Assembly: GCF_007954365.1 (NCBI RefSeq)
Contig: NZ_VOLO01000001.1
Coordinates: 124,001-188,000, forward strand
Length of the DNA: 64,000 bases
Origin: Frigoribacterium sp. ACAM 257
GTDB lineage: Bacteria; Actinomycetota; Actinomycetes; Actinomycetales; Microbacteriaceae
Direction of reading: 5' to 3'
Shown here piece after piece: positions 1 through 64,000 of this stretch. A program made the translations under genes and the position numbers. The notes beneath the pieces are model-generated. The model saw nothing but the letters and a program-made list of their open reading frames with translations. It was not told where the DNA came from and did not search any database. Within the stretch, counting starts at the first letter, position 1; every line of letters begins with the position of its first letter.

Positions 1-354
1 ACCGGAGGCGTCAGCCCGGACATCGCCGGAGCGCTCGTCAACGCAGGATCCAACGTGGGCATCGCCGGCGGGGCCGCCCTGGGCGCACAGGTGTTCGGCG
101 CAGCCGGGCTCGGCCTCGGAGCGCTGCCCTTCGTCGCCGCGGTCGTGGTCGGGACGAGCCTCGTGGTCGTCGTCCTCGGTCGCCGGGGCTTCCCCGCCTC
201 GGGCCACGCGCAGTCGACCCTGTCGACCTCGAGCCTCCGCACGATCACGTCGTCCGTGTCGGTCGTGACGGCGTCGATCGCCACCGTGCAGGCCGTCCGT
301 ACGGGATCGGTGCCGGCAGGGCCCGCGGTGCGCGGCGGGCGAGGCCGCCGGTAG
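1..354 (+). CDS. MFS transporter, C-terminal fragment (5' end outside window)
   Basis: The frame is open from base 1 to the TAG at 352-354. It begins TGGVSPDIAGALVNAGSNVG and continues with a Gly/Ala-rich helix (GIAGGAALGAQVFG) and a hydrophobic helix around LPFVAAVVVGTSLVVVVLG. This matches the last two or three membrane segments of DHA1-type major facilitator drug/sugar efflux proteins, where the ALVNAGSNVG-like segment is typical. A Ser/Thr-rich cytoplasmic tail of about 45 residues follows. Only the end of the gene is present, so the substrate cannot be inferred. The downstream gene is convergent. Confidence 0.75.
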   Translation, partial: TGGVSPDIAGALVNAGSNVGIAGGAALGAQVFGAAGLGLGALPFVAAVVVGTSLVVVVLGRRGFPASGHAQSTLSTSSLRTITSSVSVVTASIATVQAVRTGSVPAGPAVRGGRGRR

Positions 355-366
355 CTGCCGTGGGGT

Positions 367-406
367 CCCGGCCGCGCGGTGCCCGGCCGCGCGGTGCCCG
401 GCCGCG
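367..406. repeat. 15-bp tandem repeat, 2.6 copies
   Basis: The unit CCCGGCCGCGCGGTG is repeated exactly at 367-381 and 382-396, with a partial third copy running into the 86-bp element that starts at 406. It lies between the convergent genes ending at 354 and 594. Confidence 0.85.
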
Positions 407-491
407 TCGAGGACTCAGGTGTCGACCGCTGCCACGCCCCCGAGGTGCTGTCGGCGACGGGCCGCGCGACGTCATCGCCTGAGTGCTCGAC
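406..491. repeat. 86-bp inverted-arm element, copy 1
   Basis: The left arm is GTCGAGGACTCAGG (406-419) and the right arm CCTGAGTGCTCGAC (478-491), with one mismatch between them. They enclose 58 bp. It belongs to a nine-member family in this window, all exactly 86 bp. This copy lies between convergent genes (MFS fragment and response regulator). Confidence 0.9.
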
Positions 492-495
492 CTGT

Positions 496-559
496 CCTGA
501 GGTCTGAGGCCCGAGGCCCGAGGCCTGAGGCCTGAGGCCTGAGGCCCGAGGCCTGAGGC
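496..559. repeat. 7-bp tandem repeat (CCTGAGG/CCCGAGG), about 9 units
   Basis: A run of heptamers alternating between CCTGAGG and CCCGAGG fills the gap between the 86-bp element and the end of the response-regulator gene. Such a short-period array is prone to copy-number change. No coding role is visible. Confidence 0.85.
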
Positions 560-593
560 GCGGCGGCCGCAGCCCGCCGCGCCCGGCCGGGCA

Positions 594-1256
594 TCAGCCC
601 CCGGCGAGCCCGTTCTCGTACGCGAAGATCACCGCGTGCACCCTGTCCCGCAGGGCGAGCTTCGCCAGCACGCGGCCGACGTGCGTCTTCACGGTCGACT
701 CCGACAGGTAGAGCTCACCGGCGATCTCCGAGTTGCTGAGGCCCCGTCCGATGGCGACGAGCACCTCGTGCTCGCGCTCCGACAGCAGGTCGAGCGAGGA
801 GGCGCGGCGGGCGCCTGCACGATCGGGCAGCCGCCCCCGGTACAGGTCGAGCATCGCCCGGGTGACACGGGGCGACACGATGGCGTCGCCCGCGGCGACG
901 GTCCTGATCGCGGCGACGAGCTCGGCGGGAGGCGCGTCCTTCAGCAGGAAACCGCTGGCGCCGGCGTTGAGGCCGCCGAACGCGTACTCGTCGAGGTCGA
1001 ACGTCGTCAGCACGAGCACGCGGGCCTCCGGGCGAGCAGCCACGATGCGGCGGGTGGCCTCGATGCCGTCGAGCCCCGGCATCCGGACGTCCATGAGGAC
1101 GACGTCAGGGCGCAGCTCGGCATCGCGCTCGACGGCGGAGAGGCCGTCGGCGGCCTCGCCCACGATCCGCAGGCCCGGCTGTGCCCCGAGCACCATGGCC
1201 ATGCCGGCGCGGAGCAGGTCCTGGTCGTCGACGAGCATCACGGTGGTCTCGGTCAC
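594..1256 (-). CDS. Two-component response regulator, NarL/LuxR type
   Basis: A 220-residue DNA-binding regulator. The receiver domain (about 1-120) has the acidic pair D10-D11, the phosphoacceptor D56 in LMDVRMPG and a conserved K near 107 (LLKDAPP). A LuxR-type helix-turn-helix (LSEREHEVL ... NSEIAGELYLSESTVKTHVGRV) occupies the C-terminus. The GTG start overlaps the stop of the upstream histidine kinase by 4 bp (GTGA), so the two are translationally coupled. Its operon also encodes an ABC exporter, so control of that exporter is the likely role (inference). Confidence 0.95.
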   Translation of the reverse strand: MTETTVMLVDDQDLLRAGMAMVLGAQPGLRIVGEAADGLSAVERDAELRPDVVLMDVRMPGLDGIEATRRIVAARPEARVLVLTTFDLDEYAFGGLNAGASGFLLKDAPPAELVAAIRTVAAGDAIVSPRVTRAMLDLYRGRLPDRAGARRASSLDLLSEREHEVLVAIGRGLSNSEIAGELYLSESTVKTHVGRVLAKLALRDRVHAVIFAYENGLAGG

Positions 1257-2635
1257 GGCGCCTCCTCGGGCATCGGGTCGGCGTCCCCGACGGGCTGAGC
1301 GCCGCCGGCTGCGGTGCCGCGGGCGTCGTCGCCCGGGGCCGGGAGGACGAGGCGCAGCCGCCAGCCTCGACCGCCCAGCTCGTCGCGCGGTCCAGCCTCG
1401 AGTCTGCCCCCGAAAAGCGCCGCGCGCTCCCGGAGGCCGACGAGCCCCCGTTCCGTCCCGACCGACGCGGCGGGGACGGCGCCCTCGCCGTCGTCGACGA
1501 CCTCGACGGTCACCTCGCCGAGTCCGTGTCGGCGGCGGCCGCCGCCCGGCTCGGCGCCCCGCGACGCCGGGCCCCGCAGGACGACCGCGACCCGCGCGGG
1601 CCGGTCGGCGTACCTCAGGGCGTTCGTCAGCCCCTCCTGCACGGTCCGGTACAGCACCACCTGCACGGCGGGAGCGGTCGGCAGGTCGCCCTCCCGGGTC
1701 AGCGCGACGGGCAGGCCGGCCGAGCGGTAGGTCTCCACGAGGTCGTCGAGCCCGTCGAGGCCCGGCTGGGGAGCGAGCGCCGCGTCCTCGTCCCCGTCGT
1801 GCAGCACGCCCAGTAGGCGGCGCATGTCGGCCAGCGCCTCCCTGCCGACGACGCCGATCTGGCGCACCGCGTCCCGGCTGCGTGCCGGGTCGGCGTCGGC
1901 CACGGCGTCGGCCCCGTCGGAGAGGCTGATCATGACGGACATGCCGTGGGCGACGACGTCGTGGAGCTCGCGGGCGATCCGCGCGCGTTCCGCGCCCGCG
2001 GCGAGGCGCGCCTCCTGGTCACGGTCGCGTTCGAGCTGTGCAGCCCGGTCGATGAGGGCGGCGAGGTACTGGCGCCGGCTGCGCACGTTGAGCCCGACGA
2101 GCACGACCACCACGATGCCGAACGCCGCCACCAGGGGCGACTCGAGCTGCGGCACGAGCGTGGCCGAGAGCGCCCCCAGGAGCCCCACGACCGCTGCCGA
2201 GCAGCCCCAGGCCCAACGAGCGCCACGGTGCGCCGCGACGGAGTAGAGGGCGATGAGCAGGGCCCAGGGCAGGGCGGGCTCATCGAGCGCGGCCTGGCCG
2301 ACGAGGGAGACGAAGGCGACCGCGACCACGGTGACCGGCAGGCGGCGGCGCAGCAGCAGCCCGCCGTAGGCCAGGGCCCAGAACACGTACCAGGGCCACG
2401 TGGCCGACAGCACGACGACCCACGGAGCGAGCTGCGAGATCCCGCCGGCGAACCCGACCGCGCCGACGACCAGGGCCACGACCACGTCGGTCGCGACGGG
2501 GTGCGCGGCGAGCCGACGCCGGACGGCCCCGGGCGGACGCGGGGCCGTCACGACGTCGGCGGCGGCGCGCGCGCGGCCTCCCGGCCCCGGCACGTGGTCG
2601 GGCCCCGACGACGAGGAGGCGCGTCTCGAGGTCAT
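1253..2635 (-). CDS. Sensor histidine kinase, HisKA_3/DesK type
   Basis: A 460-residue membrane kinase. About five hydrophobic segments lie between residues 48 and 185, followed by a short coiled linker and the HisKA_3 dimerisation box RIARELHDVVAHG with H225 as the phosphorylated histidine. The ATP-binding domain has the N box around EGLTNALRYA and the G box GTERGLVGLRERA. There is no large extracellular sensor domain, so the stimulus is probably sensed in or near the membrane, or through the neighbouring transporter. It begins one base after the permease stop and overlaps the response regulator gene. Confidence 0.95.
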   Translation of the reverse strand: MTSRRASSSSGPDHVPGPGGRARAAADVVTAPRPPGAVRRRLAAHPVATDVVVALVVGAVGFAGGISQLAPWVVVLSATWPWYVFWALAYGGLLLRRRLPVTVVAVAFVSLVGQAALDEPALPWALLIALYSVAAHRGARWAWGCSAAVVGLLGALSATLVPQLESPLVAAFGIVVVVLVGLNVRSRRQYLAALIDRAAQLERDRDQEARLAAGAERARIARELHDVVAHGMSVMISLSDGADAVADADPARSRDAVRQIGVVGREALADMRRLLGVLHDGDEDAALAPQPGLDGLDDLVETYRSAGLPVALTREGDLPTAPAVQVVLYRTVQEGLTNALRYADRPARVAVVLRGPASRGAEPGGGRRRHGLGEVTVEVVDDGEGAVPAASVGTERGLVGLRERAALFGGRLEAGPRDELGGRGWRLRLVLPAPGDDARGTAAGGAQPVGDADPMPEEAP

Positions 2636-2636
2636 C

Positions 2637-3458
2637 TCAGATGTCGCGGCGCGCAGTCGCCCACGCCGCGGCCGCGGTCGGCACGACGAGCCACGCGGCG
2701 AGCACGCCCAGGTCTCGGCCCAGGTCGGCAGCGGGCTCGGTGCCCGAGAAGAGGTGGCTCATGGTCGTCTCAGCGTACGTGAGGAGCAGGACGGACCAGT
2801 CGGCGCCCTCGCCCGCGGTCACGAGGACCACGGCCACGGGCAGCACGAGCAGTACCCCGAGGACGATGGCGATCGCCCCGGCCGAGCTCCGGACGAGGGT
2901 GGCGACCATCACGGTGAACACCGTGAGCACGACGAGCCACGCCGCCGCGGAGCCGACGGCCTGCAGCACCGGGGGGTCGACCAGCGAGGTCCGGAGGCCC
3001 GTGCTCGACAGCACGAGGCTCGACGCCGTCCACGCCGCGACCGACGAGGCCGCCGAGAGCACGACGGCGGCGCCCGCGGCGACGAGGGTCTTGGCCGCGA
3101 GCACGTGCAGGCGACGGGGCACGGCCGCCCAGGTGGTCCGCTTCTGGCCGGTCGCGAACTCCTGGGTGACGAAGAGCACGACCAGGACGGTCACGAAGAG
3201 CTCGACGACGGTCGTCGCGGGCGCCATCGTGCGGAGGGTCGTCGCCACGCCGCCGGCCAGTGCCCCGGCAGGGTCGGAGGCGTCGGTGAGGGCGACGGCG
3301 GCACTCGCCGCGGCGGACAGAACGACGGTCAGCGCCGCGATCAGCCAGGTCGAGCGCAGGCTCGTCAGCTTCGTCCGCTCCGACCGCGCCACCCCGGCGA
3401 AGGTCAGGCGCGGCGCTCGGTCGAGGGGGGCGAGAAGGGGTGCGGCGATGGTGGTCAC
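2637..3458 (-). CDS. ABC-2 type exporter permease
   Basis: A 273-residue integral membrane protein with about six hydrophobic segments. The N-terminal cytoplasmic stretch SERTKLTSLRSTWL is typical of ABC-2 permeases that pair with a separate ATPase. The GTG start at 3458 is preceded by a GGAG motif. It lies between the ATPase gene (186 bp upstream) and the histidine kinase (1-bp gap). It is weakly similar to the second permease at 39489-40367, which shares the SEWIKLRSLRSTAW-like stretch. The substrate is unknown; peptide antibiotic or drug export is common for such ABC plus two-component loci. Confidence 0.9.
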   Translation of the reverse strand: MTTIAAPLLAPLDRAPRLTFAGVARSERTKLTSLRSTWLIAALTVVLSAAASAAVALTDASDPAGALAGGVATTLRTMAPATTVVELFVTVLVVLFVTQEFATGQKRTTWAAVPRRLHVLAAKTLVAAGAAVVLSAASSVAAWTASSLVLSSTGLRTSLVDPPVLQAVGSAAAWLVVLTVFTVMVATLVRSSAGAIAIVLGVLLVLPVAVVLVTAGEGADWSVLLLTYAETTMSHLFSGTEPAADLGRDLGVLAAWLVVPTAAAAWATARRDI

Positions 3459-3577
3459 GAGGTGTCTCCGATCGGGAGGGACGAAACGGGAAGGCGAGGG
3501 GAAGAGGCAGAGAGGGGGAAGAGAAGGAGGGAGCGCGTCAGCGACGAGCTCGAGCCGGGGCAGCAGGCAGGCCCGCC

Positions 3578-3663
3578 GTCGAGGACTCAGGAGGTGCTGG
3601 TCACGGCACCCCGGTCACGGGCGTCGCCGAGGTGCGCCGGCCGCTCACACCTGAGTCCTCGAC
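3578..3663. repeat. 86-bp inverted-arm element, copy 2 (overlaps gene end)
   Basis: The arms GTCGAGGACTCAGG (3578-3591) and CCTGAGTCCTCGAC (3650-3663) are perfect inverses separated by 58 bp. The right arm encodes the last residues of the ABC ATPase, and the base pairs just inside it supply the TGA stop at 3645-3647. Confidence 0.92.
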
Positions 3664-4562
3664 CCCGACCGGTACTCGACCGAGTCGTCCGTCAGCCCGA
3701 AGAAGGCGTCCTCGAGCGACGTCTGCGTCGGCGTCAGCTCGAAGAGCAGCACCCCCGCGGGCGCGGCCGCACGGGCGACCTGCTCCGCGGTGAGCCCCGT
3801 GACCTCGAGGCGGTCGGCCGAGAGGCGTGAGACGGTGCCGCCGAGCTGGCCCAGGAGGTCCTCGAGGCGGTCCGGCGAGTCGGTCCTGACCACGACCTTC
3901 CCGCTGCCCTGGCCCGCGAGCACGTCCGCGACGGAGGCGTCGGCGATCACGCGGCCACGGCCGAGCACCACGAGGCGGTCGGCGGTCTGCGCCATCTCGC
4001 TCATCAGGTGGCTCGAGAGCAGCACGGCCCGGCCCTCGGCGGCGAGCGAGCGGCAGAGCTGTCTCACCCAGATGACGCCCTCGGGGTCGAGGCCGTTGAC
4101 CGGCTCGTCGAGCACGAGCGTCCCGGGGTCGCCGAGCAGGGCGGTGGCGATCCCCAGCCGCTGGCCCATGCCGAGCGAGAAGGTGCCGGCGCGGCGCCGG
4201 GCGACGGACTCGAGCCCGGCGAGGCCGATGACCTCGTCGACGCGGCGGTCGGGGATGCCGTGCGTGCGGGCGACGGAGCGGAGGTGGTCGCGGGCGGTGC
4301 GTCCCGGGTGGACGGCGCCGGCGTCGAGCAGGACCCCCACCTCCTGCAGGGGAGCGGGGCTGTCGGCGTAGCGGCGCCCGTTGACCGTGACCGTGCCCGA
4401 GGTCGGCCGGTCGAGCCCGACGACCATCCGCATGGTGGTCGACTTGCCGGCGCCGTTCGGCCCCAGGAACCCGGTGACGGTGCCCGGCGCGACGGTGAAC
4501 GAGACGTCGTCGACGGCGAGGGAGGTGCCGTGGCGCTTGGTGAGGTGGCTGGCTTCGATCAT
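3645..4562 (-). CDS. ABC exporter ATP-binding protein
   Basis: A 305-residue ATPase starting MIEASHLTKRHG. It has Walker A GPNGAGKST (residues 34-42), signature FSLGMGQR, and Walker B LVLDEPVNGLDPEG followed by the H-loop LSSHLMSEM. I chose the ATG at 4562 because it matches the paralogue at 40364-41341, and TACCGT lies 7 bp upstream, suggesting a leaderless transcript. An in-frame ATG at 4625 is less likely. The two paralogues align through DSVEY; after that this protein ends in a short tail (RSGSRTQV) mostly encoded by the 86-bp element. It energises the permease at 2637-3458. Confidence 0.95.
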   Translation of the reverse strand: MIEASHLTKRHGTSLAVDDVSFTVAPGTVTGFLGPNGAGKSTTMRMVVGLDRPTSGTVTVNGRRYADSPAPLQEVGVLLDAGAVHPGRTARDHLRSVARTHGIPDRRVDEVIGLAGLESVARRRAGTFSLGMGQRLGIATALLGDPGTLVLDEPVNGLDPEGVIWVRQLCRSLAAEGRAVLLSSHLMSEMAQTADRLVVLGRGRVIADASVADVLAGQGSGKVVVRTDSPDRLEDLLGQLGGTVSRLSADRLEVTGLTAEQVARAAAPAGVLLFELTPTQTSLEDAFFGLTDDSVEYRSGSRTQV

Positions 4563-4694
4563 GTCCACGACGGTACGGAGCGTCGTCCTCGCGCAGATCG
4601 GAGCACGGTGCCGTCGTCCTGGCACCGGAGTACCACGCGTCGCGGGAAGTCACGTGCCCGGCCGGTGCCCCGCGCCTGTGGCAGGGTCGACCAG

Positions 4695-6167
4695 GTGAGC
4701 GACCACACCGACGACACCGCCCTGACGCCCGGCACCGCCCCGACCCCCGGCACCGCCCCGACGCCGATGACGGTCCCGACCCCCGACGTCGCCCGCGGTG
4801 CGAAGAAGCCGCTGATCCTCAACCTCTTCGAGATGAACTGCGTCGGCCACATCACGCACGGTCTCTGGCGGCTGCCCGGCAACCACCGTCGTGAGTACAC
4901 CGACATCCGCTACTGGACCGAGCTCGCCCGCCTGGCCGAGCAGGGCGGCTTCGACGCCGTGTTCCTCGCCGACGTGCTCGGCACCTACGACGTCTACGGC
5001 GACAGCCCCGCGCCGGCCCTGATGGAGGGCATCCAGGCACCGGCGAACGACCCGATGCTCGTCGTGCCGGCGATGGCGGCGGTGACCGAGCACCTCGGCT
5101 TCGGCGTCACGGCGTCGACGAGCTACGAGCCGCCCTTCGCCTTCGCGCGCCGCATGTCGACGCTCGACCACCTCACGGGCGGGCGGGTCGGCTGGAACGT
5201 CGTCACCTCGTACCTCCCCTCCGCCGCGCGCAACTTCGGGCTCGACGACCAGATCCCGAAGGAGGAGCGCTACGCCAGGGCGGCCGAGTACCTGGACGTG
5301 CTCTACAAGCTCTGGGAGGGCTCGTGGGAGGACGACGCCGTCGTCGCCGACCCGTCCGCCGACGGACTCGCTCCCGGGTCGGGGGTCTACACCGACCCGT
5401 CCAAGGTGCACACGATCGACCACGACGGTCGCTTCTACAAGGTCGCCGGGCCGCACCTCAGCGAGCCGTCGCCGCAGCGCACCCCCGTGCTGTTCCTCGC
5501 GACCGCGTCGCCGACAGGTGTCGAGCAGGCCGCCCGCAACGCCGAGGTCGTCTTCACCGGCGGTCGCGCGGTGGCGCGCGTCGCCGAGGCCACGCGTGCC
5601 GCCGCGGTCGAGGCGGGCCGGGCCGCTGACGACGTCCGCTTCATCGTCCAGGCCGGCGTGGTCACGGCCGAGACCGAGGAGGCGGTGGCAGAGAAGCTGG
5701 CCCTCTACCGGTCGTTCGCCAGCGAGCAGGGCGCGCTCGTGCACCGCAGCGTCCCCTTCGACGCGCCGTCGCACGACCCCGCGACGACCGTCCGCGAGGC
5801 CCTCGTGGCCGAGGGGCGTCTCGACCACCCGGGGGCCGCCTCCTTGCCTCTCGACATCACGGTCGGCGAGCTGATCGCCAGCGTCGACGAGGCCTGGGGC
5901 GGTGCGTTCTTCGTCGCGGGCACGCCGACGGTCGTCGCCGACGAGATCGAGCGCTGGCTCGACGAGGAGGGCATCGACGGGATCAACCTGCGGCAGTACC
6001 ACTCGTACGACACGCTGCGCGACTTCGTCGAGCTGGTGGTGCCCGAGCTGCGCCGCCGTGGCCGGGTGCGCGAGGCGTACGTGCCGGGCGAGACGCTGCG
6101 CGAGCGGTACACGGGGGGCGGGCCGCGCCTCCCTGCCTCGCACCCCGCGGCGGCGTACCGACGCTGA
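4695..6167 (+). CDS. NtaA/DmoA-family flavin-dependent monooxygenase
   Basis: A 490-residue luciferase-fold monooxygenase of the nitrilotriacetate/dimethylsulfide/alkanesulfonate group. Family features are LNLFEMNCVGHITHGLWRLP near the start, GFDAVFLADVLGTYDVY, the substrate/FMN region TASTSYEPPFAFARRMSTLD and GRVGWNVVTSY. The GTG at 4695 has a CAGGGT box 7 bp upstream, consistent with a leaderless start. The first 35 residues contain two copies of TPGTAP from an 18-bp tandem repeat at about 4727-4764 and are probably disordered; an ATG at 4767 is an alternative start. The actual substrate, and the reductase that would supply FMNH2, are not visible here. Confidence 0.88.
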   Translation: MSDHTDDTALTPGTAPTPGTAPTPMTVPTPDVARGAKKPLILNLFEMNCVGHITHGLWRLPGNHRREYTDIRYWTELARLAEQGGFDAVFLADVLGTYDVYGDSPAPALMEGIQAPANDPMLVVPAMAAVTEHLGFGVTASTSYEPPFAFARRMSTLDHLTGGRVGWNVVTSYLPSAARNFGLDDQIPKEERYARAAEYLDVLYKLWEGSWEDDAVVADPSADGLAPGSGVYTDPSKVHTIDHDGRFYKVAGPHLSEPSPQRTPVLFLATASPTGVEQAARNAEVVFTGGRAVARVAEATRAAAVEAGRAADDVRFIVQAGVVTAETEEAVAEKLALYRSFASEQGALVHRSVPFDAPSHDPATTVREALVAEGRLDHPGAASLPLDITVGELIASVDEAWGGAFFVAGTPTVVADEIERWLDEEGIDGINLRQYHSYDTLRDFVELVVPELRRRGRVREAYVPGETLRERYTGGGPRLPASHPAAAYRR

Positions 6168-6179
6168 GGAGGCGGCTGC

Positions 6180-6611
6180 CTAGGCGGCGCGGCGGACGCG
6201 GTAGCGCGCGGGCACGGACGGCACGCGCAGCCACGTGGTGCGGCGGACGCCGTCGGACGAGGTCCACTCGACGAAGATCGTGCCGAGCTCGGCGAGGGCG
6301 CCGATCTCGGTCGGCGTCGCGACGCCCATCGTCGATCGGCGGCGCAGTGCGTCCGTGCGGCGGGCGACGCCGCCGGGGAGCTCGACGACCACGTCGCGGG
6401 GCGTCTGGCCGCCGACGCGGCGGAGCACGAGGCAGGCGCCGAGCGGCAGGGCCGGGTCGCTGCCGTCGTTCGGGACGTCGAGCCAGGTGAGGAAGAAGGA
6501 GGGAGCCCGGCGCAGTCGGACGACGCGCTCGGGGCGGACGCGCCGGTCGTCGCCGAGCTGCTGCGGAGCGGAGGCGCGGACGGCGTCGGTGCCGTGTGCG
6601 GTCGAGTCCAT
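6180..6611 (-). CDS. Uncharacterised 143-residue protein
   Basis: The start is ATG 6611 because AGGGGA sits at good spacing upstream; the frame extends further but without a better start. The protein is soluble and basic, with a beta-rich centre (RRAPSFFLTWLDVPNDG, LPLGACLVLRRVGGQTPRDVVVELPGG) and an Arg-rich C-terminus. No family was recognised. It ends 12 bp from the convergent monooxygenase gene. A role cannot be assigned. Confidence 0.6.
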   Translation of the reverse strand: MDSTAHGTDAVRASAPQQLGDDRRVRPERVVRLRRAPSFFLTWLDVPNDGSDPALPLGACLVLRRVGGQTPRDVVVELPGGVARRTDALRRRSTMGVATPTEIGALAELGTIFVEWTSSDGVRRTTWLRVPSVPARYRVRRAA

Positions 6612-6813
6612 CGTGGTGTTCCCCTGGGTCGTGGTCGGTCGGCGGCGGTCTCCCGGTGCCTGTACCCAGCGAACCGCGTCCCGGGCCGGGGGACAACGGG
6701 GGACGCGGCCCCGGTCCGGGGGGTCGCCGGTCCCCAGTGAGGGGGACACGGGCCTCGCCGCGGGGGGCGCGGGTGCACGGCGGGGGCTCAGCGAGCCCCC
6801 CGTCGGGGGTCGT

Positions 6814-6899
6814 GTCGACGATTCAGGCGTGGACGTCCTCGCCCGGCTGCGCTGCCCGGTGCCACGGGGCGCCGCGACGACGTCTCCTGAATCGTCGAC
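6814..6899. repeat. 86-bp inverted-arm element, copy 3
   Basis: The arms GTCGACGATTCAGG (6814-6827) and CCTGAATCGTCGAC (6886-6899) are perfect inverses separated by 58 bp. They differ from copies 1 and 2 only inside the four-base variable window. The element lies between divergent genes, so it is not simply a terminator. Confidence 0.92.
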
Positions 6900-6944
6900 G
6901 CACCACCGACACGGCGTCGACGACGCCCGCCTCGGGCCCCGTAG

Positions 6945-6958
6945 AGTGAGCGCTCACT
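6945..6958. promoter_or_regulatory. LacI-type operator 1 (alditol oxidase promoter)
   Basis: The palindrome AGTGAGCGCTCACT is 34 bp upstream of the alditol oxidase start. Its core GTGAGCGCTCAC recurs at 9760-9771 and 15543-15554 and equals the core of the symmetric lac operator. TAGAGT and TAGACT boxes overlap its two edges, so a bound repressor would block the promoter. Confidence 0.85.
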
Positions 6959-6992
6959 AGACTGGACGCCGTCACCGAGTCGAAGGAGTCTC

Positions 6993-8258
6993 ATGCACAA
7001 CTGGGCCGCGAACGTCGAGTACACGACGACCGACCTCCGCACCCCGACCTCGGTCGACGAGCTGCGCGACATCGTCGCGTCCAGCCGTCGGGTCAAGGCG
7101 ATCGGCTCGCGCCACTCGTTCAACCGGGTCGCCGACACCGACGGGGTGCTCGTCTCCACCGAGGCGCTCGGGCTGCCGATCGAGCTCGACCAGGCCGCCG
7201 GCACCGTCCGCGTCGGGGCCGGCACCACGCACGCCGTCCTCGCCCGCGAGCTGCAGTCCCGCGGCCGCGCCCTGCCGAACCTCGCCTCGCTGCCGCACAT
7301 CAGCGTGGCCGGCGCCGTCCAGACCGGGACGCACGGCTCGGGCGTGCGCAACCCCGCGCTCTCGGCCAGCGTCGCCGCCGTCGAGATCGTGCGGGCCGAC
7401 GGCTCGCTCGACGTCGTCCGTCGCGGCGACGACGCGTTCGGCGCCTCCGTCGTCGGGCTCGGCGCCCTCGGGATCGTCACCGCGCTGGTGCTCGACACCG
7501 TCCCGACGTTCGACGTCGTGCAGACCGTCCACCACGACCTCCCGTGGGAGGCGGCCCTCGAGAACTTCGGCGCGCTGATGGCGCACGCCTACAGCGTCAG
7601 CCTCTTCACCCGGTACACCGGCGACGTCGTCGGCCAGGTCTGGGCGAAGGCGAGGGTCGGAGACGCCCCGCTCGCGACTCCGCTCGACCTCGTCGCGCTC
7701 GGGGCCCGCCCCGCCTCCGAGGCCGTGCACATGCTGCCCGACACGGCGGCCGACGCCGTCACCCCGCAGCTCGGCGTCCCCGGCCCCTGGCTCGACCGGC
7801 TGCCGCACTTCCGCGCCGAGTTCACGCCGAGCGCGGGGGAGGAGATCCAGAGCGAGTACCTCGTCCCCGCCGAGCACGCCCCGGCCGCCGTCGAGGCCCT
7901 CCGGGCGATCGGCGAGGGCCTGGCCGACGTGATCTTCGTCAGCGAGATCCGCAGCGTCGCCGCCGACGACGCCTGGCTCAGCCCGAGCGGCGGCCGCGAC
8001 AGCATCGCGTTCCACTTCACCTGGCGCCGCGACACGGAGGCGGTGCTCGCGGTGCTCCCGAGCGTCGAGGAGGCGCTGGCCCCGTTCGACGCCCGCCCCC
8101 ACTGGGGCAAGGTGGCCGGCCTCGACCACGGGGTGCTGCGTCGTCGCTACCCTCGACTCGACGACTTCGCGGCCCACGCCGCCGCCGTCGACCCCGACGG
8201 GCGGTTCCGCAACGCTCACCTCGACCACCTCGTCTTCGGAGGAACAGCCCGTGCCTGA
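6993..8258 (+). CDS. FAD-linked alditol oxidase (AldO/xylitol oxidase type)
   Basis: A 421-residue flavoprotein with an N-terminal FAD_binding_4 (PCMH-type) domain and a C-terminal ALO-type domain. In the motif GSRHSFN, H41 corresponds to the histidine that carries covalent 8-alpha-histidyl FAD in Streptomyces AldO. SVAGAVQTGTHGSG is the second FAD contact. Family members oxidise C1 of alditols such as xylitol and sorbitol to aldoses with O2, making H2O2. A GAAGGAG ribosome-binding site precedes ATG 6993. The shared operator and the overlapping aldose epimerase gene suggest it feeds arabinitol or a similar polyol into arabinose catabolism (inference). Confidence 0.88.
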   Translation: MHNWAANVEYTTTDLRTPTSVDELRDIVASSRRVKAIGSRHSFNRVADTDGVLVSTEALGLPIELDQAAGTVRVGAGTTHAVLARELQSRGRALPNLASLPHISVAGAVQTGTHGSGVRNPALSASVAAVEIVRADGSLDVVRRGDDAFGASVVGLGALGIVTALVLDTVPTFDVVQTVHHDLPWEAALENFGALMAHAYSVSLFTRYTGDVVGQVWAKARVGDAPLATPLDLVALGARPASEAVHMLPDTAADAVTPQLGVPGPWLDRLPHFRAEFTPSAGEEIQSEYLVPAEHAPAAVEALRAIGEGLADVIFVSEIRSVAADDAWLSPSGGRDSIAFHFTWRRDTEAVLAVLPSVEEALAPFDARPHWGKVAGLDHGVLRRRYPRLDDFAAHAAAVDPDGRFRNAHLDHLVFGGTARA

Positions 8259-9228
8259 GACCACCACCACCGCTGTCGCCGGGCCGACGACACCTGCCGC
8301 CGTGCCCGTCAGCGGCGTGCCGACCGTGCTCGAGCACGGCCCGTACCGGGCCGAGATCGCCGGCGTCGGTGCGACGCTGCGTTCGCTGACCCACGACGGC
8401 CGTGACCTCGTCGTCCCGTTCGGCCTCGACGAGGTGCGTCCGCTGTACCGCGGCGCGCTGCTCGCCCCGTGGCCCAACCGGGTCGTCGACGGCTCGTGGG
8501 ACGACGACGGGGTCGAACGTCAGCTGCCCCTCAACGAGATCGAGCGGGGCCACGCGCTGCACGGGCTGGTGCAGTGGGCGGACTGGGCGGCCGACCCGGC
8601 CGACGAGGACGGCTCGCACCGCGCCTCCCTCGTGACCCAGCTCGCCCCGAGCGACGGCTATCCCTACCGGCTCGAGCTCCGAGCGACGTACGAACTCGGC
8701 GACGCCGGCCTGGTCACCACCGTCACGGCGACCAACGTCGGACAGGGCACGGCTCCGTACGGCGTCGCCCCGCACCCGTACCTCGTCGCCGGCGAGGGCC
8801 GGGTCGACGACTGGTCCCTGCTGCTCCCGGCGGCGAGCTACCTCGAGGTCACCGAGGAACGCCTCGTCCCGACCGGCGTGCACGGCGTCACCGAGCGTGA
8901 CGGCTTCGACTTCCGCGAGGCCCGCACCGTCGGCGACCTGTTCGTCGACCACGCCTTCACCGAGATCGACGCCGGTGCGGACGGGCGTGCCACGGTCGAG
9001 GTCGTCTCCCGCGACGGGAGCGGCGTCGCGATGTCGTGGGCCGTCTCCGAGCTGCCCTGGGTCCAGGTGCACACGGGCGACCGCCCGGAGCCCGAGCTCG
9101 ACCGCCTGGGCCTCGCCGTCGAGCCGATGACCTGCCCGCCCGACGCCTTCACCAGCGGCGTCGACCTCGTCCGGCTCGCGCCGGGGGAGTCGCACACCGC
9201 GTCCTGGACGATCTCCGCGATCGCCTGA
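8251..9228 (+). CDS. Aldose 1-epimerase family protein (GalM-like)
   Basis: A 325-residue mutarotase-fold protein. GalM-like signatures are APWPNRVVDG, the histidine motif GHALHGLV, the second histidine in YGVAPHPYLV, and the C-terminal VEPMTCPPDAF carrying the catalytic glutamate. The GTG start at 8251 overlaps the oxidase stop by 8 bp and is preceded by GGAGGA. It would interconvert alpha and beta anomers of the sugar released by the oxidase or imported by the transporter downstream. The first 20 residues are Thr/Pro/Ala-rich and probably disordered. Confidence 0.9.
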   Translation: MPETTTTAVAGPTTPAAVPVSGVPTVLEHGPYRAEIAGVGATLRSLTHDGRDLVVPFGLDEVRPLYRGALLAPWPNRVVDGSWDDDGVERQLPLNEIERGHALHGLVQWADWAADPADEDGSHRASLVTQLAPSDGYPYRLELRATYELGDAGLVTTVTATNVGQGTAPYGVAPHPYLVAGEGRVDDWSLLLPAASYLEVTEERLVPTGVHGVTERDGFDFREARTVGDLFVDHAFTEIDAGADGRATVEVVSRDGSGVAMSWAVSELPWVQVHTGDRPEPELDRLGLAVEPMTCPPDAFTSGVDLVRLAPGESHTASWTISAIA

Positions 9229-9266
9229 CGCGACCCCGCAGGAGGCGCCACCCGGCCTCCGAGGGA

Positions 9267-9299
9267 GGCGCGACTCGGCCGGGCAGGCCGGGTCGCGCC
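9267..9299 (+). terminator. Hairpin after oxidase-epimerase operon
   Basis: GGCGCGACTCGGCC (9267-9280) pairs with GGCCGGGTCGCGCC (9286-9299), with one G-U pair in RNA and a 5-nt loop. It lies between convergent genes, so it can serve both strands. An AGGAGGCG motif lies just upstream. Confidence 0.7.
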
Positions 9300-9313
9300 C
9301 GGCCGGGGTCGGC

Positions 9314-9631
9314 CTACGCGCCGATCGGCTCCGCGCCGAGAGGCTCCGTCTGCCAGGTGACCGCCGAGACGGCGCCGAGCGACCACCGCGCGAGCACGCC
9401 GTCGAGGGCGCGACGAGTGCGCCGTGCGGCGAGCTCGTCCCGCACGACGACGTCGAAGCGCAGCATCTCGGTGAGCTCGGTGAGCAGCACCGTCCCCGCG
9501 TCGGCGAGCTGCACGAGGTACTGCCCCTCGTCGACCCGCGCCGTCGTGTGCTCGGCCAGGAGCCGACGGGACAGCCAGAACAACCCGGCGCTGTCGTGCG
9601 CGGTGTGGACGGTGGCCGTGACGGTGATCAT
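9314..9631 (-). CDS. Uncharacterised 105-residue protein
   Basis: Starts at ATG 9631 (MITVTATVHTAHDSAG); the frame continues upstream but loses protein-like character. The sequence alternates beta-like and helical stretches (RVDEGQYLVQLADAGTVLLT, FDVVVRDELAARRTRRALDG), as in a small alpha/beta domain. No family was recognised. A PHO-box-like array sits 29 bp upstream of the start, so it may belong to the phosphate regulon (inference). Confidence 0.55.
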   Translation of the reverse strand: MITVTATVHTAHDSAGLFWLSRRLLAEHTTARVDEGQYLVQLADAGTVLLTELTEMLRFDVVVRDELAARRTRRALDGVLARWSLGAVSAVTWQTEPLGAEPIGA

Positions 9632-9659
9632 GCGCACATCGTGCCCCGCGTTCCGCTCA

Positions 9660-9692
9660 GGCCCGTGAACGGCGTGTATCCGGCGTGTGAAC
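9660..9692 (-). promoter_or_regulatory. PHO-box-like triplet of 11-bp direct repeats
   Basis: Read on the minus strand there are three consecutive 11-mers: GTTCACACGCC, GGATACACGCC and GTTCACGGGCC. PhoP of actinobacteria binds direct 11-bp repeats beginning GTTCACC. The array ends 28 bp from the start of the minus-strand gene at 9631. A second, better array lies before the alkaline phosphatase gene. Confidence 0.5.
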
Positions 9693-9713
9693 CCTGACCC
9701 CCGTGTGCGCGAC

Positions 9714-9742
9714 TTGACATCGGTCCCGGCCTGCCTCATAGT
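9714..9742 (+). promoter_or_regulatory. Promoter of the sugar-transport operon
   Basis: TTGACA at 9714-9719 is followed after 17 bp by CATAGT at 9737-9742. The operator at 9758-9773 lies just downstream, where a bound repressor would block initiation or clearance. Confidence 0.6.
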
Positions 9743-9757
9743 TGCCCCGGACCGCAG

Positions 9758-9773
9758 ATGTGAGCGCTCACAT
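9758..9773. promoter_or_regulatory. LacI-type operator 2 (sugar transporter)
   Basis: The perfect 16-bp palindrome ATGTGAGCGCTCACAT is the longest of the three operator copies in the window. Confidence 0.88.
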
Positions 9774-9919
9774 GAAACGGTCACATCAGCGTCACCGGGT
9801 CGGCACAGCAGCCGCACCGGCGACGTACGGGCCGGACATCGGCACCCGCACGCTCGGCCCGGCAAGACCCCCGCACCTTCCGCGCACCAGCGACACACCA
9901 CCTGACGAAGAGGTCACCT

Positions 9920-10045
9920 GTGAACCGCACCGCCCGCACCGCACCCGCCGCCTCGGCTCCCCGCCAGGCCGCACGCGCCTCCTCGGCCCTCTGCCCGGCG
10001 GCACCGGCACCGGCCCTCCGCGCCGCCGCCTCCTCGGCCGCCTAG
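9920..10045 (+). CDS. Possible 41-residue leader peptide
   Basis: A GTG start at 9920 with AGAGG seven bases upstream opens a 41-codon frame ending at TAG 10043-10045. The product is almost entirely Ala, Pro, Arg, Ser and Thr (MNRTARTAPAAS, then SSALCPAAPAPALRAAASSAA). It sits in the long leader of the sugar-transporter mRNA. In DNA this GC-rich such composition can arise by chance, so translation is only a possibility. Confidence 0.25.
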   Translation: MNRTARTAPAASAPRQAARASSALCPAAPAPALRAAASSAA

Positions 10046-10232
10046 GCCCCCAGCTCCGGCGCACCTCCCCGTGCGCCGGCCGGCCCGACGCGACCCCGGT
10101 CGCGACCCGCCGCCCCCGGCCCGGTCCCGCGACGTCCCGCCGCTCGCCCCCGCCGATCCCTGCACCACCCACGCAGCACACCATCCGTCATCGACGACGC
10201 CGTCGAGATGACACGGACACGAAGGAATCCCC

Positions 10233-11360
10233 GTGAACAAGAAGAAGCTCCTCGTCGGCATCGTCGCCGCAGGTCTCGCCGTCTCCCTCGCCGGCTGCGC
10301 CGGCGGCGGCCGTGGCGCCGACAGCGGCAGCGGCGACAGCGGCGGAGACAACTCGGGCGCCCTCATCGGCGTCGCGATGCCCACCAAGGTCTCCGAGCGC
10401 TGGATCAAGGACGGCGACGCCGTCAAGAGCGCCCTCGAGAAGAAGGGGTACAAGGTCGACCTCGAGTACGCCGACAACAAGATCCCCCAGCAGGTCCAGC
10501 AGGTCAGCAACATGATCACCAAGGGCGCGAAGGTCCTCATCGTCGCCTCGATCGACGGCGGCTCGCTCAGCGACCAGCTCGACTCCGCGGCCGCGGCCGG
10601 CATCAAGGTCATCTCGTACGACCGCCTCCTGACGGGCAACGAGAACGTCGACTACTACGTGTCGTTCGACAACTACAAGGTGGGCGTCGACCAGGGCACC
10701 AGCCTGCTGACCGGCCTCGGCCTCGCCGACGCCGACGGCGCGAAGGTCGACGGCGCCGAGCCCAAGACCATCGAGGTCTTCGCCGGCAGCCCCGACGACA
10801 ACAACGCGCAGTTCTTCTTCAACGGCGCGATGGACACCCTCAAGCCCTACATCGAGGACGGCTCGCTGACCATCGGCTCCGGCCAGGACCAGTTCACGCA
10901 GGCCGCCACGCAGCAGTGGGACCCCGCGACCGCCAAGGCCCGCATGCAGAACCTGGTCGCGTCGACGTACTCGGGCGGCACCAAGCTCGACGGCGTGCTC
11001 TCGCCCTACGACGGCATCTCGATCGGCATCATCTCGGCGCTCGAGGGTGCCGGCTACTCGGACGACGCCCTCCCGATCGTCACCGGCCAGGACGCCGAGG
11101 CCGCCTCGGTCAAGTCGATCATCGCCGGCCAGCAGTACTCGACCATCTACAAGGACACCCGTCAGCTCGCTGACCAGTCCGTCGTGATGGCCGACGACAT
11201 CCTCAACGGCAAGACGCCCGAGACGAACGACGACAAGACGTACGACAACAAGGTCAAGGTCGTCCCGACCTACCTGTTCCAGCCCGTCACCGTCACGAAG
11301 GACAACTACAAAGAGGTCCTGATCGACAGCGGCTACTACACCGAGGCCGACCTCAAGTAG
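10233..11360 (+). CDS. chvE: Sugar ABC transporter substrate-binding lipoprotein (ChvE/XylF type)
   Basis: A 375-residue lipoprotein. The signal peptide ends in the lipobox SLAGC (lipidated C22), followed by a Gly/Ser/Asp linker and a periplasmic-binding-protein type 1 fold starting [17 protein letters not shown]. This opening, the VIASIDGG-like hinge and the length fit multiple-monosaccharide binding proteins of the ChvE group (galactose, arabinose, xylose). The GTG at 10233 follows GAAGGA. It is the first gene of the importer and lies beside araBDA, so L-arabinose is the most likely ligand (inference). Confidence 0.93.
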
Positions 11361-11373
11361 GTCTCCCCTCCCC

Positions 11374-11419
11374 GGGGCGCAGGAGGTGCGGTGCACCCGC
11401 TCCGCACCTCCTGCGCCCC
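11374..11419 (+). terminator. Intercistronic hairpin between binding protein and ATPase
   Basis: An 18-bp perfect stem (11374-11391 with 11402-11419) encloses a 10-nt loop. It starts 14 bp after the binding-protein stop. Such structures commonly stabilise the upstream mRNA and partly terminate, giving more binding protein than ATPase. Its arm contains AGGAGG. Confidence 0.7.
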
Positions 11420-11457
11420 ACAGCTCCGCCCCACCCCATGCACGAAAGAAGGAACAC

Positions 11458-12994
<1,537 letters not shown>

Positions 12995-13008
<14 letters not shown>

Positions 13009-14263
13009 CCCCACCCAGGCCTCCGACCCGAAGCCCACGGGCGGGTCGCCCACCTCCCGCCAGCCGCAGAGCGGCTCCGGCGGCAACCCGCTGGTCGGCG
13101 CGGTGTCGTACCTCGGCAGCCAGCTGCGCCAGATCGGCCTCTTCATCGCGCTGATCGTCATCGTGCTGTTCTTCCAGATCACGACGAACGGCATCACGCT
13201 GGCGCCGATCAACGTGTCGAACCTGGTGGTGCAGAACAGCTACATCCTGATCCTCGCCATCGGCATGGTGATGGTCATCATCGCCGGCCACATCGACCTC
13301 TCGGTCGGCTCCATCGTCGCCTTCACCGGCGCCATGGCCGGGGTCATGATCACGCAGTGGGGCCTGCCCTGGCCCGTCGCGGTCGTGCTCTGCCTCGTCC
13401 TCGGCGGCCTGGTCGGCGCCTGGCAGGGCTTCTGGATCGCCTACTTCGGCATCCCGGCCTTCATCGTCACCCTGGCGGGCATGCTCGCCTTCCGCGGCGC
13501 GGCCCAGATCGCCCTGCAGACGCAGCAGATCTCGCCCTTCCCCCAGGGCTTCCGCGACATCGGCTCCGGGTTCCTCCCGGCCTTCGGCTCGACCGGCTAC
13601 GAGCCGCTGACGCTCGTGCTCGGCGCGATCGCCGCCGTGGCCCTGATCGGCACAGGGCTCCGCGGCCGTGCCACGCGCCGCAAGTACCAGCTCGAGGACG
13701 AGCCGTTCCTGTGGTTCGTCACGAAGATGGTCTTCACCGTCGGCCTCGTGATGTACATCGGGTTCCTCCTCGCCAGCTACTCGGGCACCCCGATCGTGCT
13801 GGTCGTCCTGGCCGTGCTCGTGGTCGTGTACTCGACGGTCATGAAGAACTCGGTCTTCGGCCGCCACGTCTACGCCATCGGCGGCAACCTGCACGCCGCC
13901 GAGCTCTCGGGCATCAAGACGAAGCGCGTCACGTTCCTGCTGTTCGTCAACATGGGCGTCATCTCGGCCCTCGCCGGCCTGGTCTTCACGGGCCAGCTGA
14001 ACCTCGCCAGCGGCAGTGCCGGCAACGGGTTCGAGCTCGACGCCATCGCGGCCGTCTTCATCGGCGGCGCGGCGGTCACGGGCGGCATCGGCACGGTCAC
14101 CGGCGCCATCGTCGGAGGCCTGATCATCGGCATCCTGAACAACGGCATGTCGATCCTCGGCGTCGGCAGCGAGTACCAGTCCCTGATCAAGGGGCTCGTG
14201 CTGCTCGCCGCGGTCGCGTTCGACGTGTTCAACAAGCGCCGGGCCGGCTCCAGCGGCAAGTAG
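12995..14263 (+). CDS. mmsB: Sugar ABC transporter permease (MmsB/GguB type)
   Basis: A 422-residue permease of the BPD_transp_2 family with about ten membrane segments after a Pro/Ser/Gly-rich N-terminal tail of 35 residues. Diagnostic stretches are [39 protein letters not shown] and the coupling loop [20 protein letters not shown]. The length of about 420 and the inserted segment around residues 215-250 are typical of the multiple-monosaccharide (GguB) subgroup. It completes the importer with the two upstream genes. Confidence 0.96.
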
Positions 14264-14270
14264 CGGCGAG

Positions 14271-14293
14271 CGAGCTGCCGGCAGGGCAGCTCG
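14271..14293 (+). terminator. Hairpin after the sugar-transport operon
   Basis: CGAGCTGCC (14271-14279) pairs with GGCAGCTCG (14285-14293) over a 5-nt loop, seven bases after the permease stop. A second palindrome (TCGACGA/TCGTCGA) overlaps its end. Confidence 0.6.
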
Positions 14294-14318
14294 ACGAGGC
14301 TCGTCGACCGGTCGGTCG

Positions 14319-14404
14319 GTCGACGAATCAGGAGGCGCGGCCCAGGGGGGACCGCGCCTCCGTCGTCCCCGGTCGGTCCCGACGTTCGTGCCTGAGTCCT
14401 CGAC
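14319..14404. repeat. 86-bp inverted-arm element, copy 4
   Basis: Left arm GTCGACGAATCAGG (14319-14332), right arm CCTGAGTCCTCGAC (14391-14404), two mismatches between arms in the variable window, 58 bp between. A nested hairpin GGAGGCGCGG/CCGCGCCTCC (14331-14361) lies inside. The element lies between the transporter operon and the co-directional lacI-type gene. Confidence 0.9.
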
Positions 14405-14485
14405 ACGATCAGGGCCCCGGCCCCTGCCTGGCCGGCCGGCCGGCGGGCCCCGGATCGGAAACCGAACGACCTTTAGGATCAGACA

Positions 14486-15475
14486 GTGGCAACCCTCTTC
14501 GACGTCGCGGCCGCGGCCGGCGTCTCGCACCAGACGGTGTCGCGCGTCGTCAACGGCGACCCCACCGTGCGCCCAGCCACCAAGGCGAAGGTCGACGCCG
14601 CCGTCGAGAAGCTGAGCTACCGGCCGAGCCTCACCGCGCGGGCGCTCGCCAGCCGCAAGACCCGCTCGATCGGGCTGATCAGCACCGGGTTCCCCTTCTA
14701 CGGGCCCTCGAGCACGATGCACGGCTTCAACGGCGCCGCGCGCCGAGCCGGCTACCAGGTGTCGATGGCCACCCTCGACGGCGACGACGCCCGGGCCGTC
14801 CAGCAGGCCGTCGACGCGTTCGTCGGGCAGGCGGTGGCCGCCATCGTCCTGATCGCGCCCGACGCCGAGGCCCTCGAGGTGCTTCGCTCCTCCCGGGTGG
14901 CCGTGCCGCTGGTGACCGCCGACAGCGTCGCCGAGGACGGCCACCACGCCGTGTCGATCGACCAGGCGAGGGGGGCGGAGCTGGCCGTCGAGCACCTCGC
15001 GTCCCTCGGGCACCGTTCGGTCGCCCACGTCGCGGGCCCCGAGGCGTGGATGGACGGGCGCGACCGCGAGCGGGGCTGGCGAGACGCGTGCGAGCGCCTG
15101 GGCCTCGACGCGGGTCCGCTGCTGCGGGGTGACTGGACGCCCGCCTCCGGCCACCGACTGGGCCTCGAACTGGCAGAGCGGGGCGACGTCACCGCGGTCT
15201 TCTGCGCCAACGACCAGATGGCCCTCGGCGCCGTGCACGCGTTCTGCGACGTCGGCCGCGAGGTGCCGCGCGACGTGAGCGTCGTCGGCTTCGACGACGT
15301 GCCGGAGGCGGCGCACTTCCTGCCCCCGCTTACGACGGTGCGGCAGGACTTCGAGGCCCTCGGCCGCCGCATCATGGACACGGTCGAGGCGGTGCTCGCC
15401 GGCGACGACGGACCCGTCGAGGCCGTGCTGCCCGAGCTCGTCGTCAGGCGCTCGACGGCGGTGCCCCCGCACTGA
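14486..15475 (+). CDS. LacI-family transcriptional regulator (probable arabinose regulon repressor)
   Basis: A 329-residue repressor. The N-terminal helix-turn-helix reads TLFDVAAAAGVSHQTVSRVVNG, with the hinge-helix region SLTARALASRKT. The periplasmic-binding-like effector domain follows (GLISTGFPFYGPS, VFCANDQMALGAVHAF, VVGFDDVPEA). The GTG at 14486 has TAGGAT six bases upstream and looks leaderless. Its position between importer and araBDA, and three identical LacI-type palindromes upstream of the surrounding units, make it the likely regulator of all three. None of these palindromes precedes its own gene, so autoregulation is not evident. Confidence 0.93.
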   Translation: MATLFDVAAAAGVSHQTVSRVVNGDPTVRPATKAKVDAAVEKLSYRPSLTARALASRKTRSIGLISTGFPFYGPSSTMHGFNGAARRAGYQVSMATLDGDDARAVQQAVDAFVGQAVAAIVLIAPDAEALEVLRSSRVAVPLVTADSVAEDGHHAVSIDQARGAELAVEHLASLGHRSVAHVAGPEAWMDGRDRERGWRDACERLGLDAGPLLRGDWTPASGHRLGLELAERGDVTAVFCANDQMALGAVHAFCDVGREVPRDVSVVGFDDVPEAAHFLPPLTTVRQDFEALGRRIMDTVEAVLAGDDGPVEAVLPELVVRRSTAVPPH

Positions 15476-15542
15476 GGCGAGTTTGCCCGACCCTCGGCAG
15501 GACGCGGCCGCGTTGCACGCGGAGCACGCGGCGTGTGAGAAT

Positions 15543-15554
15543 GTGAGCGCTCAC
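15543..15554. promoter_or_regulatory. LacI-type operator 3 (araBDA promoter)
   Basis: GTGAGCGCTCAC, flanked by AAT on the left and TTT on the right, lies 66 bp before araB. A weak promoter (TTGCAC at 15513-15518, GAGAAT at 15537-15542) ends directly against it. Confidence 0.85.
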
Positions 15555-15619
15555 TTTCGCGTGGGCAGACCACCAGACCCGCCCCTCCGGGGCTCGCACC
15601 ACCAGGACAAGGACGTTCC

Positions 15620-17386
15620 ATGGCAGACACCACCGCCGCGCCCGACGCACACGTCGTCGGCGTCGACTTCGGCACGCTGAGCGGACGGGCGGTCGTCGTC
15701 CGCGTGTCCGACGGGGCCGAGCTGGGCACCGCCACCCACGAGTACTCGCACGCCGTCGTCGACCGCACGCTGCCCGTCGGCGGCGCGCGCCTCCCCGCCG
15801 ACTGGGCCCTGCAGGTGCCGAGCGACTACGTCGACGTGCTCAAGGAAGCCGTGCCGCGCGCCCTGGCCGAGTCGGGCGTCGATCCTGCCTCGGTGATCGG
15901 GATCGGCACCGACTTCACCGCCTGCACGATGGTCCCCACCACGGCCGACGGCACGCCCCTCAACGAGCTCGAGCAGTTCGCCGACCGGCCGCACGCCTAC
16001 GTCAAGCTGTGGCGTCACCACGCCGCCCAGGGCCAGGCCGACCGCATCAACGAGCTCGCTCGCGAGCGCGGCGAGTCGTGGCTGCCGCGCTACGGCGGGC
16101 TCATCTCGAGCGAGTGGGAGTTCGCGAAGGGGCTGCAGCTGCTCGAGGAGGACCCCGAGGTCTACGCCGCGACCGAGCACTGGGTCGAGGCCGCCGACTG
16201 GATCGTCTGGCAGCTCAGCGGCCGGTACGTCCGCAACGCCTGCACGGCCGGCTACAAGGGCATCCTGCAGGACGGCGAGTACCCGAGCGCCGACTTCCTC
16301 GCGGCGCTCAACCCCGACTTCGCGGACTTCGCCGAGGCGAAGGTCGCGCACGAGATCGGCGCCCTGGGCGACGCCGCCGGCACGCTGACGGCCGAGGCGG
16401 CCGGCTGGACCGGCCTGCCCGAGGGCATCGCCGTCGCGGTCGGCAACGTCGACGCCCACGTCACGGCCCCCGCCGCCAAGGCCACGCAGCCCGGCCAGAT
16501 GGTCGCGATCATGGGCACGAGCACCTGCCACGTCATGAACGGCGCCGAGCTCGCCGAGGTCCCCGGCATGTGCGGCGTCGTCGACGGCGGCATCACCGAG
16601 GGCTTCTTCGGCTACGAGGCCGGTCAGTCGGGCGTGGGCGACATCTTCGCCTGGTACGTCCGCAACCAGGTGCCGCAGTCGGCGGTCGACGCGGCGGAGG
16701 CGGCCGGCACCAGTGTGCACCAGTACCTGACCGACCTCGCCTACGAGCAGCCCGTCGGCGCCCACGGCCTCGTCGCGCTCGACTGGCACAGCGGCAACCG
16801 CTCGGTGCTCGTCGACCACGAGCTGAGCGGCGTGATCGTCGGCCAGACGCTCGGCACGACCCCCGAGGACGGCTACCGGGCGCTGCTCGAGGCCACGGCG
16901 TTCGGCACGCGACGCATCGTCGAGGCCTTCAACGACTCCGGCGTCCCCGTCACCGAGTTCATCGCCGCCGGCGGCCTGCTCAAGAACCGCCACCTGATGC
17001 AGACCTACAGCGACGTGCTCCGCATGCCGATCTCGACGATCCGCAGCGAGCAGGGCCCCGCGCTCGGCTCCGCGATCCACGCCGCCGTCGCCGCAGGTGC
17101 CTACCCGGACACCCGCGTGGCCGGCGACGCGATGGGCAGCCTGGACCGCGCCTCCTACACGCCCGACCCCGCCGCCGCCGATGCGTACGACGCCCTGTAC
17201 GCCGAGTACCTGCTGCTGCACGACTGGTTCGGGCGCGGCGGCAACGACGTGATGCACCGCCTCAAGGCGATCAGCAGGGAGGCGCGGGGCGGCTCGCACG
17301 CACCGGTCGCCGAGCCCGAGGCGCCCGCCGCCTCCGGCGGCTCGTCTGCTGCCGACGCGGCTGCCGCCGCGGAGGTGACCGCGTGA
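15620..17386 (+). CDS. araB: Ribulokinase
   Basis: A 588-residue FGGY-family kinase that phosphorylates L-ribulose with ATP. Visible motifs are [13 protein letters not shown] (the first phosphate loop, a ribulokinase hallmark), [14 protein letters not shown], the sugar-site region [23 protein letters not shown], and the ATP-site region [13 protein letters not shown]. The last 35 residues are Ala/Glu/Ser-rich and are not part of the catalytic fold. The ATG at 15620 follows AAGGAC. The stop overlaps the araD start (GTGA). Confidence 0.97.
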
Positions 17387-18093
17387 GCTTCATCGACCGC
17401 GCCACCGAGACCGCCATCGACGAGACGCGTCGCGCGGTGTGCGACCTGCACGCCGAGCTGACCCGCTACGGCCTCGTGGTCTGGACCGGCGGCAACGTCT
17501 CGCAGCGCGTTCCCGGCACGAACCTGTTCGTGATCAAGCCGAGCGGCGTCGACTACGACGACCTGACGCCCGAGAACCAGATCCTCTGCCACCTCGACGG
17601 CAGCGTCGTCGAGGGCAGCCCCGGCAGCGAGCGCAGCCCGTCGAGCGACACCGCCGCGCACGCCTACGTCTACCGCCACATGCCCAAGGTCGGGGGAGTC
17701 GTGCACACGCACTCCACCTACGCGACGGCCTGGGCGGCCCGCGGCGAGTCGATCCCGTGCGTCATCACCGCGATGGCCGACGAGTTCGGCGGCGAGATCC
17801 CGATCGGCCCCTTCGCGATCATCGGCGACGAGTCCATCGGCGAGGGCATCGTCGGCACGCTCGAGGGCCACCGCAGCCGTGCCGTGCTGATGCAGAACCA
17901 CGGTGTCTTCACGATCGGCAAGGACGCCCGCGACGCCGTCAAGGCCGCCGTCATGACCGAGGACGTCGCCCGCACGATCCACCTCAGCCGCCAGCTCGGC
18001 GAGCCGATCCCCATCCCGCAGGAGAGCGTCGACGCTCTCTTCGACCGCTACCAGAACGTCTACGGCCAGAAGCCCTCAGGAGCACTCGCATGA
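17383..18093 (+). CDS. araD: L-ribulose-5-phosphate 4-epimerase
   Basis: A 236-residue class II aldolase-fold enzyme converting L-ribulose 5-phosphate to D-xylulose 5-phosphate. Motifs are TGGNVSQR and [10 protein letters not shown] (phosphate site), [11 protein letters not shown], the zinc histidines in [11 protein letters not shown], and QNHGVFTIG with the third zinc histidine. Length is normal (E. coli AraD has 231). It starts with GTG overlapping the araB stop and ends overlapping the araA start, so the three are tightly coupled. Confidence 0.97.
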
Positions 18094-19661
18094 GCACCGA
18101 CACGACCAGCACCTCCCGCAGCGCCGCTGCCGCCTCGTCCCACCTCGTCGACCCCGAGGCGTTCCTCGCCTCGAAGCAGGTCTGGTTCCTGACCGGCAGC
18201 CAGGGCCTCTACGGCGAGGACACGCTGCGGCAGGTCGCCGAGCAGTCCAAGGCCATCGCCGACGAGCTCGCGGCCGCCGCGGGCGTGCCCGTCGAGCTGG
18301 TCTGGAAGCCCGTCCTCACCGACGCCGAGACCATCAAGCGCACGATGCTCGAGGCGAACCTCGACGACTCCGTGATCGGCGTCACCGCGTGGATGCACAC
18401 ATTCAGCCCGGCCAAGATGTGGATCGGCGGCATCGACGCGCTCCGCAAGCCGCTGCTGCACCTGCACACGCAGGCCAACGTCGAGCTGCCCTGGGCCGAG
18501 ATCGACTTCGACTTCATGAACCTGAACCAGGCCGCGCACGGCGACCGCGAGTTCGGCTACGTGCAGACCCGCCTCGGCGCCCCGCGCAAGACCGTCGTCG
18601 GCCACGTCAGCGACCCTCGCGTGCAGCAGCAGGTCGGCACCTGGATGCGCGCCGCTGCCGGCGCCGCCGCGATGCGCTCGCTCAAGCTCGCCCGCTTCGG
18701 CGACAACATGCGCTTCGTCGCGGTCACCGAGGGCGACAAGACCGAGGCCGAGCTCGCCTTCGGCGTGCAGGTCAACACCTGGGGCGTCAACGAGCTGGCG
18801 GAGGCGGTGGCCGCGGCCCCCGAGACCGCGGTCGACGACCTCGTCGCCCTGTACGAGCGCGAGTACGACGTCGTCCCTGAGCTGCGTGCCGGGGGCGAGT
18901 GCCACCAGTCGCTGCGCGACGGCGCCGCGATCGAGATCGGGCTGCGCTCGTTCCTCGAGGCCGGCGGCTTCGGTGCGTTCACGACGAACTTCGAGGACCT
19001 GGGGGCGCTGAAGCAGCTCCCCGGCCTCGCCGTGCAGCGCCTGATGGCCGAGGGCTACGGCTTCGGCGCCGAGGGCGACTGGAAGACCGCGGTCCTGGTG
19101 CGCGCCGCCGCCGTGATGGGTGCAGGCCTGCCGGGAGGCGCCTCCTTGATGGAGGACTACACCTACCACCTGGTGCCCGGCGCCGAGAAGATCCTCGGCG
19201 CGCACATGCTCGAGGTCAGCCCGTCGCTGAGCTCGGCCCGCGCCTCGCTCGAGGTGCACGAGCTCGGCATCGGAGGCAAGGACGACCCGGTGCGCCTGGT
19301 CTTCACGGCCGACCCCGGCGAGGCCGTCGTCGTCGCGATGAGCGACGTGCGCGACCGGTTCCGCCTCACGGTCAACGTCGTCGACGTGGTCGAGCCCGAC
19401 GCCGACCTGCCGAACCTGCCCGTCGGCCGCGCCGTGTGGGAGCCGCGCCCGTCGTTCGCCGTCTCGGCCGAGGCCTGGCTCACGGCCGGTGCCGCCCACC
19501 ACACCGTGATGTCGACCTCCGTCGGCCTCGAGGCCTTCGAGGACCTCGCGCGCATCCTCGAGACCGAGCTGCTGATCATCGACGAGCACACCACCATGCG
19601 CGAGTTCACGCGTGAGGTGCGCTGGAACGCGGCCTACCACCGCCTGGCGCGCGGCCTGTAG
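18090..19661 (+). CDS. araA: L-arabinose isomerase
   Basis: A 523-residue enzyme converting L-arabinose to L-ribulose, Mn2+-dependent in the family. Visible segments are [44 protein letters not shown], the catalytic region [21 protein letters not shown] with a second catalytic acid, and HMLEVSPS. A 25-residue Ser/Thr/Ala-rich N-terminal extension precedes the fold. The ATG at 18090 overlaps the araD stop and follows AGGAG. It is the last gene of the operon; a terminator follows. Confidence 0.97.
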
Positions 19662-19680
19662 CAGCCGGCAGAGCCAGCCG

Positions 19681-19726
19681 AGGAGGCGGTCCGTGCGGTC
19701 CCGAGGGACGCGACGGACCGCCTCCT
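19681..19726 (+). terminator. Terminator of araBDA
   Basis: A 14-bp perfect stem (AGGAGGCGGTCCGT at 19681-19694 with its inverse at 19713-19726) contains an inner GTCCC/GGGAC stem and is followed by TTCGTCGTC. Confidence 0.85.
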
Positions 19727-19784
19727 TCGTCGTCGGGGCGGCACCCGTGGGAACACCGTCCGCGCCTCCGTGGTTGCAGCCCCC

Positions 19785-20792
19785 ATGACCGTTCCCCTCT
19801 CGATCCTGGACCTCGCCCCCATCGCACCCGGAGAGACGGCGCGCGACAGCTTCGCGGCGTCGGTCGCCCTCGCGCAGCAGGCCGAGAAGAGCGGCTACCG
19901 ACGCGTCTGGTACGCCGAGCACCACAACATGGCGACGATCGCGTCGAGCGCGACGTCGGTGCTGATCGCCCACGTGGCGAGCCAGACGTCCACCATCCGG
20001 CTCGGCTCGGGCGGCGTGATGCTGCCGAACCACTCGCCGCTGACCATCGCCGAGCAGTTCGGGACCCTCGAGACCCTGCACCCGGGACGCATCGACCTCG
20101 GCCTCGGCCGTGCCCCCGGCAGCGACCAGGCGACGTTCCGCGCGCTGCGGCGTGACCCGGCCTCGTCCGAGCGGTTCCCGCAGGACGTCGTCGAGCTGCA
20201 GGCGTTCCTCGCCGGCCAGTCCCGCGTCCCCGGCGTCAGCGCGACGCCCGGAGCCGGCACGAACGTGCCGCTGTACATCCTCGGCTCGTCGACCTTCGGG
20301 GCGCAGCTCGCCGCCGCGCTCGGCCTGCCGTTCGCCTTCGCGTCGCACTTCGCGCCGGACATGCTGCACGACGCCGTGGCGATCTACCGCCGCGAGTTCC
20401 AGGCGTCGACGCAGCTCGACGCCCCGTACGTGATCGCGGGCGTCAACGCGATCGCGTCGGACGACTCCGACGACGCCCACCTGCAGCTGGCCGACGTGAA
20501 GCGCGCGCGCCTGCTGATGCTGCTCCGCCAGAGCGGCCAGATCACGGTCGACCGCACGTTCGGCGACGACGAGCTCGACCACCTGCTCCGCACGCCGGTC
20601 GGGGCGCACGTCGCGAGCATGACGACCTTCACCGGCGTCGGCACCGGGGAGGAGGTGGCGGACTACGTCGCCGAGTTCGCCCGCAGCGCCGATGCGGACG
20701 AGGTCATCGTCGCGCACTCGTCGCTCGCCACGTCGGCCCGCCTGCGCTCGGTCGAGCTGCTGGCCGACGCGCACGCCCGCGTCGCCGCCTAG
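19785..20792 (+). CDS. LLM-class flavin-dependent oxidoreductase
   Basis: A 335-residue luciferase-like monomer. [60 protein letters not shown] and [10 protein letters not shown] are the standard signatures of the single-component MsnO8/YhbW-type group. The substrate is unknown for most of this group. The ATG at 19785 fits the family; a GTG at 19770 in frame is an alternative and neither has a clear ribosome-binding site. It lies after the araBDA terminator, so it is probably transcribed separately. Confidence 0.9.
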
Positions 20793-20842
20793 CCGGAGCG
20801 CCCGGCCGCGGGGGCTGGCCCGCCGGCTCGATGCCGCCGGTC

Positions 20843-20928
20843 GTCGAGCGTTCAGGAGACGACGTCGTCCACGGTCCCGACGGAACGCGTCGCGACCGGG
20901 GTCGACCGCCGTCGCCTGAGTCCTCGAC
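20843..20928. repeat. 86-bp inverted-arm element, copy 5
   Basis: Left arm GTCGAGCGTTCAGG (20843-20856), right arm CCTGAGTCCTCGAC (20915-20928), 58 bp between. Arms differ from each other only in the four-base window. AGACGACGTCG follows the left arm, as in copy 6. Confidence 0.9.
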
Positions 20929-20950
20929 GCAGCCGGCCGGGCGGCGTCGT

Positions 20951-21036
20951 GTCGAGGAGTCAGGAGACGACGTCGCGGGCGGCGCGGCCGGAGGGCGCCG
21001 AGCCGGGGTCGCGACGTCGAGACCTGAATCATCGAC
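20951..21036. repeat. 86-bp inverted-arm element, copy 6
   Basis: Left arm GTCGAGGAGTCAGG (20951-20964), right arm CCTGAATCATCGAC (21023-21036), 58 bp between. It lies 22 bp from copy 5 in a convergent gap. Confidence 0.9.
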
Positions 21037-21079
21037 ACGGCCCCGCCGCGGCGATGCAGCACGCGGGCGCGGACACGGG

Positions 21080-21111
21080 GGAGGCGCGGGCCCTGTCGGA
21101 CCCGCGCCTCC
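21080..21111. terminator. Bidirectional hairpin between convergent genes
   Basis: GGAGGCGCGGG (21080-21090) pairs perfectly with CCCGCGCCTCC (21101-21111) over a 10-nt loop, 20 bp from the end of the alkaline phosphatase gene. Confidence 0.75.
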
Positions 21112-21130
21112 GGTCGATCTCCCGCCGGGG

Positions 21131-23062
21131 CTACAGCCCCGAGTGGTCGATCAGCGTGCGGCGACGTCGACGCGCGACGAGCACCGTGCCGGCGCCCGCG
21201 AGCAGCAGGGCGAGCACGAGGGCGGGCAGCGCCTCCGAGCCGGTGAAGGCGAGCGGGCCCGAGCCCGCCGCCGTGCCGGGACCGGCCGCGGCGCCGTTGC
21301 CCGAGCCGCCGGTGCCGACGCCGCCGGCCCCGCCGGCCCCGCCGGTGGCGGGAGCGGAGGGCGACGGCGAGGCGACGGGGCCGGCCACGATCGTGACGGC
21401 GGCGCTCAGCACGGTGCGGGTCTGGACACCGGTCACGGAGACCGTGCGGTCGCCGAGCGTCGCAGGCGCGGTCACCGAGAACGTCGCGACGCCGTCGACC
21501 ACGTCGACCGTGCCGAGGCTGCTTCCGTCGACCGTGCCCGACGCCTGGCGGTCTCCGTCGAGGCCCGAGACGACGACGTCGAACGTGGCGCCAGGCGCGA
21601 CCTGCGTGGGCGCGGCGATCGTCGCGTCGGCGCTCAGCGAGACCAGGTCGCGGTCGAGCTGCAGCGCGTTCGCGATGGTGAAGAAGTTGTCGGTCTGGTC
21701 GATCAGGCCGACGACGTTCGCGGCTCCCGGGCCGTAGCCGGCGACGCGCAGCTGCGTGCCGGTGTGCTGCTGCGACCCGCCGGCTGCGGCGGTGCCGTAG
21801 GCGATCTTCATCGTGCTGCCGTCGAGCGTCGTCAGCGCGGTGCTGAGCGTGGCCGGAGGAGTCGAGTCGACGATCTGGCTCGTGTGGGCGTGGTCGGCCG
21901 TGACGATGACGAGCGTCTCGCCGTCGGCCTCGGCGAAGTCGAGGGCCGAGCGGACGGCCTCGTCGAGGTCGAGCACCTCGCCGATCTGGCCGCACGCGTC
22001 CGCGCTGTGGTCGCGCTTGTCGATTGAGGCGCCCTCCACCTGTAGGAAGAAGCCGTCGTCGCCGTCGAGCAGGTCGATCGACTTCTCGGTGAGCGAGGCG
22101 AGCGACAGGTCGGTGCCGAGGCGGGCCGGATTCGGCTGGCAGGTCTGAGGGGCGAGGTCGGCGCCTCCGACGGTCGCGGTCGTCGACGCGAACCGCGTGG
22201 GGAAGTTGCCGTCCGCGAAGGTGCCGAGCACCGGTGCGGTCTGGTCGGCGGCCGTCAGGGCGTCGAGGCCGGCCTGGTCGGTGACGCGCTGGTAGCCGCG
22301 GTCGGTCGCCTGGGCGTCGAGGGTCTGGCCGGTCCACTGGCCCGCGCGAGCCGTCTGGCGGAACGACGCCGCGCCTCCGCCGAGGGTGAGGTCGGCGCGG
22401 GTGCCGATGATCTGCTCGCTGATCGAGCCGAGGCCGCCCTGGTCGAGGGCGTCCGCGCCGCACTGCGTGACCGAGTCGGGCCCGTAGCAGCTGCGCGCGG
22501 CGACGTGGGCGGCCTGCACGGCCGGGGTCGCGTCCTGCAGCTCGGCGGTCGACACGTTGCCGGTCTTGAGGCCGTTCGCCTTGGCGATCTCGACGAGGGT
22601 GTCCTGTGCAGCGCCGGCGATGTCGACCGAGATGGCGTTGTCGTACGTCTTCGTGCCGGTGGCCCAGGCCGAGCCGGTGGCCGCCGAGTCGGGGACGTAG
22701 TCGGGCTTGCCGTCCTTGCCGAGCGAGTAGGTCGTGTACTGGCCGGTGAGCGGCAGGGCGTCGATGCCGGGCAGCGTCCCGCCGGCGCCGTAGGCGTAGT
22801 TGCGGGCCGACGTGATCTCGCTGTCGCCCATCCCGTCGCCGATCAGCAGGATGACGTTCTTCGCCGGCCCGGCCTTCACCGAGTCCAGCAGGGCTGCGGT
22901 GCTGTCGTCTGCGCTGCGGGCCGCCCCGCCGTTCTCGGCGACGTCGGCCGGCGTCGCCGCGAGGGCGACGGCCGGGCTGAGGACGAGGGCGAAGGAGGCG
23001 AGGGTCGCCGCCGCCCCCGTGGCCAGTGCCGCGCGGCGGCGGCGGGTGTTCGTGGGGGTCAC
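21131..23062 (-). CDS. phoA: Secreted, wall-anchored alkaline phosphatase
   Basis: A 643-residue exported phosphomonoesterase. The signal peptide has a basic RRRR start and a hydrophobic core ending near AVALA. Catalytic-domain motifs are [13 protein letters not shown] (metal site), [13 protein letters not shown] (nucleophile serine), [12 protein letters not shown] and [10 protein letters not shown] (metal ligands). An Ig-like module follows, then a Gly/Ala linker, the sorting-type motif LAFTG, a hydrophobic segment and RRRRR. GTG 23062 is chosen because GGAGC lies 8 bp upstream and the signal peptide begins there. The end suggests covalent attachment by a class E-like sortase. A PHO-box-like array lies upstream. 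Confidence 0.92.
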
Positions 23063-23143
23063 GTGTCTGCTCCAGTGATCGTGGTCGCGAGTGGGCGTGC
23101 ACTCCCTGCACGTCCGTGCCCAGCAGAACCCGTGCCCGTGTCG

Positions 23144-23176
23144 TCCCGGTGAACGGGCGCGGTGCGGCAGGTGAAC
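23144..23176 (-). promoter_or_regulatory. PHO-box-like triplet upstream of alkaline phosphatase
   Basis: On the minus strand three adjacent 11-mers read GTTCACCTGCC, GCACCGCGCCC and GTTCACCGGGA. The first and third carry the exact GTTCACC unit bound by actinobacterial PhoP. The array lies 82-114 bp upstream of the start codon, consistent with induction on phosphate starvation. Confidence 0.75.
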
Positions 23177-23242
23177 ACCCCCGGACGGGGGACGCGACAT
23201 CGTTTCGCTGCGGTGCGCCACGGCGCGCTGCGGCGTGCGCGG

Positions 23243-24538
23243 CTACGGCGCGACGTACACCCAGAGCAGCACGACCGCCACGGGCTGCAGGGCGATCCCT
23301 CCGACGAGCAGCGTCCGCCTCACGACGGGCCGCTCGGAGACGGCCGGGGCGCCGAGCAGCGGCGTGAGCGGCAGCAGCAGCCGGAAGAGGCTCTGCTGCG
23401 GCAGGAACACCGCCACGAGGTAGAGCGCGAAGCTCGCCGTGAACGCGACCGTCTCGTGGCCGAGGCGCAGCGTCGACCGGCGGGTGAACCACACGGCGGC
23501 GAGCACGAGCAGCGCGAGCACGAGGGCGATGCCGCCGATGCCGAGCCACCGCCCGGCGAGCAGGAACCACGGCGTCAGGGGCACGAAGGCGGGGCGGCCG
23601 ACGTAGTCGACCCACCAGGCCATCTCCGTCTGCAGGTAGGCGTCGTGCTGACCGGTCGCGAGGTGCGCGACCACGGGCCAGGCGAGCCCGGCGGCGGCGA
23701 TCGCCGCCCCCGCCGTCACGATCTGGACGAGGTCGCGCCGGGGCAGCACCTGCCACGGCCACGACGACCCCGACGACGGCCCCGACGACGACGGCCCCGA
23801 CGACGACGACGGGTCGGCGCGACCTTCCGTCCGCCACCGCACCACCAGGTGCACGGCGAGGGCGAGCGCGAGCGCCAGCGCTCCCGGTCGCGTGAACGCC
23901 GCGACCACGCCGCACGCGAGCACGAGCCCGTACCGCCGCTGCTGCATCGCGAGCACGCCCCCGAACAACAGGAACAGCATCAGCCCCTCCGCGTAGCCGA
24001 CCGAGAACAGGAACCCCAGGGGCCCGAAGCAGAGCAGCAGCACGGCCCAGATCGCGCCCCGGTGACCGACGGCCGAGTCGACGAGCCGGTACAGCACGAG
24101 CGCCGCGCCGGCGCCGAAGGCGGTCGACAGTAGCAGCGCCGCGCCGCTGAACGGCAGGCCCGTCGCCACCATCAACAGGTGGCAGAGCGTCGGGAAGACG
24201 GGCAGGAACGCCCACTCGTTCGGCAGCACGTTGCCGGCCGCGTCCGTCGGCAGCACGGACGGGTAGCCCTGCAGGGCGATCGTCCGGTAGCGGTCGGCGT
24301 CCCACGAGGTGGTGAAGTCGAGCAGCGACAGCCCCGCGCCCGGCGTGCGGAACTCGAAGCCGGCCAGGTGCGCCACCTCCCACACCACGGCGAGCAGCAC
24401 CAGCGAGAAGACCCGCGACGCCAGGTAGACGGTGAGCACCGTCGACCAGCGGGCGGGCAGCCACGACGCGAGGTCGGGCGACCGGCGCCGGCGGACGGCA
24501 GGGCGCAACGAGGAGGCGGTGGTCGCCCCGTCGCTCAC
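23243..24538 (-). CDS. PIG-V-type mannosyltransferase family membrane protein
   Basis: A 431-residue polytopic protein with about ten hydrophobic segments. After the first segment the loop TTSWDADRYRTIALQGYP and then NEWAFLPVFPTL match the catalytic loop and conserved luminal region of PIG-V-like mannosyltransferases, which use polyprenyl-phosphate mannose. A Ser/Pro/Gly insertion (DPSSSSGPSSSGPSSG) encoded by GAC-rich microsatellite-like DNA near 23766-23815 interrupts a cytoplasmic loop. Its acceptor is unknown; a cell-envelope glycan or protein is likely. Confidence 0.8.
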   Translation of the reverse strand: MSDGATTASSLRPAVRRRRSPDLASWLPARWSTVLTVYLASRVFSLVLLAVVWEVAHLAGFEFRTPGAGLSLLDFTTSWDADRYRTIALQGYPSVLPTDAAGNVLPNEWAFLPVFPTLCHLLMVATGLPFSGAALLLSTAFGAGAALVLYRLVDSAVGHRGAIWAVLLLCFGPLGFLFSVGYAEGLMLFLLFGGVLAMQQRRYGLVLACGVVAAFTRPGALALALALAVHLVVRWRTEGRADPSSSSGPSSSGPSSGSSWPWQVLPRRDLVQIVTAGAAIAAAGLAWPVVAHLATGQHDAYLQTEMAWWVDYVGRPAFVPLTPWFLLAGRWLGIGGIALVLALLVLAAVWFTRRSTLRLGHETVAFTASFALYLVAVFLPQQSLFRLLLPLTPLLGAPAVSERPVVRRTLLVGGIALQPVAVVLLWVYVAP

Positions 24539-24680
24539 GGAGCGTCCCCGGAACTGGTCATCCGGAAGACGTTACCCCGCGACGGCCGGCCGGGTCGCCG
24601 CGGGGCACGCCGGGGTCGCCCAGGGGCCAGCGGGGCCGGTCGGGTCGCCACGGGACGCCTCGGCAGGGCACGATGTCCAG

Positions 24681-25832
24681 ATGACCCTGCCCTCCCTCGC
24701 CGCGCTCGGCATCGACCCGGTCACCGCCGCGGTCTACGAGTTCGTGCTCACCTGCGGCGACACCGTCGACGTCGCCGCGATCGCCGCGGCCCGCGAGCTG
24801 GACGACGCCGTCGTCGTCACCGCGCTCGAGCAGCTCCGCAACATCGGACTCGTGCACCGGACGGCCGAGGGCCACGGCCGACAGGCCCCCGGCTACGGCG
24901 CCGTCGACCCTCGCGTCGCCGTCTCCGCCCTCGTCGCCGCGCACGACGAGCAGCTCGCCGACGCCCGCACCGCCGTCTCTGGGCTCGGCGCCCTGTTCGA
25001 CGACGGTCGGCGCGTCGCCGACCCGTCGGGCACGACGACCGTGCTCACCGGCCACGCGGCGGTGGGCGACTGGTACTCCCGGCTGCAGCACCGGGCGCGG
25101 GGCGAGTTCCTCGCCTTCGACCGGCCGCCGTACGTCGTCGCCACCAACGAGTCCGTCGAGCGCGGCGCGCTGAACCGCGGCGTGCACTGGCGGGCGATCT
25201 ACACCGTGGCCAGCTTCACCGTCGACGGCAGCCTGCAGGGCGTCCACCGCCTCGGTGCCGACGGCGAGGAGGCGCGGGTCACCCACGACCTGCCGGTCAA
25301 GCTGGCGATCGCCGACCGCCAGGTCGCCCTCGTGTCTGTCGGGCCGCTCGACGACCCGACGGCGGCCCCCGAGGCGCTCCTCACGGAGTCGCCCGCGCTG
25401 ATCGCCGCCCTCTGCGACCTCTTCGAGTCGCGCTGGCGGACGGCCGTCCCCGTGCCCGCCCTGGCCGAGACGGCAGGCGCCTCGGGCGAGGGCGCAGGCG
25501 CCGCCGTCGACTGGTCCGAGGTCGCGGCCCGGCTCGCGGCGGCCACGCAGGGCTCGAGCCCCGGCGTCCCCTCCGCCGTGCTCGGAGCAGCGGGCAGCCG
25601 TGTCTCCGTCGACGGCCCGCCCGACCCGGCGACCGGCCTCCGCGCCCCGACGGTCGACGAGCGCGACCTGCTCGCGTTCGTGGCCGCGGGCGCCACGGAC
25701 GACGTCATCGCCCGCCAGCTCGGCATCTCGCCGCGCACCCTGCGCCGTCGCCTGCACGACCTCTTCGACGAGCTCGGCGCGAGCAACCGGTTCCACGCGG
25801 GCGTCGAGGCGGCGCGACGCGGCTGGGTCTGA
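24681..25832 (+). CDS. TrmB/LuxR-like transcriptional regulator
   Basis: A 383-residue regulator. The N-terminus (ALGIDPVTAAVYEFVLTCG ... ALEQLRNIGLVHRT) resembles a TrmB-type winged helix. A middle domain of about 150 residues includes WYSRLQHRARGEFLAFDRPPY, and the C-terminus is a LuxR-type helix-turn-helix (TVDERDLLAFVAAGATDDVIARQLGISPRTLRRRLHDLFDELGASNR). This two-ended arrangement occurs widely in actinobacteria, where most members are uncharacterised. It is transcribed away from the glycosyltransferase gene. An ATG at 24681 has CACGAT six bases upstream, a leaderless-like arrangement. Confidence 0.85.
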   Translation: MTLPSLAALGIDPVTAAVYEFVLTCGDTVDVAAIAAARELDDAVVVTALEQLRNIGLVHRTAEGHGRQAPGYGAVDPRVAVSALVAAHDEQLADARTAVSGLGALFDDGRRVADPSGTTTVLTGHAAVGDWYSRLQHRARGEFLAFDRPPYVVATNESVERGALNRGVHWRAIYTVASFTVDGSLQGVHRLGADGEEARVTHDLPVKLAIADRQVALVSVGPLDDPTAAPEALLTESPALIAALCDLFESRWRTAVPVPALAETAGASGEGAGAAVDWSEVAARLAAATQGSSPGVPSAVLGAAGSRVSVDGPPDPATGLRAPTVDERDLLAFVAAGATDDVIARQLGISPRTLRRRLHDLFDELGASNRFHAGVEAARRGWV

Positions 25833-25855
25833 CGGCCGCCCTGCGCGCCCCTGCC

Positions 25856-25890
25856 GCGCCTCCTCGGCACGTACCCCGCCCAGGAGGCGC
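25856..25890 (+). terminator. Hairpin after the TrmB/LuxR regulator
   Basis: GCGCCTCCT (25856-25864) pairs with AGGAGGCGC (25882-25890) over a 17-nt loop, 23 bp after the stop. It shares the AGGAGGCG core with other terminators here. Confidence 0.55.
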
Positions 25891-26089
25891 AGGCACGACC
25901 GCGTCCCTGTCCAGTGGGCATCGTGGGGGACCGCGCGTACCCCGTCCGGGTGCTTCCGTGTAAATTTCGTGGCCGGTCGAGGACAGTGGCCGGGTTCGGC
26001 CATGGCCCCCGGTTGAGGGTCGTCGAATTCTCAGGTAACTCTTACGGATCGACCGTGCCCGACCGGGTGCGGCACCCGGAAGGCATCCT

Positions 26090-29000
26090 GTGATCACATC
26101 GTCCGGCCGACGACGGCCGAAGGCTCCACTCTCCGCACTGCTCATCTCGGGACTCGTCGCCGTCGGCGTCGTCGCGCTGCCGGCCACCTCGGCCGTCGCG
26201 GCCGACGGTCCTGCCGTGGTCGGCGACTCCCAGTTCGCGAGCGGGTCATACATCGTCACGCTGCGCGAGCCCGCGGCCGCGACCTACGAGGGCGGCAAGG
26301 CCGGCTTCGCCGCCTCAGCAGCCCCCGAGGGCGCGCGTCTCGACGCGCAGGCCGCGCCGGTGCAGGAGTGGTCCGAGCACCTCGAGCAGACCCAGGCCGA
26401 CGCGGCCGGGGCCGTCGGCGCCACCGTCGACGCGCACTTCTCCGTGACGACGAACGCGTTCGCCGCCGACCTCAGCGCCGACCAGGCTCGGGCGCTCGCC
26501 GCCGACCCGTCGGTCGCCGCCGTGTCGAAGAACGAGCTGCTGAAGCTCCAGGCCACGCCGTCGACCGATTTCCTCGGCCTCGGCGACGCCGAGGGCAACG
26601 GCGGCGTGTGGGACGAGATCGGCGGGCGTGACGCCGCGGGCGACGGCGTGGTCGTCGGCATCATCGACTCGGGCATCGCCGCGGGCAACGCCTCGTTCGC
26701 GGGCGACTCGCTCGGCGAGCAGGACAGCGCCGAGCCGCACCTCGACGGCGACTCGATCGTCTTCGACAAGGGCGACGGCGGCACCTTCACCGGCGTCTGC
26801 CAGACGGGCGTCCAGTTCACGGCCTCCGACTGCAACACGAAGCTGGTCGGCGCGCGCTACTTCGTCGACGGCTTCGGCGTCGACAACATCGGCACGGAGG
26901 AGCAGGGCGAGTACCTGTCACCTCGTGACGGCAACGGCCACGGCTCGCACACGGCCTCGACCGCGGCGGGCAACGCCGACGTCGAGGTGACGATCGGCGA
27001 CCGCGACTTCGGCACGATCTCGGGCGTCGCCCCGGCCGCGAAGATCGCGGCCTACAAGGTCTGCTGGGACGGGCCCGACCGGGTCGCCACCGACGACGAC
27101 GGCTGCGCCACGCGCGACCTCGTCGCGGCCATCGAGGCTGCGGTGACCGACGGCGTCGACGTCATCAACTACTCGATCGGCGGAGGCGGCGCGACGAGCA
27201 CCTTCTCGGCCACCGACCAGGCGTTCCTCGGCGCGGCGTCTGCGGGCGTCTTCGTGGCGGCCTCGGCCGGCAACGACGGCCCCGCGCCCACGACCGCGGA
27301 CAACGCGGCGCCCTGGATCACGACCGTCGCTGCCAGCACGATCCCTAGCTACGCGGCCACGGCGCTCACCGGCGACGGCGCGTCGTACCTCGGCGGCTCG
27401 ATCACCGTGCCGACCGGCACCGAGGGCGTGAGCGGCCCCCTCGTCGACGCGGCGACCCTCGCGGTCGACGGCGCCACGGCAGCCGACGCGGCCCTCTGCC
27501 GACCCGACTCCCTCGACGCCGACGCGACCGCCGCCTCCGGCGCGATCGTGCTCTGCGACCGTGGCGTCTACGACCGCACGGCCAAGAGCGCCGAGGTCGA
27601 GCGCATCGGCGGCATCGGCATGCTGCTCGTGAACCCCACGCCCAGCTCGGTCGACCTCGACGAGCACGTCGTCCCCACGGTGCACGTCGACGCGGCGTCC
27701 CACGACGCCCTGCACGCCTACGCGGCCACCGAGGGCGCGACGGTCACCCTCGTCGACGGCAACCCCGCTGGCCTGCCCGAGCCCGCCACGCCCCAGATCG
27801 CCGGCTTCTCGTCGCGCGGCCCGGTGACGGCCGACGGCGGCAACCTGCTGAAGCCCGACATCTCCGCGCCCGGCGTGGCGATCCTGGCCGACGGCGCCAA
27901 CGCCGCCGGCGAGCCCGGCAGCTACGAGTTCCTCTCGGGCACGTCGATGTCGTCGCCGCACGTCGCGGGCCTCGCGGCGCTCTACCTGTCGCGCACCGTG
28001 CACCCCGACTGGACCCCGGCCGAGGTGAAGTCGGCGATGATGACCACCGCCTACGACCTCGTCGGCGCCGACGGCGCCCCCACCCAGGACGTCTTCGCCC
28101 AGGGCGCGGGCCACGTCGACCCCACTGCCTTCCTCGACCCGGGCCTGCTGTACCGCAGCGGCACGGCCGACTGGCAGGCGTACGTCGACTCGATCGACAC
28201 GATCGAGGGCACCGACTCGTCGCTCAACCTCCCGTCGATCAGCGTCGGCTCCCTGGCCGGCACGACGACGGTGACCCGGTCGGTCACCGCCACGGCCCCC
28301 GGCACCTGGACCGCCGAGCCGGTCACCTTGTCCGGCGTCACGGCCGCGGTCTCGCCCTCGACCCTGACCTTCGCCGAGGCAGGCGAGACGCAGGACTACA
28401 CGGTGACCCTCACCCGCACCACCGCCGCGCTCGACGCCTTCGCCACCGGCTACCTCACCTGGACCGACGGCACCCGTGACGCGCGCAGCCCCCTCGCGGT
28501 GCGGCCCGTCCAGCTGGACGTCGCCGCGGAGTTCGCGGGCGAGGGAGTGACGGGCGAGGCGACGGTCGACGTGACCGCCGGCGACGCCCTGTCGCTGCCG
28601 CTCGCCGCCGAGGGCCTCGCCCTCGGCCAGGTCGCGACGGGCTCCGGCGCTGCCGGCGCCGACGCCGCCCAGGTGCCGCTCACGGTCGCCGAGGGCACGA
28701 CGCACGCCCGCTTCGTGCTCGACTCGGCCGAGGACACCGCCGACCTCGACCTGCTGCTCTACACGGCCGACGCGTCGGGCCAGCCCGACGAGCTGGTCGG
28801 GGCCGCCGCCACCGGCTCGGCCGACGAGCAGCTCGACGTCGAGGCGCCGGCAGCAGGCCGGTACGTGCTGCTCGTCGACTTCTACTCGGGCGCGGGCGAC
28901 CTCGGCTACACGCTGACGTCGTACCTGCTCGACCCGGCCGCGGCGCAGGGCGGCCTCGCAGTCGACCCGGCCGTGCTCGAGGCGGGACTCGGCGAGACCA

Positions 29001-29278
29001 CGACGGTCACCGCCTCCTGGTCGGACCTCGCGTACGAGAGCAGCTACCTCGGCCGCGTCGTCTACGGCGACACGGGCACGGCGAGCTACCTCACCGTCAC
29101 CACCGGCGAGGAGCCCGAGACGCCCGTCGACCCGGGCCCCGGCCCGGGGGAGCCCGGCGGTCCCGGCCACGGCGGACCGGGGCACGGAGGGTTCGACCTG
29201 CCCGGCCTGATCGGCTGGATCTGGAACGCCATCGGCGACCTGTTCCACCGGTGGTTCCCGGGGCTGCCCTGGCGCTGA
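26090..29278 (+). CDS. Secreted S8 (subtilisin-like) serine protease
   Basis: A 1,062-residue exported protease. Signal peptide about 1-38 (ends AVAA), then an I9-type propeptide (SYIVTLREPA ... SVAAVSKNELL, about 50-150). The catalytic triad is D193 (IIDSG), H284 (GHGSHTAS) and S619 (SGTSMSSPH), with oxyanion Asn in ASAGNDGPA. A PA domain lies between H and S. After it come an Fn3-like domain, a PPC-like beta domain (near DLDLLLYTADASG) and a Pro/Gly/His-rich tail ending in an aromatic segment (DLPGLIGWIWNAIGDLFHRW). GTG 26090 follows GGAAGG. The family degrades extracellular protein; the odd tail may hold it at the surface. Confidence 0.95.
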   Translation: MITSSGRRRPKAPLSALLISGLVAVGVVALPATSAVAADGPAVVGDSQFASGSYIVTLREPAAATYEGGKAGFAASAAPEGARLDAQAAPVQEWSEHLEQTQADAAGAVGATVDAHFSVTTNAFAADLSADQARALAADPSVAAVSKNELLKLQATPSTDFLGLGDAEGNGGVWDEIGGRDAAGDGVVVGIIDSGIAAGNASFAGDSLGEQDSAEPHLDGDSIVFDKGDGGTFTGVCQTGVQFTASDCNTKLVGARYFVDGFGVDNIGTEEQGEYLSPRDGNGHGSHTASTAAGNADVEVTIGDRDFGTISGVAPAAKIAAYKVCWDGPDRVATDDDGCATRDLVAAIEAAVTDGVDVINYSIGGGGATSTFSATDQAFLGAASAGVFVAASAGNDGPAPTTADNAAPWITTVAASTIPSYAATALTGDGASYLGGSITVPTGTEGVSGPLVDAATLAVDGATAADAALCRPDSLDADATAASGAIVLCDRGVYDRTAKSAEVERIGGIGMLLVNPTPSSVDLDEHVVPTVHVDAASHDALHAYAATEGATVTLVDGNPAGLPEPATPQIAGFSSRGPVTADGGNLLKPDISAPGVAILADGANAAGEPGSYEFLSGTSMSSPHVAGLAALYLSRTVHPDWTPAEVKSAMMTTAYDLVGADGAPTQDVFAQGAGHVDPTAFLDPGLLYRSGTADWQAYVDSIDTIEGTDSSLNLPSISVGSLAGTTTVTRSVTATAPGTWTAEPVTLSGVTAAVSPSTLTFAEAGETQDYTVTLTRTTAALDAFATGYLTWTDGTRDARSPLAVRPVQLDVAAEFAGEGVTGEATVDVTAGDALSLPLAAEGLALGQVATGSGAAGADAAQVPLTVAEGTTHARFVLDSAEDTADLDLLLYTADASGQPDELVGAAATGSADEQLDVEAPAAGRYVLLVDFYSGAGDLGYTLTSYLLDPAAAQGGLAVDPAVLEAGLGETTTVTASWSDLAYESSYLGRVVYGDTGTASYLTVTTGEEPETPVDPGPGPGEPGGPGHGGPGHGGFDLPGLIGWIWNAIGDLFHRWFPGLPWR

Positions 29279-29327
29279 GCCGCGGCTGACGCCGCAGCAG
29301 GCTGACGCCGCTGCAGGCTGACCGCGC

Positions 29328-29372
29328 AGGAGGCGGTCCGTACCTTCCCCAGGAGGGTGCGGACCGCCTCCT
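29328..29372 (+). terminator. Terminator of the S8 protease gene
   Basis: AGGAGGCGGTCCG (29328-29340) pairs with CGGACCGCCTCCT (29360-29372). The stem bases are almost identical to the araBDA terminator. It is preceded by imperfect direct repeats of GCAGGCTGACGCCGC. Confidence 0.85.
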
Positions 29373-29456
29373 CGTCGGTCGACCGCGACGCGCCGCATGG
29401 CCGCTGAGCGCGACCCTGCGCCTCGTCGAAACACGGAGGGACTAGGTTCGTCACTC

Positions 29457-30158
29457 GTGACTGGACAGAGCGGCAACACCATGCGCGTGGTGAGCTACAA
29501 CCTGCGCGAGCACACGGCCAAGGGCGAGATCCGAGCCCTCGCAGAGGACCACAGCGCCGACGTGCTGTGCCTGCAGGAGGCCGACACGAAGGACATCCCC
29601 GACGAGTTCGGCGAGTTCTCGCTCGCCGCGTCGACCCGGAACAACCGTCTCGGGCTCGCGGCGTACTACCGCCGCTCGCGCTTCGAGCTGCTGGGCACGA
29701 ACGTCTACGCGCTGAAGAAGAGCATGCACGACCGCGTGATGTCGCCGGCCCACGAGCGTCTGCTCGCGATGCACCTGCACGACCGCATCTCGGGTGCCGA
29801 CGTGCTGATCGGGTCGTTCCACGCGGCGCCGCTGACGGCGACGAACGGCCTGCGCAAGAAGCAGGTCGAGTCGGCCCACCAGCTGATGCGGGCCCTCGCG
29901 CCCGGCGTGCCGATGCTGATGGTCGGCGACTTCAACTACCCGTGGTTCCACGGCGGGCTCAAGAAGCGCATCGAGCGCGACGGCTTCGTCCTGACCCGCA
30001 GCAGCACGCCCACCTACCTCGGCTACAAGTACGTCAAGGGCCACTTCGACTTCGCGACGAGCTACGACCTCACCATCGAGGACGTCGTGACGCTGCCCGC
30101 CGGCATCAGCGACCACCGGCCGATCCTCGTGCGCGCCACCGGGCTGGCCACGGCCTAG
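29457..30158 (+). CDS. Endonuclease/exonuclease/phosphatase (EEP) family protein
   Basis: A 233-residue hydrolase. The conserved order is RVVSYNLREH (Asn), VLCLQEAD (metal-binding Glu), GSFHAAPL, MLMVGDFNYPW (Asp/Asn) and ISDHRPILV (catalytic Asp-His). There is no signal peptide, so it acts in the cytoplasm. The family covers nucleases and phosphoesterases and the substrate cannot be told. GTG 29457 has TAGGTT eight bases upstream, a leaderless-type arrangement; ATG 29481 is the alternative. Confidence 0.85.
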   Translation: MTGQSGNTMRVVSYNLREHTAKGEIRALAEDHSADVLCLQEADTKDIPDEFGEFSLAASTRNNRLGLAAYYRRSRFELLGTNVYALKKSMHDRVMSPAHERLLAMHLHDRISGADVLIGSFHAAPLTATNGLRKKQVESAHQLMRALAPGVPMLMVGDFNYPWFHGGLKKRIERDGFVLTRSSTPTYLGYKYVKGHFDFATSYDLTIEDVVTLPAGISDHRPILVRATGLATA

Positions 30159-30188
30159 CGCGTTCCCGGCTCGTCTCTCGACGACGAC

Positions 30189-30222
30189 GAGAGGCCCCGG
30201 TGCAGGTGCACCGGGGCCTCTC
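30189..30222 (+). terminator. Terminator of the EEP gene
   Basis: A perfect 16-bp inverted repeat (GAGAGGCCCCGGTGCA at 30189-30204 and its inverse at 30207-30222) is followed by a T-containing stretch, 31 bp after the stop. Confidence 0.85.
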
Positions 30223-30268
30223 GTCTGTCGTGCTGTCGTGCCGTCGACGCGCTGGGCGCGACGGGCGT

Positions 30269-30293
30269 CGAGGAGGCGGGTCGCGCCTCCTCG
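30269..30293 (-). terminator. Terminator of the OB-fold gene
   Basis: CGAGGAGGCG (30269-30278) pairs with CGCCTCCTCG (30284-30293) over a 5-nt loop, directly beyond the stop of the minus-strand gene ending at 30301. Confidence 0.75.
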
Positions 30294-30300
30294 GGACCGC

Positions 30301-30582
30301 CTAGGCGGCGAGCGCGAGCGCGTGGGCGCTCACGGCGTAGGCCTGCACGATGGTGCGGCTGGGCTCGCGGCGCCAGCTGCGGCCGGGGATGACCCAGCCC
30401 TGGGCGCCCTCGACGGTGACGGTCGCGCCGACACGGACGTCGTCGGTGACGACGTCGCTCCAGGCGCGAACGACGAACTCGGCGCCGGAGGCGTCGACGA
30501 CGACGAACTCGGCGAGGCGGGCGGTGGACAGGACGGGCTCGGTGGTGACCGTGCCGCTCAGGGTGGTGATGTTCTCGTTCAT
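30301..30582 (-). CDS. Small OB-fold, SSB-like protein
   Basis: A 93-residue protein beginning MNENITTLSGTVTTEPVLST, with alternating beta stretches (AEFVVVDASGAEFVVRAWSD, VRVGATVTVEGAQGW) in the order seen in single-stranded-DNA-binding OB folds. The DNA-binding loop is shortened and no acidic C-terminal tip is present, so it is not the housekeeping SSB. It may bind nucleic acid or be a divergent relative. GAAGAAGAG lies upstream of the ATG. Confidence 0.6.
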   Translation of the reverse strand: MNENITTLSGTVTTEPVLSTARLAEFVVVDASGAEFVVRAWSDVVTDDVRVGATVTVEGAQGWVIPGRSWRREPSRTIVQAYAVSAHALALAA

Positions 30583-30959
30583 GCGTGTTCTCTTCTTCGA
30601 TGTGTGCTGTGTTGCTCAGCGTCGTGGCACGCAGCGCGGGGCATGCGTGGATCGCCGTTCTCGGCGGTGGGGCGGACGGATGTCCTCAGGCTCGGGGAGC
30701 CTGGTCGGGCCTCGTCTCGGGCGACGACCGGTGAGTAGGCGAGCGGGTGAGGCTCGGACCGGTGTACACGAGAGCTACAGACGGGATCTGCAGGCTGTTC
30801 GACTCGGCCTGCGTGTGGACGACAGGGCCGTGAGTCGGGAACGATCTGAGAGGATCGTTGCCAAGCGACCTGCAACGGTAACACGGCTCTTCCGAAAGCA
30901 CCAGGGCTGATCCGTGACGTCGCTGAGAACGCCGGAGGAGGCGGTGGTTCGATGAGTGC
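30583..30959. other. 377-bp intergenic region of lower GC
   Basis: Between divergent starts. The right half (about 30770-30950) is visibly less GC-rich than its surroundings and has a short palindrome CGATC...GATCG near 30842-30857. No convincing gene, riboswitch or known operator was found. Confidence 0.5.
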
Positions 30960-31799
30960 ATGACATCGATCCCCACAATCACCCTGAACAACGGCGTCGA
31001 GATCCCCCAGCTCGGCTTCGGCGTGTACCAGGTCGAGCCCGACGAGACGAAGGACGCGACGCTCACCGCCCTCGAGGTGGGCTACCGCCACATCGACACG
31101 GCGCAGATGTACGGCAACGAGGCAGGCGTCGGCGAGGCGCTGCGCGAGTCGGGCCTCGACCGCTCCGAGATCTTCGTCACCTCCAAGCTCAACAACGGCT
31201 TCCACCGTCGCGACGACGCCCTCAAGGCGTTCGACGGCACGCTCGACGCTCTGAAGGCCGACTACGTCGACCTGTTCCTCATCCACTGGCCCCTGCCGAC
31301 CACGGACGTCGACTATCTCGAGACCTGGAAGGCGCTCGAGGAGATCTACGCCACGGGCCGCGCCAAGGCCATCGGCGTCTCGAACTTCCACCAGCCGCAC
31401 CTGCAGCGCCTGCTGGACGAGGCCGACGTCGTGCCCGCCGTCAACCAGATCGAGGTGCACCCCTACCTCGCCAACGATTCGCTGCGCCTCTTCGGCGTCG
31501 AGCACGGCATCCACACCGAGGCGTGGTCGCCCATCGCCCAGGGCAAGGTCCTCGAGGACCCGACCCTCGTCGAGATCGCGGAGCGCGTCGGCAAGTCGAC
31601 CGCCCAGGTGACCCTGCGCTGGCACGTGCAGCGCGGCGACATCGTGTTCCCCAAGTCGGTCACGCGCTCGCGCGTCGAGGAGAACTTCGCCCTCTTCGAC
31701 TTCGAGCTGTCCGACGCCGACGTCGCGGCCATCACGGACCTCGACAAGGGCGAGCGCACGGGTCCCGACCCCGACACGTTCGACTACATCCCCGGCTGA
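30960..31799 (+). CDS. Aldo/keto reductase (AKR5, diketogluconate-reductase-like)
   Basis: A 279-residue NADPH-dependent TIM-barrel reductase. Motifs are LGFGVYQVEP, GYRHIDTAQMYGNE (catalytic Asp and Tyr), VTSKLNN (catalytic Lys), LFLIHWPLP (catalytic His), AIGVSNFH, NQIEVHPYL and the cofactor site IVFPKSVTRSRVEEN. Length is typical. No strong ribosome-binding site is seen next to ATG 30960. Substrate unknown; the group reduces small carbonyls and sugar-derived ketones. Confidence 0.93.
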   Translation: MTSIPTITLNNGVEIPQLGFGVYQVEPDETKDATLTALEVGYRHIDTAQMYGNEAGVGEALRESGLDRSEIFVTSKLNNGFHRRDDALKAFDGTLDALKADYVDLFLIHWPLPTTDVDYLETWKALEEIYATGRAKAIGVSNFHQPHLQRLLDEADVVPAVNQIEVHPYLANDSLRLFGVEHGIHTEAWSPIAQGKVLEDPTLVEIAERVGKSTAQVTLRWHVQRGDIVFPKSVTRSRVEENFALFDFELSDADVAAITDLDKGERTGPDPDTFDYIPG

Positions 31800-31807
31800 G
31801 CCGCGGT

Positions 31808-31900
31808 CAGGTCAGGTGACCTGACCTGGATCGTCCGGCCCGCGGGCCGGACCCGGCTGTGCCGACGGGCCGGTCTCCCCGCAGGGGGAGACCGGCCCGT
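31808..31900 (+). terminator. Three consecutive hairpins after the aldo/keto reductase
   Basis: CAGGTCAGGT/ACCTGACCTG (31808-31828), the perfect 20-bp palindrome at 31833-31852 (starting GTCCGGCCCG), and a 16-bp perfect stem at 31865-31880 with 31885-31900 over a GCAG loop. The last is the best terminator candidate. Confidence 0.75.
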
Positions 31901-31963
31901 CCTAGTAGGGTCGTCGTCTGCACGGGAGGCCTACCCGAGGCGTCCCCGCGCTACCAGGAGCGA

Positions 31964-32716
31964 GTGAACAGGGTGCGAACAGTCGTCGGCGTGCTGCGCC
32001 TCGTCGTCGCCGCCGTGGGCACGGCCGCCCTCGTGTCGTACTTCTTCTACACGCTCGGCTTCTCGACCTTCTCCACGGTCAACTACTTCGCGTACTTCAC
32101 GCAGCAGAGCAACACGGCGAACGTGGTCGTCCTCGCCGTCTCGGGGGCGCTGTCGCTCCGCGGCCGACCCGAGGGTCGCGCCTTCGCGGCGGTGCACGCG
32201 CTCGTCACCACCTACGTGGTCGTCTCGGGGATCGTCTACGGCATCATCCTGATCGAGTCGCTCAGCAACGACTTCGCCATCGGGGTGCCCTGGTCGACCC
32301 AGGTGCTGCACTTCTGGATCCCGGGGTTCCTCGTCGTCGACTGGGTCCTCGCCCCCGGGCGCACCCGCGTCAGCTGGGCGATGCTCTCGGTCGTGCTGGT
32401 GTTCCCGGTCGTCTGGGGGATCGCGACCATCGTGCGCGGCGCCGACGTCGGCTGGTACCCGTACTTCTTCCTCGACCCGGCCCAGGTGCGCTGGCCGGAC
32501 GAGTTCGTCATGTACAACGCGATCGCCCTGGCCGTCATCGTCGGGGTGATGTCGGCCCTGATCGCCCTCAGCCACCTGCGGCCCGGGCCGCGGCCGAGCG
32601 TGCTGCTGCGGCGTGGCGAGCGCGCCGAGGCTGCTCAGCCGGCGGGCGCCTCCGAGGAGTCCGTGCCCGTGTCGGGCTCGGGCGCCGGCGTCTCCTCGGC
32701 TACGAGGTCGAAGTAG
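31964..32716 (+). CDS. Pr6Pr-family membrane protein
   Basis: A 250-residue protein with about six membrane segments. FFYTLGFSTFSTVNYFAYFTQQSNTAN, then WSTQVLHFWIPGFLVVDWVLAP, and a last loop with VRWPDEFVMYNA match the conserved positions of Pr6Pr/FAR-17a-AIG1-like six-helix proteins, whose function in bacteria is unknown. GTG 31964 follows AGGAG. The last 28 residues (Ala/Ser/Glu-rich) overlap antisense with the end of the amine oxidase gene for 82 bp. Confidence 0.8.
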   Translation: MNRVRTVVGVLRLVVAAVGTAALVSYFFYTLGFSTFSTVNYFAYFTQQSNTANVVVLAVSGALSLRGRPEGRAFAAVHALVTTYVVVSGIVYGIILIESLSNDFAIGVPWSTQVLHFWIPGFLVVDWVLAPGRTRVSWAMLSVVLVFPVVWGIATIVRGADVGWYPYFFLDPAQVRWPDEFVMYNAIALAVIVGVMSALIALSHLRPGPRPSVLLRRGERAEAAQPAGASEESVPVSGSGAGVSSATRSK

Positions 32717-34173
32717 GGCGCGAGGCCCGCGAGCGCATCGGCGACGGCCTCGTCGTCGCCGAGCTCGAGGCTCGCGACCGCGTCGTCCCCGCCCGCCAGC
32801 GCGACGAGCACCGGCTCGCCCGTCGAGGGCATCAGGTTGACGAAGACCCGGAAGCCCGAGGAGCCGTCGACGGTCGTCAGCACCGTCGCCTCCGTGCTCC
32901 AGGCCCGCTCGTCGAAGCGCAGCCACAGCACCTCCTGCTGGGCGACGCCGAGCGTCTCGATCGCCGCCGTGTGCGTGGTCGGCAGCTCCGGCGAGAACTC
33001 GGTCGTCCCCTCCTTCAGGACCCCCAGCGGCAGGGTGACCACGACGCGGTCCACCGACAGGCTCTCGCCGGTGGCGAGCCGGAGCCCCACGCCCTGGTCG
33101 CCGTACTGGATCCGCGCGACGGTGCTGCCCCGCAGCACGTCGAGGCCGTCGAGCTGCGCCTCGACGAACGCGGACAGGTCGCCGGTGGCGAACGGCTCGC
33201 CGAGCGGGAACAGGCTGCCGAGGTCGGCGGCGACGAGCTCGCCGACGTCGCCCGGGTCCTGTCGCTCGGCGAGGTCGTCCGGCCCGGCGCCCCAGCGCAC
33301 GGGCAGCGCCTCGTCGAGCACGAACTGCAGCCGGGCGGCGTCGGACACGCCCGTCGCGTCGGGCTCGAGCGACTGCTGCTCGGGCCCGGTGCCGGCGCCG
33401 GTGACGGCCTGCGCGACCGTGACGGAGGCGGCCTGGTCGTCGGCCCACCCGGCGGCCGACGCGAAGGAACGCTCGGGGACGCCGTCGAGCGAGGTCGTCT
33501 GCCCGCCTGAGGACCGCACCTCGAGCACCTCGCCGAGGCGCACGGTGTCGACCCGGCCGAGGGCGAGCGCGGCGACGAGGGCGGTGGCCGCCTCGCCGTC
33601 GAGGGAGGCGGCGCCCAGCTGGACGGGGAACGGCCAGTCGCCCCCGGTGTAGCTGGCGACCCGGCCGCCGACCCGGTCGCGGGCCTCGACCACGACCACG
33701 TCGTAGCCCTGGTCGGCGAGGCTGCGGGCCGCGGTGGCCCCGGCCATGCCAGCTCCGACGACGGCGATCCGCTCGCCGGGCTCGGCCACGTCGGCCACGG
33801 CCCGCGCGACGTCGAAGCCGCTGGCCCGCGCGCCGCCGAGGGTGCCAGGGGCCGTGCTCGCGGCGGCCTCGCCCGCGAAGAAGAGGCGGTCGTCGACCGG
33901 GCTGCGGAGCGCCGCACGGTCGGCCTCGGACGACGACGTCGTGAGGTAGCTGCCCGAACCCCGGGCGAACGGGTCGTCGGCCCAGCCGCTGCGGCGGAAC
34001 GCGGACGGCGTCGGACCGGCCGAGGGGGTCACGGTGGGGGTCGGCGTGGGCGTCGGAGTGCTGCTCGGCGTCGTCGGTGCGGGGGAGGGGCCGTCGGTCG
34101 TGCAGGCCGCGAGCAGCAGCACGGCGGCCCCGGAGGCCGACCCCCTCAGGAACGCGCGACGACTGATGCCCAT
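32635..34173 (-). CDS. Amine-oxidase-like FAD enzyme with permuted domain order, Tat lipoprotein
   Basis: A 512-residue exported flavoenzyme. The N-terminus has a Tat motif SRRAFLRG and lipobox LLAAC (C24), then a Thr/Pro linker. Next comes a segment that normally ends this family (SGWADDPFARGSGSY ... DRLFFAGEAAA ... GTLGGARASGFDVARAVA). Only then follows the dinucleotide-binding motif IAVVGAGMAGATAARSLADQG and the rest of the catalytic domain, to VLVALAGGDDAVASLELGDD near the end. The protein stops where the relocated segment would normally start. The polyamine/monoamine oxidase family is clear; the substrate is unknown. Confidence 0.85.
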   Translation of the reverse strand: MGISRRAFLRGSASGAAVLLLAACTTDGPSPAPTTPSSTPTPTPTPTVTPSAGPTPSAFRRSGWADDPFARGSGSYLTTSSSEADRAALRSPVDDRLFFAGEAAASTAPGTLGGARASGFDVARAVADVAEPGERIAVVGAGMAGATAARSLADQGYDVVVVEARDRVGGRVASYTGGDWPFPVQLGAASLDGEAATALVAALALGRVDTVRLGEVLEVRSSGGQTTSLDGVPERSFASAAGWADDQAASVTVAQAVTGAGTGPEQQSLEPDATGVSDAARLQFVLDEALPVRWGAGPDDLAERQDPGDVGELVAADLGSLFPLGEPFATGDLSAFVEAQLDGLDVLRGSTVARIQYGDQGVGLRLATGESLSVDRVVVTLPLGVLKEGTTEFSPELPTTHTAAIETLGVAQQEVLWLRFDERAWSTEATVLTTVDGSSGFRVFVNLMPSTGEPVLVALAGGDDAVASLELGDDEAVADALAGLAPYFDLVAEETPAPEPDTGTDSSEAPAG

Positions 34174-34260
34174 GGTGCGTCCATCATCGCAGGGCGGGGG
34201 CCCGTGCGGCGACGTGGACCGCGGTGTGCGGGGCGCGGCGGACCGCGGCGTGGACGCGCC

Positions 34261-35058
34261 TCAGGCGTCGACGGCCTCGAGCCAGGTGCGGAGCAGGTCG
34301 GTGACCTGGTCGACCGGCATCAGCGACGACGCGTGGTCCTGCCCGACGAGCTCGAAGAACGCTGCGGTCGGCATCCGGCGCGCGGCGTCCTGCGACTCGC
34401 GGTGCCGTGCCTCGTCGCGGGTGCCGGCGATCAGCAGGGTGGGCACCGACACGTCGTCGAGCTGTCGGGCCGTGAGCCCGCCGCCCGTCTCGGCCGCCCG
34501 GAAGAACGCCGCCAGGGCCAGGGCGTCGTCGTTCATGAAGGCGAGGCGCGTCGCCGGGTCGAGGCGGCGGCCCATGGTGTGCTCCCAGCGCTCGACGAAG
34601 GCGGGCATGCCCCCGGTCAGGAGCGCCGCCTCCCAGTCGGGTGCGAAGGTGGCGCCGATGTTGCCGTTCATCGGCGCCCAGCTGCCACCGATCGTCGTGA
34701 GCGTGCGGAGAAGCTCGGGCTGGTGCGCCGCGATCGACAGCCCGATGCGGGCGCCGAACGAGTAGCCGACGAAGTGGACGGGCGCGAGATCCGTCGCCTC
34801 GAGGACGGCCGCGACGTCGCCACGGTGCAGGGCCATGTCGTACGAGGCGACGTCGTGCGGGGCCCCGCTCCGACCGTGGCCGCGCAGGTCGAGGGCGACG
34901 ACGGTGAAGTCGCGCTCGAGGTCGCGGAGGTAGCCGAGGCCCCGCCATGCGCCCTTCGACAGGCCGGAGCCGTGCACGAGCAGCAGCGGCGGGCCGTCGC
35001 CGGCGACCTCGTACGCGATCTCGGTGCCGTCGACGGGGTTCTGGACGTGATCGCGCAT
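34261..35058 (-). CDS. Alpha/beta hydrolase
   Basis: A 265-residue hydrolase of the haloperoxidase/enol-lactonase-like group. The oxyanion region is LLLVHGSGLSKG, the nucleophile elbow GYSFGA, and the catalytic His is in VGQDHASS near residue 240. A LDLRGHGRSG segment is typical. The start ATG 35058 has CAGACT six bases upstream, a leaderless-like arrangement. The substrate is unknown; the adjacent amine oxidase runs the same way but 87 bp separates them. Confidence 0.88.
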   Translation of the reverse strand: MRDHVQNPVDGTEIAYEVAGDGPPLLLVHGSGLSKGAWRGLGYLRDLERDFTVVALDLRGHGRSGAPHDVASYDMALHRGDVAAVLEATDLAPVHFVGYSFGARIGLSIAAHQPELLRTLTTIGGSWAPMNGNIGATFAPDWEAALLTGGMPAFVERWEHTMGRRLDPATRLAFMNDDALALAAFFRAAETGGGLTARQLDDVSVPTLLIAGTRDEARHRESQDAARRMPTAAFFELVGQDHASSLMPVDQVTDLLRTWLEAVDA

Positions 35059-35085
35059 CGGACCAGTCTGGCAGTGCGCCGGCCC

Positions 35086-35171
35086 GTCGACGATTCAGGC
35101 GTCGTCGTCGTCCGGCTGCCCCGGGGCCGGTCCGCTCCGGGTCGCCGTCGCCCGTCGCCTGATTCCTCGAC
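35086..35171. repeat. 86-bp inverted-arm element, copy 7
   Basis: Left arm GTCGACGATTCAGG (35086-35099), right arm CCTGATTCCTCGAC (35158-35171), 58 bp between. It lies between two divergent genes and 50 bp from the 70-bp four-box palindrome. Confidence 0.9.
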
Positions 35172-35220
35172 GCGATCCGCTCCGCCCCGCCGCGCCCTGT
35201 CGCTCCGACGTCGCGAACGT

Positions 35221-35290
35221 CGACGGCGGGTCTTCCGGGTCGAGGGCGGGTCACGGACTACCCGCCCTCGACCCGGAAGACCCGCCCTCG
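35221..35290. repeat. 70-bp four-box palindrome, copy 1
   Basis: Four boxes related to GAGGGCGGGTC are laid out as outer-left 12 bp, 6-bp spacer, inner-left 14 bp, 6-bp centre, inner-right 14 bp, 6-bp spacer, outer-right 12 bp. In this copy the spacers are also complementary, giving a perfect 27-bp stem (35225-35251 with 35260-35286) with an 8-nt loop. The same 70-bp layout recurs at 62728-62797. Confidence 0.9.
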
Positions 35291-35411
35291 GCAAGCACGC
35301 GGCGCTGAGGGCGGCACGGGCTGTACGTGGCGGGCGGGCTGCGCGCGCGTGCGGGGGGAGCTGCGAGCGCCGACGCGCGCGGGGGCGGCTGCGGGCGGGC
35401 ACGATGGGGCG

Positions 35412-36125
35412 ATGATCGACGCGTGGACTGCCGCACAGGTGAAGGCGGCCGAGCAGCCGCACCTCGACGCGGGCGAGCCGCTGATGCAGCGAGCGAGCGA
35501 GGGCCTGGCGCGTGAGGTCGAGCGTCTGCTCCGCACCTCCGGCCGGTGGCCCGCACCGGTCGTGCTGCTCGTCGGCAGCGGCAGCAACGGAGGCGACGCG
35601 CTGTTCGCCGGTGCCCTGCTGGCCGACGGGGGCTGCACCGTCACGGTCGTCCCGACGGGCAGCCGGCTGCACGAGGAGGGGCTCGCCGCGGCCCGTGCCT
35701 CCGGCGCCGTCGTCGACGACGCGGCCCGGTGGTCGACCATCGAGGAGGCGGGCGCCGGGCTCCGGGAATCGGGCGCGGCAGTCGTCATCGACGGTGTGCT
35801 CGGCACCGGCACGAGCGCCCACCCCGCCCTGCGCGGCGCGGCCCGGGACGTCGTCGCGGCCCTGCTGCCCTGGGTCACGGCTCCCGAGGGCCCGCTGGTC
35901 GTCGCCGTCGACGTGCCGAGCGGCATCGGCCCTGACGACGGCGCCGTCCCCGACCAGACCGTGCTGCCCGCGACGCTCACGGTGACCTTCGGCGCGCACA
36001 AGGCCGGGCTCCTGCTCGAGCCCGCCGCCGCGCTCGCCGGCGAGGTGGTGCTCGTCGACATCGGCCTGCTGCCCGACCTGATCGCGGTGCCGCCGGCGGT
36101 CAGCGTGCCGGGGCCCGCCTCCTGA
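35412..36125 (+). CDS. nnrE: NAD(P)H-hydrate epimerase (YjeF_N domain)
   Basis: A 237-residue YjeF N-terminal-domain protein that epimerises damaged NAD(P)H hydrates so that a dehydratase can repair them. LVGSGSNGGDALFAGALLA is the glycine-rich nucleotide loop, VVIDGVLGTGTSA holds the catalytic Asp, and VAVDVPSGIGPDDG and TFGAHKAGLLL complete the set. The C-terminal dehydratase domain usually fused to it is absent, so that enzyme must be encoded elsewhere. ATG 35412 has CACGAT six bases upstream. Confidence 0.9.
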   Translation: MIDAWTAAQVKAAEQPHLDAGEPLMQRASEGLAREVERLLRTSGRWPAPVVLLVGSGSNGGDALFAGALLADGGCTVTVVPTGSRLHEEGLAAARASGAVVDDAARWSTIEEAGAGLRESGAAVVIDGVLGTGTSAHPALRGAARDVVAALLPWVTAPEGPLVVAVDVPSGIGPDDGAVPDQTVLPATLTVTFGAHKAGLLLEPAAALAGEVVLVDIGLLPDLIAVPPAVSVPGPAS

Positions 36126-36164
36126 GGGCCGGGTCCCGAGCCCGCAGGGCGCCCTCGATCGGAT

Positions 36165-37643
36165 CTAGGACCTGCCCGAGCCGCCCTTGCCCGGCGGCAC
36201 GACCGACAGCGGGCTCGTGATCGACTCGAGCGACTTCCGCTCGGCCGACACCCCGAAGACGAACGCGATCACGCCTCCGACGAGCATGATCCCCGCGCCG
36301 AGGAAGTACCCCGCCGTCAGCGGCCCGCGGTCGGTGCCGTCGCCGATCAGCGAGCCGTAGAGCGTCGGGGCTACCGCGCCGGCGATCTGGCCGAGGGCGA
36401 AGAAGTAGCCGATCACCTGGCCGCGCAGCTCGAGCGGGAAGATCTCGCTCACCGTGAGGTAGGCCGAGGAGGCGCCCGCCGACGCGAAGAAGAACGACAC
36501 GCACCAGAACACGGTCTGGGTCGTCGCGCTCAGCACGTCCATGTGGAACAGCACGGCCGACACGGCGAGGACGACCGCCGAGACGCCGTAGGTCAGGAGG
36601 ATCATCTGGCGTCGGCCCCACGTGTCGAACAGGTGGCCGAGGAGCAGTGGGCCGAGCAGGTTGCCGATGGCGAACGGGAAGAAGAAGTACTGGGTCGACG
36701 CCGGGTCCGTGCCGTAGAAGTTCTGAAGCACCAGCGCGTAGGTGAAGAAGATCGCGTTGTAGAGGAACGACTGCGTGATCATCATCGTCGCGGCGACGAG
36801 GGTGCGCTTCGGGTAGTCCTTGATGAGGGTGCGCAGGATGACGCTGAACGGGATCCGGCCCTGGTCGGTCACCTCGAGCGCCTGGTCGTCGCGGACCGGC
36901 TCGAGGGTGCGGCCCTCCGCCTCGACGCGGTGCTCGATGTCGGTGACCGTCGCCTCCGCCTCCTCCTCACGGCCGTGGGTCATCAGCCAGCGGGGGCTCT
37001 CGGGGATGTGCCGGCGCAGGTAGATGATGATCAGGCCGAGCACCGGGCCGATGAAGAAGCCGATCCGCCAGCCGACGTTCTCGGCGAAGTAGTCGGTGTT
37101 CAGCAGGAAGAGGTTGGCGGCCGAGCCGAGGGCCGCGCCGCCCCAGTAGGTTCCGTTGATCGCGATGTCGACGCGGCCGCGGTAGCGCGACGGGATGATC
37201 TCGTCGATGGCCGAGTTGATCGCGGCGTACTCTCCGCCGATGCCCATGCCGGCGATGAACCGGAACACCGCCAGGAACGCGAAGTTCGGCGACAGCCCGG
37301 CCAGCCCGCTCGCGACCAGGTAGATCGCGAGCGTGAGGATGAAGAGCTTCTTGCGGCCGAGCGTGTCGCTCAGCCGGCCGAAGACCAGGGCACCCGCCAC
37401 CTGGCCCAGCAGGTAGATCGTGCCGAGGTAGCCGACCTGCGCGGCGGTCAGGCCGAGGTCGGCCTGGAACCCGGCGGAGGCGACGATCTGGATCTCGAGG
37501 CCGTCCAGCACCCACGAGAAGCCGAGCCCGACGACGATCGTCCAGTGGAACTTGGTCCAGGGGAGACGGTCCATGCGGGCCGGGACCAGGCTGCGGACGC
37601 TGCCGCCGCCTCCTCGGGCCGTGGTCGACGACGAGCTGCTCAT
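36165..37643 (-). CDS. MFS transporter, metabolite:H+ symporter type
   Basis: A 492-residue transporter with twelve expected membrane segments and a long central loop (about residues 230-285). Signature stretches are GRLSDTLGRKKLF, RFIAGMGIGGEYAAINSAIDEIIPSRYRGR and the mirrored FPLELRGQVIGYFFALGQ. The GGEYA motif and length resemble MFS members that import organic acids or sugars. ATG 37643 is preceded by AGGGGAG; the frame extends upstream without better signals. Substrate unknown. Confidence 0.9.
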   Translation of the reverse strand: MSSSSSTTARGGGGSVRSLVPARMDRLPWTKFHWTIVVGLGFSWVLDGLEIQIVASAGFQADLGLTAAQVGYLGTIYLLGQVAGALVFGRLSDTLGRKKLFILTLAIYLVASGLAGLSPNFAFLAVFRFIAGMGIGGEYAAINSAIDEIIPSRYRGRVDIAINGTYWGGAALGSAANLFLLNTDYFAENVGWRIGFFIGPVLGLIIIYLRRHIPESPRWLMTHGREEEAEATVTDIEHRVEAEGRTLEPVRDDQALEVTDQGRIPFSVILRTLIKDYPKRTLVAATMMITQSFLYNAIFFTYALVLQNFYGTDPASTQYFFFPFAIGNLLGPLLLGHLFDTWGRRQMILLTYGVSAVVLAVSAVLFHMDVLSATTQTVFWCVSFFFASAGASSAYLTVSEIFPLELRGQVIGYFFALGQIAGAVAPTLYGSLIGDGTDRGPLTAGYFLGAGIMLVGGVIAFVFGVSAERKSLESITSPLSVVPPGKGGSGRS

Positions 37644-37721
37644 GGTGGTCTCCCCTGTGCGCGGTGTGCATCCGTGCAGAGGATGCACGAACATCGGCGA
37701 CGGTACTCCCGGCGCCGGACG

Positions 37722-37760
37722 CACGACCGCCCTCCCCGGTCGTCGGGAAGGGCGGTCGTG
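37722..37760 (-). terminator. Hairpin after the DHA2 transporter gene
   Basis: CACGACCGCCCT (37722-37733) pairs with AGGGCGGTCGTG (37749-37760), with further partial pairing inside. It lies between the stop of the minus-strand DHA2 gene (37792) and the start of the next gene. Confidence 0.7.
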
Positions 37761-37791
37761 GGGGGAGCCCCCGGCGGGGCTGCCGACCTGG

Positions 37792-39288
37792 CTAGTGCGC
37801 GACGATCGGCTCGGCGCCCTCGGTCACCGGGGGCCGGCGGACGAAGAACGCGCCGACCACGGCGAACAGCGAGATGATCGCGCCCACCAGGAAGGCCGCG
37901 CGGACGCCGGCGCTCGCGGCGGCGATGTCGCCGGCCCCGCCGCTCGCCGCGGACACGGTGGCCAGCGTCATGACGGTCACGAACACGGCCGTGCCGGCCG
38001 CGCCCGCGACCTGCTGCACCGTGCCGACGATCGCCGAGCCGTGCGAGTAGAGACGGCCGGGCAGCGAGCCGAGGCCCGACGTGAAGAGCGGCGTGAACAT
38101 CAGCGCGAGGCCGACGCTGAGGGCGACGTGCGCGCCGAGCACCATCGGGATCGGCGTGGCCTCGGACACCGTCGAGAGGAACCACAGCACCGCGCTGACG
38201 AGCACCGTGCCGGGCACGAGCAGCACGGTCGGGCCGTGCTTGTCGAAGATCCGGCCGACGATCGGCGAGAGCACGCCCTGCAGCAGGCCGCCGGGCAGCA
38301 GCAGGAGGCCGGTCGCCAGCGGGTCGAGCCCGTGGACGTTCTGCAGGTAGATCGGCAGGACGATCAGGGTGCCGAAGAGGGCGATCATGCCGACGCCGAG
38401 CACGAGGACCGAGGTGGTGAAGGTGCGCGAGAGGAACGTGCGCAGGTCGAGCAGCGCCTTGTCGTCGCGCTGCAGGGCACGCTGGCGCAGGACGAACGCG
38501 AGCAGCGCGACGACGCCGACGCCGATCGGCAGCCACGCGGGCACCGCCGCCTCGGCGCCCTCGCCGATGGAGCTCAGCCCGAACACGATGCCGCCGAAGG
38601 CGAAGGCGGACAGGATGACGGAGAAGACGTCGAGCGGCACCGTGCGGGGGGTCGTGACGTTCTTGACGCGCGCGGCGCCGAGGGCCAGGGCGCCGAGCGC
38701 GATGGGCAGCACGAGGATGAACATGAAGCGCCACTCGAAGACGCTGAGGATGAGGCCCGAGATGGTGGGGCCGATGGCGGGGGCGACCGAGATGACGATC
38801 GAGATGTTGCCCATCGTGCGTCCGCGCGTGGCGGCGGGCACGAGCGTGAGCACGGTCGTCATCAGCAGCGGCATCATGATGGCCGTGCCGGACGCCTGCA
38901 CGACACGGCCGAGCAGTAGCACGCCGAAGCCGGGCGCGATCGCCGAGATGGCGGTGCCGAGGCTGAACAGGCTCATCGCCGTGATGAAGACCGGGCGTGT
39001 GTTGAACCGCTGCAGCAGGAACCCGGTGATCGGGATGACGACCGCCATCGTCAGCATGAAGCCGGTCGTCAGCCACTGGCCGGCGGTCACGGTGATGTCG
39101 AGGTCTCGGGTCAGGCTCGGCAGGGCCACGCCCATGATCGTCTCGTTGAGGATCACGACGAAGGCGCTGACGAGCAGCAGGCCGATGACGAGCTTGTTGC
39201 GGGCCGCGAGGGCGGTGTCGTCGCCGTCGGTGGTCGCGCGGACCGAGCCGGTGTCGGCGGCGGTGGACGCGGCGGTGTCGCTCGTCAT
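37792..39288 (-). CDS. DHA2-family MFS drug efflux transporter (EmrB/QacA type)
   Basis: A 498-residue transporter with fourteen expected segments. It starts with a polar 35-residue N-terminus, then LLLVSAFVVILNETIMGVALPSL (motif D1-like), LTTGFMLTMAVVIPITGFL, LGRVVQASGTAIMMPLLMT and the motif C region IAPAIGPTISG-like (VAPAIGPTISGLIL). Such pumps expel lipophilic or cationic drugs by proton antiport. ATG 39288 follows AGGGAG. The leader just before the start (GGAGACCAC) is nearly the same as that of the neighbouring MFS gene. Confidence 0.92.
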   Translation of the reverse strand: MTSDTAASTAADTGSVRATTDGDDTALAARNKLVIGLLLVSAFVVILNETIMGVALPSLTRDLDITVTAGQWLTTGFMLTMAVVIPITGFLLQRFNTRPVFITAMSLFSLGTAISAIAPGFGVLLLGRVVQASGTAIMMPLLMTTVLTLVPAATRGRTMGNISIVISVAPAIGPTISGLILSVFEWRFMFILVLPIALGALALGAARVKNVTTPRTVPLDVFSVILSAFAFGGIVFGLSSIGEGAEAAVPAWLPIGVGVVALLAFVLRQRALQRDDKALLDLRTFLSRTFTTSVLVLGVGMIALFGTLIVLPIYLQNVHGLDPLATGLLLLPGGLLQGVLSPIVGRIFDKHGPTVLLVPGTVLVSAVLWFLSTVSEATPIPMVLGAHVALSVGLALMFTPLFTSGLGSLPGRLYSHGSAIVGTVQQVAGAAGTAVFVTVMTLATVSAASGGAGDIAAASAGVRAAFLVGAIISLFAVVGAFFVRRPPVTEGAEPIVAH

Positions 39289-39430
39289 GTGGTCTCCCTG
39301 CAGGGGCTGGCGGGTGGCGGTGTCGGTGTCGGTGTCTCGCCGTCGAGACACCGGTGCAGCGCTCAGGGGCCGTCGTTCATTCCCGACCGGCGACGACGGA
39401 GGTGGACGGCAGGGGGCCGAACGCGGCGAG

Positions 39431-39460
39431 GGCCGACGTGACCAGGTGGTCACGTCGGCC
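39431..39460 (-). terminator. Palindromic terminator after the second ABC operon
   Basis: GGCCGACGTGACCA (39431-39444) and its perfect inverse (39447-39460) are separated by 2 bp. They lie 29 bp beyond the permease stop at 39489. It could alternatively be an operator for the DHA2 gene upstream region. Confidence 0.6.
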
Positions 39461-39488
39461 CGTGCCGCCCGGGAGGAGCGGCGGCGGA

Positions 39489-40367
39489 CTAGACGTCCCG
39501 TCGCTTCACGAGGGCGAGCGCGACGGCGAACAGCACCACGACCCAGCCCACCAGCACGAGCAGCGCCTGCCAGGGCTCGAGGACGAGCGAGCCGTCGACG
39601 CCCGGCATCGTGAGCATCGAGGTGCCGTCGAGCGGGTAGTCGTAGAGGCGGGTCGCGGCCTGGGGCGGAGTGAACTCGTTCAGCGTGTAGATCCAGCCCT
39701 TGCCGACGAGGCCCTGCGCGATGCCGAAGATGATCGGCAGCACGAAGACGACCCCGATGGCGGCGGCGATGCCGGCCGCTCCGTTCCGGATGATCGCGCC
39801 GAGGCCGAACGAGATCATCGCGGTGAAGGCGACGGCGGCGGCGGCGCCGACGACCGAGGCCCAGAGCCGACCGTCAGCCAGGTCGACGTCGACGCCCTGC
39901 CCCGCGAGGAGCGGCGTCGCGACCAGGAGCGCGATCGCCAGGGCGACCAGCGAGACCACGAAGGTGCCCGCGCCGACGAGCACGATCTTGGCGACGAGCG
40001 CGGACGTGCGGCGGGGCACCGCGGTGAAGGTGGACCGGATCATGCCGGTGCCGTACTCGCCCGTGATGATGAGGGCGCCGAGCACGGCGGCGACCAGCTG
40101 CGCGAAGGGCGAGCCGAAGGTGATGATCGTCACCGCGATCGACTGCTGCTGCTCGGGCGTGGCCTCCGAGCCGGCGAAGACCGACGACAGCGCGGCGCCG
40201 AGGGCGGCGAAGCCGATCAGCAGCACGGCGATGACGGCGAAGCACCAGGCCGTCGAGCGGAGGCTGCGGAGCTTGATCCACTCCGAGCGGAGAACGTGGG
40301 CGAACGAGACGCCCGAGCCCGCCGCGTGGGCGTGGGTCGTCGGGCGCGGCGTGGTGGTCGTGGTCAT
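39489..40367 (-). CDS. ABC-2 type exporter permease (second system)
   Basis: A 292-residue membrane protein with about six hydrophobic segments after the motif SEWIKLRSLRSTAW. Further features are LGALIITGEYGTGMIRSTFTAVPRR and the C-terminal TRLYDYPLDG loop. It resembles the permease at 2637-3458 in layout. Its ATG overlaps the ATPase stop (ATGA). No two-component system lies beside this copy. Confidence 0.92.
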   Translation of the reverse strand: MTTTTTPRPTTHAHAAGSGVSFAHVLRSEWIKLRSLRSTAWCFAVIAVLLIGFAALGAALSSVFAGSEATPEQQQSIAVTIITFGSPFAQLVAAVLGALIITGEYGTGMIRSTFTAVPRRTSALVAKIVLVGAGTFVVSLVALAIALLVATPLLAGQGVDVDLADGRLWASVVGAAAAVAFTAMISFGLGAIIRNGAAGIAAAIGVVFVLPIIFGIAQGLVGKGWIYTLNEFTPPQAATRLYDYPLDGTSMLTMPGVDGSLVLEPWQALLVLVGWVVVLFAVALALVKRRDV

Positions 40368-41341
40368 CGCGTCGCTCCCGACGTCGTGGCGGATGCGGCG
40401 TCGGCGGCCGCGGGGGCGCCTCCTGCGGGGGCCGTGCCTCCCGCGTGGTACTCGACGGAGTCCTGGGTGAGGGTCATGTAGGCCTCCTCCAGGGAGCGGA
40501 CCAGCGGGGTCAGCTCGTGCAGGACGATGCCCTGTGCGGCGGCGGCCTCGCCGACCTGGGCGGCCGTGACGCCCCGCAGGTCGAGCGCGCCGTCGTCCGT
40601 CGTCGTCGCGACGACCTCGGCGTGGCGGGCGAGCAGGTCGGACAGCTGTGCGAGGTGCGGGCTGCGAACGCGCACGCCGTCCCCGGACGCCTGCGCGACG
40701 ACCTGGCTGACGGGGGCGTCGGCGAGCACGCGGCCCCGGCCGAGCACGATGAGGTGGTCGGCGGTCTGCGCCATCTCGCTCATCAGGTGCGACGAGAGGA
40801 ACACGGTGCGGCCCTCGCTCGCGAGGTGCCGGGCGAGGGTCCGCACCCACACGACGCCCTCGGGGTCGAGGCCGTTGACGGGCTCGTCGAAGATCAGGGT
40901 CGCCGGGTCGCCGAGCAGCGCGGCGGCGATGCCGAGGCGCTGGCCCATGCCGAGCGAGAAGCCGCCGACGCGCTTCTTCGCCACGGGCTCGAGCCCTGTC
41001 AGGCCGATGACCTCGCGGACGCGCGCCTTGCCGATGCCGTGCGTCGCGGCCATCGCGAGGAGGTGGTCGGAGGCGCTGCGGCCGCTGTGCACGGCCTTGG
41101 CGTCGAGCAGCACCCCGACCTCGCGGAGCGGCGCCCGGTGGTCGGCGTAGGGGCGACCGTTGACGGTCACGGAGCCGGAGGTGGGGCGGTCGAGCCCGAC
41201 GATCATGCGCATCGTGGTCGACTTGCCCGCGCCGTTCGGGCCGAGGAACCCGGTGACGATGCCGGGGCGCACCGTGAAGCTGACGTCGTCGAGCGCCACC
41301 TTCGAGCCGTATCTCTTGGTGAGTGATCGAGCTTCGATCAT
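40364..41341 (-). CDS. ABC exporter ATP-binding protein (second system)
   Basis: A 325-residue ATPase clearly paralogous to the one at 3645-4562: both open MIEA-LTKR-G, share GLDRPTSG, VGVLLDA and the signature FSLGMGQRLGIA, and both have the unusual Walker B continuation DEPVNGLDPEG. Here the tail after DSVEY continues for another 32 Ala/Gly/Thr-rich residues, unlike the paralogue where an 86-bp repeat ends the gene. It pairs with the overlapping permease gene. Confidence 0.95.
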   Translation of the reverse strand: MIEARSLTKRYGSKVALDDVSFTVRPGIVTGFLGPNGAGKSTTMRMIVGLDRPTSGSVTVNGRPYADHRAPLREVGVLLDAKAVHSGRSASDHLLAMAATHGIGKARVREVIGLTGLEPVAKKRVGGFSLGMGQRLGIAAALLGDPATLIFDEPVNGLDPEGVVWVRTLARHLASEGRTVFLSSHLMSEMAQTADHLIVLGRGRVLADAPVSQVVAQASGDGVRVRSPHLAQLSDLLARHAEVVATTTDDGALDLRGVTAAQVGEAAAAQGIVLHELTPLVRSLEEAYMTLTQDSVEYHAGGTAPAGGAPAAADAASATTSGATR

Positions 41342-41539
41342 GGGGGGTGCCTCTCGTCGTCGTGCGGGTGTCGACGCCCCGGGGCGCGCATCGTCACGTG
41401 CGGGGGCTGCCGACCTGCGTCGAGCCTAGGAGCGGAGCGCCGCCGCCGACATCCGCCGACCGGACGACCCCGGCCCGCCGCGGCCTGCGACCACCGGGGG
41501 AGGAGGCACCCCCGATCAGGCTGTCGTTACACTCGCCCG

Positions 41540-42211
41540 GTGACGACAGCCACCCTCCTCGCCTCCCTGCCCCTCGCCTCCGGCGGCTTCCTGCTCTTCG
41601 ACCCCGAGGCGCTCCTGCCGGCCCTCGGGCCCTGGGCGCTCGCGGGCATCTCCCTGATGGTGTTCATCGAGTCGGGCGTGCTGTTCCCTTTCCTGCCGGG
41701 CGACTCGCTGCTCTTCACGGCGGGGCTGCTGCACGAGGCCCTAGAGCTGCCGGTCTGGCTGATCGCTCTCTGCGCCTTCGCCGCCGCTTTCCTCGGCGAC
41801 CAGGTGGGGTACTTCCTCGGCAACCGGTTCGGCCGGCGCTGGTTCCGGCCCGACGCCCGCGTGCTGAAGACGGCCCACCTCGCCAAGGCCGAGGCCTTCT
41901 TCGCTAAGTACGGCGGCCTCTCGCTCATCCTCGGTCGCTTCGTGCCCATCGTCCGCACCTACGTCCCGCTCGCCGCGGGCACGGCGGGCTACCGCTACCC
42001 GGCGTTCCTCGCCTTCAACGTCATCGGCGCGTTCCTCTGGGCCGTGGGCCTCACGGTGCTCGGCTCGCTGCTCGGCGGCGTGCCGATCATCGCCGACCAC
42101 ATCGACGTCTGGGCGATCGTGATCGTGCTCGTCTCGGTGCTGCCGATCCTGATCACGGTGCTCCGCAAGGCGATCTCGGCGCGGCGCGCGACGCCCACGC
42201 CGGGCGCCTGA
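41540..42211 (+). CDS. DedA-family membrane protein
   Basis: A 223-residue protein with about five membrane segments. FIESGVLFPFLPGDSLLFTAG, GDQVGYFLGNRFGRRW and FGRFVPIVRTYVPLAAG-like (ILGRFVPIVRTYVPLAAGTAG) are the family hallmarks, including the conserved acidic and arginine residues. DedA proteins act as polyprenyl-phosphate or phospholipid flippases or help membrane potential. The GTG at 41540 has TACACT six bases upstream and no ribosome-binding site, so the mRNA is probably leaderless. Confidence 0.93.
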   Translation: MTTATLLASLPLASGGFLLFDPEALLPALGPWALAGISLMVFIESGVLFPFLPGDSLLFTAGLLHEALELPVWLIALCAFAAAFLGDQVGYFLGNRFGRRWFRPDARVLKTAHLAKAEAFFAKYGGLSLILGRFVPIVRTYVPLAAGTAGYRYPAFLAFNVIGAFLWAVGLTVLGSLLGGVPIIADHIDVWAIVIVLVSVLPILITVLRKAISARRATPTPGA

Positions 42212-42221
42212 GGCCTCGGCC

Positions 42222-42851
42222 GTGCCGCTGAGCCTCGACGACGCGGTCGCGCAGGTCGCCGGCCTCCGTCCCACGGGCCGACACGTCGTCGTCGGCCTGG
42301 CAGGCGAACCGGGCAGCGGCAAGAGCACGACCGCCACGGCGCTCGCGGAGGCGCTGGTCGCGGCCGGGATGTCGGCCGTCGTCGTCCCGATGGACGGCTT
42401 CCACCTCGCCGGCGCGGCCCTCGCCCGCCTGGGCCGGCTCGACCGGAAGGGCGCGATCGACACGTTCGACGGCTCGGGCTGGCTCGCCCTCCTCCGTCGG
42501 CTCCGACGGGTCGAGCACGGCGAGACGGTCTGGGCACCCGACTACGTCAGGGGCCTCGAGGAGGCGGTTGCCGGCTCGATCGAGGTGGCCCCCGACGTCG
42601 AGGTGGTCGTCGTGGAGGGCAACTACCTGCTGGTCGACGAGGAACCGTGGAGGAGCGCCCGTGCCGAGCTCGACCTCGCCTGGTGGGTGGAGGTGCCACA
42701 GCCCGAGAGGATCCGCCGGCTCGTCGCGCGGCACGTGCGGCACGGCATGTCCGAGGAGGCGGCGCTCGCCTGGGCGTCCGGCCCCGACGAGCGCTCGGCC
42801 GCGCTGGTGCGTGCCACCCGCGAGCGCGCCGACGCCGTGCTCGCCGGCTGA
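42222..42851 (+). CDS. Nucleoside/nucleotide kinase family protein
   Basis: A 209-residue P-loop kinase related to uridine kinase and pantothenate kinase. Walker A is GEPGSGKST, followed by VVPMDGFHLAGAALARLGRLDRKGAIDTFD (substrate loop) and VVVEGNYLLVDEEPW (Walker B-like). This set defines the YggC/FrcK-like group, often annotated as nucleoside or fructose kinase. It starts with GTG 10 bp after dedA and is likely co-transcribed. Substrate uncertain. Confidence 0.88.
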   Translation: MPLSLDDAVAQVAGLRPTGRHVVVGLAGEPGSGKSTTATALAEALVAAGMSAVVVPMDGFHLAGAALARLGRLDRKGAIDTFDGSGWLALLRRLRRVEHGETVWAPDYVRGLEEAVAGSIEVAPDVEVVVVEGNYLLVDEEPWRSARAELDLAWWVEVPQPERIRRLVARHVRHGMSEEAALAWASGPDERSAALVRATRERADAVLAG

Positions 42852-43004
42852 CCCGGCGCGCGTCCGGAACCCGCGCGGCCGCCGAGACCCGCGGAACCCG
42901 CGTGGACCCCGCTGCGCGCGGGAGGGTGCCCGCGGGTCCGAGGGGTGCGGCAGCGGGGGCCGCGCCTGGGGCGGTGTCGGCGGCCGACCGTAGGGTGGGA
43001 AGCC

Positions 43005-43661
43005 ATGCACCTCTACCTCATCAGACACGGTCAGACCCCCGACAACGTCCATGGCGAGCTCGGCACGACCGTGCCCGGCCCCGTCCTCACCGACCTCGGC
43101 CTCGAGCAGGCCGCGGCGCTGCCCGAGGCGCTCGTCGCGGCGGGCATCGGCGCGCTGTCGACGAGCACCATGGTCCGCACCCAGCTCACCGCGGCCCCGC
43201 TCGCCGCCTCCCTCGGTCTCGTGCCGACCGTCCGTGACGGCCTGCGCGAGGTCGAGGCCGGCGAGCTCGAGCTCCGCTCCGACCAGGAGGCCGTGGCGTC
43301 CTACCTCGGCACCGTGCTGCGCTGGGTCGACGGCGACCTCGACGCCCACGTGCCCGGGGCAGAAGACGGCCACGCGTTCTTCGCCCGCTTCGACGGGGCC
43401 GTCGACGAGGTCGCTGCCGGGGGCCACGACGTCGTCGCAGTCGTGAGCCACGGTGCGGCGATCCGGGGCTGGGCAGGTCGGCGGGCGTCCAACGTCGATG
43501 CCGAGTTCGTGCGCGCCCACCAGCTCGCGAACACCGGCGTGGTCGTGCTGGAGGGCGACCCGGGCGAGGGGTGGGTGCTCGTCGAGTGGGCGGGCGAGCC
43601 GGTCGGCGGCGCGGCGCTCGACGACCCGGGCGCGAGCGACCCGACCGGCGAGGCCGTCTGA
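43005..43661 (+). CDS. Histidine phosphatase (phosphoglycerate mutase-like)
   Basis: A 218-residue enzyme with the RHG motif LIRHGQTPDN carrying the phosphorylated histidine, an acidic residue in LREVEAGELE, and the second histidine in VVSHGAAIRGW. The length and lack of a mutase insertion suggest a broad phosphatase. ATG 43005 has TAGGGT eight bases upstream. The C-terminal 15 residues are Ala/Gly/Asp-rich. Confidence 0.9.
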   Translation: MHLYLIRHGQTPDNVHGELGTTVPGPVLTDLGLEQAAALPEALVAAGIGALSTSTMVRTQLTAAPLAASLGLVPTVRDGLREVEAGELELRSDQEAVASYLGTVLRWVDGDLDAHVPGAEDGHAFFARFDGAVDEVAAGGHDVVAVVSHGAAIRGWAGRRASNVDAEFVRAHQLANTGVVVLEGDPGEGWVLVEWAGEPVGGAALDDPGASDPTGEAV

Positions 43662-43898
43662 CCGGAGGCCTTCAACAGGGCCGAACGGGGTACAGATCGT
43701 GAGGCCCGTGTGACTCGTGTTGCTCGTGTCGTGCCGTGTGGCCCTAGCTCTGGGGGTCACCGGGTGACGAGCGAACCTTCTACCTCGGGTTTACCCTCGT
43801 GCTCTTCGGCCGTAGGGTGGTCACGCATCCGACCCCACGACGAGCCGCCGACAGGCAGCCCGACGCAGGTCGCCCCCCTCGAGTCAGGACACGATCCC

Positions 43899-45290
43899 GT
43901 GAGTTCTCCGCTGCCTGCACCGCTCCTGCCGGCCCTGCGCTCGCGCACCGCGTTCACCGTCGTGTCGACGCTGCTCCTCGCGATCGTCTTCGTCGTGGCC
44001 GGGGTCGTGGTCGGCGGCTCGCCGGCGCGCGCCGCGTCGTACCCCACGTGGGACGACGTCAAGGCCGCGCAGGCGAACGAGTCGTCGAAGCAGGCGCAGA
44101 TCTCCGAGCTGCAGGGGCTGCTCGACCAGCTGCAGTCCGACGCCGTGAACGCGCAGGCCGAGGCCGAGCGCCTGGGCGCCGCGTTCCAGGCCGCCCAGGA
44201 CCTCGCGGACCAGGGTGCCGCCAAGCTCGCGGAGCTGCAGGCACAGGTCGACGAGAAGACCGCGATCGCCGACGAGAGCGAGAAGCGCGCCGGCCAGGTG
44301 TCCGCGCAGCTCGCCCGCACGGGCGGCGGCGACGTCTCGACGCAGCTCGTCGGCGACGGCGAGGCCGCCGGCGACCTGCTCTACCGCCTCGGCGCGATGA
44401 GCAAGATCACCGAGCAGGCCGACGGCATCCGTCAGCAGGCCGTCTCCGACCGCAACGTCGCACAGTCGCTCGGCGACCAGGCTGCCGTCGCGAAGGAGGC
44501 GCTGGTCGGCCTGCGCGACACGGCCCAGGTCTCGATGGACGAGGCGCAGGCCGCGGCCGACGCCGCGACCGCTGCGGTGACCGCACAGCAGGAGAACGAG
44601 TCGCGCCTGCAGGCGCAGCTCGCCGTGCTGCAGGACGCCACGGCCCAGACCGAGGAACAGTACGAAGCCGGCGTCGAGGCGGAGCGCCAGCGCCTCGCCG
44701 CCGAGGAGGCCGCCCGCGCCGCCGAGGCCGCCCGCCAGGCGGAGGAGCTGCGACAGCAGCGCGCCGCGGCAGCAGCGGCCGCGGCCGCCGCGGCGGCAGT
44801 GCGCCCCGCCCCGGCCCCCGGGGCTCCTGCCCCTGCGCCCGCAGCGCCCCCCACCTCCGGCGGAGGCGGCGGCTCGGGCTCCGGCTGGGTCCGTCCCAGC
44901 GGGGGCGGCATCTCGAGCGGCTACGGCTACCGCGTGAACCCCGTCTCCGGCCAGTGGAAGCTGCACGACGGCGTCGACCTCGCGCCCGGCTGCTCGACCC
45001 CCATCTACGCCGCCGCCTCGGGCACGGTCACCTACGCCGGCGGCTACGGCGGCTACGGCAACTACGTGCGGATCTCCCACGGCGGCGGCCTCAGCACGGC
45101 GTACGGCCACATCGTCAACGGCGGCATCAGGGTCGGCAACGGCCAGTCGGTCGTCGCGGGCCAGCTCATCGCGCTCGTCGGCTCGACCGGCAACTCGACC
45201 GGCTGCCACCTGCACTTCGAGACCCGGGTCAACGGTGCCTCGACCGACCCGGTGCCGTTCATGGCAGCCCGGGGCGTCAGCCTGCGCTAG
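43899..45290 (+). CDS. M23-family peptidoglycan hydrolase with coiled coil
   Basis: A 463-residue exported protein. A hydrophobic N-terminal segment (FTVVSTLLLAIVFVVAGVVVGGSPARAA) is a signal peptide. Residues about 45-300 are an Ala/Gln/Glu-rich coiled coil, as in NlpC/P60- and EnvC-like wall hydrolases. An Ala-run and Pro/Gly linker follow, then the M23 domain with SGYGYRVNP, LHDGVDLAPG (zinc His and Asp) and CHLHFETRVNG (HxH). It probably cuts or remodels the cell wall, for instance at division. I chose GTG 43899, which places the signal peptide correctly and has AGGA ten bases upstream. Confidence 0.92.
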   Translation: MSSPLPAPLLPALRSRTAFTVVSTLLLAIVFVVAGVVVGGSPARAASYPTWDDVKAAQANESSKQAQISELQGLLDQLQSDAVNAQAEAERLGAAFQAAQDLADQGAAKLAELQAQVDEKTAIADESEKRAGQVSAQLARTGGGDVSTQLVGDGEAAGDLLYRLGAMSKITEQADGIRQQAVSDRNVAQSLGDQAAVAKEALVGLRDTAQVSMDEAQAAADAATAAVTAQQENESRLQAQLAVLQDATAQTEEQYEAGVEAERQRLAAEEAARAAEAARQAEELRQQRAAAAAAAAAAAAVRPAPAPGAPAPAPAAPPTSGGGGGSGSGWVRPSGGGISSGYGYRVNPVSGQWKLHDGVDLAPGCSTPIYAAASGTVTYAGGYGGYGNYVRISHGGGLSTAYGHIVNGGIRVGNGQSVVAGQLIALVGSTGNSTGCHLHFETRVNGASTDPVPFMAARGVSLR

Positions 45291-45364
45291 CGCGGCGTCG
45301 ACCCGGAGCGCAGGGCCTGCACACCGTGCAGCGAGTGCCCGGGCAGGGATGGCAGGATGTCTCG

Positions 45365-45913
45365 GTGACGAACGCCGCTCCTCTTGCCCAGAACGCTCCT
45401 TCCGTCCCTGCCGCTCTCCCTGCACGGCACGTGCGCCACGTCGCGTGGGACGACCCCAGGGCCCGAGAGCTCCGTTCGCGGATGGACGCCGAGATGAACG
45501 AGCGCTACTCCGACCCCGACGTGGTCGAGGACCCGGCCGTCACGGCCCGTCGTGACGCCGCCCTCCGCGTGCACCCCGAGCAGGTCCACACCACCGTGCT
45601 CGTCACGGACGACGCCGGTCGTGCCGTCGCGCACGCCGCGCTGCGCGACCTCGACGGCGAGTGGGAGGTCAAGCGCGTCGTCGTCGACCCGGCGGAGCGC
45701 GGACGTGGCCTCGGCCGGCTCCTGATGGACGAGCTCGAGGTCGTCGCCCGCGCCGGCGGGGCGGCGCGGCTGATCCTGCAGACGGGTGATCGCCAGCCGG
45801 AGGCGGTCCGTCTCTACGAACGCGCCGGCTATCGCCAGATCCCGACCTACGAGCCGTACGTCGAGGCCCTCCCGAACTCGATCTGCTTCGAGAAGGTGCT
45901 CGTCGGCGTCTAG
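45365..45913 (+). CDS. GNAT-family acetyltransferase
   Basis: A 182-residue acyl-CoA transferase. VKRVVVDPAERGRGLGRLLMDELE is the acetyl-CoA-binding motif A, and LILQTGDRQPEAVRLYERAGYRQIP is motif B. The GTG at 45365 lies six bases after CAGGAT, a leaderless-like layout. The substrate cannot be predicted. It is followed after 10 bp by the next gene. Confidence 0.9.
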   Translation: MTNAAPLAQNAPSVPAALPARHVRHVAWDDPRARELRSRMDAEMNERYSDPDVVEDPAVTARRDAALRVHPEQVHTTVLVTDDAGRAVAHAALRDLDGEWEVKRVVVDPAERGRGLGRLLMDELEVVARAGGAARLILQTGDRQPEAVRLYERAGYRQIPTYEPYVEALPNSICFEKVLVGV

Positions 45914-45923
45914 GCTGAGCGCG

Positions 45924-46283
45924 ATGATCACGCGACGAGACGCTGCGCTGCAGCTCGATATCCCGCTCGAGATGGCGGTGCGCCACGGCATCCCCGCGAA
46001 GCTCACGCTCGACGAGCTGCTCGAGCTGGAGAAGACGCCGCCCGCGTGGCTGCTGCAGTCACGGGCCAACCGCACGGGCAAGCCCGTCTGGGTCGACCTC
46101 GCCTGCGTCGTGTGCGGCTACCACGAGGCTTCCCGGCCGAAGAAGTGGTGGCCGGCGTGGACGCACCTGAGCTGCGACGACCACGGCGTCGACGAGCTCC
46201 CCGAGCCCGAGCAGGGCACGGCCCGCAGCGAGGTGGCCGGTGTGGGCAGTCGCTTCGTCGCCATCGTGGACGAGCGGCCGTAG
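45924..46283 (+). CDS. Uncharacterised protein with possible zinc site
   Basis: A 119-residue protein. The N-terminus looks helical (DAALQLDIPLEMAVRHGIPAKLTLDELLELEKTPPAWL). Then CVVCGYH (C61, C64) and SCDDHG (C84, H87) form a CxxC plus CxxH pattern consistent with a zinc ribbon, with a Trp-rich stretch KKWWPAW between. No family was recognised. ATG 45924 has TAGGCT seven bases upstream. Confidence 0.65.
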   Translation: MITRRDAALQLDIPLEMAVRHGIPAKLTLDELLELEKTPPAWLLQSRANRTGKPVWVDLACVVCGYHEASRPKKWWPAWTHLSCDDHGVDELPEPEQGTARSEVAGVGSRFVAIVDERP

Positions 46284-46300
46284 TCCGTCCGGCCGGCCGG

Positions 46301-47221
46301 TCAGCCGCGGTAGCCGACCGACGCCGGGGCGTCGAGGCCGGCCAGCAGGTGCACGAGCGCCTGGCGGGCGTCGTCGGCGAGCATCTGTCGTTGGATGTGC
46401 TGGTCGTGCCAGTGCACGAGGTCAGCCGTGCTGACGCCGCTCGTGGTGTCGTCGTCGACCGCCTCGCCTGCCTCGTCCGCCTCGGCGACCACGTAGCGGA
46501 ACGCCCACGGGTCGCCCTCGTCGGCGAGCGTGGTCCGGTGTCCGAGCAGGCGACCCGTCGAGACGTCGACGAGGACTTCGTGCCCTGGGTCGCCGGGATC
46601 GGGAAGCCGGACGTCGACCCGTCCGTGGGGCGACGTCTCGTCCGGCCCCGCGACGCGGGTCCCGAGGACTGCCGTGCCGATCGAGCTGCCCTCGACGGCC
46701 CTCGGCACCCCGGATCGAGGAGGCGCGCTCCGGTCGAGCCCCGACACGACGTCGTCGACGACCCGGGTCACCGCGGCCTCGACCGCGTCGTCCGCGGACG
46801 CGAGCCGCCGTGCGGAGGCGCGCATCCACCTCTCGAGCACGACGAGCTCGTCCGGCGTGAACGGGTCGGGCTCGAGCGAGTGGACGGAGAAGTCGGCGGC
46901 CTCGACCGACCACTCCCACGAGAGGACGACGCGCACCATGGCGGTGCTGCGCGGAAGGAGCGCCAGCACCCCGCGCCGCAGACCAGGGGTCCAGTGCAGC
47001 TCGGGGTCGTCGAGCAGGGGGCGCAGCCGGTCGGCCGACGCCCTCGCGCCGGAGGGGACCTCGAACTCGACCAGCACGTTGCGCCAGGGGGTCGCACGGC
47101 CGGGGACGACGTCGTGCTCCCGTCGCACGGTGAGGACGGTCGCAGTGTCGTCACCGCGCCGTCGTGGGCCGGAAGCGTCACGGGAGGCAGGGTCGACAGG
47201 CACAGGGACGGATCCTGCCAC
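46301..47221 (-). CDS. Uncharacterised 306-residue protein
   Basis: A soluble, acidic protein without signal peptide or membrane segment. It has a beta-rich N-terminal half (ATVLTVRREHDV, RNVLVEFEVPSG, MVRVVLSWEWSVEAADFSVHSLEPD), an Asp/Val-rich middle and a C-terminal helix with HWHDQHIQRQMLADDARQALVHLL. The GTG at 47221 is preferred because GGAGG lies five bases upstream; 47227 is the alternative. A pentanucleotide repeat array sits directly upstream. No family was recognised. Confidence 0.6.
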   Translation of the reverse strand: MAGSVPVPVDPASRDASGPRRRGDDTATVLTVRREHDVVPGRATPWRNVLVEFEVPSGARASADRLRPLLDDPELHWTPGLRRGVLALLPRSTAMVRVVLSWEWSVEAADFSVHSLEPDPFTPDELVVLERWMRASARRLASADDAVEAAVTRVVDDVVSGLDRSAPPRSGVPRAVEGSSIGTAVLGTRVAGPDETSPHGRVDVRLPDPGDPGHEVLVDVSTGRLLGHRTTLADEGDPWAFRYVVAEADEAGEAVDDDTTSGVSTADLVHWHDQHIQRQMLADDARQALVHLLAGLDAPASVGYRG

Positions 47222-47232
47222 GCTCACCTCCG

Positions 47233-47284
47233 ACCGAGCCGAGCCGAGCCCAGCCGAGCCGAGCCCAGCCCAGCCCAGCCGAGT
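47233..47284. repeat. 5-bp tandem repeat (CCGAG/CCCAG), about 10 units
   Basis: The units alternate between CCGAG and CCCAG in the 97-bp gap between two minus-strand genes, ending 12 bp before the start codon at 47221. It thus lies in the presumed 5' leader or promoter of that gene. Confidence 0.85.
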
Positions 47285-47318
47285 CCGGCCGGGCCCGACC
47301 AGGCTGGGTCCTGCGCGG

Positions 47319-48191
47319 CTAGAACGTCAGCTGGTCGGGGGAGTCGAGCGGCACCCACCCCTCGGGCAGCCCCGACGGCGGCCGGACCGTCGGCACGACC
47401 TGCAGCGAGTCGGCCTCGGCGAGCTGGGCGAGCTCGAGGCCGGTCAGCGAGGCGATGTCGCGCACGGGCACCTGGAAGGTGCGATACGGCCCCAGCGGGG
47501 GCAGCTCGTCGTCGTCACGGGCGCGCAGCACGGCCTGCTCCAGCTCGGCGTCGTCGAGCTGGGGGGACTGGTCGAGCAGGTACCCGGCCGTCCGCAGCGC
47601 CGCGCCGTCACGTGTCGCCCACGCGGCGACCTTCCAGAAGCGCAGCGGCAGCTGGACCCCCCGGTACGTCGGGTCGTCGGGGTCGAGCACCGGGCCGGTC
47701 AGGACGGTCAGCCGCTGCTGGTGCGCGGCGGCGTACTCGAGCACGTGGTCCTCGAGGCCGAGCCAGAGCTCGGACGACTGGTTGAAGTCGCCCGCCTGGG
47801 GCGCGGCGTTCGTGTAGGTGAAGGTGTCGAGATTCGCGCGCGAGGCGACGGCGGGCGTTCCCCAGACCGGGTCACGACGCCGCACGAGGTGGCCCCGGTC
47901 GAGGTCGTTGCGGGCGTAGACCCCCGGCCCGCACTGCTCAGCGACGGGGACCCGCTCGTCGAGGTGCCAGTCGTCGCCGCGCTCGAGGTCGACCAGGGAG
48001 GCGCCGTCCACGTTCACCGCGGTCGCGGCCGCGAGGCGTCGCACCGGGTCGAGCAGCACGGTGAAGTGGGCGTAGGGCAGCTCGCGCACGTCGCGGGGGC
48101 CTGCGGCCGGCAGGGGGACCTGCACGGCGAGGAACCCGGGATCGTAGCCGAGGGCAGCCGCCGCCTCGGGCTGGTCGTCTGCGATGGTCAT
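47319..48191 (-). CDS. DNA/RNA non-specific endonuclease, beta-beta-alpha metal type
   Basis: A 290-residue NUC-family (Endonuclease_NS) protein. The hallmark DRGHL occurs in ARNDLDRGHLVRRRDPVWG with the general-base histidine. The metal-binding Asn region is TNAAPQAGDFNQSSELWLGLEDHVLEYA. Usual family members are secreted, but this one has no signal peptide: it starts MTIADDQPEAAAALGYDPGF. ATG 48191 is well placed after AGGAGG. A cytoplasmic or specially exported nuclease is therefore possible. Confidence 0.85.
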   Translation of the reverse strand: MTIADDQPEAAAALGYDPGFLAVQVPLPAAGPRDVRELPYAHFTVLLDPVRRLAAATAVNVDGASLVDLERGDDWHLDERVPVAEQCGPGVYARNDLDRGHLVRRRDPVWGTPAVASRANLDTFTYTNAAPQAGDFNQSSELWLGLEDHVLEYAAAHQQRLTVLTGPVLDPDDPTYRGVQLPLRFWKVAAWATRDGAALRTAGYLLDQSPQLDDAELEQAVLRARDDDELPPLGPYRTFQVPVRDIASLTGLELAQLAEADSLQVVPTVRPPSGLPEGWVPLDSPDQLTF

Positions 48192-48296
48192 CCGCGCCTC
48201 CTGCTGGTCGGTGGGTGGTCTCGGCCCATCGTGCACCGCGCCTCCGACACCGGCCCGCGCCGCGCCGCGCCTGCCGGGCGGGCCGGCCGGCCGACG

Positions 48297-48956
48297 TCAG
48301 TCGGCGAGGATCGCGTAGAGCGCTCGCCGCGTCTCGTCGAGCTTGGCGGTCGCGGCGGCGCGCTGTGCGTCGGTCACGCCGGAGCGGAACTGCTGCACGA
48401 CGCCGAACAGCTTGCCGAGGCTCTCGCGGAACTCGTCCGAGGCCTCGTCGCCGGTCGTGGCGGCCCAGGCCGCCTCGACGGCGTCCGCGTGCTCGGCCAC
48501 GTAGCTGCGGCCGGCCTCGGTGAGCGAGTACTCGCCCTTGGCGGCCTCGTCGCCGGCGACGATCAGCTCTTCGTCGACGAGCTGCTGCAGCGTGGGGTAG
48601 ACCGAGCCGGGGCTCGGCTTCCAGACGCCGTCGGTGCGCTCGGCGATGGCCTTGATCAGGCCGTAGCCGTTCGACGGCGCGTCGGCCAGCAGCGACAGGA
48701 CCGCGAGGCGGACGTCGCCCTTGCGGGCACGGCCGCGGCCGCCGCGGTGGCCGCCGGGGCCGAAGCCGGGGAACCCGGGGAAGCCGCCGAAGGGGCCGGG
48801 GCCCCCGGGGCCGGCGCCGAAGCCGGCGCCGCCGGGACGGCCGCCGCGGGCGAAGGGGCGGCCGAAGCGGCCCCCACCGGCGAAGCGGTCGTGCTGGTCG
48901 CGGCGGTCGGAGTGGTCAGGGTGGTCGGGATCCATGTGGTGGTGTGCGTTGCCCAT
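48297..48956 (-). CDS. PadR-family transcriptional regulator
   Basis: A 219-residue repressor. A His/Asp-rich start and a long Gly/Phe/Arg/Pro-rich low-complexity stretch (about 20-75) precede the PadR winged helix (DVRLAVLSLLADAPSNGYGLIKAIAERTDGVWKPSPGSVYPTLQQLVDEELI), followed by a C-terminal helical dimerisation region. The start is ATG 48956 (GAGGA upstream): an earlier in-frame ATG at 49013 overlaps the promoter -10 box. It probably represses itself through the inverted TTGAC/GTCAA repeats in its promoter. The Gly-rich N-terminal tail is unusual. Confidence 0.9.
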   Translation of the reverse strand: MGNAHHHMDPDHPDHSDRRDQHDRFAGGGRFGRPFARGGRPGGAGFGAGPGGPGPFGGFPGFPGFGPGGHRGGRGRARKGDVRLAVLSLLADAPSNGYGLIKAIAERTDGVWKPSPGSVYPTLQQLVDEELIVAGDEAAKGEYSLTEAGRSYVAEHADAVEAAWAATTGDEASDEFRESLGKLFGVVQQFRSGVTDAQRAAATAKLDETRRALYAILAD

Positions 48957-49007
48957 GGGGAAACGTCCTCTCGTTCTCAAGACTGTGTCGCGGTGGTTGT
49001 CGCGATG

Positions 49008-49041
49008 TGTCAAAGATATGTCGTTGACTATCGTTTGTCAA
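49008..49041 (-). promoter_or_regulatory. padR promoter with overlapping inverted repeats
   Basis: On the minus strand TTGACA (49041-49036) and TATCTT (49018-49013) are separated by 17 bp. TTGAC and GTCAA form inverted repeats with 8-bp (49024-49041) and 10-bp (49009-49028) spacers across both boxes. This AT-rich patch stands out in high-GC DNA. Confidence 0.8.
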
Positions 49042-49046
49042 CAGTC

Positions 49047-49100
49047 AGGACAGAACGAAGGAGGCGCACCCTGGTGGGTGCGCCTCCTTCGTCCTGTCCT
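49047..49100 (-). terminator. Terminator of the CitE-like gene
   Basis: A 25-bp stem with one mismatch (49047-49071 with 49076-49100) encloses a TGGT loop, immediately before the padR -35 box, insulating padR from the gene upstream. Confidence 0.85.
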
Positions 49101-49107
49101 GGGTCGG

Positions 49108-50016
49108 CTAGCTGGCCGGGGCGACGCCGAAGGCCGTGGCGAGCTTCTCGATCTTCTGCGCGCGGCCGAGGCGCGGCAGGTCGCTGCCGTCGCGGATGAC
49201 GCGGCCGCGGCCCTCGAAGTCGGCGAGGAAGTCCTGCGCCCAGGCGACGTCGGAGGGCGTCGGGCTGATGACCTCGTTGATGACGGGCAGCTGCTCGACG
49301 TCGAGGCAGAGCTTGCCCGTCAGGCCGAGGGCGACGGCGACGCCCGCCTGCTCGCGGAGCACGGGGTGGCTGCTGCCGACCGTCGGGCCGTCGATCGGGC
49401 CGGGCAGGCCGCCGATGCGGCTCGCGACCACCAGGCGGGAGCGGGGGTAGGCCATCGCGAGGTCGTCGGCGCTCGTGCCGGTGTCGCGGCGGTAGTCGCC
49501 GCTGCCGAACGCGAGGCGGAACGCGCCGCGCGCCTTGGCGATCGAGGGGCTCTCCTCGATGCCGAGCGCGGACTCGACGAGGGCGAGGACGCGCACCGCG
49601 CCTCCCAGGCGGTCGAAGGTCTCGGTGACGTGCTCGGGCGCCTCGGTCTTGGCGAGCATGACTCCCTGCAGGCCGGGCAGGCCCAGCAGGGCGTCGACGT
49701 CGTCGGACCAGAAGTCGGTCGAGCGGTCGTTGATGCGGACCCAGGCGCGGCCGCCGGCGGTGAGCCAGGCGACGACGTCGTCGCGGGCGGCGGGCTTGCG
49801 GGCAGGGTCGACGGCGTCCTCGATGTCGAGCACGATCTGGTCGGCACGCGAGCGTGCGGCCTGGTCGAAGCGCTCGGGAGTGGTGCCGGGCACGAGCAGC
49901 CACGAACGGGCGATGTCCGCCGGCGGCTTCGAGCGGCCCGTCGTCGTCGAGCCCGTGGCGGCGGAGCCGGACGGAGCGGCGTCGGGGGCGCCGGCGGTGG
50001 TGGCTGTGTCGGTCAT
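49108..50016 (-). CDS. HpcH/HpaI aldolase/CitE-like CoA ester lyase
   Basis: A 302-residue TIM-barrel protein. The motifs RSWLLVPGTTPERFDQAARSRAD, VLDIEDAVDP (metal-binding acids), RINDRSTDFW, VMLAKTEAPEH and LVESALGI (metal-binding Glu) define the citrate lyase beta-subunit/malyl-CoA lyase group. No lyase partner subunits lie nearby, so it is a stand-alone CitE-like enzyme of unknown substrate. A Thr/Ala/Gly-rich 30-residue N-terminal tail precedes the fold. ATG 50016 follows GAGGA. Confidence 0.9.
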   Translation of the reverse strand: MTDTATTAGAPDAAPSGSAATGSTTTGRSKPPADIARSWLLVPGTTPERFDQAARSRADQIVLDIEDAVDPARKPAARDDVVAWLTAGGRAWVRINDRSTDFWSDDVDALLGLPGLQGVMLAKTEAPEHVTETFDRLGGAVRVLALVESALGIEESPSIAKARGAFRLAFGSGDYRRDTGTSADDLAMAYPRSRLVVASRIGGLPGPIDGPTVGSSHPVLREQAGVAVALGLTGKLCLDVEQLPVINEVISPTPSDVAWAQDFLADFEGRGRVIRDGSDLPRLGRAQKIEKLATAFGVAPAS

Positions 50017-50271
50017 GGGACGTCCTCGTCTGTCTCGTCGCGTGTCGCCGTGTCCGCTCGTCGCGGGCGGCGTGCCCCACCACGCTACCGGCCCCGTCGC
50101 GGCGCACGAGCGGCGGCGCGCAGCCGCGCGTCTCCGCGTGCCGGGCGAGGGCTCCCGCCCGGCAGCCGCCGTCGGGCGTACCGTTCAGCGAGACCACAGG
50201 CGACACCCGGGGTCACGGAGCACTTCGCGCGTGCCCGGGGCGTCGCGAGGCCACGATCACGAGGAGCTGCC

Positions 50272-51840
50272 ATGACCGACGCGAACACCCCGAGAGACCG
50301 CGCCGACGAGGGCGACGCCCGCGACCGCGCCCCGCGCGAGCCGGCCCGCGACCCGCTCGACGACGCCCCGCAGGCCGACCGCGACCCGAGTGCAGGCCCC
50401 GCCGCCGACGGCCCTGCCGTCGACTTCGGCGCGCCCGCCGGCTCGAGTTCACCCGCCGTCGACCTCGGCGGACCGGCGGAGCCCGCCGTGGCTCCCGAGG
50501 ACCGCGTCGAGCTCTCAGGTGAGGGCGACCGCGACGGCTCGGCCGACGGCCGGGCCGACGACGGCTCGGCGACGTCTCCTGACTCGTCGACGGGCCCGGC
50601 CGCGCCGCCGGCCGTCTCGTTCGGCGACGCGCCTGCGGACCACGCGAGCGACGTCGCGCGCGACGGTCGCGTCGAGGACTCAGGCGATGACGACGCCCGC
50701 GACGGCGTCGACGCGTTCGCAGCACCGGCGGCGACCACGGCACCTGACTCCTCGACCGACGACGAGCGCCTGTCGGGCCCGGACGGTCGTTCGTCGTCTG
50801 ACCACGCCGACACCGACCACGCCGACACCGAGGTCCTCCACGACCGGGTCGAGTCCGACCGTCGTGACGACGTCGACCGTCGTGACGACGTCGACCGTCG
50901 TGACGACGAGGCCCGGGTCGTCCCGCCCGTGGTCGCGCCGACGCCCCCGGCGTCCCGAGCCTGGTCCGCCGCTCCGCAGGACGACTCCGGCCGTCCCCTG
51001 CACGACGACGACGCCCTCCGCGCCGCCGAGGCGCACGGTGCCCCGGCCGACGACGCGTCGACCGACGCCGACCGCCGCGACGCCGACCGCCGCGACGACG
51101 CGCCGACCGTGGTCGCCCCCGTCGCGGCGCCCGGCCGTGGCGACGACGCGCCCACGACGGCGTGGCGCACTGACGACGGCCGGGTCGCCGGTCGTCCGGG
51201 AGGCGCCGGCTCGGCCACGGGATCACAGGCGTATCCGCTCGTGGCCGAGACCGCGGACCCCGTCGCGCTCCGTCGTGAGCTCCTCACCGAGCAGAAGCAG
51301 GAGTTCTCCGGCATGCGGTTCGGCGCCGGCCTGCTCGGCTGGTTCGCGGCGACGGGCTTCGGCGTGTCCGTGTTCGTCGTCTTCGCCGCGATCGCGTCGG
51401 CCGTCGTCGCCGCCTCGTCGGGCTCGAGCCCGGACGGCTTCCGCGGCTACCTGGGCGACAACGCCGAGGTCCTCTCCCTCACGACCGGGATCGTCGTCCT
51501 GGTCATCGTCTTCGCCGGGTACTTCGTCGGCGGATTCACCGCGTCACGCGTCGCTCGCTTCTCCGGGTTCAAGCAGGGGCTGGCCACCTGGCTGTGGGGG
51601 CTCGTCATCACGATCGTCGTCGGCGTGATCGGCGCCGTCGTCGGCGTCCAGGCCGGCGACCAGTCCGCACCGAACCCGATGATCCCCTCGATGGACGACA
51701 TGTCGTCGACCTCCGTCGAGTCGTTCGTCTTCCTCGGTCTGCTGCTGGTGCTGAGCTTCGGCGGGGCCGTGCTCGGCGGCCTCCTCGGCCAGCGCTGGCA
51801 CCGCAGGGTCGACCGCTTCGTGCCCGAGCACCAGGTCTGA
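50272..51840 (+). CDS. Membrane protein with long acidic disordered N-terminus
   Basis: A 522-residue protein. The first about 340 residues are dominated by Asp, Arg, Ala, Pro, Ser and Thr and look disordered, with short repeats RRDDVD (three times) and DADRR. Two 86-bp elements are embedded in frame and give the recurring peptides VE-SG and PDSST. A conserved-looking junction (VALRRELLTEQKQEFSGMRFGAGLLGW) leads to four membrane segments, ending in a basic tail (GQRWHRRVDRFVPEHQV). GAGGAG precedes ATG 50272. The C-terminal part resembles YrzE-like/TIGR04086-type small membrane proteins only loosely; function unknown. Confidence 0.75.
   Translation: MTDANTPRDRADEGDARDRAPREPARDPLDDAPQADRDPSAGPAADGPAVDFGAPAGSSSPAVDLGGPAEPAVAPEDRVELSGEGDRDGSADGRADDGSATSPDSSTGPAAPPAVSFGDAPADHASDVARDGRVEDSGDDDARDGVDAFAAPAATTAPDSSTDDERLSGPDGRSSSDHADTDHADTEVLHDRVESDRRDDVDRRDDVDRRDDEARVVPPVVAPTPPASRAWSAAPQDDSGRPLHDDDALRAAEAHGAPADDASTDADRRDADRRDDAPTVVAPVAAPGRGDDAPTTAWRTDDGRVAGRPGGAGSATGSQAYPLVAETADPVALRRELLTEQKQEFSGMRFGAGLLGWFAATGFGVSVFVVFAAIASAVVAASSGSSPDGFRGYLGDNAEVLSLTTGIVVLVIVFAGYFVGGFTASRVARFSGFKQGLATWLWGLVITIVVGVIGAVVGVQAGDQSAPNPMIPSMDDMSSTSVESFVFLGLLLVLSFGGAVLGGLLGQRWHRRVDRFVPEHQV
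50506..50591. repeat. 86-bp inverted-arm element, copy 8 (inside coding sequence)
   Basis: Left arm GTCGAGCTCTCAGG (50506-50519) encodes VELSG, and right arm CCTGACTCGTCGAC (50578-50591) encodes PDSST. The arm starts are 72 bp (24 codons) apart, so both are read in the same frame. Confidence 0.88.
50671..50756. repeat. 86-bp inverted-arm element, copy 9 (inside coding sequence)
   Basis: Left arm GTCGAGGACTCAGG (50671-50684, VEDSG) and right arm CCTGACTCCTCGAC (50743-50756, PDSST), 58 bp between. It lies 79 bp after copy 8 in the same gene and the same reading frame. Confidence 0.9.
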
Positions 51841-51942
51841 TCCCCCAGGTCCTGACGGTCGGTCGGCCGGCCGTCAGGCCCGTCCGGTCATCCCGGATCC
51901 GCGACACCGAACCACAGACACAGCCACACGCAAAGGACCCTC

Positions 51943-52659
51943 ATGCACCTCCTCGACCGCTCCTCCTTCGTCCGCAGCACCCTCGCGGCGGTCGCCGCGG
52001 GCACGCTCGTGCTCGGCCTCGCGGCCTGCTCGTCCACCTCCGACTCGGAGAGCAACAACACCGCGCCGACGCATCCCGTCAACGCCACCGAGCCCGCGGA
52101 GGAGTCGACGGAGGCGCCCCTCGCGATGATCCCGGCGCTCACCGGCGGCGTGGACACGCAGGTCGCCGTCGACGCCTCGTTCGTCGACGCCCTCGGCACC
52201 CTCGGCCTCACCCCCGGGGTCGTCGGCACCGCGACGTTCACCGACGGGACGTTCTCGTTCCCCATCACGGGCGGCACCGTGACCTACTACGACCCCGAGG
52301 GCGACGTCCGTCCCTACGTGCAGGGCAACATCGACCACGACGCCTCCGGCCTGTCGCTGACCGCGGCCGACGGCACGGTCGTCGAGCTGGGCGACTTCCG
52401 CATCGATCCGGGCGAGAGCAAGCTCTTCGGCACCGTGACCGTGGACGGGACGGTGGCGGCCCAGGACGCCTACCTCTTCACGCTCTGGGGCGGCACCCTC
52501 GAGCCCCTCAAGACGGAGGGGGCGAACGCCGTGCTCGAGGGCACGACCGTGCACGTAAGCCCCGATGCCGCAGCCCTGCTCAACGCCACGTTCGACACTG
52601 ACGCGGTCCAGGACCAGATGCTCGTCGGCGTCGCGAAGATCACCGTCGCCACCCAGTAG
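51943..52659 (+). CDS. Lipoprotein of unknown function
   Basis: A 238-residue exported protein with signal peptide and lipobox LGLAAC (C29), then a Ser/Thr/Glu linker of about 35 residues. The mature domain is beta-rich and regular (GTATFTDGTFSFPITGGTVTYYDP, YVQGNIDHDASGLSLTAADGTVVELGDFRIDPG, LFGTVTVDGTV). The alternating pattern is reminiscent of HtaA-like or other all-beta surface domains, but I cannot assign a family. ATG 51943 follows AAAGGA. It is followed by a strong terminator. Confidence 0.75.
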   Translation: MHLLDRSSFVRSTLAAVAAGTLVLGLAACSSTSDSESNNTAPTHPVNATEPAEESTEAPLAMIPALTGGVDTQVAVDASFVDALGTLGLTPGVVGTATFTDGTFSFPITGGTVTYYDPEGDVRPYVQGNIDHDASGLSLTAADGTVVELGDFRIDPGESKLFGTVTVDGTVAAQDAYLFTLWGGTLEPLKTEGANAVLEGTTVHVSPDAAALLNATFDTDAVQDQMLVGVAKITVATQ

Positions 52660-52744
52660 CCCCGACCGGCGCACTCCGCCGGCAACGGCCGTCGTGGCCG
52701 TCGCGGCCGTCGCGGCCGTGACCGCCGTGGCCGCCGTCGCAGGA

Positions 52745-52771
52745 GCCCCGTCCCGCAGCTCGGGACGGGGC
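52745..52771 (+). terminator. Terminator of the lipoprotein gene
   Basis: GCCCCGTCCCG (52745-52755) pairs with CGGGACGGGGC (52761-52771), flanked by complementary AGGA and TTCCT. Confidence 0.8.
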
Positions 52772-52832
52772 TTCCTGCGTTCGTCGACCCGCGCCTCCTT
52801 CGCCGCCCTCCCCGCCGGGGGAGAACGGCAGC

Positions 52833-52911
52833 GATCAGGACGTCCCCAGCCTCCGTTCCTGGATCGTGCACGGATCAGGACTCGCGGCACCGCCCTCGCG
52901 CAGATCAGGAC
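52833..52911. repeat. Three GATCAGGAC direct repeats
   Basis: Copies start at 52833, 52873 and 52903, 40 and 30 bp apart. A related sequence, GTGCACGGATCAG at 52866-52878, recurs exactly at 62118-62130. Confidence 0.75.
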
Positions 52912-52982
52912 ACATCTTCCTGAATGAGGAGGGGGACGGGGAGGCGGGGACGAGCAGGGTTCAAGGGTGCAGCAAGAGAAAG

Positions 52983-52996
52983 TTCGGCATGCCGAA
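52983..52996. promoter_or_regulatory. Palindromic operator before mntH (MntR/DtxR-like)
   Basis: TTCGGCATGCCGAA is a perfect 14-bp palindrome directly upstream of a TAGGGT -10 box (53004-53009) that lies six bases before ATG 53016. Its form resembles DtxR-family metalloregulator sites, which control NRAMP manganese transporters in many actinobacteria. Confidence 0.65.
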
Positions 52997-53015
52997 AGCT
53001 GTGTAGGGTCGATGC

Positions 53016-54296
53016 ATGGCGACGACACGACCCCGAGGCTCCGCCGTGCAGGAGGCGCCTGGTCGGCGCCCTGACCGGCGCCCGCACCCGAGGCCGCGAG
53101 GCACACTGCTCGGCCCGGCGTTCGTCGCGGCCATCGCGTACGTCGACCCGGGCAACGTCGCGGCGAACCTCACCGCAGGGGCGCAGTTCCAGTACCTCCT
53201 GCTCTGGGTGCTCGTCGCGGCGAACGCGATCGCCGTGCTCGTGCAGTACCTGTCGGCGAAGCTCGGGGTCGTCACGGGGCAGTCGCTGCCCGAGGTGATG
53301 GGCCGGCGCCTCCCTCGTCCGGCCCGGCTGGCGTACTGGGGGCAGGCCGAGGTGGTCGCGGCGGCCACCGACGTCGCCGAGATCATCGGCGGCGCGCTCG
53401 CCCTGCAGCTGCTCTTCGGCGTGCCGCTCGTCGTCGGCGGCCTCATCACCGGGGCCGTCTCGCTCGGGCTGCTGATGCTCACGCAGTACCGCGGCGGGCA
53501 CGTCTTCCAGTCGGTGATCATCGGCATGCTGGCGATCCTCACGGTGGGGTTCTGCGCCGGCCTGTTCTTCTCGCCGCCGTCGGGCCCCGGCATGCTCGAG
53601 GGCCTGGTGCCGCGCTTCGAGGGCGCGCAGTCGGTGCTGCTGGCCGCCTCCATGCTGGGCGCGACGGTCATGCCTCACGCCGTGTACCTGCACTCGGCCC
53701 TGGTCCGCGACCACCACGGCACCGTCACCGAGGGCGACGACCGTCGTCGGGTGCTGCGGGCCACGCGCTGGGACGTGGTGCTGGCGCTCGTCGTCGCGGG
53801 CGGCGTGAACATCTCGATGCTCGTGCTGGCCGCCTCGACGCTGCCCGGCCGCACCGGCACCGACACGATCCCCGGCGCCCACGACGCCATCCGCGACGCC
53901 CTCGGGCCGGTCGTGGGCGTGCTCTTCGCGATCGGGCTGCTGGCGTCGGGGCTCGCCTCGACCTCGATCGGCTCGATGGCCGGCGCCGAGATCATGCACG
54001 GGCTGCTCACGGTGAAGGTGCCCCTGTTCGTGCGCCGGGTCGTGACGCTGGTGCCTGCCCTCGTGCTGCTCGCGACGGGCATCAGCCCGACCTGGCTGCT
54101 GGTGCTGAGCCAGGTCGTGCTCAGCTTCGGGATCGCGTTCGCACTCGTCCCTCTCGTCGTCGTCACCAGCGACGCCCGCCTGATGGGCACGGGGCGGAAC
54201 GCGACCGGCACGCGCGTCGCCGCGTGGGCCGCCATCGCCGTCGTCGTCGCGCTGAACGTCGCGCTGATCGTCCTGACGGTGACGGGCGGGGCCTAG
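53016..54296 (+). CDS. mntH: NRAMP-family Mn2+/Fe2+ transporter
   Basis: A 426-residue proton-coupled divalent-metal importer with eleven expected membrane segments. The metal-binding motifs are AIAYVDPGNVAANLTAG (DPGN in helix 1) and GATVMPHAVYLHSALV (MPH in helix 6), both intact. A basic 30-residue Pro/Arg tail precedes helix 1. The mRNA is probably leaderless (TAGGGT six bases upstream). A metalloregulator-like palindrome overlaps the promoter region. Confidence 0.95.
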   Translation: MATTRPRGSAVQEAPGRRPDRRPHPRPRGTLLGPAFVAAIAYVDPGNVAANLTAGAQFQYLLLWVLVAANAIAVLVQYLSAKLGVVTGQSLPEVMGRRLPRPARLAYWGQAEVVAAATDVAEIIGGALALQLLFGVPLVVGGLITGAVSLGLLMLTQYRGGHVFQSVIIGMLAILTVGFCAGLFFSPPSGPGMLEGLVPRFEGAQSVLLAASMLGATVMPHAVYLHSALVRDHHGTVTEGDDRRRVLRATRWDVVLALVVAGGVNISMLVLAASTLPGRTGTDTIPGAHDAIRDALGPVVGVLFAIGLLASGLASTSIGSMAGAEIMHGLLTVKVPLFVRRVVTLVPALVLLATGISPTWLLVLSQVVLSFGIAFALVPLVVVTSDARLMGTGRNATGTRVAAWAAIAVVVALNVALIVLTVTGGA

Positions 54297-54307
54297 GTGC
54301 CCGCAGC

Positions 54308-55423
54308 CTAGGAGGCGGTGGTCCGGTCGTCCGGGTCGGCGCGGCGGGCGTCGTCGGCGTCCTCGTCGCCGGCCGTCGCCTCCTCGTCTCCCCGTCGTCG
54401 CTCGGCGCGGTCGTGGGCGGCGAGCATCGCCTCAGCGTGATCCGACTTGGCCTGCCCGATCGCGTCGTCGTCGCCGCGGGCGATGGCGACCCCCTCCCGC
54501 ACGGTCGCCAGCATCGCCTTCGCCGCCTCCTCGGGAGTGAAGTCGAACTCCCCGCGCTCGGTGCCGTCCCCGGCGTCGGCGTAGTGCCTCAGCTCGTCGC
54601 CCTCGCCGGGACGCGGCGGCTGCTCGGCGTGCTCGACGCAGAGCCGGGCGACCTCCTCGGCGTGGGCGTGCATGACGGAGTGCGCCGCGCCCGGCATCTC
54701 CCAGAGCCGCGACGACGGCACGAGCCGACCGATCTGCTCGACCCAGCTGCGCGGCGCGACCGCGTCGTGCTCGCCCCGGATGACGAGCGTGTGCGCCCGC
54801 ACCTTCGGCAGCTGCCGCTCGATCGGGTAGGTCATCATCTTCGGCAGCACCTGCGAGAACCAGTGCACGCCGCAGACGAGGTAGGCCCGCAGCGCGAGAA
54901 CCTTGACCCGGCCGGGTTCGTGCCAGGCGGCCTGCAAGAACCTGCGCGCCGCGACGGTGACGCGCCGCTCGGCGGGGTTCACGACGGGGCCGATCAACAC
55001 GAGCGTCGACAGCTCGGGGCGCCGGGCCGCGAGGTCGGTGACGATCTGGGTGCCCATGGAGTGGCCCACGATGATGGGGTCCTTCAGCCCGAGGTCGTCG
55101 ATGGCGGCGCCCACGAGGTCGGCGAACTGGCGGATCGTCAGTGCTCTGCGGGGATGCGTCACGCCCGCGAAGCCCGGCAGGTCGAGGGCGTGCACGGGGC
55201 CGAACGAGTTGAGGTTCGGGGCCAGGCGCTCGAAGTAGTCGGACGAGACCCCGATGCCGGGCACCAGCACGAACGGGCGCTCGCCGGTCGTGCCTATCGT
55301 GCTGACTCGGACCCAGAGGTCGCCGCGCTCGACGCGGCTGACGCGGACGCGGGTGCTGGACTCGTCGCGGCCCCGCCTGCGCGTGTGCGTGCGCGGGCTC
55401 GAGCCGGTGCGTGTGACGGCCAT
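54308..55423 (-). CDS. Alpha/beta hydrolase with charged C-terminal extension
   Basis: A 371-residue protein. The fold runs from about 35 to 275: LVPGIGVSSDYFERLAP, the nucleophile elbow VGHSMGTQ, IRGEHDAVAP (acid) and PGAAHSVMHAH (His). About 95 further residues are acidic and Arg-rich (FDFTPEEAAKAMLATVREGVAIARGDDDAIG, then DDARRADPDDRTT) and include a possible helix that may bind a partner. ATG 55423 is preceded by AGGAGG. It ends 12 bp from mntH, convergent. Confidence 0.85.
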   Translation of the reverse strand: MAVTRTGSSPRTHTRRRGRDESSTRVRVSRVERGDLWVRVSTIGTTGERPFVLVPGIGVSSDYFERLAPNLNSFGPVHALDLPGFAGVTHPRRALTIRQFADLVGAAIDDLGLKDPIIVGHSMGTQIVTDLAARRPELSTLVLIGPVVNPAERRVTVAARRFLQAAWHEPGRVKVLALRAYLVCGVHWFSQVLPKMMTYPIERQLPKVRAHTLVIRGEHDAVAPRSWVEQIGRLVPSSRLWEMPGAAHSVMHAHAEEVARLCVEHAEQPPRPGEGDELRHYADAGDGTERGEFDFTPEEAAKAMLATVREGVAIARGDDDAIGQAKSDHAEAMLAAHDRAERRRGDEEATAGDEDADDARRADPDDRTTAS

Positions 55424-55518
55424 GCGCCTCCTCGTCGGTGTCCGCGCCGCAGGGCTGCCGGGGGCAGGAGGTGCGGGTCGGTGGGCGTCCAGTCTCGCAC
55501 CACGGGGGAGGCGTGGGC

Positions 55519-56127
55519 TCAGCCCCGCAGGACCGGGTCGAGCGCGCGCAGGTTGCGGCGCAGCAGGAGGCGCAGCGCGATCCCGGAGGCCGGGCCGGCG
55601 AGGCGCATCCACCAGGCTCCCGGTCGCCAGACGACGCGGATGTCGAGGGTGACGCGGTCGTCGGGGTGGTGCGTGACGAGGTAGCTCTCCCAGCCGCGCT
55701 GCGGGTGCCCGACCAGGGCGGCGTGCAGGAACCCCGTCGAGCGGGGCAGCGCGGGCGGGCCGCCGTGCCGCGCCGGTCCGCGCGTGTCGGCGGGCCCGTC
55801 GGGGGGCTCGTCGACGGGCACGCCCTCAAGCACCCGGACGACCTTGCAGGCGACCCGGGGCCGCAGCGGCCCGAACGGGATCGCCCACGTGCTGATCGCG
55901 CCGACCTGCACCCGCTCGGGCACCTGCAGCGGGACGAAGCCGGAGCCCCGGTGCACCTGCCAGTCGAGGACGGCGTCCCCGGCGATCCGTGCGTCGTCCG
56001 GACCGCGGCCGACGAGTCGCGAGACGGCCGTCACGTGGAAGCCCGTCGGCACCGGGCCCGACAGCGTCGGATCGCCCTCGAAGGCCCACGCGTCGACGAA
56101 CCCGGACGGGACGCTCTGTGACGACAT
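55519..56127 (-). CDS. DUF1990-family protein
   Basis: A 202-residue soluble protein. Segments such as LDWQVHRGSGF, VGAISTWAIPFGPLRPRVACKVVRVLEG, HAALVGHPQRGWESYLVTHHPDDRVTLDIRVVWRPGAWWMRLAGP fit the conserved pattern of DUF1990 (UPF0548-like, START-like fold), whose function is unknown. ATG 56127 has CAGGCT six bases upstream. It diverges from the hydrolase gene at 56176, so the 48 bp between holds both promoters. Confidence 0.8.
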   Translation of the reverse strand: MSSQSVPSGFVDAWAFEGDPTLSGPVPTGFHVTAVSRLVGRGPDDARIAGDAVLDWQVHRGSGFVPLQVPERVQVGAISTWAIPFGPLRPRVACKVVRVLEGVPVDEPPDGPADTRGPARHGGPPALPRSTGFLHAALVGHPQRGWESYLVTHHPDDRVTLDIRVVWRPGAWWMRLAGPASGIALRLLLRRNLRALDPVLRG

Positions 56128-56175
56128 GGGTCGAGCCTGGCACGTCCGCCGGCGCCGCTCGGGCAGGATCGGCGG

Positions 56176-56829
56176 ATGACGACGAGCGCGCCCGGGTTCC
56201 TGCTGCTGCACGGCTGGCAGAACAGGCGACCCTCCGATCACTGGCAGCACCTCCTCGCCGACGACCTGCGGGGGCGGGGCCTCGCCGTGCGCTACCCGCA
56301 GCTGCCCTCGCCCGACGAGCCCGACCCGTCAGCGTGGGAGGCGGTGGTCAGGTCGGAGCACGCCGCCCTCGGTCCCGGCCCGGTGACGGTCGTCTGCCAC
56401 AGCTTGTCGACCCTGCTCTGGCTGCGGATCCAGGCCGGGGGGCGCCCCCTCGCGGCGGACAGGGTCGCGCTCGTGTCGCCTCCGTCGCCTGAGCTGATCG
56501 CCGGCCAGGACGCCGTGCACGCGTTCGTCGACGGGGGCGAGGCCGACGGCGCGGCCGGGGGCGAGGCCGGCGGTGCGGGGTCGCCGGACGCGCTGCTGTT
56601 CGACGGCCGCCTCCTCGGGACGGGTGCCCTCGGCGACGCCGTGGTCGTCGCCGGTGACGACGACCCGTGGCTGCCCCTCGGCCTCGGCGACACCTGGCGG
56701 GGGCGCCTGGAAGCCCGCCAGGTCGTCGTCCACGGGGGCGGGCACCTCACTCCCGACTCGGGCTTCGGGCCGTGGCCGGCGATGACTGCCTGGGCCCTCG
56801 GCCAGCGAGGAGAGGTCGCGCTCGGCTGA
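56176..56829 (+). CDS. RBBP9/YdeN-family serine hydrolase
   Basis: A 217-residue small alpha/beta hydrolase. FLLLHGWQNRRPSDHWQHLLADDL is the typical start, VTVVCHSLSTLLWL the nucleophile elbow, VVVAGDDDPWLPL the acid region and VHGGGHLTPDSGFGPWP the catalytic histidine. A Gly/Ala/Glu insertion (GEADGAAGGEAGGAG) interrupts the lid. ATG 56176 has CAGGAT six bases upstream. Substrate unknown. Confidence 0.9.
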   Translation: MTTSAPGFLLLHGWQNRRPSDHWQHLLADDLRGRGLAVRYPQLPSPDEPDPSAWEAVVRSEHAALGPGPVTVVCHSLSTLLWLRIQAGGRPLAADRVALVSPPSPELIAGQDAVHAFVDGGEADGAAGGEAGGAGSPDALLFDGRLLGTGALGDAVVVAGDDDPWLPLGLGDTWRGRLEARQVVVHGGGHLTPDSGFGPWPAMTAWALGQRGEVALG

Positions 56830-56887
56830 TCAGCGGCCCGGCGGCCGGCCGCCAGCTAGCCGCCGGACGGCCGCGCCGGCTGGGCGG

Positions 56888-56947
56888 GCGGGCGGGTCCG
56901 TCGTGCCCGGGCGCACACGAGGGTCCGCTGACGACGAACCCGCCCGC
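56888..56947. terminator. Long hairpin between convergent genes
   Basis: A 17-bp arm (56888-56904, beginning GCGGGCGGGTCC) pairs with 56931-56947 with one mismatch across a 26-nt loop. It lies 18 bp from the end of the aminopeptidase gene. Confidence 0.65.
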
Positions 56948-56964
56948 GCGGCGCGCACGGCGCC

Positions 56965-58251
56965 CTAGGAGGCGGGGGCCAGGAACGCGGCGGCGGCAGC
57001 CGACAGGGAGGCCGGGTCGTCGACGCCGCAGAGCTCACGGGCCGAGTGCATGCCGAGCAGGGGGACGCCGACGTCGATCGTGCGGATGCCGAGGCGGGTC
57101 GCCGTGATCGGCCCGATGGTCGAGCCGCACGGCACGCTGTTGCTCGAGACGAACTCCTGGAACGGCACCCCGGCCTGCTCGCACGCCCGCACCCACTCGG
57201 CGGCGCCGAGGCCGTCGGTGGCGTAGCGCTGGTTGGCGTTGATCTTGAGCAGCGGCCCGCCGTTGACGACGGGCTGGTTCGCGGGGTCGTGCCGCTCGGG
57301 GTAGTTCGGGTGGACGGCGTGCCCGGCGTCGGCGCTGAGGCACCAGGAGGCGGCCAGTGCGCGTCGGTGGTCGGTCGCGTCGGCGCCGAGGCCGGCCGAG
57401 ACCCGCGCGAGGACGTCCTCCAGGAACGGCCCGGCGGCGCCGGAGGGCGTGGCCGACCCGACCTCTTCGTGGTCGAACGCCGCGAACACCGCGACGTGGT
57501 CGAGCTCGGCGTCGGCGTCGGCGATCGAGACGAGGGCCGCGAGCCCGGCGTGGGTCGAGGACAGGTTGTCCATCCGGCCGGCCGCGAACAGCTCGCCCGA
57601 GAGGCCCAGCACGGCGGGTGCGGCGGTGTCGGCGACGACCACGTCGTAGCCGACGACGTCCGAGCCCGACAGCCCGGCCAGGCCCGCGAGGTGGCCCAGC
57701 ACGTCGGCCTGGTCGAGCGGACCTGCGCCCACCACGGGGGCGAGGTGACGCTGGGGGTCGAGCTTGAGGCCCTCGGAGTTGACGCCGCGGTCGAGGTGCA
57801 CGGCGAGCTGCGGGATGCGCAGCAACGGACCGGTGCGCACCAGGTGCGTCTCGCCGGAGCGGGCGACGAGCCGCCCGGCGAACTCGAGGTCACGGTCGAG
57901 CCAGGAGTTGAAGAGCGGGCCGCCGTAGACCTCGACACCTGCCTGGACCCAGCCCCGCGTGCCGGTCGTGGGCTTCGGCTTGAGCTTGAAGCCGGGGGAG
58001 TCGGTGTGCGCCCCCACGACCCTGAACGGCGTGGTCGACGAGGCGCCGCCCGGCTCGACCCACGCGATCACGGCGCCGTCGCGGACGACGTAGCGCCGCC
58101 CCGGGCCTGTCGGCCACGCGGCCGTCTCGTCGAGCGCCGTGAAGCCGGCCGCGTCGAGCCGGCGGGCAGCCTCGGCCGCGGCGTGGAAGGAGGAGGGGGA
58201 CGCCTGGATGAAGGAGGCGAAGTCGTCGAGGTGCGCACGCGAGGAAGTCAT
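56965..58251 (-). CDS. apeB: M18-family aspartyl aminopeptidase
   Basis: A 428-residue dinuclear-zinc aminopeptidase. Metal and catalytic motifs are VVGAHTDSPGFKLKP (His), RDLEFAGRL, AAGRMDNLSS (bridging Asp), FAAFDHEEVGS (catalytic and metal Glu), SADAGHAVHPNY (Asp/His) and LGMHSARELCG (His). The family removes N-terminal acidic or neutral residues from peptides in the cytoplasm. Start ATG 58251 matches the family; CAAGCT lies seven bases upstream. Length is normal. Confidence 0.95.
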   Translation of the reverse strand: MTSSRAHLDDFASFIQASPSSFHAAAEAARRLDAAGFTALDETAAWPTGPGRRYVVRDGAVIAWVEPGGASSTTPFRVVGAHTDSPGFKLKPKPTTGTRGWVQAGVEVYGGPLFNSWLDRDLEFAGRLVARSGETHLVRTGPLLRIPQLAVHLDRGVNSEGLKLDPQRHLAPVVGAGPLDQADVLGHLAGLAGLSGSDVVGYDVVVADTAAPAVLGLSGELFAAGRMDNLSSTHAGLAALVSIADADAELDHVAVFAAFDHEEVGSATPSGAAGPFLEDVLARVSAGLGADATDHRRALAASWCLSADAGHAVHPNYPERHDPANQPVVNGGPLLKINANQRYATDGLGAAEWVRACEQAGVPFQEFVSSNSVPCGSTIGPITATRLGIRTIDVGVPLLGMHSARELCGVDDPASLSAAAAAFLAPAS

Positions 58252-58333
58252 CCCCACCAGCTTGCACCATGCCGCCGACGGCACGTCGCCCTCAGCACCT
58301 GGCCGTCAGCACGCCGTCACCCGGGTTCGGCCC

Positions 58334-58702
58334 TCAGCGGCCGCCGCTGCCGGTGACCTGGGCGCCGGGCTCGGCACCGCTCTCCCCGCGGCCGTCCTCG
58401 TCCTCCGCGGTGAGACCGGCCGTGCGGTCGCCGGAGACGCCTGCCGGGTCGACGGCGACGTAGCCGTCCTCGCCCGACATCGGGCCGCCGAGACGCTCGG
58501 TGACGTCGCCCTCGGGCGTCACGTCCGTGCCCCGGGCTGGACGGCCCTGGGTGTCGGTGGCGCCGTCGGCCGGGTGGCCGGCCGCCCCGGCGGCGGATGC
58601 GTCGTCGTGTGAGGCGAGCGCCGCCTCCTCGACACGCTCCTGCAGGGCGCTGCCCTCGGTGGCGTGGTCGTCGTGGGCCTCGTGGTCGTGGGTGGTGCTC
58701 AT
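58334..58702 (-). CDS. Small acidic disordered protein
   Basis: A 122-residue protein rich in Asp, Glu, Gly, Ala and Thr with a His-rich start (MSTTHDHEAHDDHATEG). No hydrophobic core is evident except short stretches. GAGAGGACG precedes the ATG. It resembles the small stress-associated hydrophilic proteins found in actinobacteria, but no family was recognised. It lies just downstream of the DNA-repair operon on the same strand, separated by 57 bp, and may be co-expressed. Confidence 0.65.
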   Translation of the reverse strand: MSTTHDHEAHDDHATEGSALQERVEEAALASHDDASAAGAAGHPADGATDTQGRPARGTDVTPEGDVTERLGGPMSGEDGYVAVDPAGVSGDRTAGLTAEDEDGRGESGAEPGAQVTGSGGR

Positions 58703-58759
58703 GGGGCGTCCTCTCGTGGGCGGGGCTGGTCCGACAGTAGGCGTCGGCTCGGTCGTGGG

Positions 58760-59674
58760 TCAGGGGACGGTCGGCAGCGCGTGCGACCAGAGGTGGAAGA
58801 GCGCGTAGGCCCGCCACGGCGCCCAGGGTGCCGAGGCGATCTCGGCCTGCTTCGTCGTGACCCCGCCGAGCGCCCGCCGGAGGACGAGGTCGCCGGCCGG
58901 GTACGCGTCGCGGTCGCCCAGGGCACGGACCGAGAGGTAGTCGACCGTCCACGGTCCGATGCCCGGCAGGGCGAGCAGCGACGCCCGGACCGCGGGGGCG
59001 TCGCGCTCGGGGGAGATGACGAGACCGCCGGCCACGGCCTCGGCGACGGAGTGCAGGGTGCGGCCACGGGCACCGGTCACGCCCACGGCGGCCCGGAGCT
59101 CGTCGACGGGCAGGGCGGCGACGACGTCCGCCCGGGGGAACCGGCGGAGTCCCGTGCCGCCCACGTCGCTGCCGAGCGCGGCGACGAGCCTCCCCGCGAA
59201 GGTGCGGGCCGCGGCGAGCGAGACCTGCTGTCCCAGCACCGTAGTGACCGCGGCCTCCCACCCGTCGGGGCTGCCGGTGATGCGGATCCCCGGACGTGCA
59301 CGGACGAGCGGGCCGAGCACGGGGTCGTCGCCGAGGGCGGCGAGCACCGCGGGGGTGTCGGCGTCGAGGTCGAGCCACCGACGGACCAGCCGCTCGACCC
59401 GATCGCGGTCGTCCGGTGAGCAGGCGAGCCCCGAGGAGGCGGTGGCCACGACGCCGACCCCGCTCGGCTCGAGGCGGAGGTCGAGCCGCAGCACGCGGCT
59501 CGGCTCGTCCGGCGTCGCCACGTCGACCAGGCGCGAGTGGGTGCCCGCCGTGACGTCGGTCAGCTCCGCACCGGGGACGCTGTGTGCCGCGAGCAGGCCG
59601 ATCGCGTGGGCGGCGTCGTACGGGCCGTCGGTCTCGAGCCGCAGCTCGAGCGGGCTGGCGACGAGGTCGGTCAC
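58760..59674 (-). CDS. alkA: DNA-3-methyladenine glycosylase II (AlkA)
   Basis: A 304-residue HhH-GPD base-excision glycosylase. An AlkA_N domain (SPLELRLETDGPYDAAH, RVLRLDLRLEPSGVGV) precedes the catalytic domain with TTVLGQQVSLAAA, the hairpin LLALPGIGPWTVDYLSVRALGD and the catalytic aspartate in DAYPAGDLVLRR. There is no N-terminal Ada fusion. It removes 3-methyladenine, hypoxanthine and other alkylated bases. The GTG start overlaps the tag stop (GTGA). It is the last gene of the five-gene repair operon. Confidence 0.95.
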   Translation of the reverse strand: MTDLVASPLELRLETDGPYDAAHAIGLLAAHSVPGAELTDVTAGTHSRLVDVATPDEPSRVLRLDLRLEPSGVGVVATASSGLACSPDDRDRVERLVRRWLDLDADTPAVLAALGDDPVLGPLVRARPGIRITGSPDGWEAAVTTVLGQQVSLAAARTFAGRLVAALGSDVGGTGLRRFPRADVVAALPVDELRAAVGVTGARGRTLHSVAEAVAGGLVISPERDAPAVRASLLALPGIGPWTVDYLSVRALGDRDAYPAGDLVLRRALGGVTTKQAEIASAPWAPWRAYALFHLWSHALPTVP

Positions 59675-60270
59675 CGGGCTGCCTCCCAGACGCCCGACGA
59701 CCCCCGCCGGTGGCTGTCGACCAGGTGGGTGTCGACGATGCCGGTGGCCTCCATCAGGGCGTGCATGGTCGTCGGGCCGACGAACGCGAAGCCGACGGCC
59801 TTGAGCGACTTGGACAGCGCGACCGACTCGGGCGAGGTCGTGGGGACGTCGGCGAGCTCGACGGGACGCGGCGTCTCGGCTGGCCGATGCGACCACACGA
59901 GGTCGACGAGCCCGCCGCGCTCGCGGAGGGTCACGGTCGCACGGGCGTTCGTGATCGTCGCGTCGATCTTGAGCCTGTTCCGGACGATTCCCGCGTCGGC
60001 GAGCAGTCGTTCTCGGTCGTCGTCGTCGAAGTCGGCCACCAGGTCGGGGTCGAAGCCGCGGAAGGCCGAGCGGAACGCCTCGCGCTTGCGGAGGATGGTG
60101 GCCCACGACAGGCCTGACTGGAAGGCCTCGAGGCTGAGCCGTTCGAAGAGCCCGCGCTCGTCGCGGACGGGCATGCCCCACTCGGTGTCGTAGTACTCCC
60201 GCATCAGCGGGTCGACCGCGGCCCACGGCGGCCGGGCCAGGCCGTCGTCGCCGACCACGACGCCGCTCAC
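59671..60270 (-). CDS. tag: DNA-3-methyladenine glycosylase I (Tag), altered zinc site
   Basis: A 199-residue glycosylase. The family pattern is clear: REYYDTEWGMPVRDERGLFERLSLEAFQSGLSWATIL, KREAFRSAF, GIVRNRLKIDATITNA and FVGPTTMHALMEATGIV. In E. coli Tag, Cys4, His17, His175 and Cys179 bind zinc. Here the start is ARPPWA rather than RCGW, YHD is YYD, and the C-terminal Cys is missing, so at most one ligand remains. The GTG start overlaps the upstream methyltransferase stop by 4 bp. Confidence 0.93.
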   Translation of the reverse strand: MSGVVVGDDGLARPPWAAVDPLMREYYDTEWGMPVRDERGLFERLSLEAFQSGLSWATILRKREAFRSAFRGFDPDLVADFDDDDRERLLADAGIVRNRLKIDATITNARATVTLRERGGLVDLVWSHRPAETPRPVELADVPTTSPESVALSKSLKAVGFAFVGPTTMHALMEATGIVDTHLVDSHRRGSSGVWEAAR

Positions 60271-60929
60271 GCGCGGCCTCCCGACGCGACCTGCGACTCG
60301 AGCCCGAGCAGGACCGCCTTCGCAGCCTCGCCGCCGCGGTACCGACCCGGGGTGCCGTCGCTGCGGACCACCCGGTGGCAGGGCACCACGACGGGCAACG
60401 GGTTCGTGGCGCAGGCCGTGCCGACGGCTCGGACCGCCCGCGGGCTGCCGCTCGCGGCGGCCACGCCCGCGTAGCTCGCCGTCCGGCCGTACGGGATGTC
60501 AGGCAGGTGCTCCAGCACCGTCCGCTGGAAGCCCTTCGAGAGCCGCCGGTCGAGCACGAGGTCGAAGTCATGTCGACGCCCGGCGAAGTACTGGTCGATC
60601 TCGACGGCGACGTCGTCGAGGCGCCGGGCGGACCGCAGCACGCGTGACCCGACCTGGACGGCGACGCGCTCCAGCACCGCCTCGTGGTCCTCGAGCTCGA
60701 AGGCGACGCGGACGAGGCCGACGTCCGTGGCGCAGAGCAGCAGCGGGCCGACCGGTGAGGGGACCGTCCGCCAGAACACGTCGACGGTGCCGACGGCTGC
60801 GGCCCTGTCCGCCAGCTGGTCGCGGAGGAGATCGAGGTGCTCGTCGAGTCGGGGACCGGGCGCTGTGCCGGTCGCCTCGACGAGCCGGTGCTCGAGCTCT
60901 GTGTCGACGTCGGGTGCGGTGTCGGTCAT
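60267..60929 (-). CDS. ogt: O6-alkylguanine-DNA methyltransferase with N-terminal extension
   Basis: A 220-residue suicide methyltransferase. The C-terminal domain has RTVLEHLPDIPYGRTASYAGVA and the active-site motif NPLPVVVPCHRVV with the acceptor Cys. An extension of about 55 residues precedes the usual start (VFWRTVPSPVGPLLL); it is acidic, helical-looking and not normal for the family (MTDTAPDVDTELEHRL, LDEHLDLLRDQLADRA). ATG overlaps the stop of the sigma-factor gene (ATGA), the position where an anti-sigma gene often lies. It has no Ada-type DNA-binding domain. Confidence 0.93.
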   Translation of the reverse strand: MTDTAPDVDTELEHRLVEATGTAPGPRLDEHLDLLRDQLADRAAAVGTVDVFWRTVPSPVGPLLLCATDVGLVRVAFELEDHEAVLERVAVQVGSRVLRSARRLDDVAVEIDQYFAGRRHDFDLVLDRRLSKGFQRTVLEHLPDIPYGRTASYAGVAAASGSPRAVRAVGTACATNPLPVVVPCHRVVRSDGTPGRYRGGEAAKAVLLGLESQVASGGRA

Positions 60930-61504
60930 CGCCGTGCTCCTTCTCGGGGTGTCGTCCGCCGCGGCGCACCGGGTCTGGTCGTCGTCGTCGTCGTGGGGCG
61001 GGTCGGACGGGGCGGTGCTGAGAGCGTCTCATCGGTGTCGCCGAGCACGCGGCGCAGCGCAGCGGTGCCGTCAGCCGCCGCGCGACGACAGGCGGCGTGG
61101 CTGCGGCCGGTCAGCTCGGCGACCTCGAGGTGGCTGAGCCCGGCGAGATGGTGCAGGACCACCGCGTCGCGCTGCCCCTCGGGGAGCGATCTGACCGCGC
61201 GGAGGAGTGAGTCGTCACGAGCGAGCAGCTCGTCGAACGGGGACGCCGGCGACGGCTCCGGGACCTGCTCGACGGGCTCGGGCCGGCGGCTCCGTCCGCG
61301 GATGACGTCGAGGGCCTTGCGCCGGGCGACGGTCACGAGCCAGGCCTCCACGTTGACGTCCGTCGGCAGGTCGGGCCACGCGACGAGGGCCGCGAGGAAC
61401 GTCTCGGACCAGGCGTCGTCGGCGTCGGTCGGGTCGAGCAGTGCGCGACAGACCCGCAGGACCGTGGTGCCGTGCAGCTCGACGACACGATCGAAGGGAG
61501 GCAC
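60926..61504 (-). CDS. ECF-like sigma factor in the alkylation-repair operon
   Basis: A 192-residue sigma-70-family protein with regions 2 and 4 only. Region 2 includes VVELHGTTVLRVCRALLDPTDADDAWSETFLAALVAW and AWLVTVARRKALDVIRG. Region 4 is LPEGQRDAVVLHHLAGLSHLEVAELTGRSHAACRRAAADGTAALRR. The last 30 residues are Pro/Thr/Arg-rich. GTG 61504 starts one base after the upstream methyltransferase stop; the frame extends further upstream, but into that gene. No anti-sigma gene is adjacent. It may direct transcription of its own operon in response to alkylation (inference). Confidence 0.9.
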   Translation of the reverse strand: MPPFDRVVELHGTTVLRVCRALLDPTDADDAWSETFLAALVAWPDLPTDVNVEAWLVTVARRKALDVIRGRSRRPEPVEQVPEPSPASPFDELLARDDSLLRAVRSLPEGQRDAVVLHHLAGLSHLEVAELTGRSHAACRRAAADGTAALRRVLGDTDETLSAPPRPTRPTTTTTTRPGAPRRTTPREGARR

Positions 61505-61505
61505 G

Positions 61506-62030
61506 TCAGAAGAGCCGACCGGAGCCGGACCCCGCCGGCGCCTCGTGGTCGAGCAGGAACCGCTTGCGGTCCAGCCCGCCGGCGTACCCGGTGAGGGACC
61601 CGGCCGAGCCGACGACACGGTGGCACGGCACGATGATGCTCACGGGATTGGCCCCGTTGGCCGTGCCCACTGCCCGGGCCAGCCGGACGTCGCCGAGGTC
61701 GAGCGCGAGCTGACCGTACGTTCGGGTCTCGCCCCAGGGGATGGCCGCGAGTTGCTGCCACACCCGCTGCCGGAACTCGGTGCCGACCGGTGCGAGAGGC
61801 AGGTCGAAGGCACGGCGCTCGCCGGCGAACCACGACGAGAGCTGGCTCTCGACCTCGACGAAGTCGGAGAGCCCCGTGCCCACCGCCGACCTCGGACCGA
61901 ACCCTGCCGGGTCGGGCAGCCGACGGTGCTCGACGAACCACAGGCCCGTCAGGCCGGCCTCGCCGCCGACGAGGGTGAGGGCGCCCACCGGGCTGTCGAT
62001 CGTCGTGTGGACGACGGAGATCGTGCTCAT
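61506..62030 (-). CDS. ogt: O6-alkylguanine-DNA methyltransferase
   Basis: A 174-residue methyltransferase of standard length. TTIDSPVGALTLVGGEAGLTGLWF is the N-terminal ribonuclease-H-like domain. LAAIPWGETRTYGQLA, ARAVGTANGANPVSIIVPCHRVVG and GYAGGLDRKRFLLDHE give the helix-turn-helix, active-site Cys and C-terminus. It is the first gene of the five-gene operon; ATG 62030 follows AGGAG. The downstream copy differs in length and sequence, so this is an old duplication rather than a recent one. Confidence 0.95.
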   Translation of the reverse strand: MSTISVVHTTIDSPVGALTLVGGEAGLTGLWFVEHRRLPDPAGFGPRSAVGTGLSDFVEVESQLSSWFAGERRAFDLPLAPVGTEFRQRVWQQLAAIPWGETRTYGQLALDLGDVRLARAVGTANGANPVSIIVPCHRVVGSAGSLTGYAGGLDRKRFLLDHEAPAGSGSGRLF

Positions 62031-62325
62031 CGGGGCTCCTGTCTCGGCTGATCGTACTCATCATGGAGACGCACGCCGCACCTCCTCTGTGAGGTGCGGG
62101 GCGAGAACTTGCGCACGGTGCACGGATCAGAACATGAGCCGCGAGTCTCAGCAGAGGCCCCGGCGCGGCCTGGTACTACTGAGGGCGCGCCCTTCGCGGG
62201 CGCCACCGGCCCGGTCCGGGGACTCCACGCTGTCGGGTGCGTGTGAGCACCCGGGCCGGGTCCTCCTCGTCCGGGGCCGCGCAGGTCGGTGCAGGTCGGT
62301 GCTGGTCGTGGCGGTTCAGGGCAGG
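62031..62325. other. 295-bp region between repair operon and acylphosphatase
   Basis: Reading toward the repair operon it contains a TACGAT box (62056-62051) as possible -10, a 9-bp hairpin (62076-62099) and the 13-mer GTGCACGGATCAG (62118-62130) shared with the mntH upstream region. Near acylphosphatase a short GCAGGTCGGT tandem repeat (62281-62300) lies before its stop. No gene was seen. Confidence 0.6.
62076..62099 (-). promoter_or_regulatory. Hairpin upstream of the alkylation-repair operon
   Basis: CCGCACCTC (62076-62084) pairs with GAGGTGCGG (62091-62099) over a 6-nt loop, 46 bp before the first start codon. It could be an operator or a terminator for the acylphosphatase transcript reading into the region. 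Confidence 0.5.
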
Positions 62326-62604
62326 TCAGTGCCGGGTCTCGAAGCCGCCCTGCCCCGTGGGCGCGAGCTCCTCCACGTCGACACGCGACACGTCCGCGCC
62401 GGCGGGCCCGTCCTCGAGCCAGGCCAGCAGCCGGCCGACGGCTTCGGGCACGCCCTCGACCTCCACCTCGACGGTGCCGTCAGGTCGGTTGCGCACGAAG
62501 CCGTCCACCCCGAGGCGATCGGCCTCGCCCTCGGTGGAGAAGCGGTATCCGACGCCCTGCACGGTGCCGTGCACCAGGGCGCGCCGTCTGATCACGTCGT
62601 CCAT
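62326..62604 (-). CDS. acyP: Acylphosphatase
   Basis: A 92-residue enzyme hydrolysing acyl phosphates. VHGTVQGVGYRFSTEGEADRLGVDGFVRNRPDGTVEVEVEG contains the phosphate loop (GxVQGVGYR with catalytic Arg) and the catalytic Asn in VRNRPDGT. Length is typical. ATG 62604 has TACGGT six bases upstream, so the mRNA is probably leaderless; upstream codons in frame are not protein-like. Confidence 0.95.
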   Translation of the reverse strand: MDDVIRRRALVHGTVQGVGYRFSTEGEADRLGVDGFVRNRPDGTVEVEVEGVPEAVGRLLAWLEDGPAGADVSRVDVEELAPTGQGGFETRH

Positions 62605-62727
62605 CGCTCGACCGTACCCGCGCCTCCTCGGCTCGGGGCCGTCTGAACCGCGCCCGCGCCTGCTCGGCCCGGGACCGTGCGGATCGCGCCCGTGTCCCGA
62701 CCGCCCGTCGCGCCCCCCAATCAGGCC

Positions 62728-62797
62728 CGAGGGCGGGTCGAAGCCGTCGAGGGCGGGTCGCTGACGACCCGCCCTCGACGCATCTGACCCGCCCTCG
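62728..62797. repeat. 70-bp four-box palindrome, copy 2
   Basis: The box layout equals that at 35221-35290: 12-6-14-6-14-6-12 bp. The inner boxes form a perfect 15-bp stem (62746-62760 with 62765-62779, loop CTGA). The outer boxes match over 12 bp (62728-62739 with 62786-62797). The 6-bp spacers are not complementary in this copy. Confidence 0.9.
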
Positions 62798-62841
62798 AGC
62801 CCGCAACGCAAGGCAGTGCCGTGCCGCGCCCGGCTGAGCAG

Positions 62842-62880
62842 CAGCAGAAGCAGCAGAAGCAGCAGAAGCAGCAGCAGCGG
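62842..62880. repeat. CAGCAGAAG tandem repeat
   Basis: Three exact CAGCAGAAG units (62842-62868) followed by CAG units lie just beyond the stop of the aldo/keto reductase gene at 62888. A simple-sequence tract, possibly variable. Confidence 0.8.
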
Positions 62881-62887
62881 CGGCGAG

Positions 62888-63874
62888 CTAACGGTCGATC
62901 GTCGACATGTCCGAGTAGCGCTCGCCCTTCGGCGCCGCGACGTCGTCGAGCTGGTGCACCTGCTCCTCGGTCAGCTCGATCGCGTCGGCCGCCACGTTCT
63001 CGTCGAGGTAGGTACGGCGCTTCGTGCCGGGGATCGGCACGATTCCCTCGCCCTTGGCGAGCAGCCAGGCGAGCGCGACCTGGCCCGGCTTGGCGCCGAC
63101 CTGGCGGGCGACCTCGTCGACCTGCTCGACGATGCGCACGTTGGCCCTGAGGTTGTCGCCCTCGAAGCGCGGGTTGAAGCGACGGAAGTCGTCGTCGGCG
63201 AGCTCGTCGACCGAGCGCAGCGTGCCCGTCAGGAACCCGCGTCCGAGCGGCGAGTACGGCACGAAGCCGATGCCGAGCTCGCGCACCGTCGGCAGCACCT
63301 CGGCCTCGGCCTCGCGGCTCCAGAGCGACCACTCGGTCTGCAGCGCCGTGATCGGGTGGGTGGCGTGCGCGCGGCGGATCGTCTCGGGCGACGCCTCCGA
63401 CAGCCCGAGGAACCGCACCTTGCCGGCCTCGACCAGCTCGCCCATCGCCCCGACGGTGTCCTCGATCGGCACCAGGGGGTCGACGCGGTGCTGGTAGTAG
63501 AGGTCGACGTGGTCGATCCTGAGCCGCTTGAGCGAGCCGTCGATCGACTTGCGCACGTACTCGGGGCGACCGTCGATCGTGCGCTCGGCCCGCGCCTTCG
63601 GGTCGGTGACGTTGCCGAACTTGGTCGCGACGACGGCGTCGTCCCGGCGGCCCTTCAGCGCCCGGCCGAGCAGCTGCTCGTTCGTGTGCGGGCCGTACAT
63701 GTCCGCCGTGTCGAGCAGGGTGACGCCGTGGCCGAGGGCGGCGTGGATCACGCGCACCGACTCGTCGTCGTCGGTGCCGCTGCCGGTGTAGAAGGCGGAC
63801 ATGCCCATCAGGCCGAGGCCGATGCGGCCCACGTCGAGTCCGCCGTCGACGCTGCCGAGTGTGGTGTTCTTCAT
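62888..63874 (-). CDS. Aldo/keto reductase (AKR13-like)
   Basis: A 328-residue NADPH-dependent reductase. [41 protein letters not shown] (Asp and Tyr of the tetrad), VVATKFGN (Lys), [10 protein letters not shown] (His), [33 protein letters not shown] and [17 protein letters not shown] match the YajO/YakC-type group. ATG 63874 fits the family start; a GTG five codons upstream is possible. No ribosome-binding site is clear. Substrate unknown, typically aromatic or aliphatic aldehydes. Confidence 0.92.
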
Positions 63875-63907
63875 GACGTCAGGCAACACCCGTGCGCTGT
63901 GCGCCGA

Positions 63908-64000
63908 CCGCCGGAGGTGCGGTGAGCGCCGGGCAGGACCGCAGGAGTCGCGATGAGCGACGGGCGGGACCGCAGGAGGCGCGGTGCAGGGCGGGCCTGC
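63908..64000. repeat. 31-bp tandem repeat running off the window
   Basis: Three consecutive units of exactly 31 bp (63908-63938, 63939-63969, 63970-64000) share CCGCAGGAG-CGCG-TGAGCG-like bases, the third diverging at its end. The array lies upstream of the minus-strand aldo/keto reductase; whether it continues is unknown. Confidence 0.7.

What the first reader, a model, noticed from the sequence alone, without database searches (positions are those of the whole stretch)
406..50756. Nine 86-bp elements with fixed-length spacing: GTCGA-N4-TCAGG, 58 bp, CCTGA-N4-TCGAC
Elements occur at 406-491, 3578-3663, 6814-6899, 14319-14404, 20843-20928, 20951-21036, 35086-35171, 50506-50591 and 50671-50756. 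All are exactly 86 bp. All 18 arms keep the ten outer bases, and only the four-base window varies (mostly SGAN). The 58-bp centre shows no overall conservation beyond a tendency to GACGACGTCG next to the arms. Left and right windows in one element often do not complement each other, which argues against simple RNA-hairpin selection. Absence of any length change argues against an ageing mobile element. Two half-sites 72 bp apart, recognised by one protein complex (nucleoid protein, recombinase, RAYT-like nuclease or chromosome-organising factor), would fit. I know of no described family with these properties.
Basis: seen in the sequence. Interest (0 to 1): 0.92.

Follow-up and report, generated by a model that had tools for sequence, protein, structure and literature searches.

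The report
Nuclease gene with orbiting paired sites
The nine 86-bp elements are paired DNA sites with a fixed, helix-matched spacing, scattered around the gene of an unstudied DNA-binding nuclease that probably binds them, which suggests a kind of bacterial system that has not been described.

Summary
All nine elements are exact; the genome has 20 exact ones, all in one 170-kb stretch. Lengths step by about one helical turn (75-76, 85-89, 96-98 bp). Orthologous copies keep the arms while the centre drifts, and paired positions do not covary, so these look like protein sites on DNA, not hairpins.

The clusters surround a gene 9.8 kb left of the window: an AbiEi-type winged-helix fold fused to a Vsr/EDxHD-type nuclease. 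A close homologue with an element 98-167 bp before its start was found in 11 of 18 element-bearing genomes looked at; Saccharothrix and four with one or two exact pairs are unexplained. In the genus, gene and elements co-occur (6 with, 10 without). A paralogue 700 kb away has its own arm sequence and its own elements around it. Element density falls about 100-fold from 0-10 kb to 100-300 kb from the gene.

Best reading: two AbiEi-nuclease protomers bind the two ~25-bp arms. One element is the gene's operator; the rest form a tethering array around it. Binding is inferred, not shown, and why distant sites are kept is unknown. The paper searches made turned up no description of this.

The parts
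406..491 (.). paired-arm element 1 (86 bp), convergent intergenic (+ gene, then - gene that looks like a response regulator by eye). Nearest element-bearing nuclease gene lies outside the window, at G000 C6:113000-114154, with its upstream element at C6:114286-114371
3578..3663 (.). paired-arm element 2 (86 bp), overlapping the 3' end of a - strand ABC-transporter ATPase gene
6814..6899 (.). paired-arm element 3 (86 bp), divergent intergenic, upstream of an FAD/ALO oxidase gene
14319..14404 (.). paired-arm element 4 (86 bp), between a permease gene and a LacI-type regulator gene, both +; its centre holds a terminator-like inverted repeat (by eye)
20843..20928 (.). paired-arm element 5 (86 bp), convergent intergenic
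20951..21036 (.). paired-arm element 6 (86 bp), 22 bp after element 5
35086..35171 (.). paired-arm element 7 (86 bp), divergent intergenic, before a YjeF_N gene
50506..50591 (.). paired-arm element 8 (86 bp), inside a 522-aa ORF of my own gene caller without Pfam match at E 1e-4
50671..50756 (.). paired-arm element 9 (86 bp), inside the same ORF

Best explanation
Each element is a composite binding site: two inverted ~25-bp arms (yGTCGAsgAnTCAGGhGncGncGkCG) whose outer ends lie about 75, 86 or 97 bp apart, so that both arms present the same face of the helix. The arms are bound by the AbiEi-type winged-helix half of a nuclease whose gene stands within the element cluster (C6:113000-114154 here, outside the window). 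Two protomers bind one element, bend or loop the DNA between them (58 bp here), and so hold their two C-terminal Vsr/EDxHD nuclease domains in a defined, paired state. The element just upstream of the gene is its operator (autoregulation, as in AbiE). The other elements around the gene (6-32 exact ones per Frigoribacterium genome, operator included where exact) form an array that tethers or titrates the protein near its gene. Shown: arm anatomy, quantised spacing, conservation of arms but not centre, absence of covariation, clustering around the gene, operator-like placement, co-occurrence in the genus, a paralogue with its own arms. Inferred: paired binding on one helix face (0.7). Guess: that the array serves to keep a harmful nuclease parked and paired (0.3). 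The first three rivals below mostly concern the function of the array and are compatible with the same binder, so the odds do not add to one.
For: Clustering: 36, 63, 82 and 93 of 100 exact type A elements in six Frigoribacterium genomes lie within 10, 25, 50 and 100 kb of the type A gene (0.6, 1.5, 3.0, 6.1 expected); density falls from 0.30 to 0.0029 per kb per genome. Co-occurrence: the type A gene (485 bits or more) is in 6 of 6 element-bearing and 0 of 10 other Frigoribacterium genomes. Operator position: 11 of 11 type A genes found (9 with 0-1, 2 with 2 mismatches of 20) have an element ending 98-167 bp upstream (some starts are those of my gene caller or of the profile match). Paralogue: type B elements have arms GTCGGCAACTCCTG; 8 of 12 type B genes examined have one upstream with 3 or fewer mismatches, and 50 of 64 type B elements lie within 50 kb of a type B gene against 3.7 expected. 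Domains: AbiEi_4 and MTES_1575, PADLOC AbiEi, AlphaFold model of residues 1-295, pLDDT 89, Foldseek AbiEi 6y8q E 3.7e-6 and Rv2827c 1zel E 1.8e-5. AbiEi-family proteins bind paired 23-bp inverted repeats, and AbiEi bends the DNA (PMC7319586, passages). DNA-level constraint: 0-1 mismatch of 20 in 45 of 49 comparisons with the three closest genomes.
Against: No binding data. Of 18 element-bearing genomes looked at, 7 have no close homologue shown beside the element: three Saccharothrix genomes with pairs on many contigs (there only 98 of 150-197 candidates per genome were scored), the Microbacterium MAG (best 163 bits, other contig), G274 (20 kb seen), G241 (40 kb seen, only a distant paralogue 24 kb away) and G313 (its family hits lie on other contigs than its element). 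Four of 12 type B genes have no upstream element at 3 or fewer mismatches (two of them have one at 4). In the dense clusters 83 of 752 upstream stretches of all called genes also reach 3 or fewer mismatches. Microcella, G178 and G333 share part of the gene's neighbourhood with Frigoribacterium, and orthologous elements are not independent counts. Autoregulation alone does not explain why distant elements are kept.
Confidence: 0.7

Rival explanations
1. Chromosome-organising or partition-like site array: the protein behaves like ParB or MatP, and the sites build a nucleoprotein domain around its gene; the nuclease fold is secondary.
For: Gene within its own site cluster, sites kept at orthologous positions and placed without regard to gene orientation; the flanking genes tested have unrelated functions. 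The arrangement resembles parS clusters around parAB (recalled).
Against: The main cluster sits about 0.85 Mb from dnaA in the one single-contig genome used; 10 of 16 Frigoribacterium genomes lack the exact type A pattern; the putative nuclease residues are invariant in 18 of 18 sequences.
Confidence: 0.15
2. Selfish homing-type or addiction system: the EDxHD nuclease punishes damaged or missing elements (for example cleaves half-sites or incoming unmarked DNA), which keeps arms perfect and keeps gene and sites linked.
For: The nuclease half resembles the catalytic domain of the homing endonuclease I-Bth0305I (3r3p_B, Foldseek prob 0.99 but E 0.15), which dimerises on a target of nearly 60 bp (PMC3943268, passages); between the window genome and its three closest relatives elements are all-or-none, 0-1 or 6-7 mismatches with nothing between; some genes carry an element at both ends.
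Against: No empty-site comparison was made base by base; the type A gene stands at the syntenic place in all six Frigoribacterium genomes; no phage match and one weak plasmid match; in the more distant G003 four intervals hold best matches with 3-4 mismatches at 86 bp, which may be decayed copies although random intervals there also reach 3.
Confidence: 0.25
3. Classical regulon: the elements are operators of the neighbouring genes and the protein a local transcription regulator.
For: One element lies 131 bp upstream of the nuclease gene, which overlaps an aldolase gene followed by a kinase gene; several elements lie in divergent or start-proximal positions.
Against: Among 92 elements 22 are convergent, 21 divergent, 38 tandem and 11 inside ORFs; flanking genes tested have unrelated functions.
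Confidence: 0.12
4. RNA hairpin, terminator or cruciform element.
For: Arms are inverted repeats; one element holds a terminator-like inverted repeat in its centre (by eye).
Against: Complementarity of N4, extension and centre is no higher than after shuffling partners (0.522 v 0.493 sd 0.024; 0.474 v 0.471; 0.385 v 0.384); all gene orientations occur.
Confidence: 0.02
5. Decayed or current MITE/REP-like mobile element.
For: Local tandem arrays with similar centres in G012 and G006.
Against: Centres look unrelated elsewhere, length does not spread, arms are kept, position tracks a gene.
Confidence: 0.05

Closest known systems
AbiE type IV toxin-antitoxin operators (AbiEi, Rv2827c)
   Same: AbiEi-fold protein; pair of inverted ~23-bp repeats in front of its own gene; bending of the promoter by two AbiEi monomers (PMC7319586 and PMC3985639, passages seen)
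   Different: Here the arms are much further apart (AbiE repeats are separated by 3 bp, Rv2827c repeats within a pair by 13 bp), the protein carries a nuclease domain and no AbiEii toxin gene is adjacent, and many further copies surround the gene
EDxHD homing endonucleases (I-Bth0305I)
   Same: Vsr-like catalytic domain; long target met by a dimer (PMC3943268, passages seen)
   Different: AbiEi-type domain for binding, inverted-repeat sites, many intact sites in the host; introns or inteins were not looked for
RAYT and REP/BIME elements (recalled)
   Same: Short paired repeats in intergenic DNA linked to one nuclease-type gene
   Different: Unrelated protein; REP are dispersed genome-wide and hairpin-forming; here arms only, helix-quantised spacing, gene-centred
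parS/ParB and matS/MatP site clusters (recalled)
   Same: Many conserved sites in one chromosomal region, ParB gene within its site cluster
   Different: Different protein fold, two-arm sites, main cluster not near dnaA, present in a minority of relatives

Membership tests
AbiEi antitoxin family | AbiEi N-terminal winged helix | tested here: met
   Pfam AbiEi_4 25.9 bits against a cut-off of 25 for the window genome's protein; Foldseek to 6y8q and 1zel. The Microcella protein has no Pfam AbiEi match, only weak PADLOC ones (E 0.016 and 0.039)
AbiE type IV toxin-antitoxin system | Adjacent AbiEii/DUF1814 nucleotidyltransferase toxin | tested here: not met
   The two genes on either side in the window genome are PfkB kinase, KDPG aldolase, solute-binding protein and permease; other genomes not tested
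AbiE type IV toxin-antitoxin system | Inverted-repeat operator upstream of the gene | tested here: met
   11 of 11 type A and 8 of 12 type B genes; spacing differs from AbiE; operator function itself untested
AbiE type IV toxin-antitoxin system | Protein binds the repeats and represses | not testable with these tools
   needs EMSA and reporter assays
EDxHD/Vsr-like nuclease | Vsr-like fold with conserved acidic and histidine residues | tested here: met
   MTES_1575 24.3 and 21.8 bits, below its cut-off of 38.2; DUF559 20.7 bits against 20.6 in the Microcella protein; Foldseek 3r3p_B prob 0.99, TM 0.73 by target, but E 0.15; E186, D213, E223, D225, H230, D237, K240 invariant in 18 of 18 (catalytic role by analogy)
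Homing endonuclease gene | Gene inserted in, and cutting, alleles that lack it | not tested
   no empty-site comparison and no assay
RAYT/REP | Y1 HUH transposase and hairpin-conserved REP | tested here: not met
   no covariation; candidate protein is AbiEi plus Vsr-like
parABS | ParB protein and origin-proximal sites | tested here: not met
   candidate protein is not ParB-like; in G007 dnaA is at 0.219 Mb and 13 of 15 elements at 1.05-1.13 Mb of 3.33 Mb

The most novel reading that the evidence does not exclude
A gene-centred guard array: a stand-alone AbiEi-nuclease whose surrounding two-arm sites act as a DNA-encoded antitoxin, holding nuclease pairs silent on intact sites while a damaged or missing site (or unmarked incoming DNA) frees or activates them, so that gene, sites and the roughly 100 kb between them are inherited as a block.
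Probability: 0.25. Interest if true: 0.93.

Novelty: categorically new. Interest (0 to 1): 0.82.

Why it matters
It ties a set of unexplained conserved, mostly intergenic elements to a little-studied nuclease family (AbiEi-type winged helix fused to a Vsr/EDxHD-like domain), and shows a layout not known to me: a nuclease gene inside a distance-decaying cloud of its own two-arm sites, with arm sequence tracking protein subfamily. It gives testable predictions on what orphan AbiEi-nucleases do, on how a host tolerates a nuclease with 20-30 chromosomal sites, and on how local site arrays are kept by selection. The parts (AbiEi operator, Vsr-like nuclease) are known; the array and the combination are what I rate as new.

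Tried and rejected
RNA hairpin or terminator: disfavoured by the shuffle test. Genome-wide nucleoid motif: all 20 exact elements lie in one stretch. Origin macrodomain: the main cluster lies about 0.85 Mb from dnaA in G007; the terminus was not located. A changed version of the same element in genomes lacking the type A pattern: the scan for fixed-distance dyads in G004, G010, G013 and G015 gave no such version, but another, apparently covarying 58-bp dyad family, not followed up. Family hits at own-genome C6:395143, C7:126857 and C7:581105: no exact pair of this arm type in the 40-60 kb fetched around each. Of 16 more distant family loci scanned for promoter inverted repeats, three (L147, L151, L155) show a plausible pair near the start, one (L152) a pair further off that I do not trust, and twelve none; I give this little weight. 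Saccharothrix arrays (22-bp pitch, several arms each side) share arms and lengths of 85-87 and 97 bp, but 0 of 7 fetched 8-kb loci hold an A2 homologue; unresolved. Paper searches: AbiEi + inverted repeat (11 papers listed); AbiEi + DUF559 (0); DUF559 + inverted repeat (0); MTES_1575 (4); Frigoribacterium + inverted repeats (0); AbiEi antitoxin domain-containing / very-short-patch-repair endonuclease (2); I-Bth0305I (5); AbiEi + Vsr (2); Microbacteriaceae + palindromic repeat (19, of which 6 were listed and 13 not seen). Nothing in the listings, or in the passages of the four papers opened, describes these elements; most listed papers were not opened. Ascertainment: the pair identities use elements found by their arms; the interval test of the same call does not, but two pairs of neighbouring elements share one interval each there. 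The gene calls are those of a simple caller I wrote, which missed two of the nuclease homologues (G300, G333).
Full report
1. The observation. The own genome (3.33 Mb, 14 contigs; window = C6:124001-188000) holds 20 exact pairs, 19 of 86 bp and one of 85 bp, all in C6:4856-174756, and none with the reversed control pattern. A 21st with one mismatch lies at C6:110421. Of 58 single arms in the genome 42 lie in that stretch; of the 16 others none has an SGAN N4.

2. Anatomy. Over 184 arms of six Frigoribacterium genomes the information extends past the 14-mer: yGTCGAsgAnTCAGGhGncGncGkCG, about 25 bp. When every exact left arm is paired with every exact right arm 50-150 bp on in the fetched Frigoribacterium regions, only lengths 75 (8), 76 (3), 85 (7), 86 (67), 87 (6) and 89 (1) occur. 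In Microcella the same count gives 86 (1), 87 (2), 97 (1), 98 (3) and six pairs between 110 and 148, which come from multi-arm groups. Paralogous (type B) elements give 75-76 (14), 85-87 (41) and 96-98 (9) of 64 within a search range of 69-99. These are steps of about one helical turn. Left and right positions do not covary: N4 0.522 complementary against 0.493 (sd 0.024) after shuffling partners, extension 0.474 v 0.471, centre 0.385 v 0.384; 15 of 92 elements have fully complementary N4. This speaks for protein-DNA recognition on one face of the helix and against a hairpin.

3. Conservation. For the G000 elements whose interval could be located by flanking orthologues, the best match in the interval has 0-1 mismatches of 20 in 15 of 17 (G007), 17 of 18 (G011) and 13 of 14 (G012); the rest are at 6-7, the level of random intervals (control minimum 4, 4, 5; median 7). 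In the more distant G006 3 of 9 and in G003 4 of 12 are at 0-1; four G003 intervals have 3-4 mismatches at exactly 86 bp, perhaps decayed copies, but random G003 intervals also go down to 3. Neighbouring elements 144843/144951 and 174506/174671 share an interval each, so they are not separate tests. In 27 equal-length pairs the ten outer bases are 99% identical, N4 75%, extension 76%, centre 61%, flanks 57% (pairs were found by their arms, so the 99% is partly ascertained).

4. Placement. Of 92 elements in six genomes 81 are mainly intergenic (22 convergent, 21 divergent, 38 tandem) and 11 lie in ORFs of my own gene caller, although 84-86% of the DNA is called coding. The genes tested beside the window's elements have unrelated functions (luciferase-like, ALO oxidase, permease, LacI, alkaline phosphatase, hydrolase, YjeF_N, ABC ATPase).

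5. The gene in the cluster. The clusters in Frigoribacterium and in Microcella alkalica both contain, next to an element, a gene whose product has an AbiEi_4 winged helix and/or a Vsr-type MTES_1575/DUF559 domain. In the window genome it is C6:113000-114154 (minus strand), 9.8 kb left of the window, overlapping by 4 bp a KDPG aldolase gene that is followed by a PfkB kinase gene; the element C6:114286-114371 ends 131 bp before its start. Both lie outside the window and so are not in the parts list. Close homologues were then found beside elements in G178, G285, G300 and G333 too. The MTES_1575 scores are below the curated cut-off, that of DUF559 in Microcella just above; NCBIfam has no match and no PDB sequence matches credibly. 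The AlphaFold model of residues 1-295 (pLDDT 89, 18 sequences) matches AbiEi 6y8q and Rv2827c 1zel best, and, more weakly, the I-Bth0305I catalytic domain (prob 0.99, E 0.15). Candidate catalytic residues are invariant in 18 of 18 sequences.

6. Linking gene and sites. (a) Of 100 type A elements in six genomes 36, 63, 82 and 93 lie within 10, 25, 50 and 100 kb of the gene, where 0.6, 1.5, 3.0 and 6.1 are expected; density falls from 0.30 to 0.0029 per kb per genome between 0-10 and 100-300 kb. (b) The type A gene (485 bits or more) occurs in 6 of 6 Frigoribacterium genomes with the exact pattern and 0 of 10 without; those ten have only paralogues, at 345 bits or less. (c) An element ends 98-167 bp upstream of the start in 11 of 11 type A genes found. 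In all upstream stretches of called genes in the seven cluster regions, nuclease genes included, 83 of 752 reach 3 or fewer mismatches, because the clusters are dense. (d) The paralogue (type B, C6:812270 here, same contig, 700 kb away) has arms GTCGGCAACTCCTG. Of 64 such elements in 15 of 16 Frigoribacterium genomes searched, 36 are within 10 kb and 50 within 50 kb of a type B gene (0.7 and 3.7 expected); many of these are orthologous and so not independent. 8 of 12 type B genes examined have one upstream with 3 or fewer mismatches; of the other four, two have 4, one 6 and one 7. In the window genome no type A element lies within 100 kb of the type B gene and no type B element within 100 kb of the type A gene. 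(e) Specificity: of 96 genes in the G000 cluster, blastp against my gene calls in five other clusters found three genes in four clusters (one is an ABC ATPase by Pfam, the other two look like ABC-transporter genes by eye), and the nuclease in three; the profile search over all ORFs found the nuclease in five of five. Microcella, G178 and G333 share part of the neighbourhood, so the strongest independent support is the type B paralogue, G285 and G300.

7. What does not fit. Counting every genome with an exact type A-pattern pair that I looked at (18), 11 have a close homologue beside an element and 7 do not. Three Saccharothrix genomes have 21 pairs of 85-87 or 97 bp in multi-arm arrays with 22-bp pitch, on many contigs, and no homologue at E 1e-8, though only 98 candidates per genome were scored; 0 of 7 fetched loci hold one. 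The Microbacterium MAG G063 has one pair, with its best homologue at 163 bits on another contig. G274 has no homologue in the 20 kb fetched; G241 only a distant one 24 kb away; G313 has family hits only on other contigs than its pair. Of 299 genomes of the family sampled 13 have the exact type A pattern, so this arm type is patchy.

8. How it probably works. AbiEi proteins bind pairs of 23-bp inverted repeats in front of their genes, with positive cooperativity and bending for AbiEi and negative cooperativity for Rv2827c (PMC7319586, passages seen; PMC3985639, passages seen). The EDxHD enzyme I-Bth0305I dimerises on a target of nearly 60 bp (PMC3943268, passages seen). A protein with both halves would fit an element made of two ~25-bp arms in helical register. 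I take the upstream element as operator, and the others as tethers that keep the nuclease paired and near its gene. Binding and function are inference. Which pressure keeps the distant elements is open: parking of a harmful nuclease, a guard or addiction system, or a structural array (see rivals).

9. Novelty. Nine paper searches (one of ten unused) gave, in their listings and in the passages of four papers opened, no description of the elements, of an AbiEi-Vsr protein binding DNA, or of a gene-centred array of this kind; 13 of the 19 papers were not listed and most listed papers were not opened. The MTES_1575 domain was named in PMC3710099 as a Vsr-type REase (passages seen). Subscription literature and preprints were not searchable.

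Noticed in passing
G004 C1:82796, 93904, 96626, 97734; G013 C5:1233975, 1242741, 1272476; similar in G015 and G010: A different 58-bp dyad family (CACC.C....CGAACC-N12-GGTTCG....G.GGTG) with apparently compensatory arm changes recurs in the syntenic region of the four type A-lacking Frigoribacterium genomes fetched.
   Followed up: no
window 35227-35284; also window 62734 and C6:57736: Dyads of about the form CGGGTC..GTCGAGGGCGGGTC-N-GACCCGCCCTCGAC..GACCCG recur with 58-bp length.
   Followed up: no
L021, L028, L033, L035, L039, L045, L050 (Saccharothrix): Arrays of inverted arms at 22-bp pitch (right-pointing arms, then 72 bp in most, then left-pointing arms) on many contigs of Saccharothrix genomes.
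   Followed up: partly
G012 C1:1034678-1035740, 1050101-1050581, 1099089-1099504; G006 C1:999374-999878: Local tandem arrays of elements with similar centres at about 130-180 bp pitch, a possible way new elements arise.
   Followed up: no
type B genes in G002, G004, G008, G009, G013, G015; type A genes in G285, G300: A second element of 98 bp overlaps the 3' end of the nuclease gene, so that several of these genes are flanked by elements.
   Followed up: partly
window 26022-26035: An unpaired left arm GTCGAATTCTCAGG; its partner position at 86 bp has 5 of 10 mismatches.
   Followed up: yes
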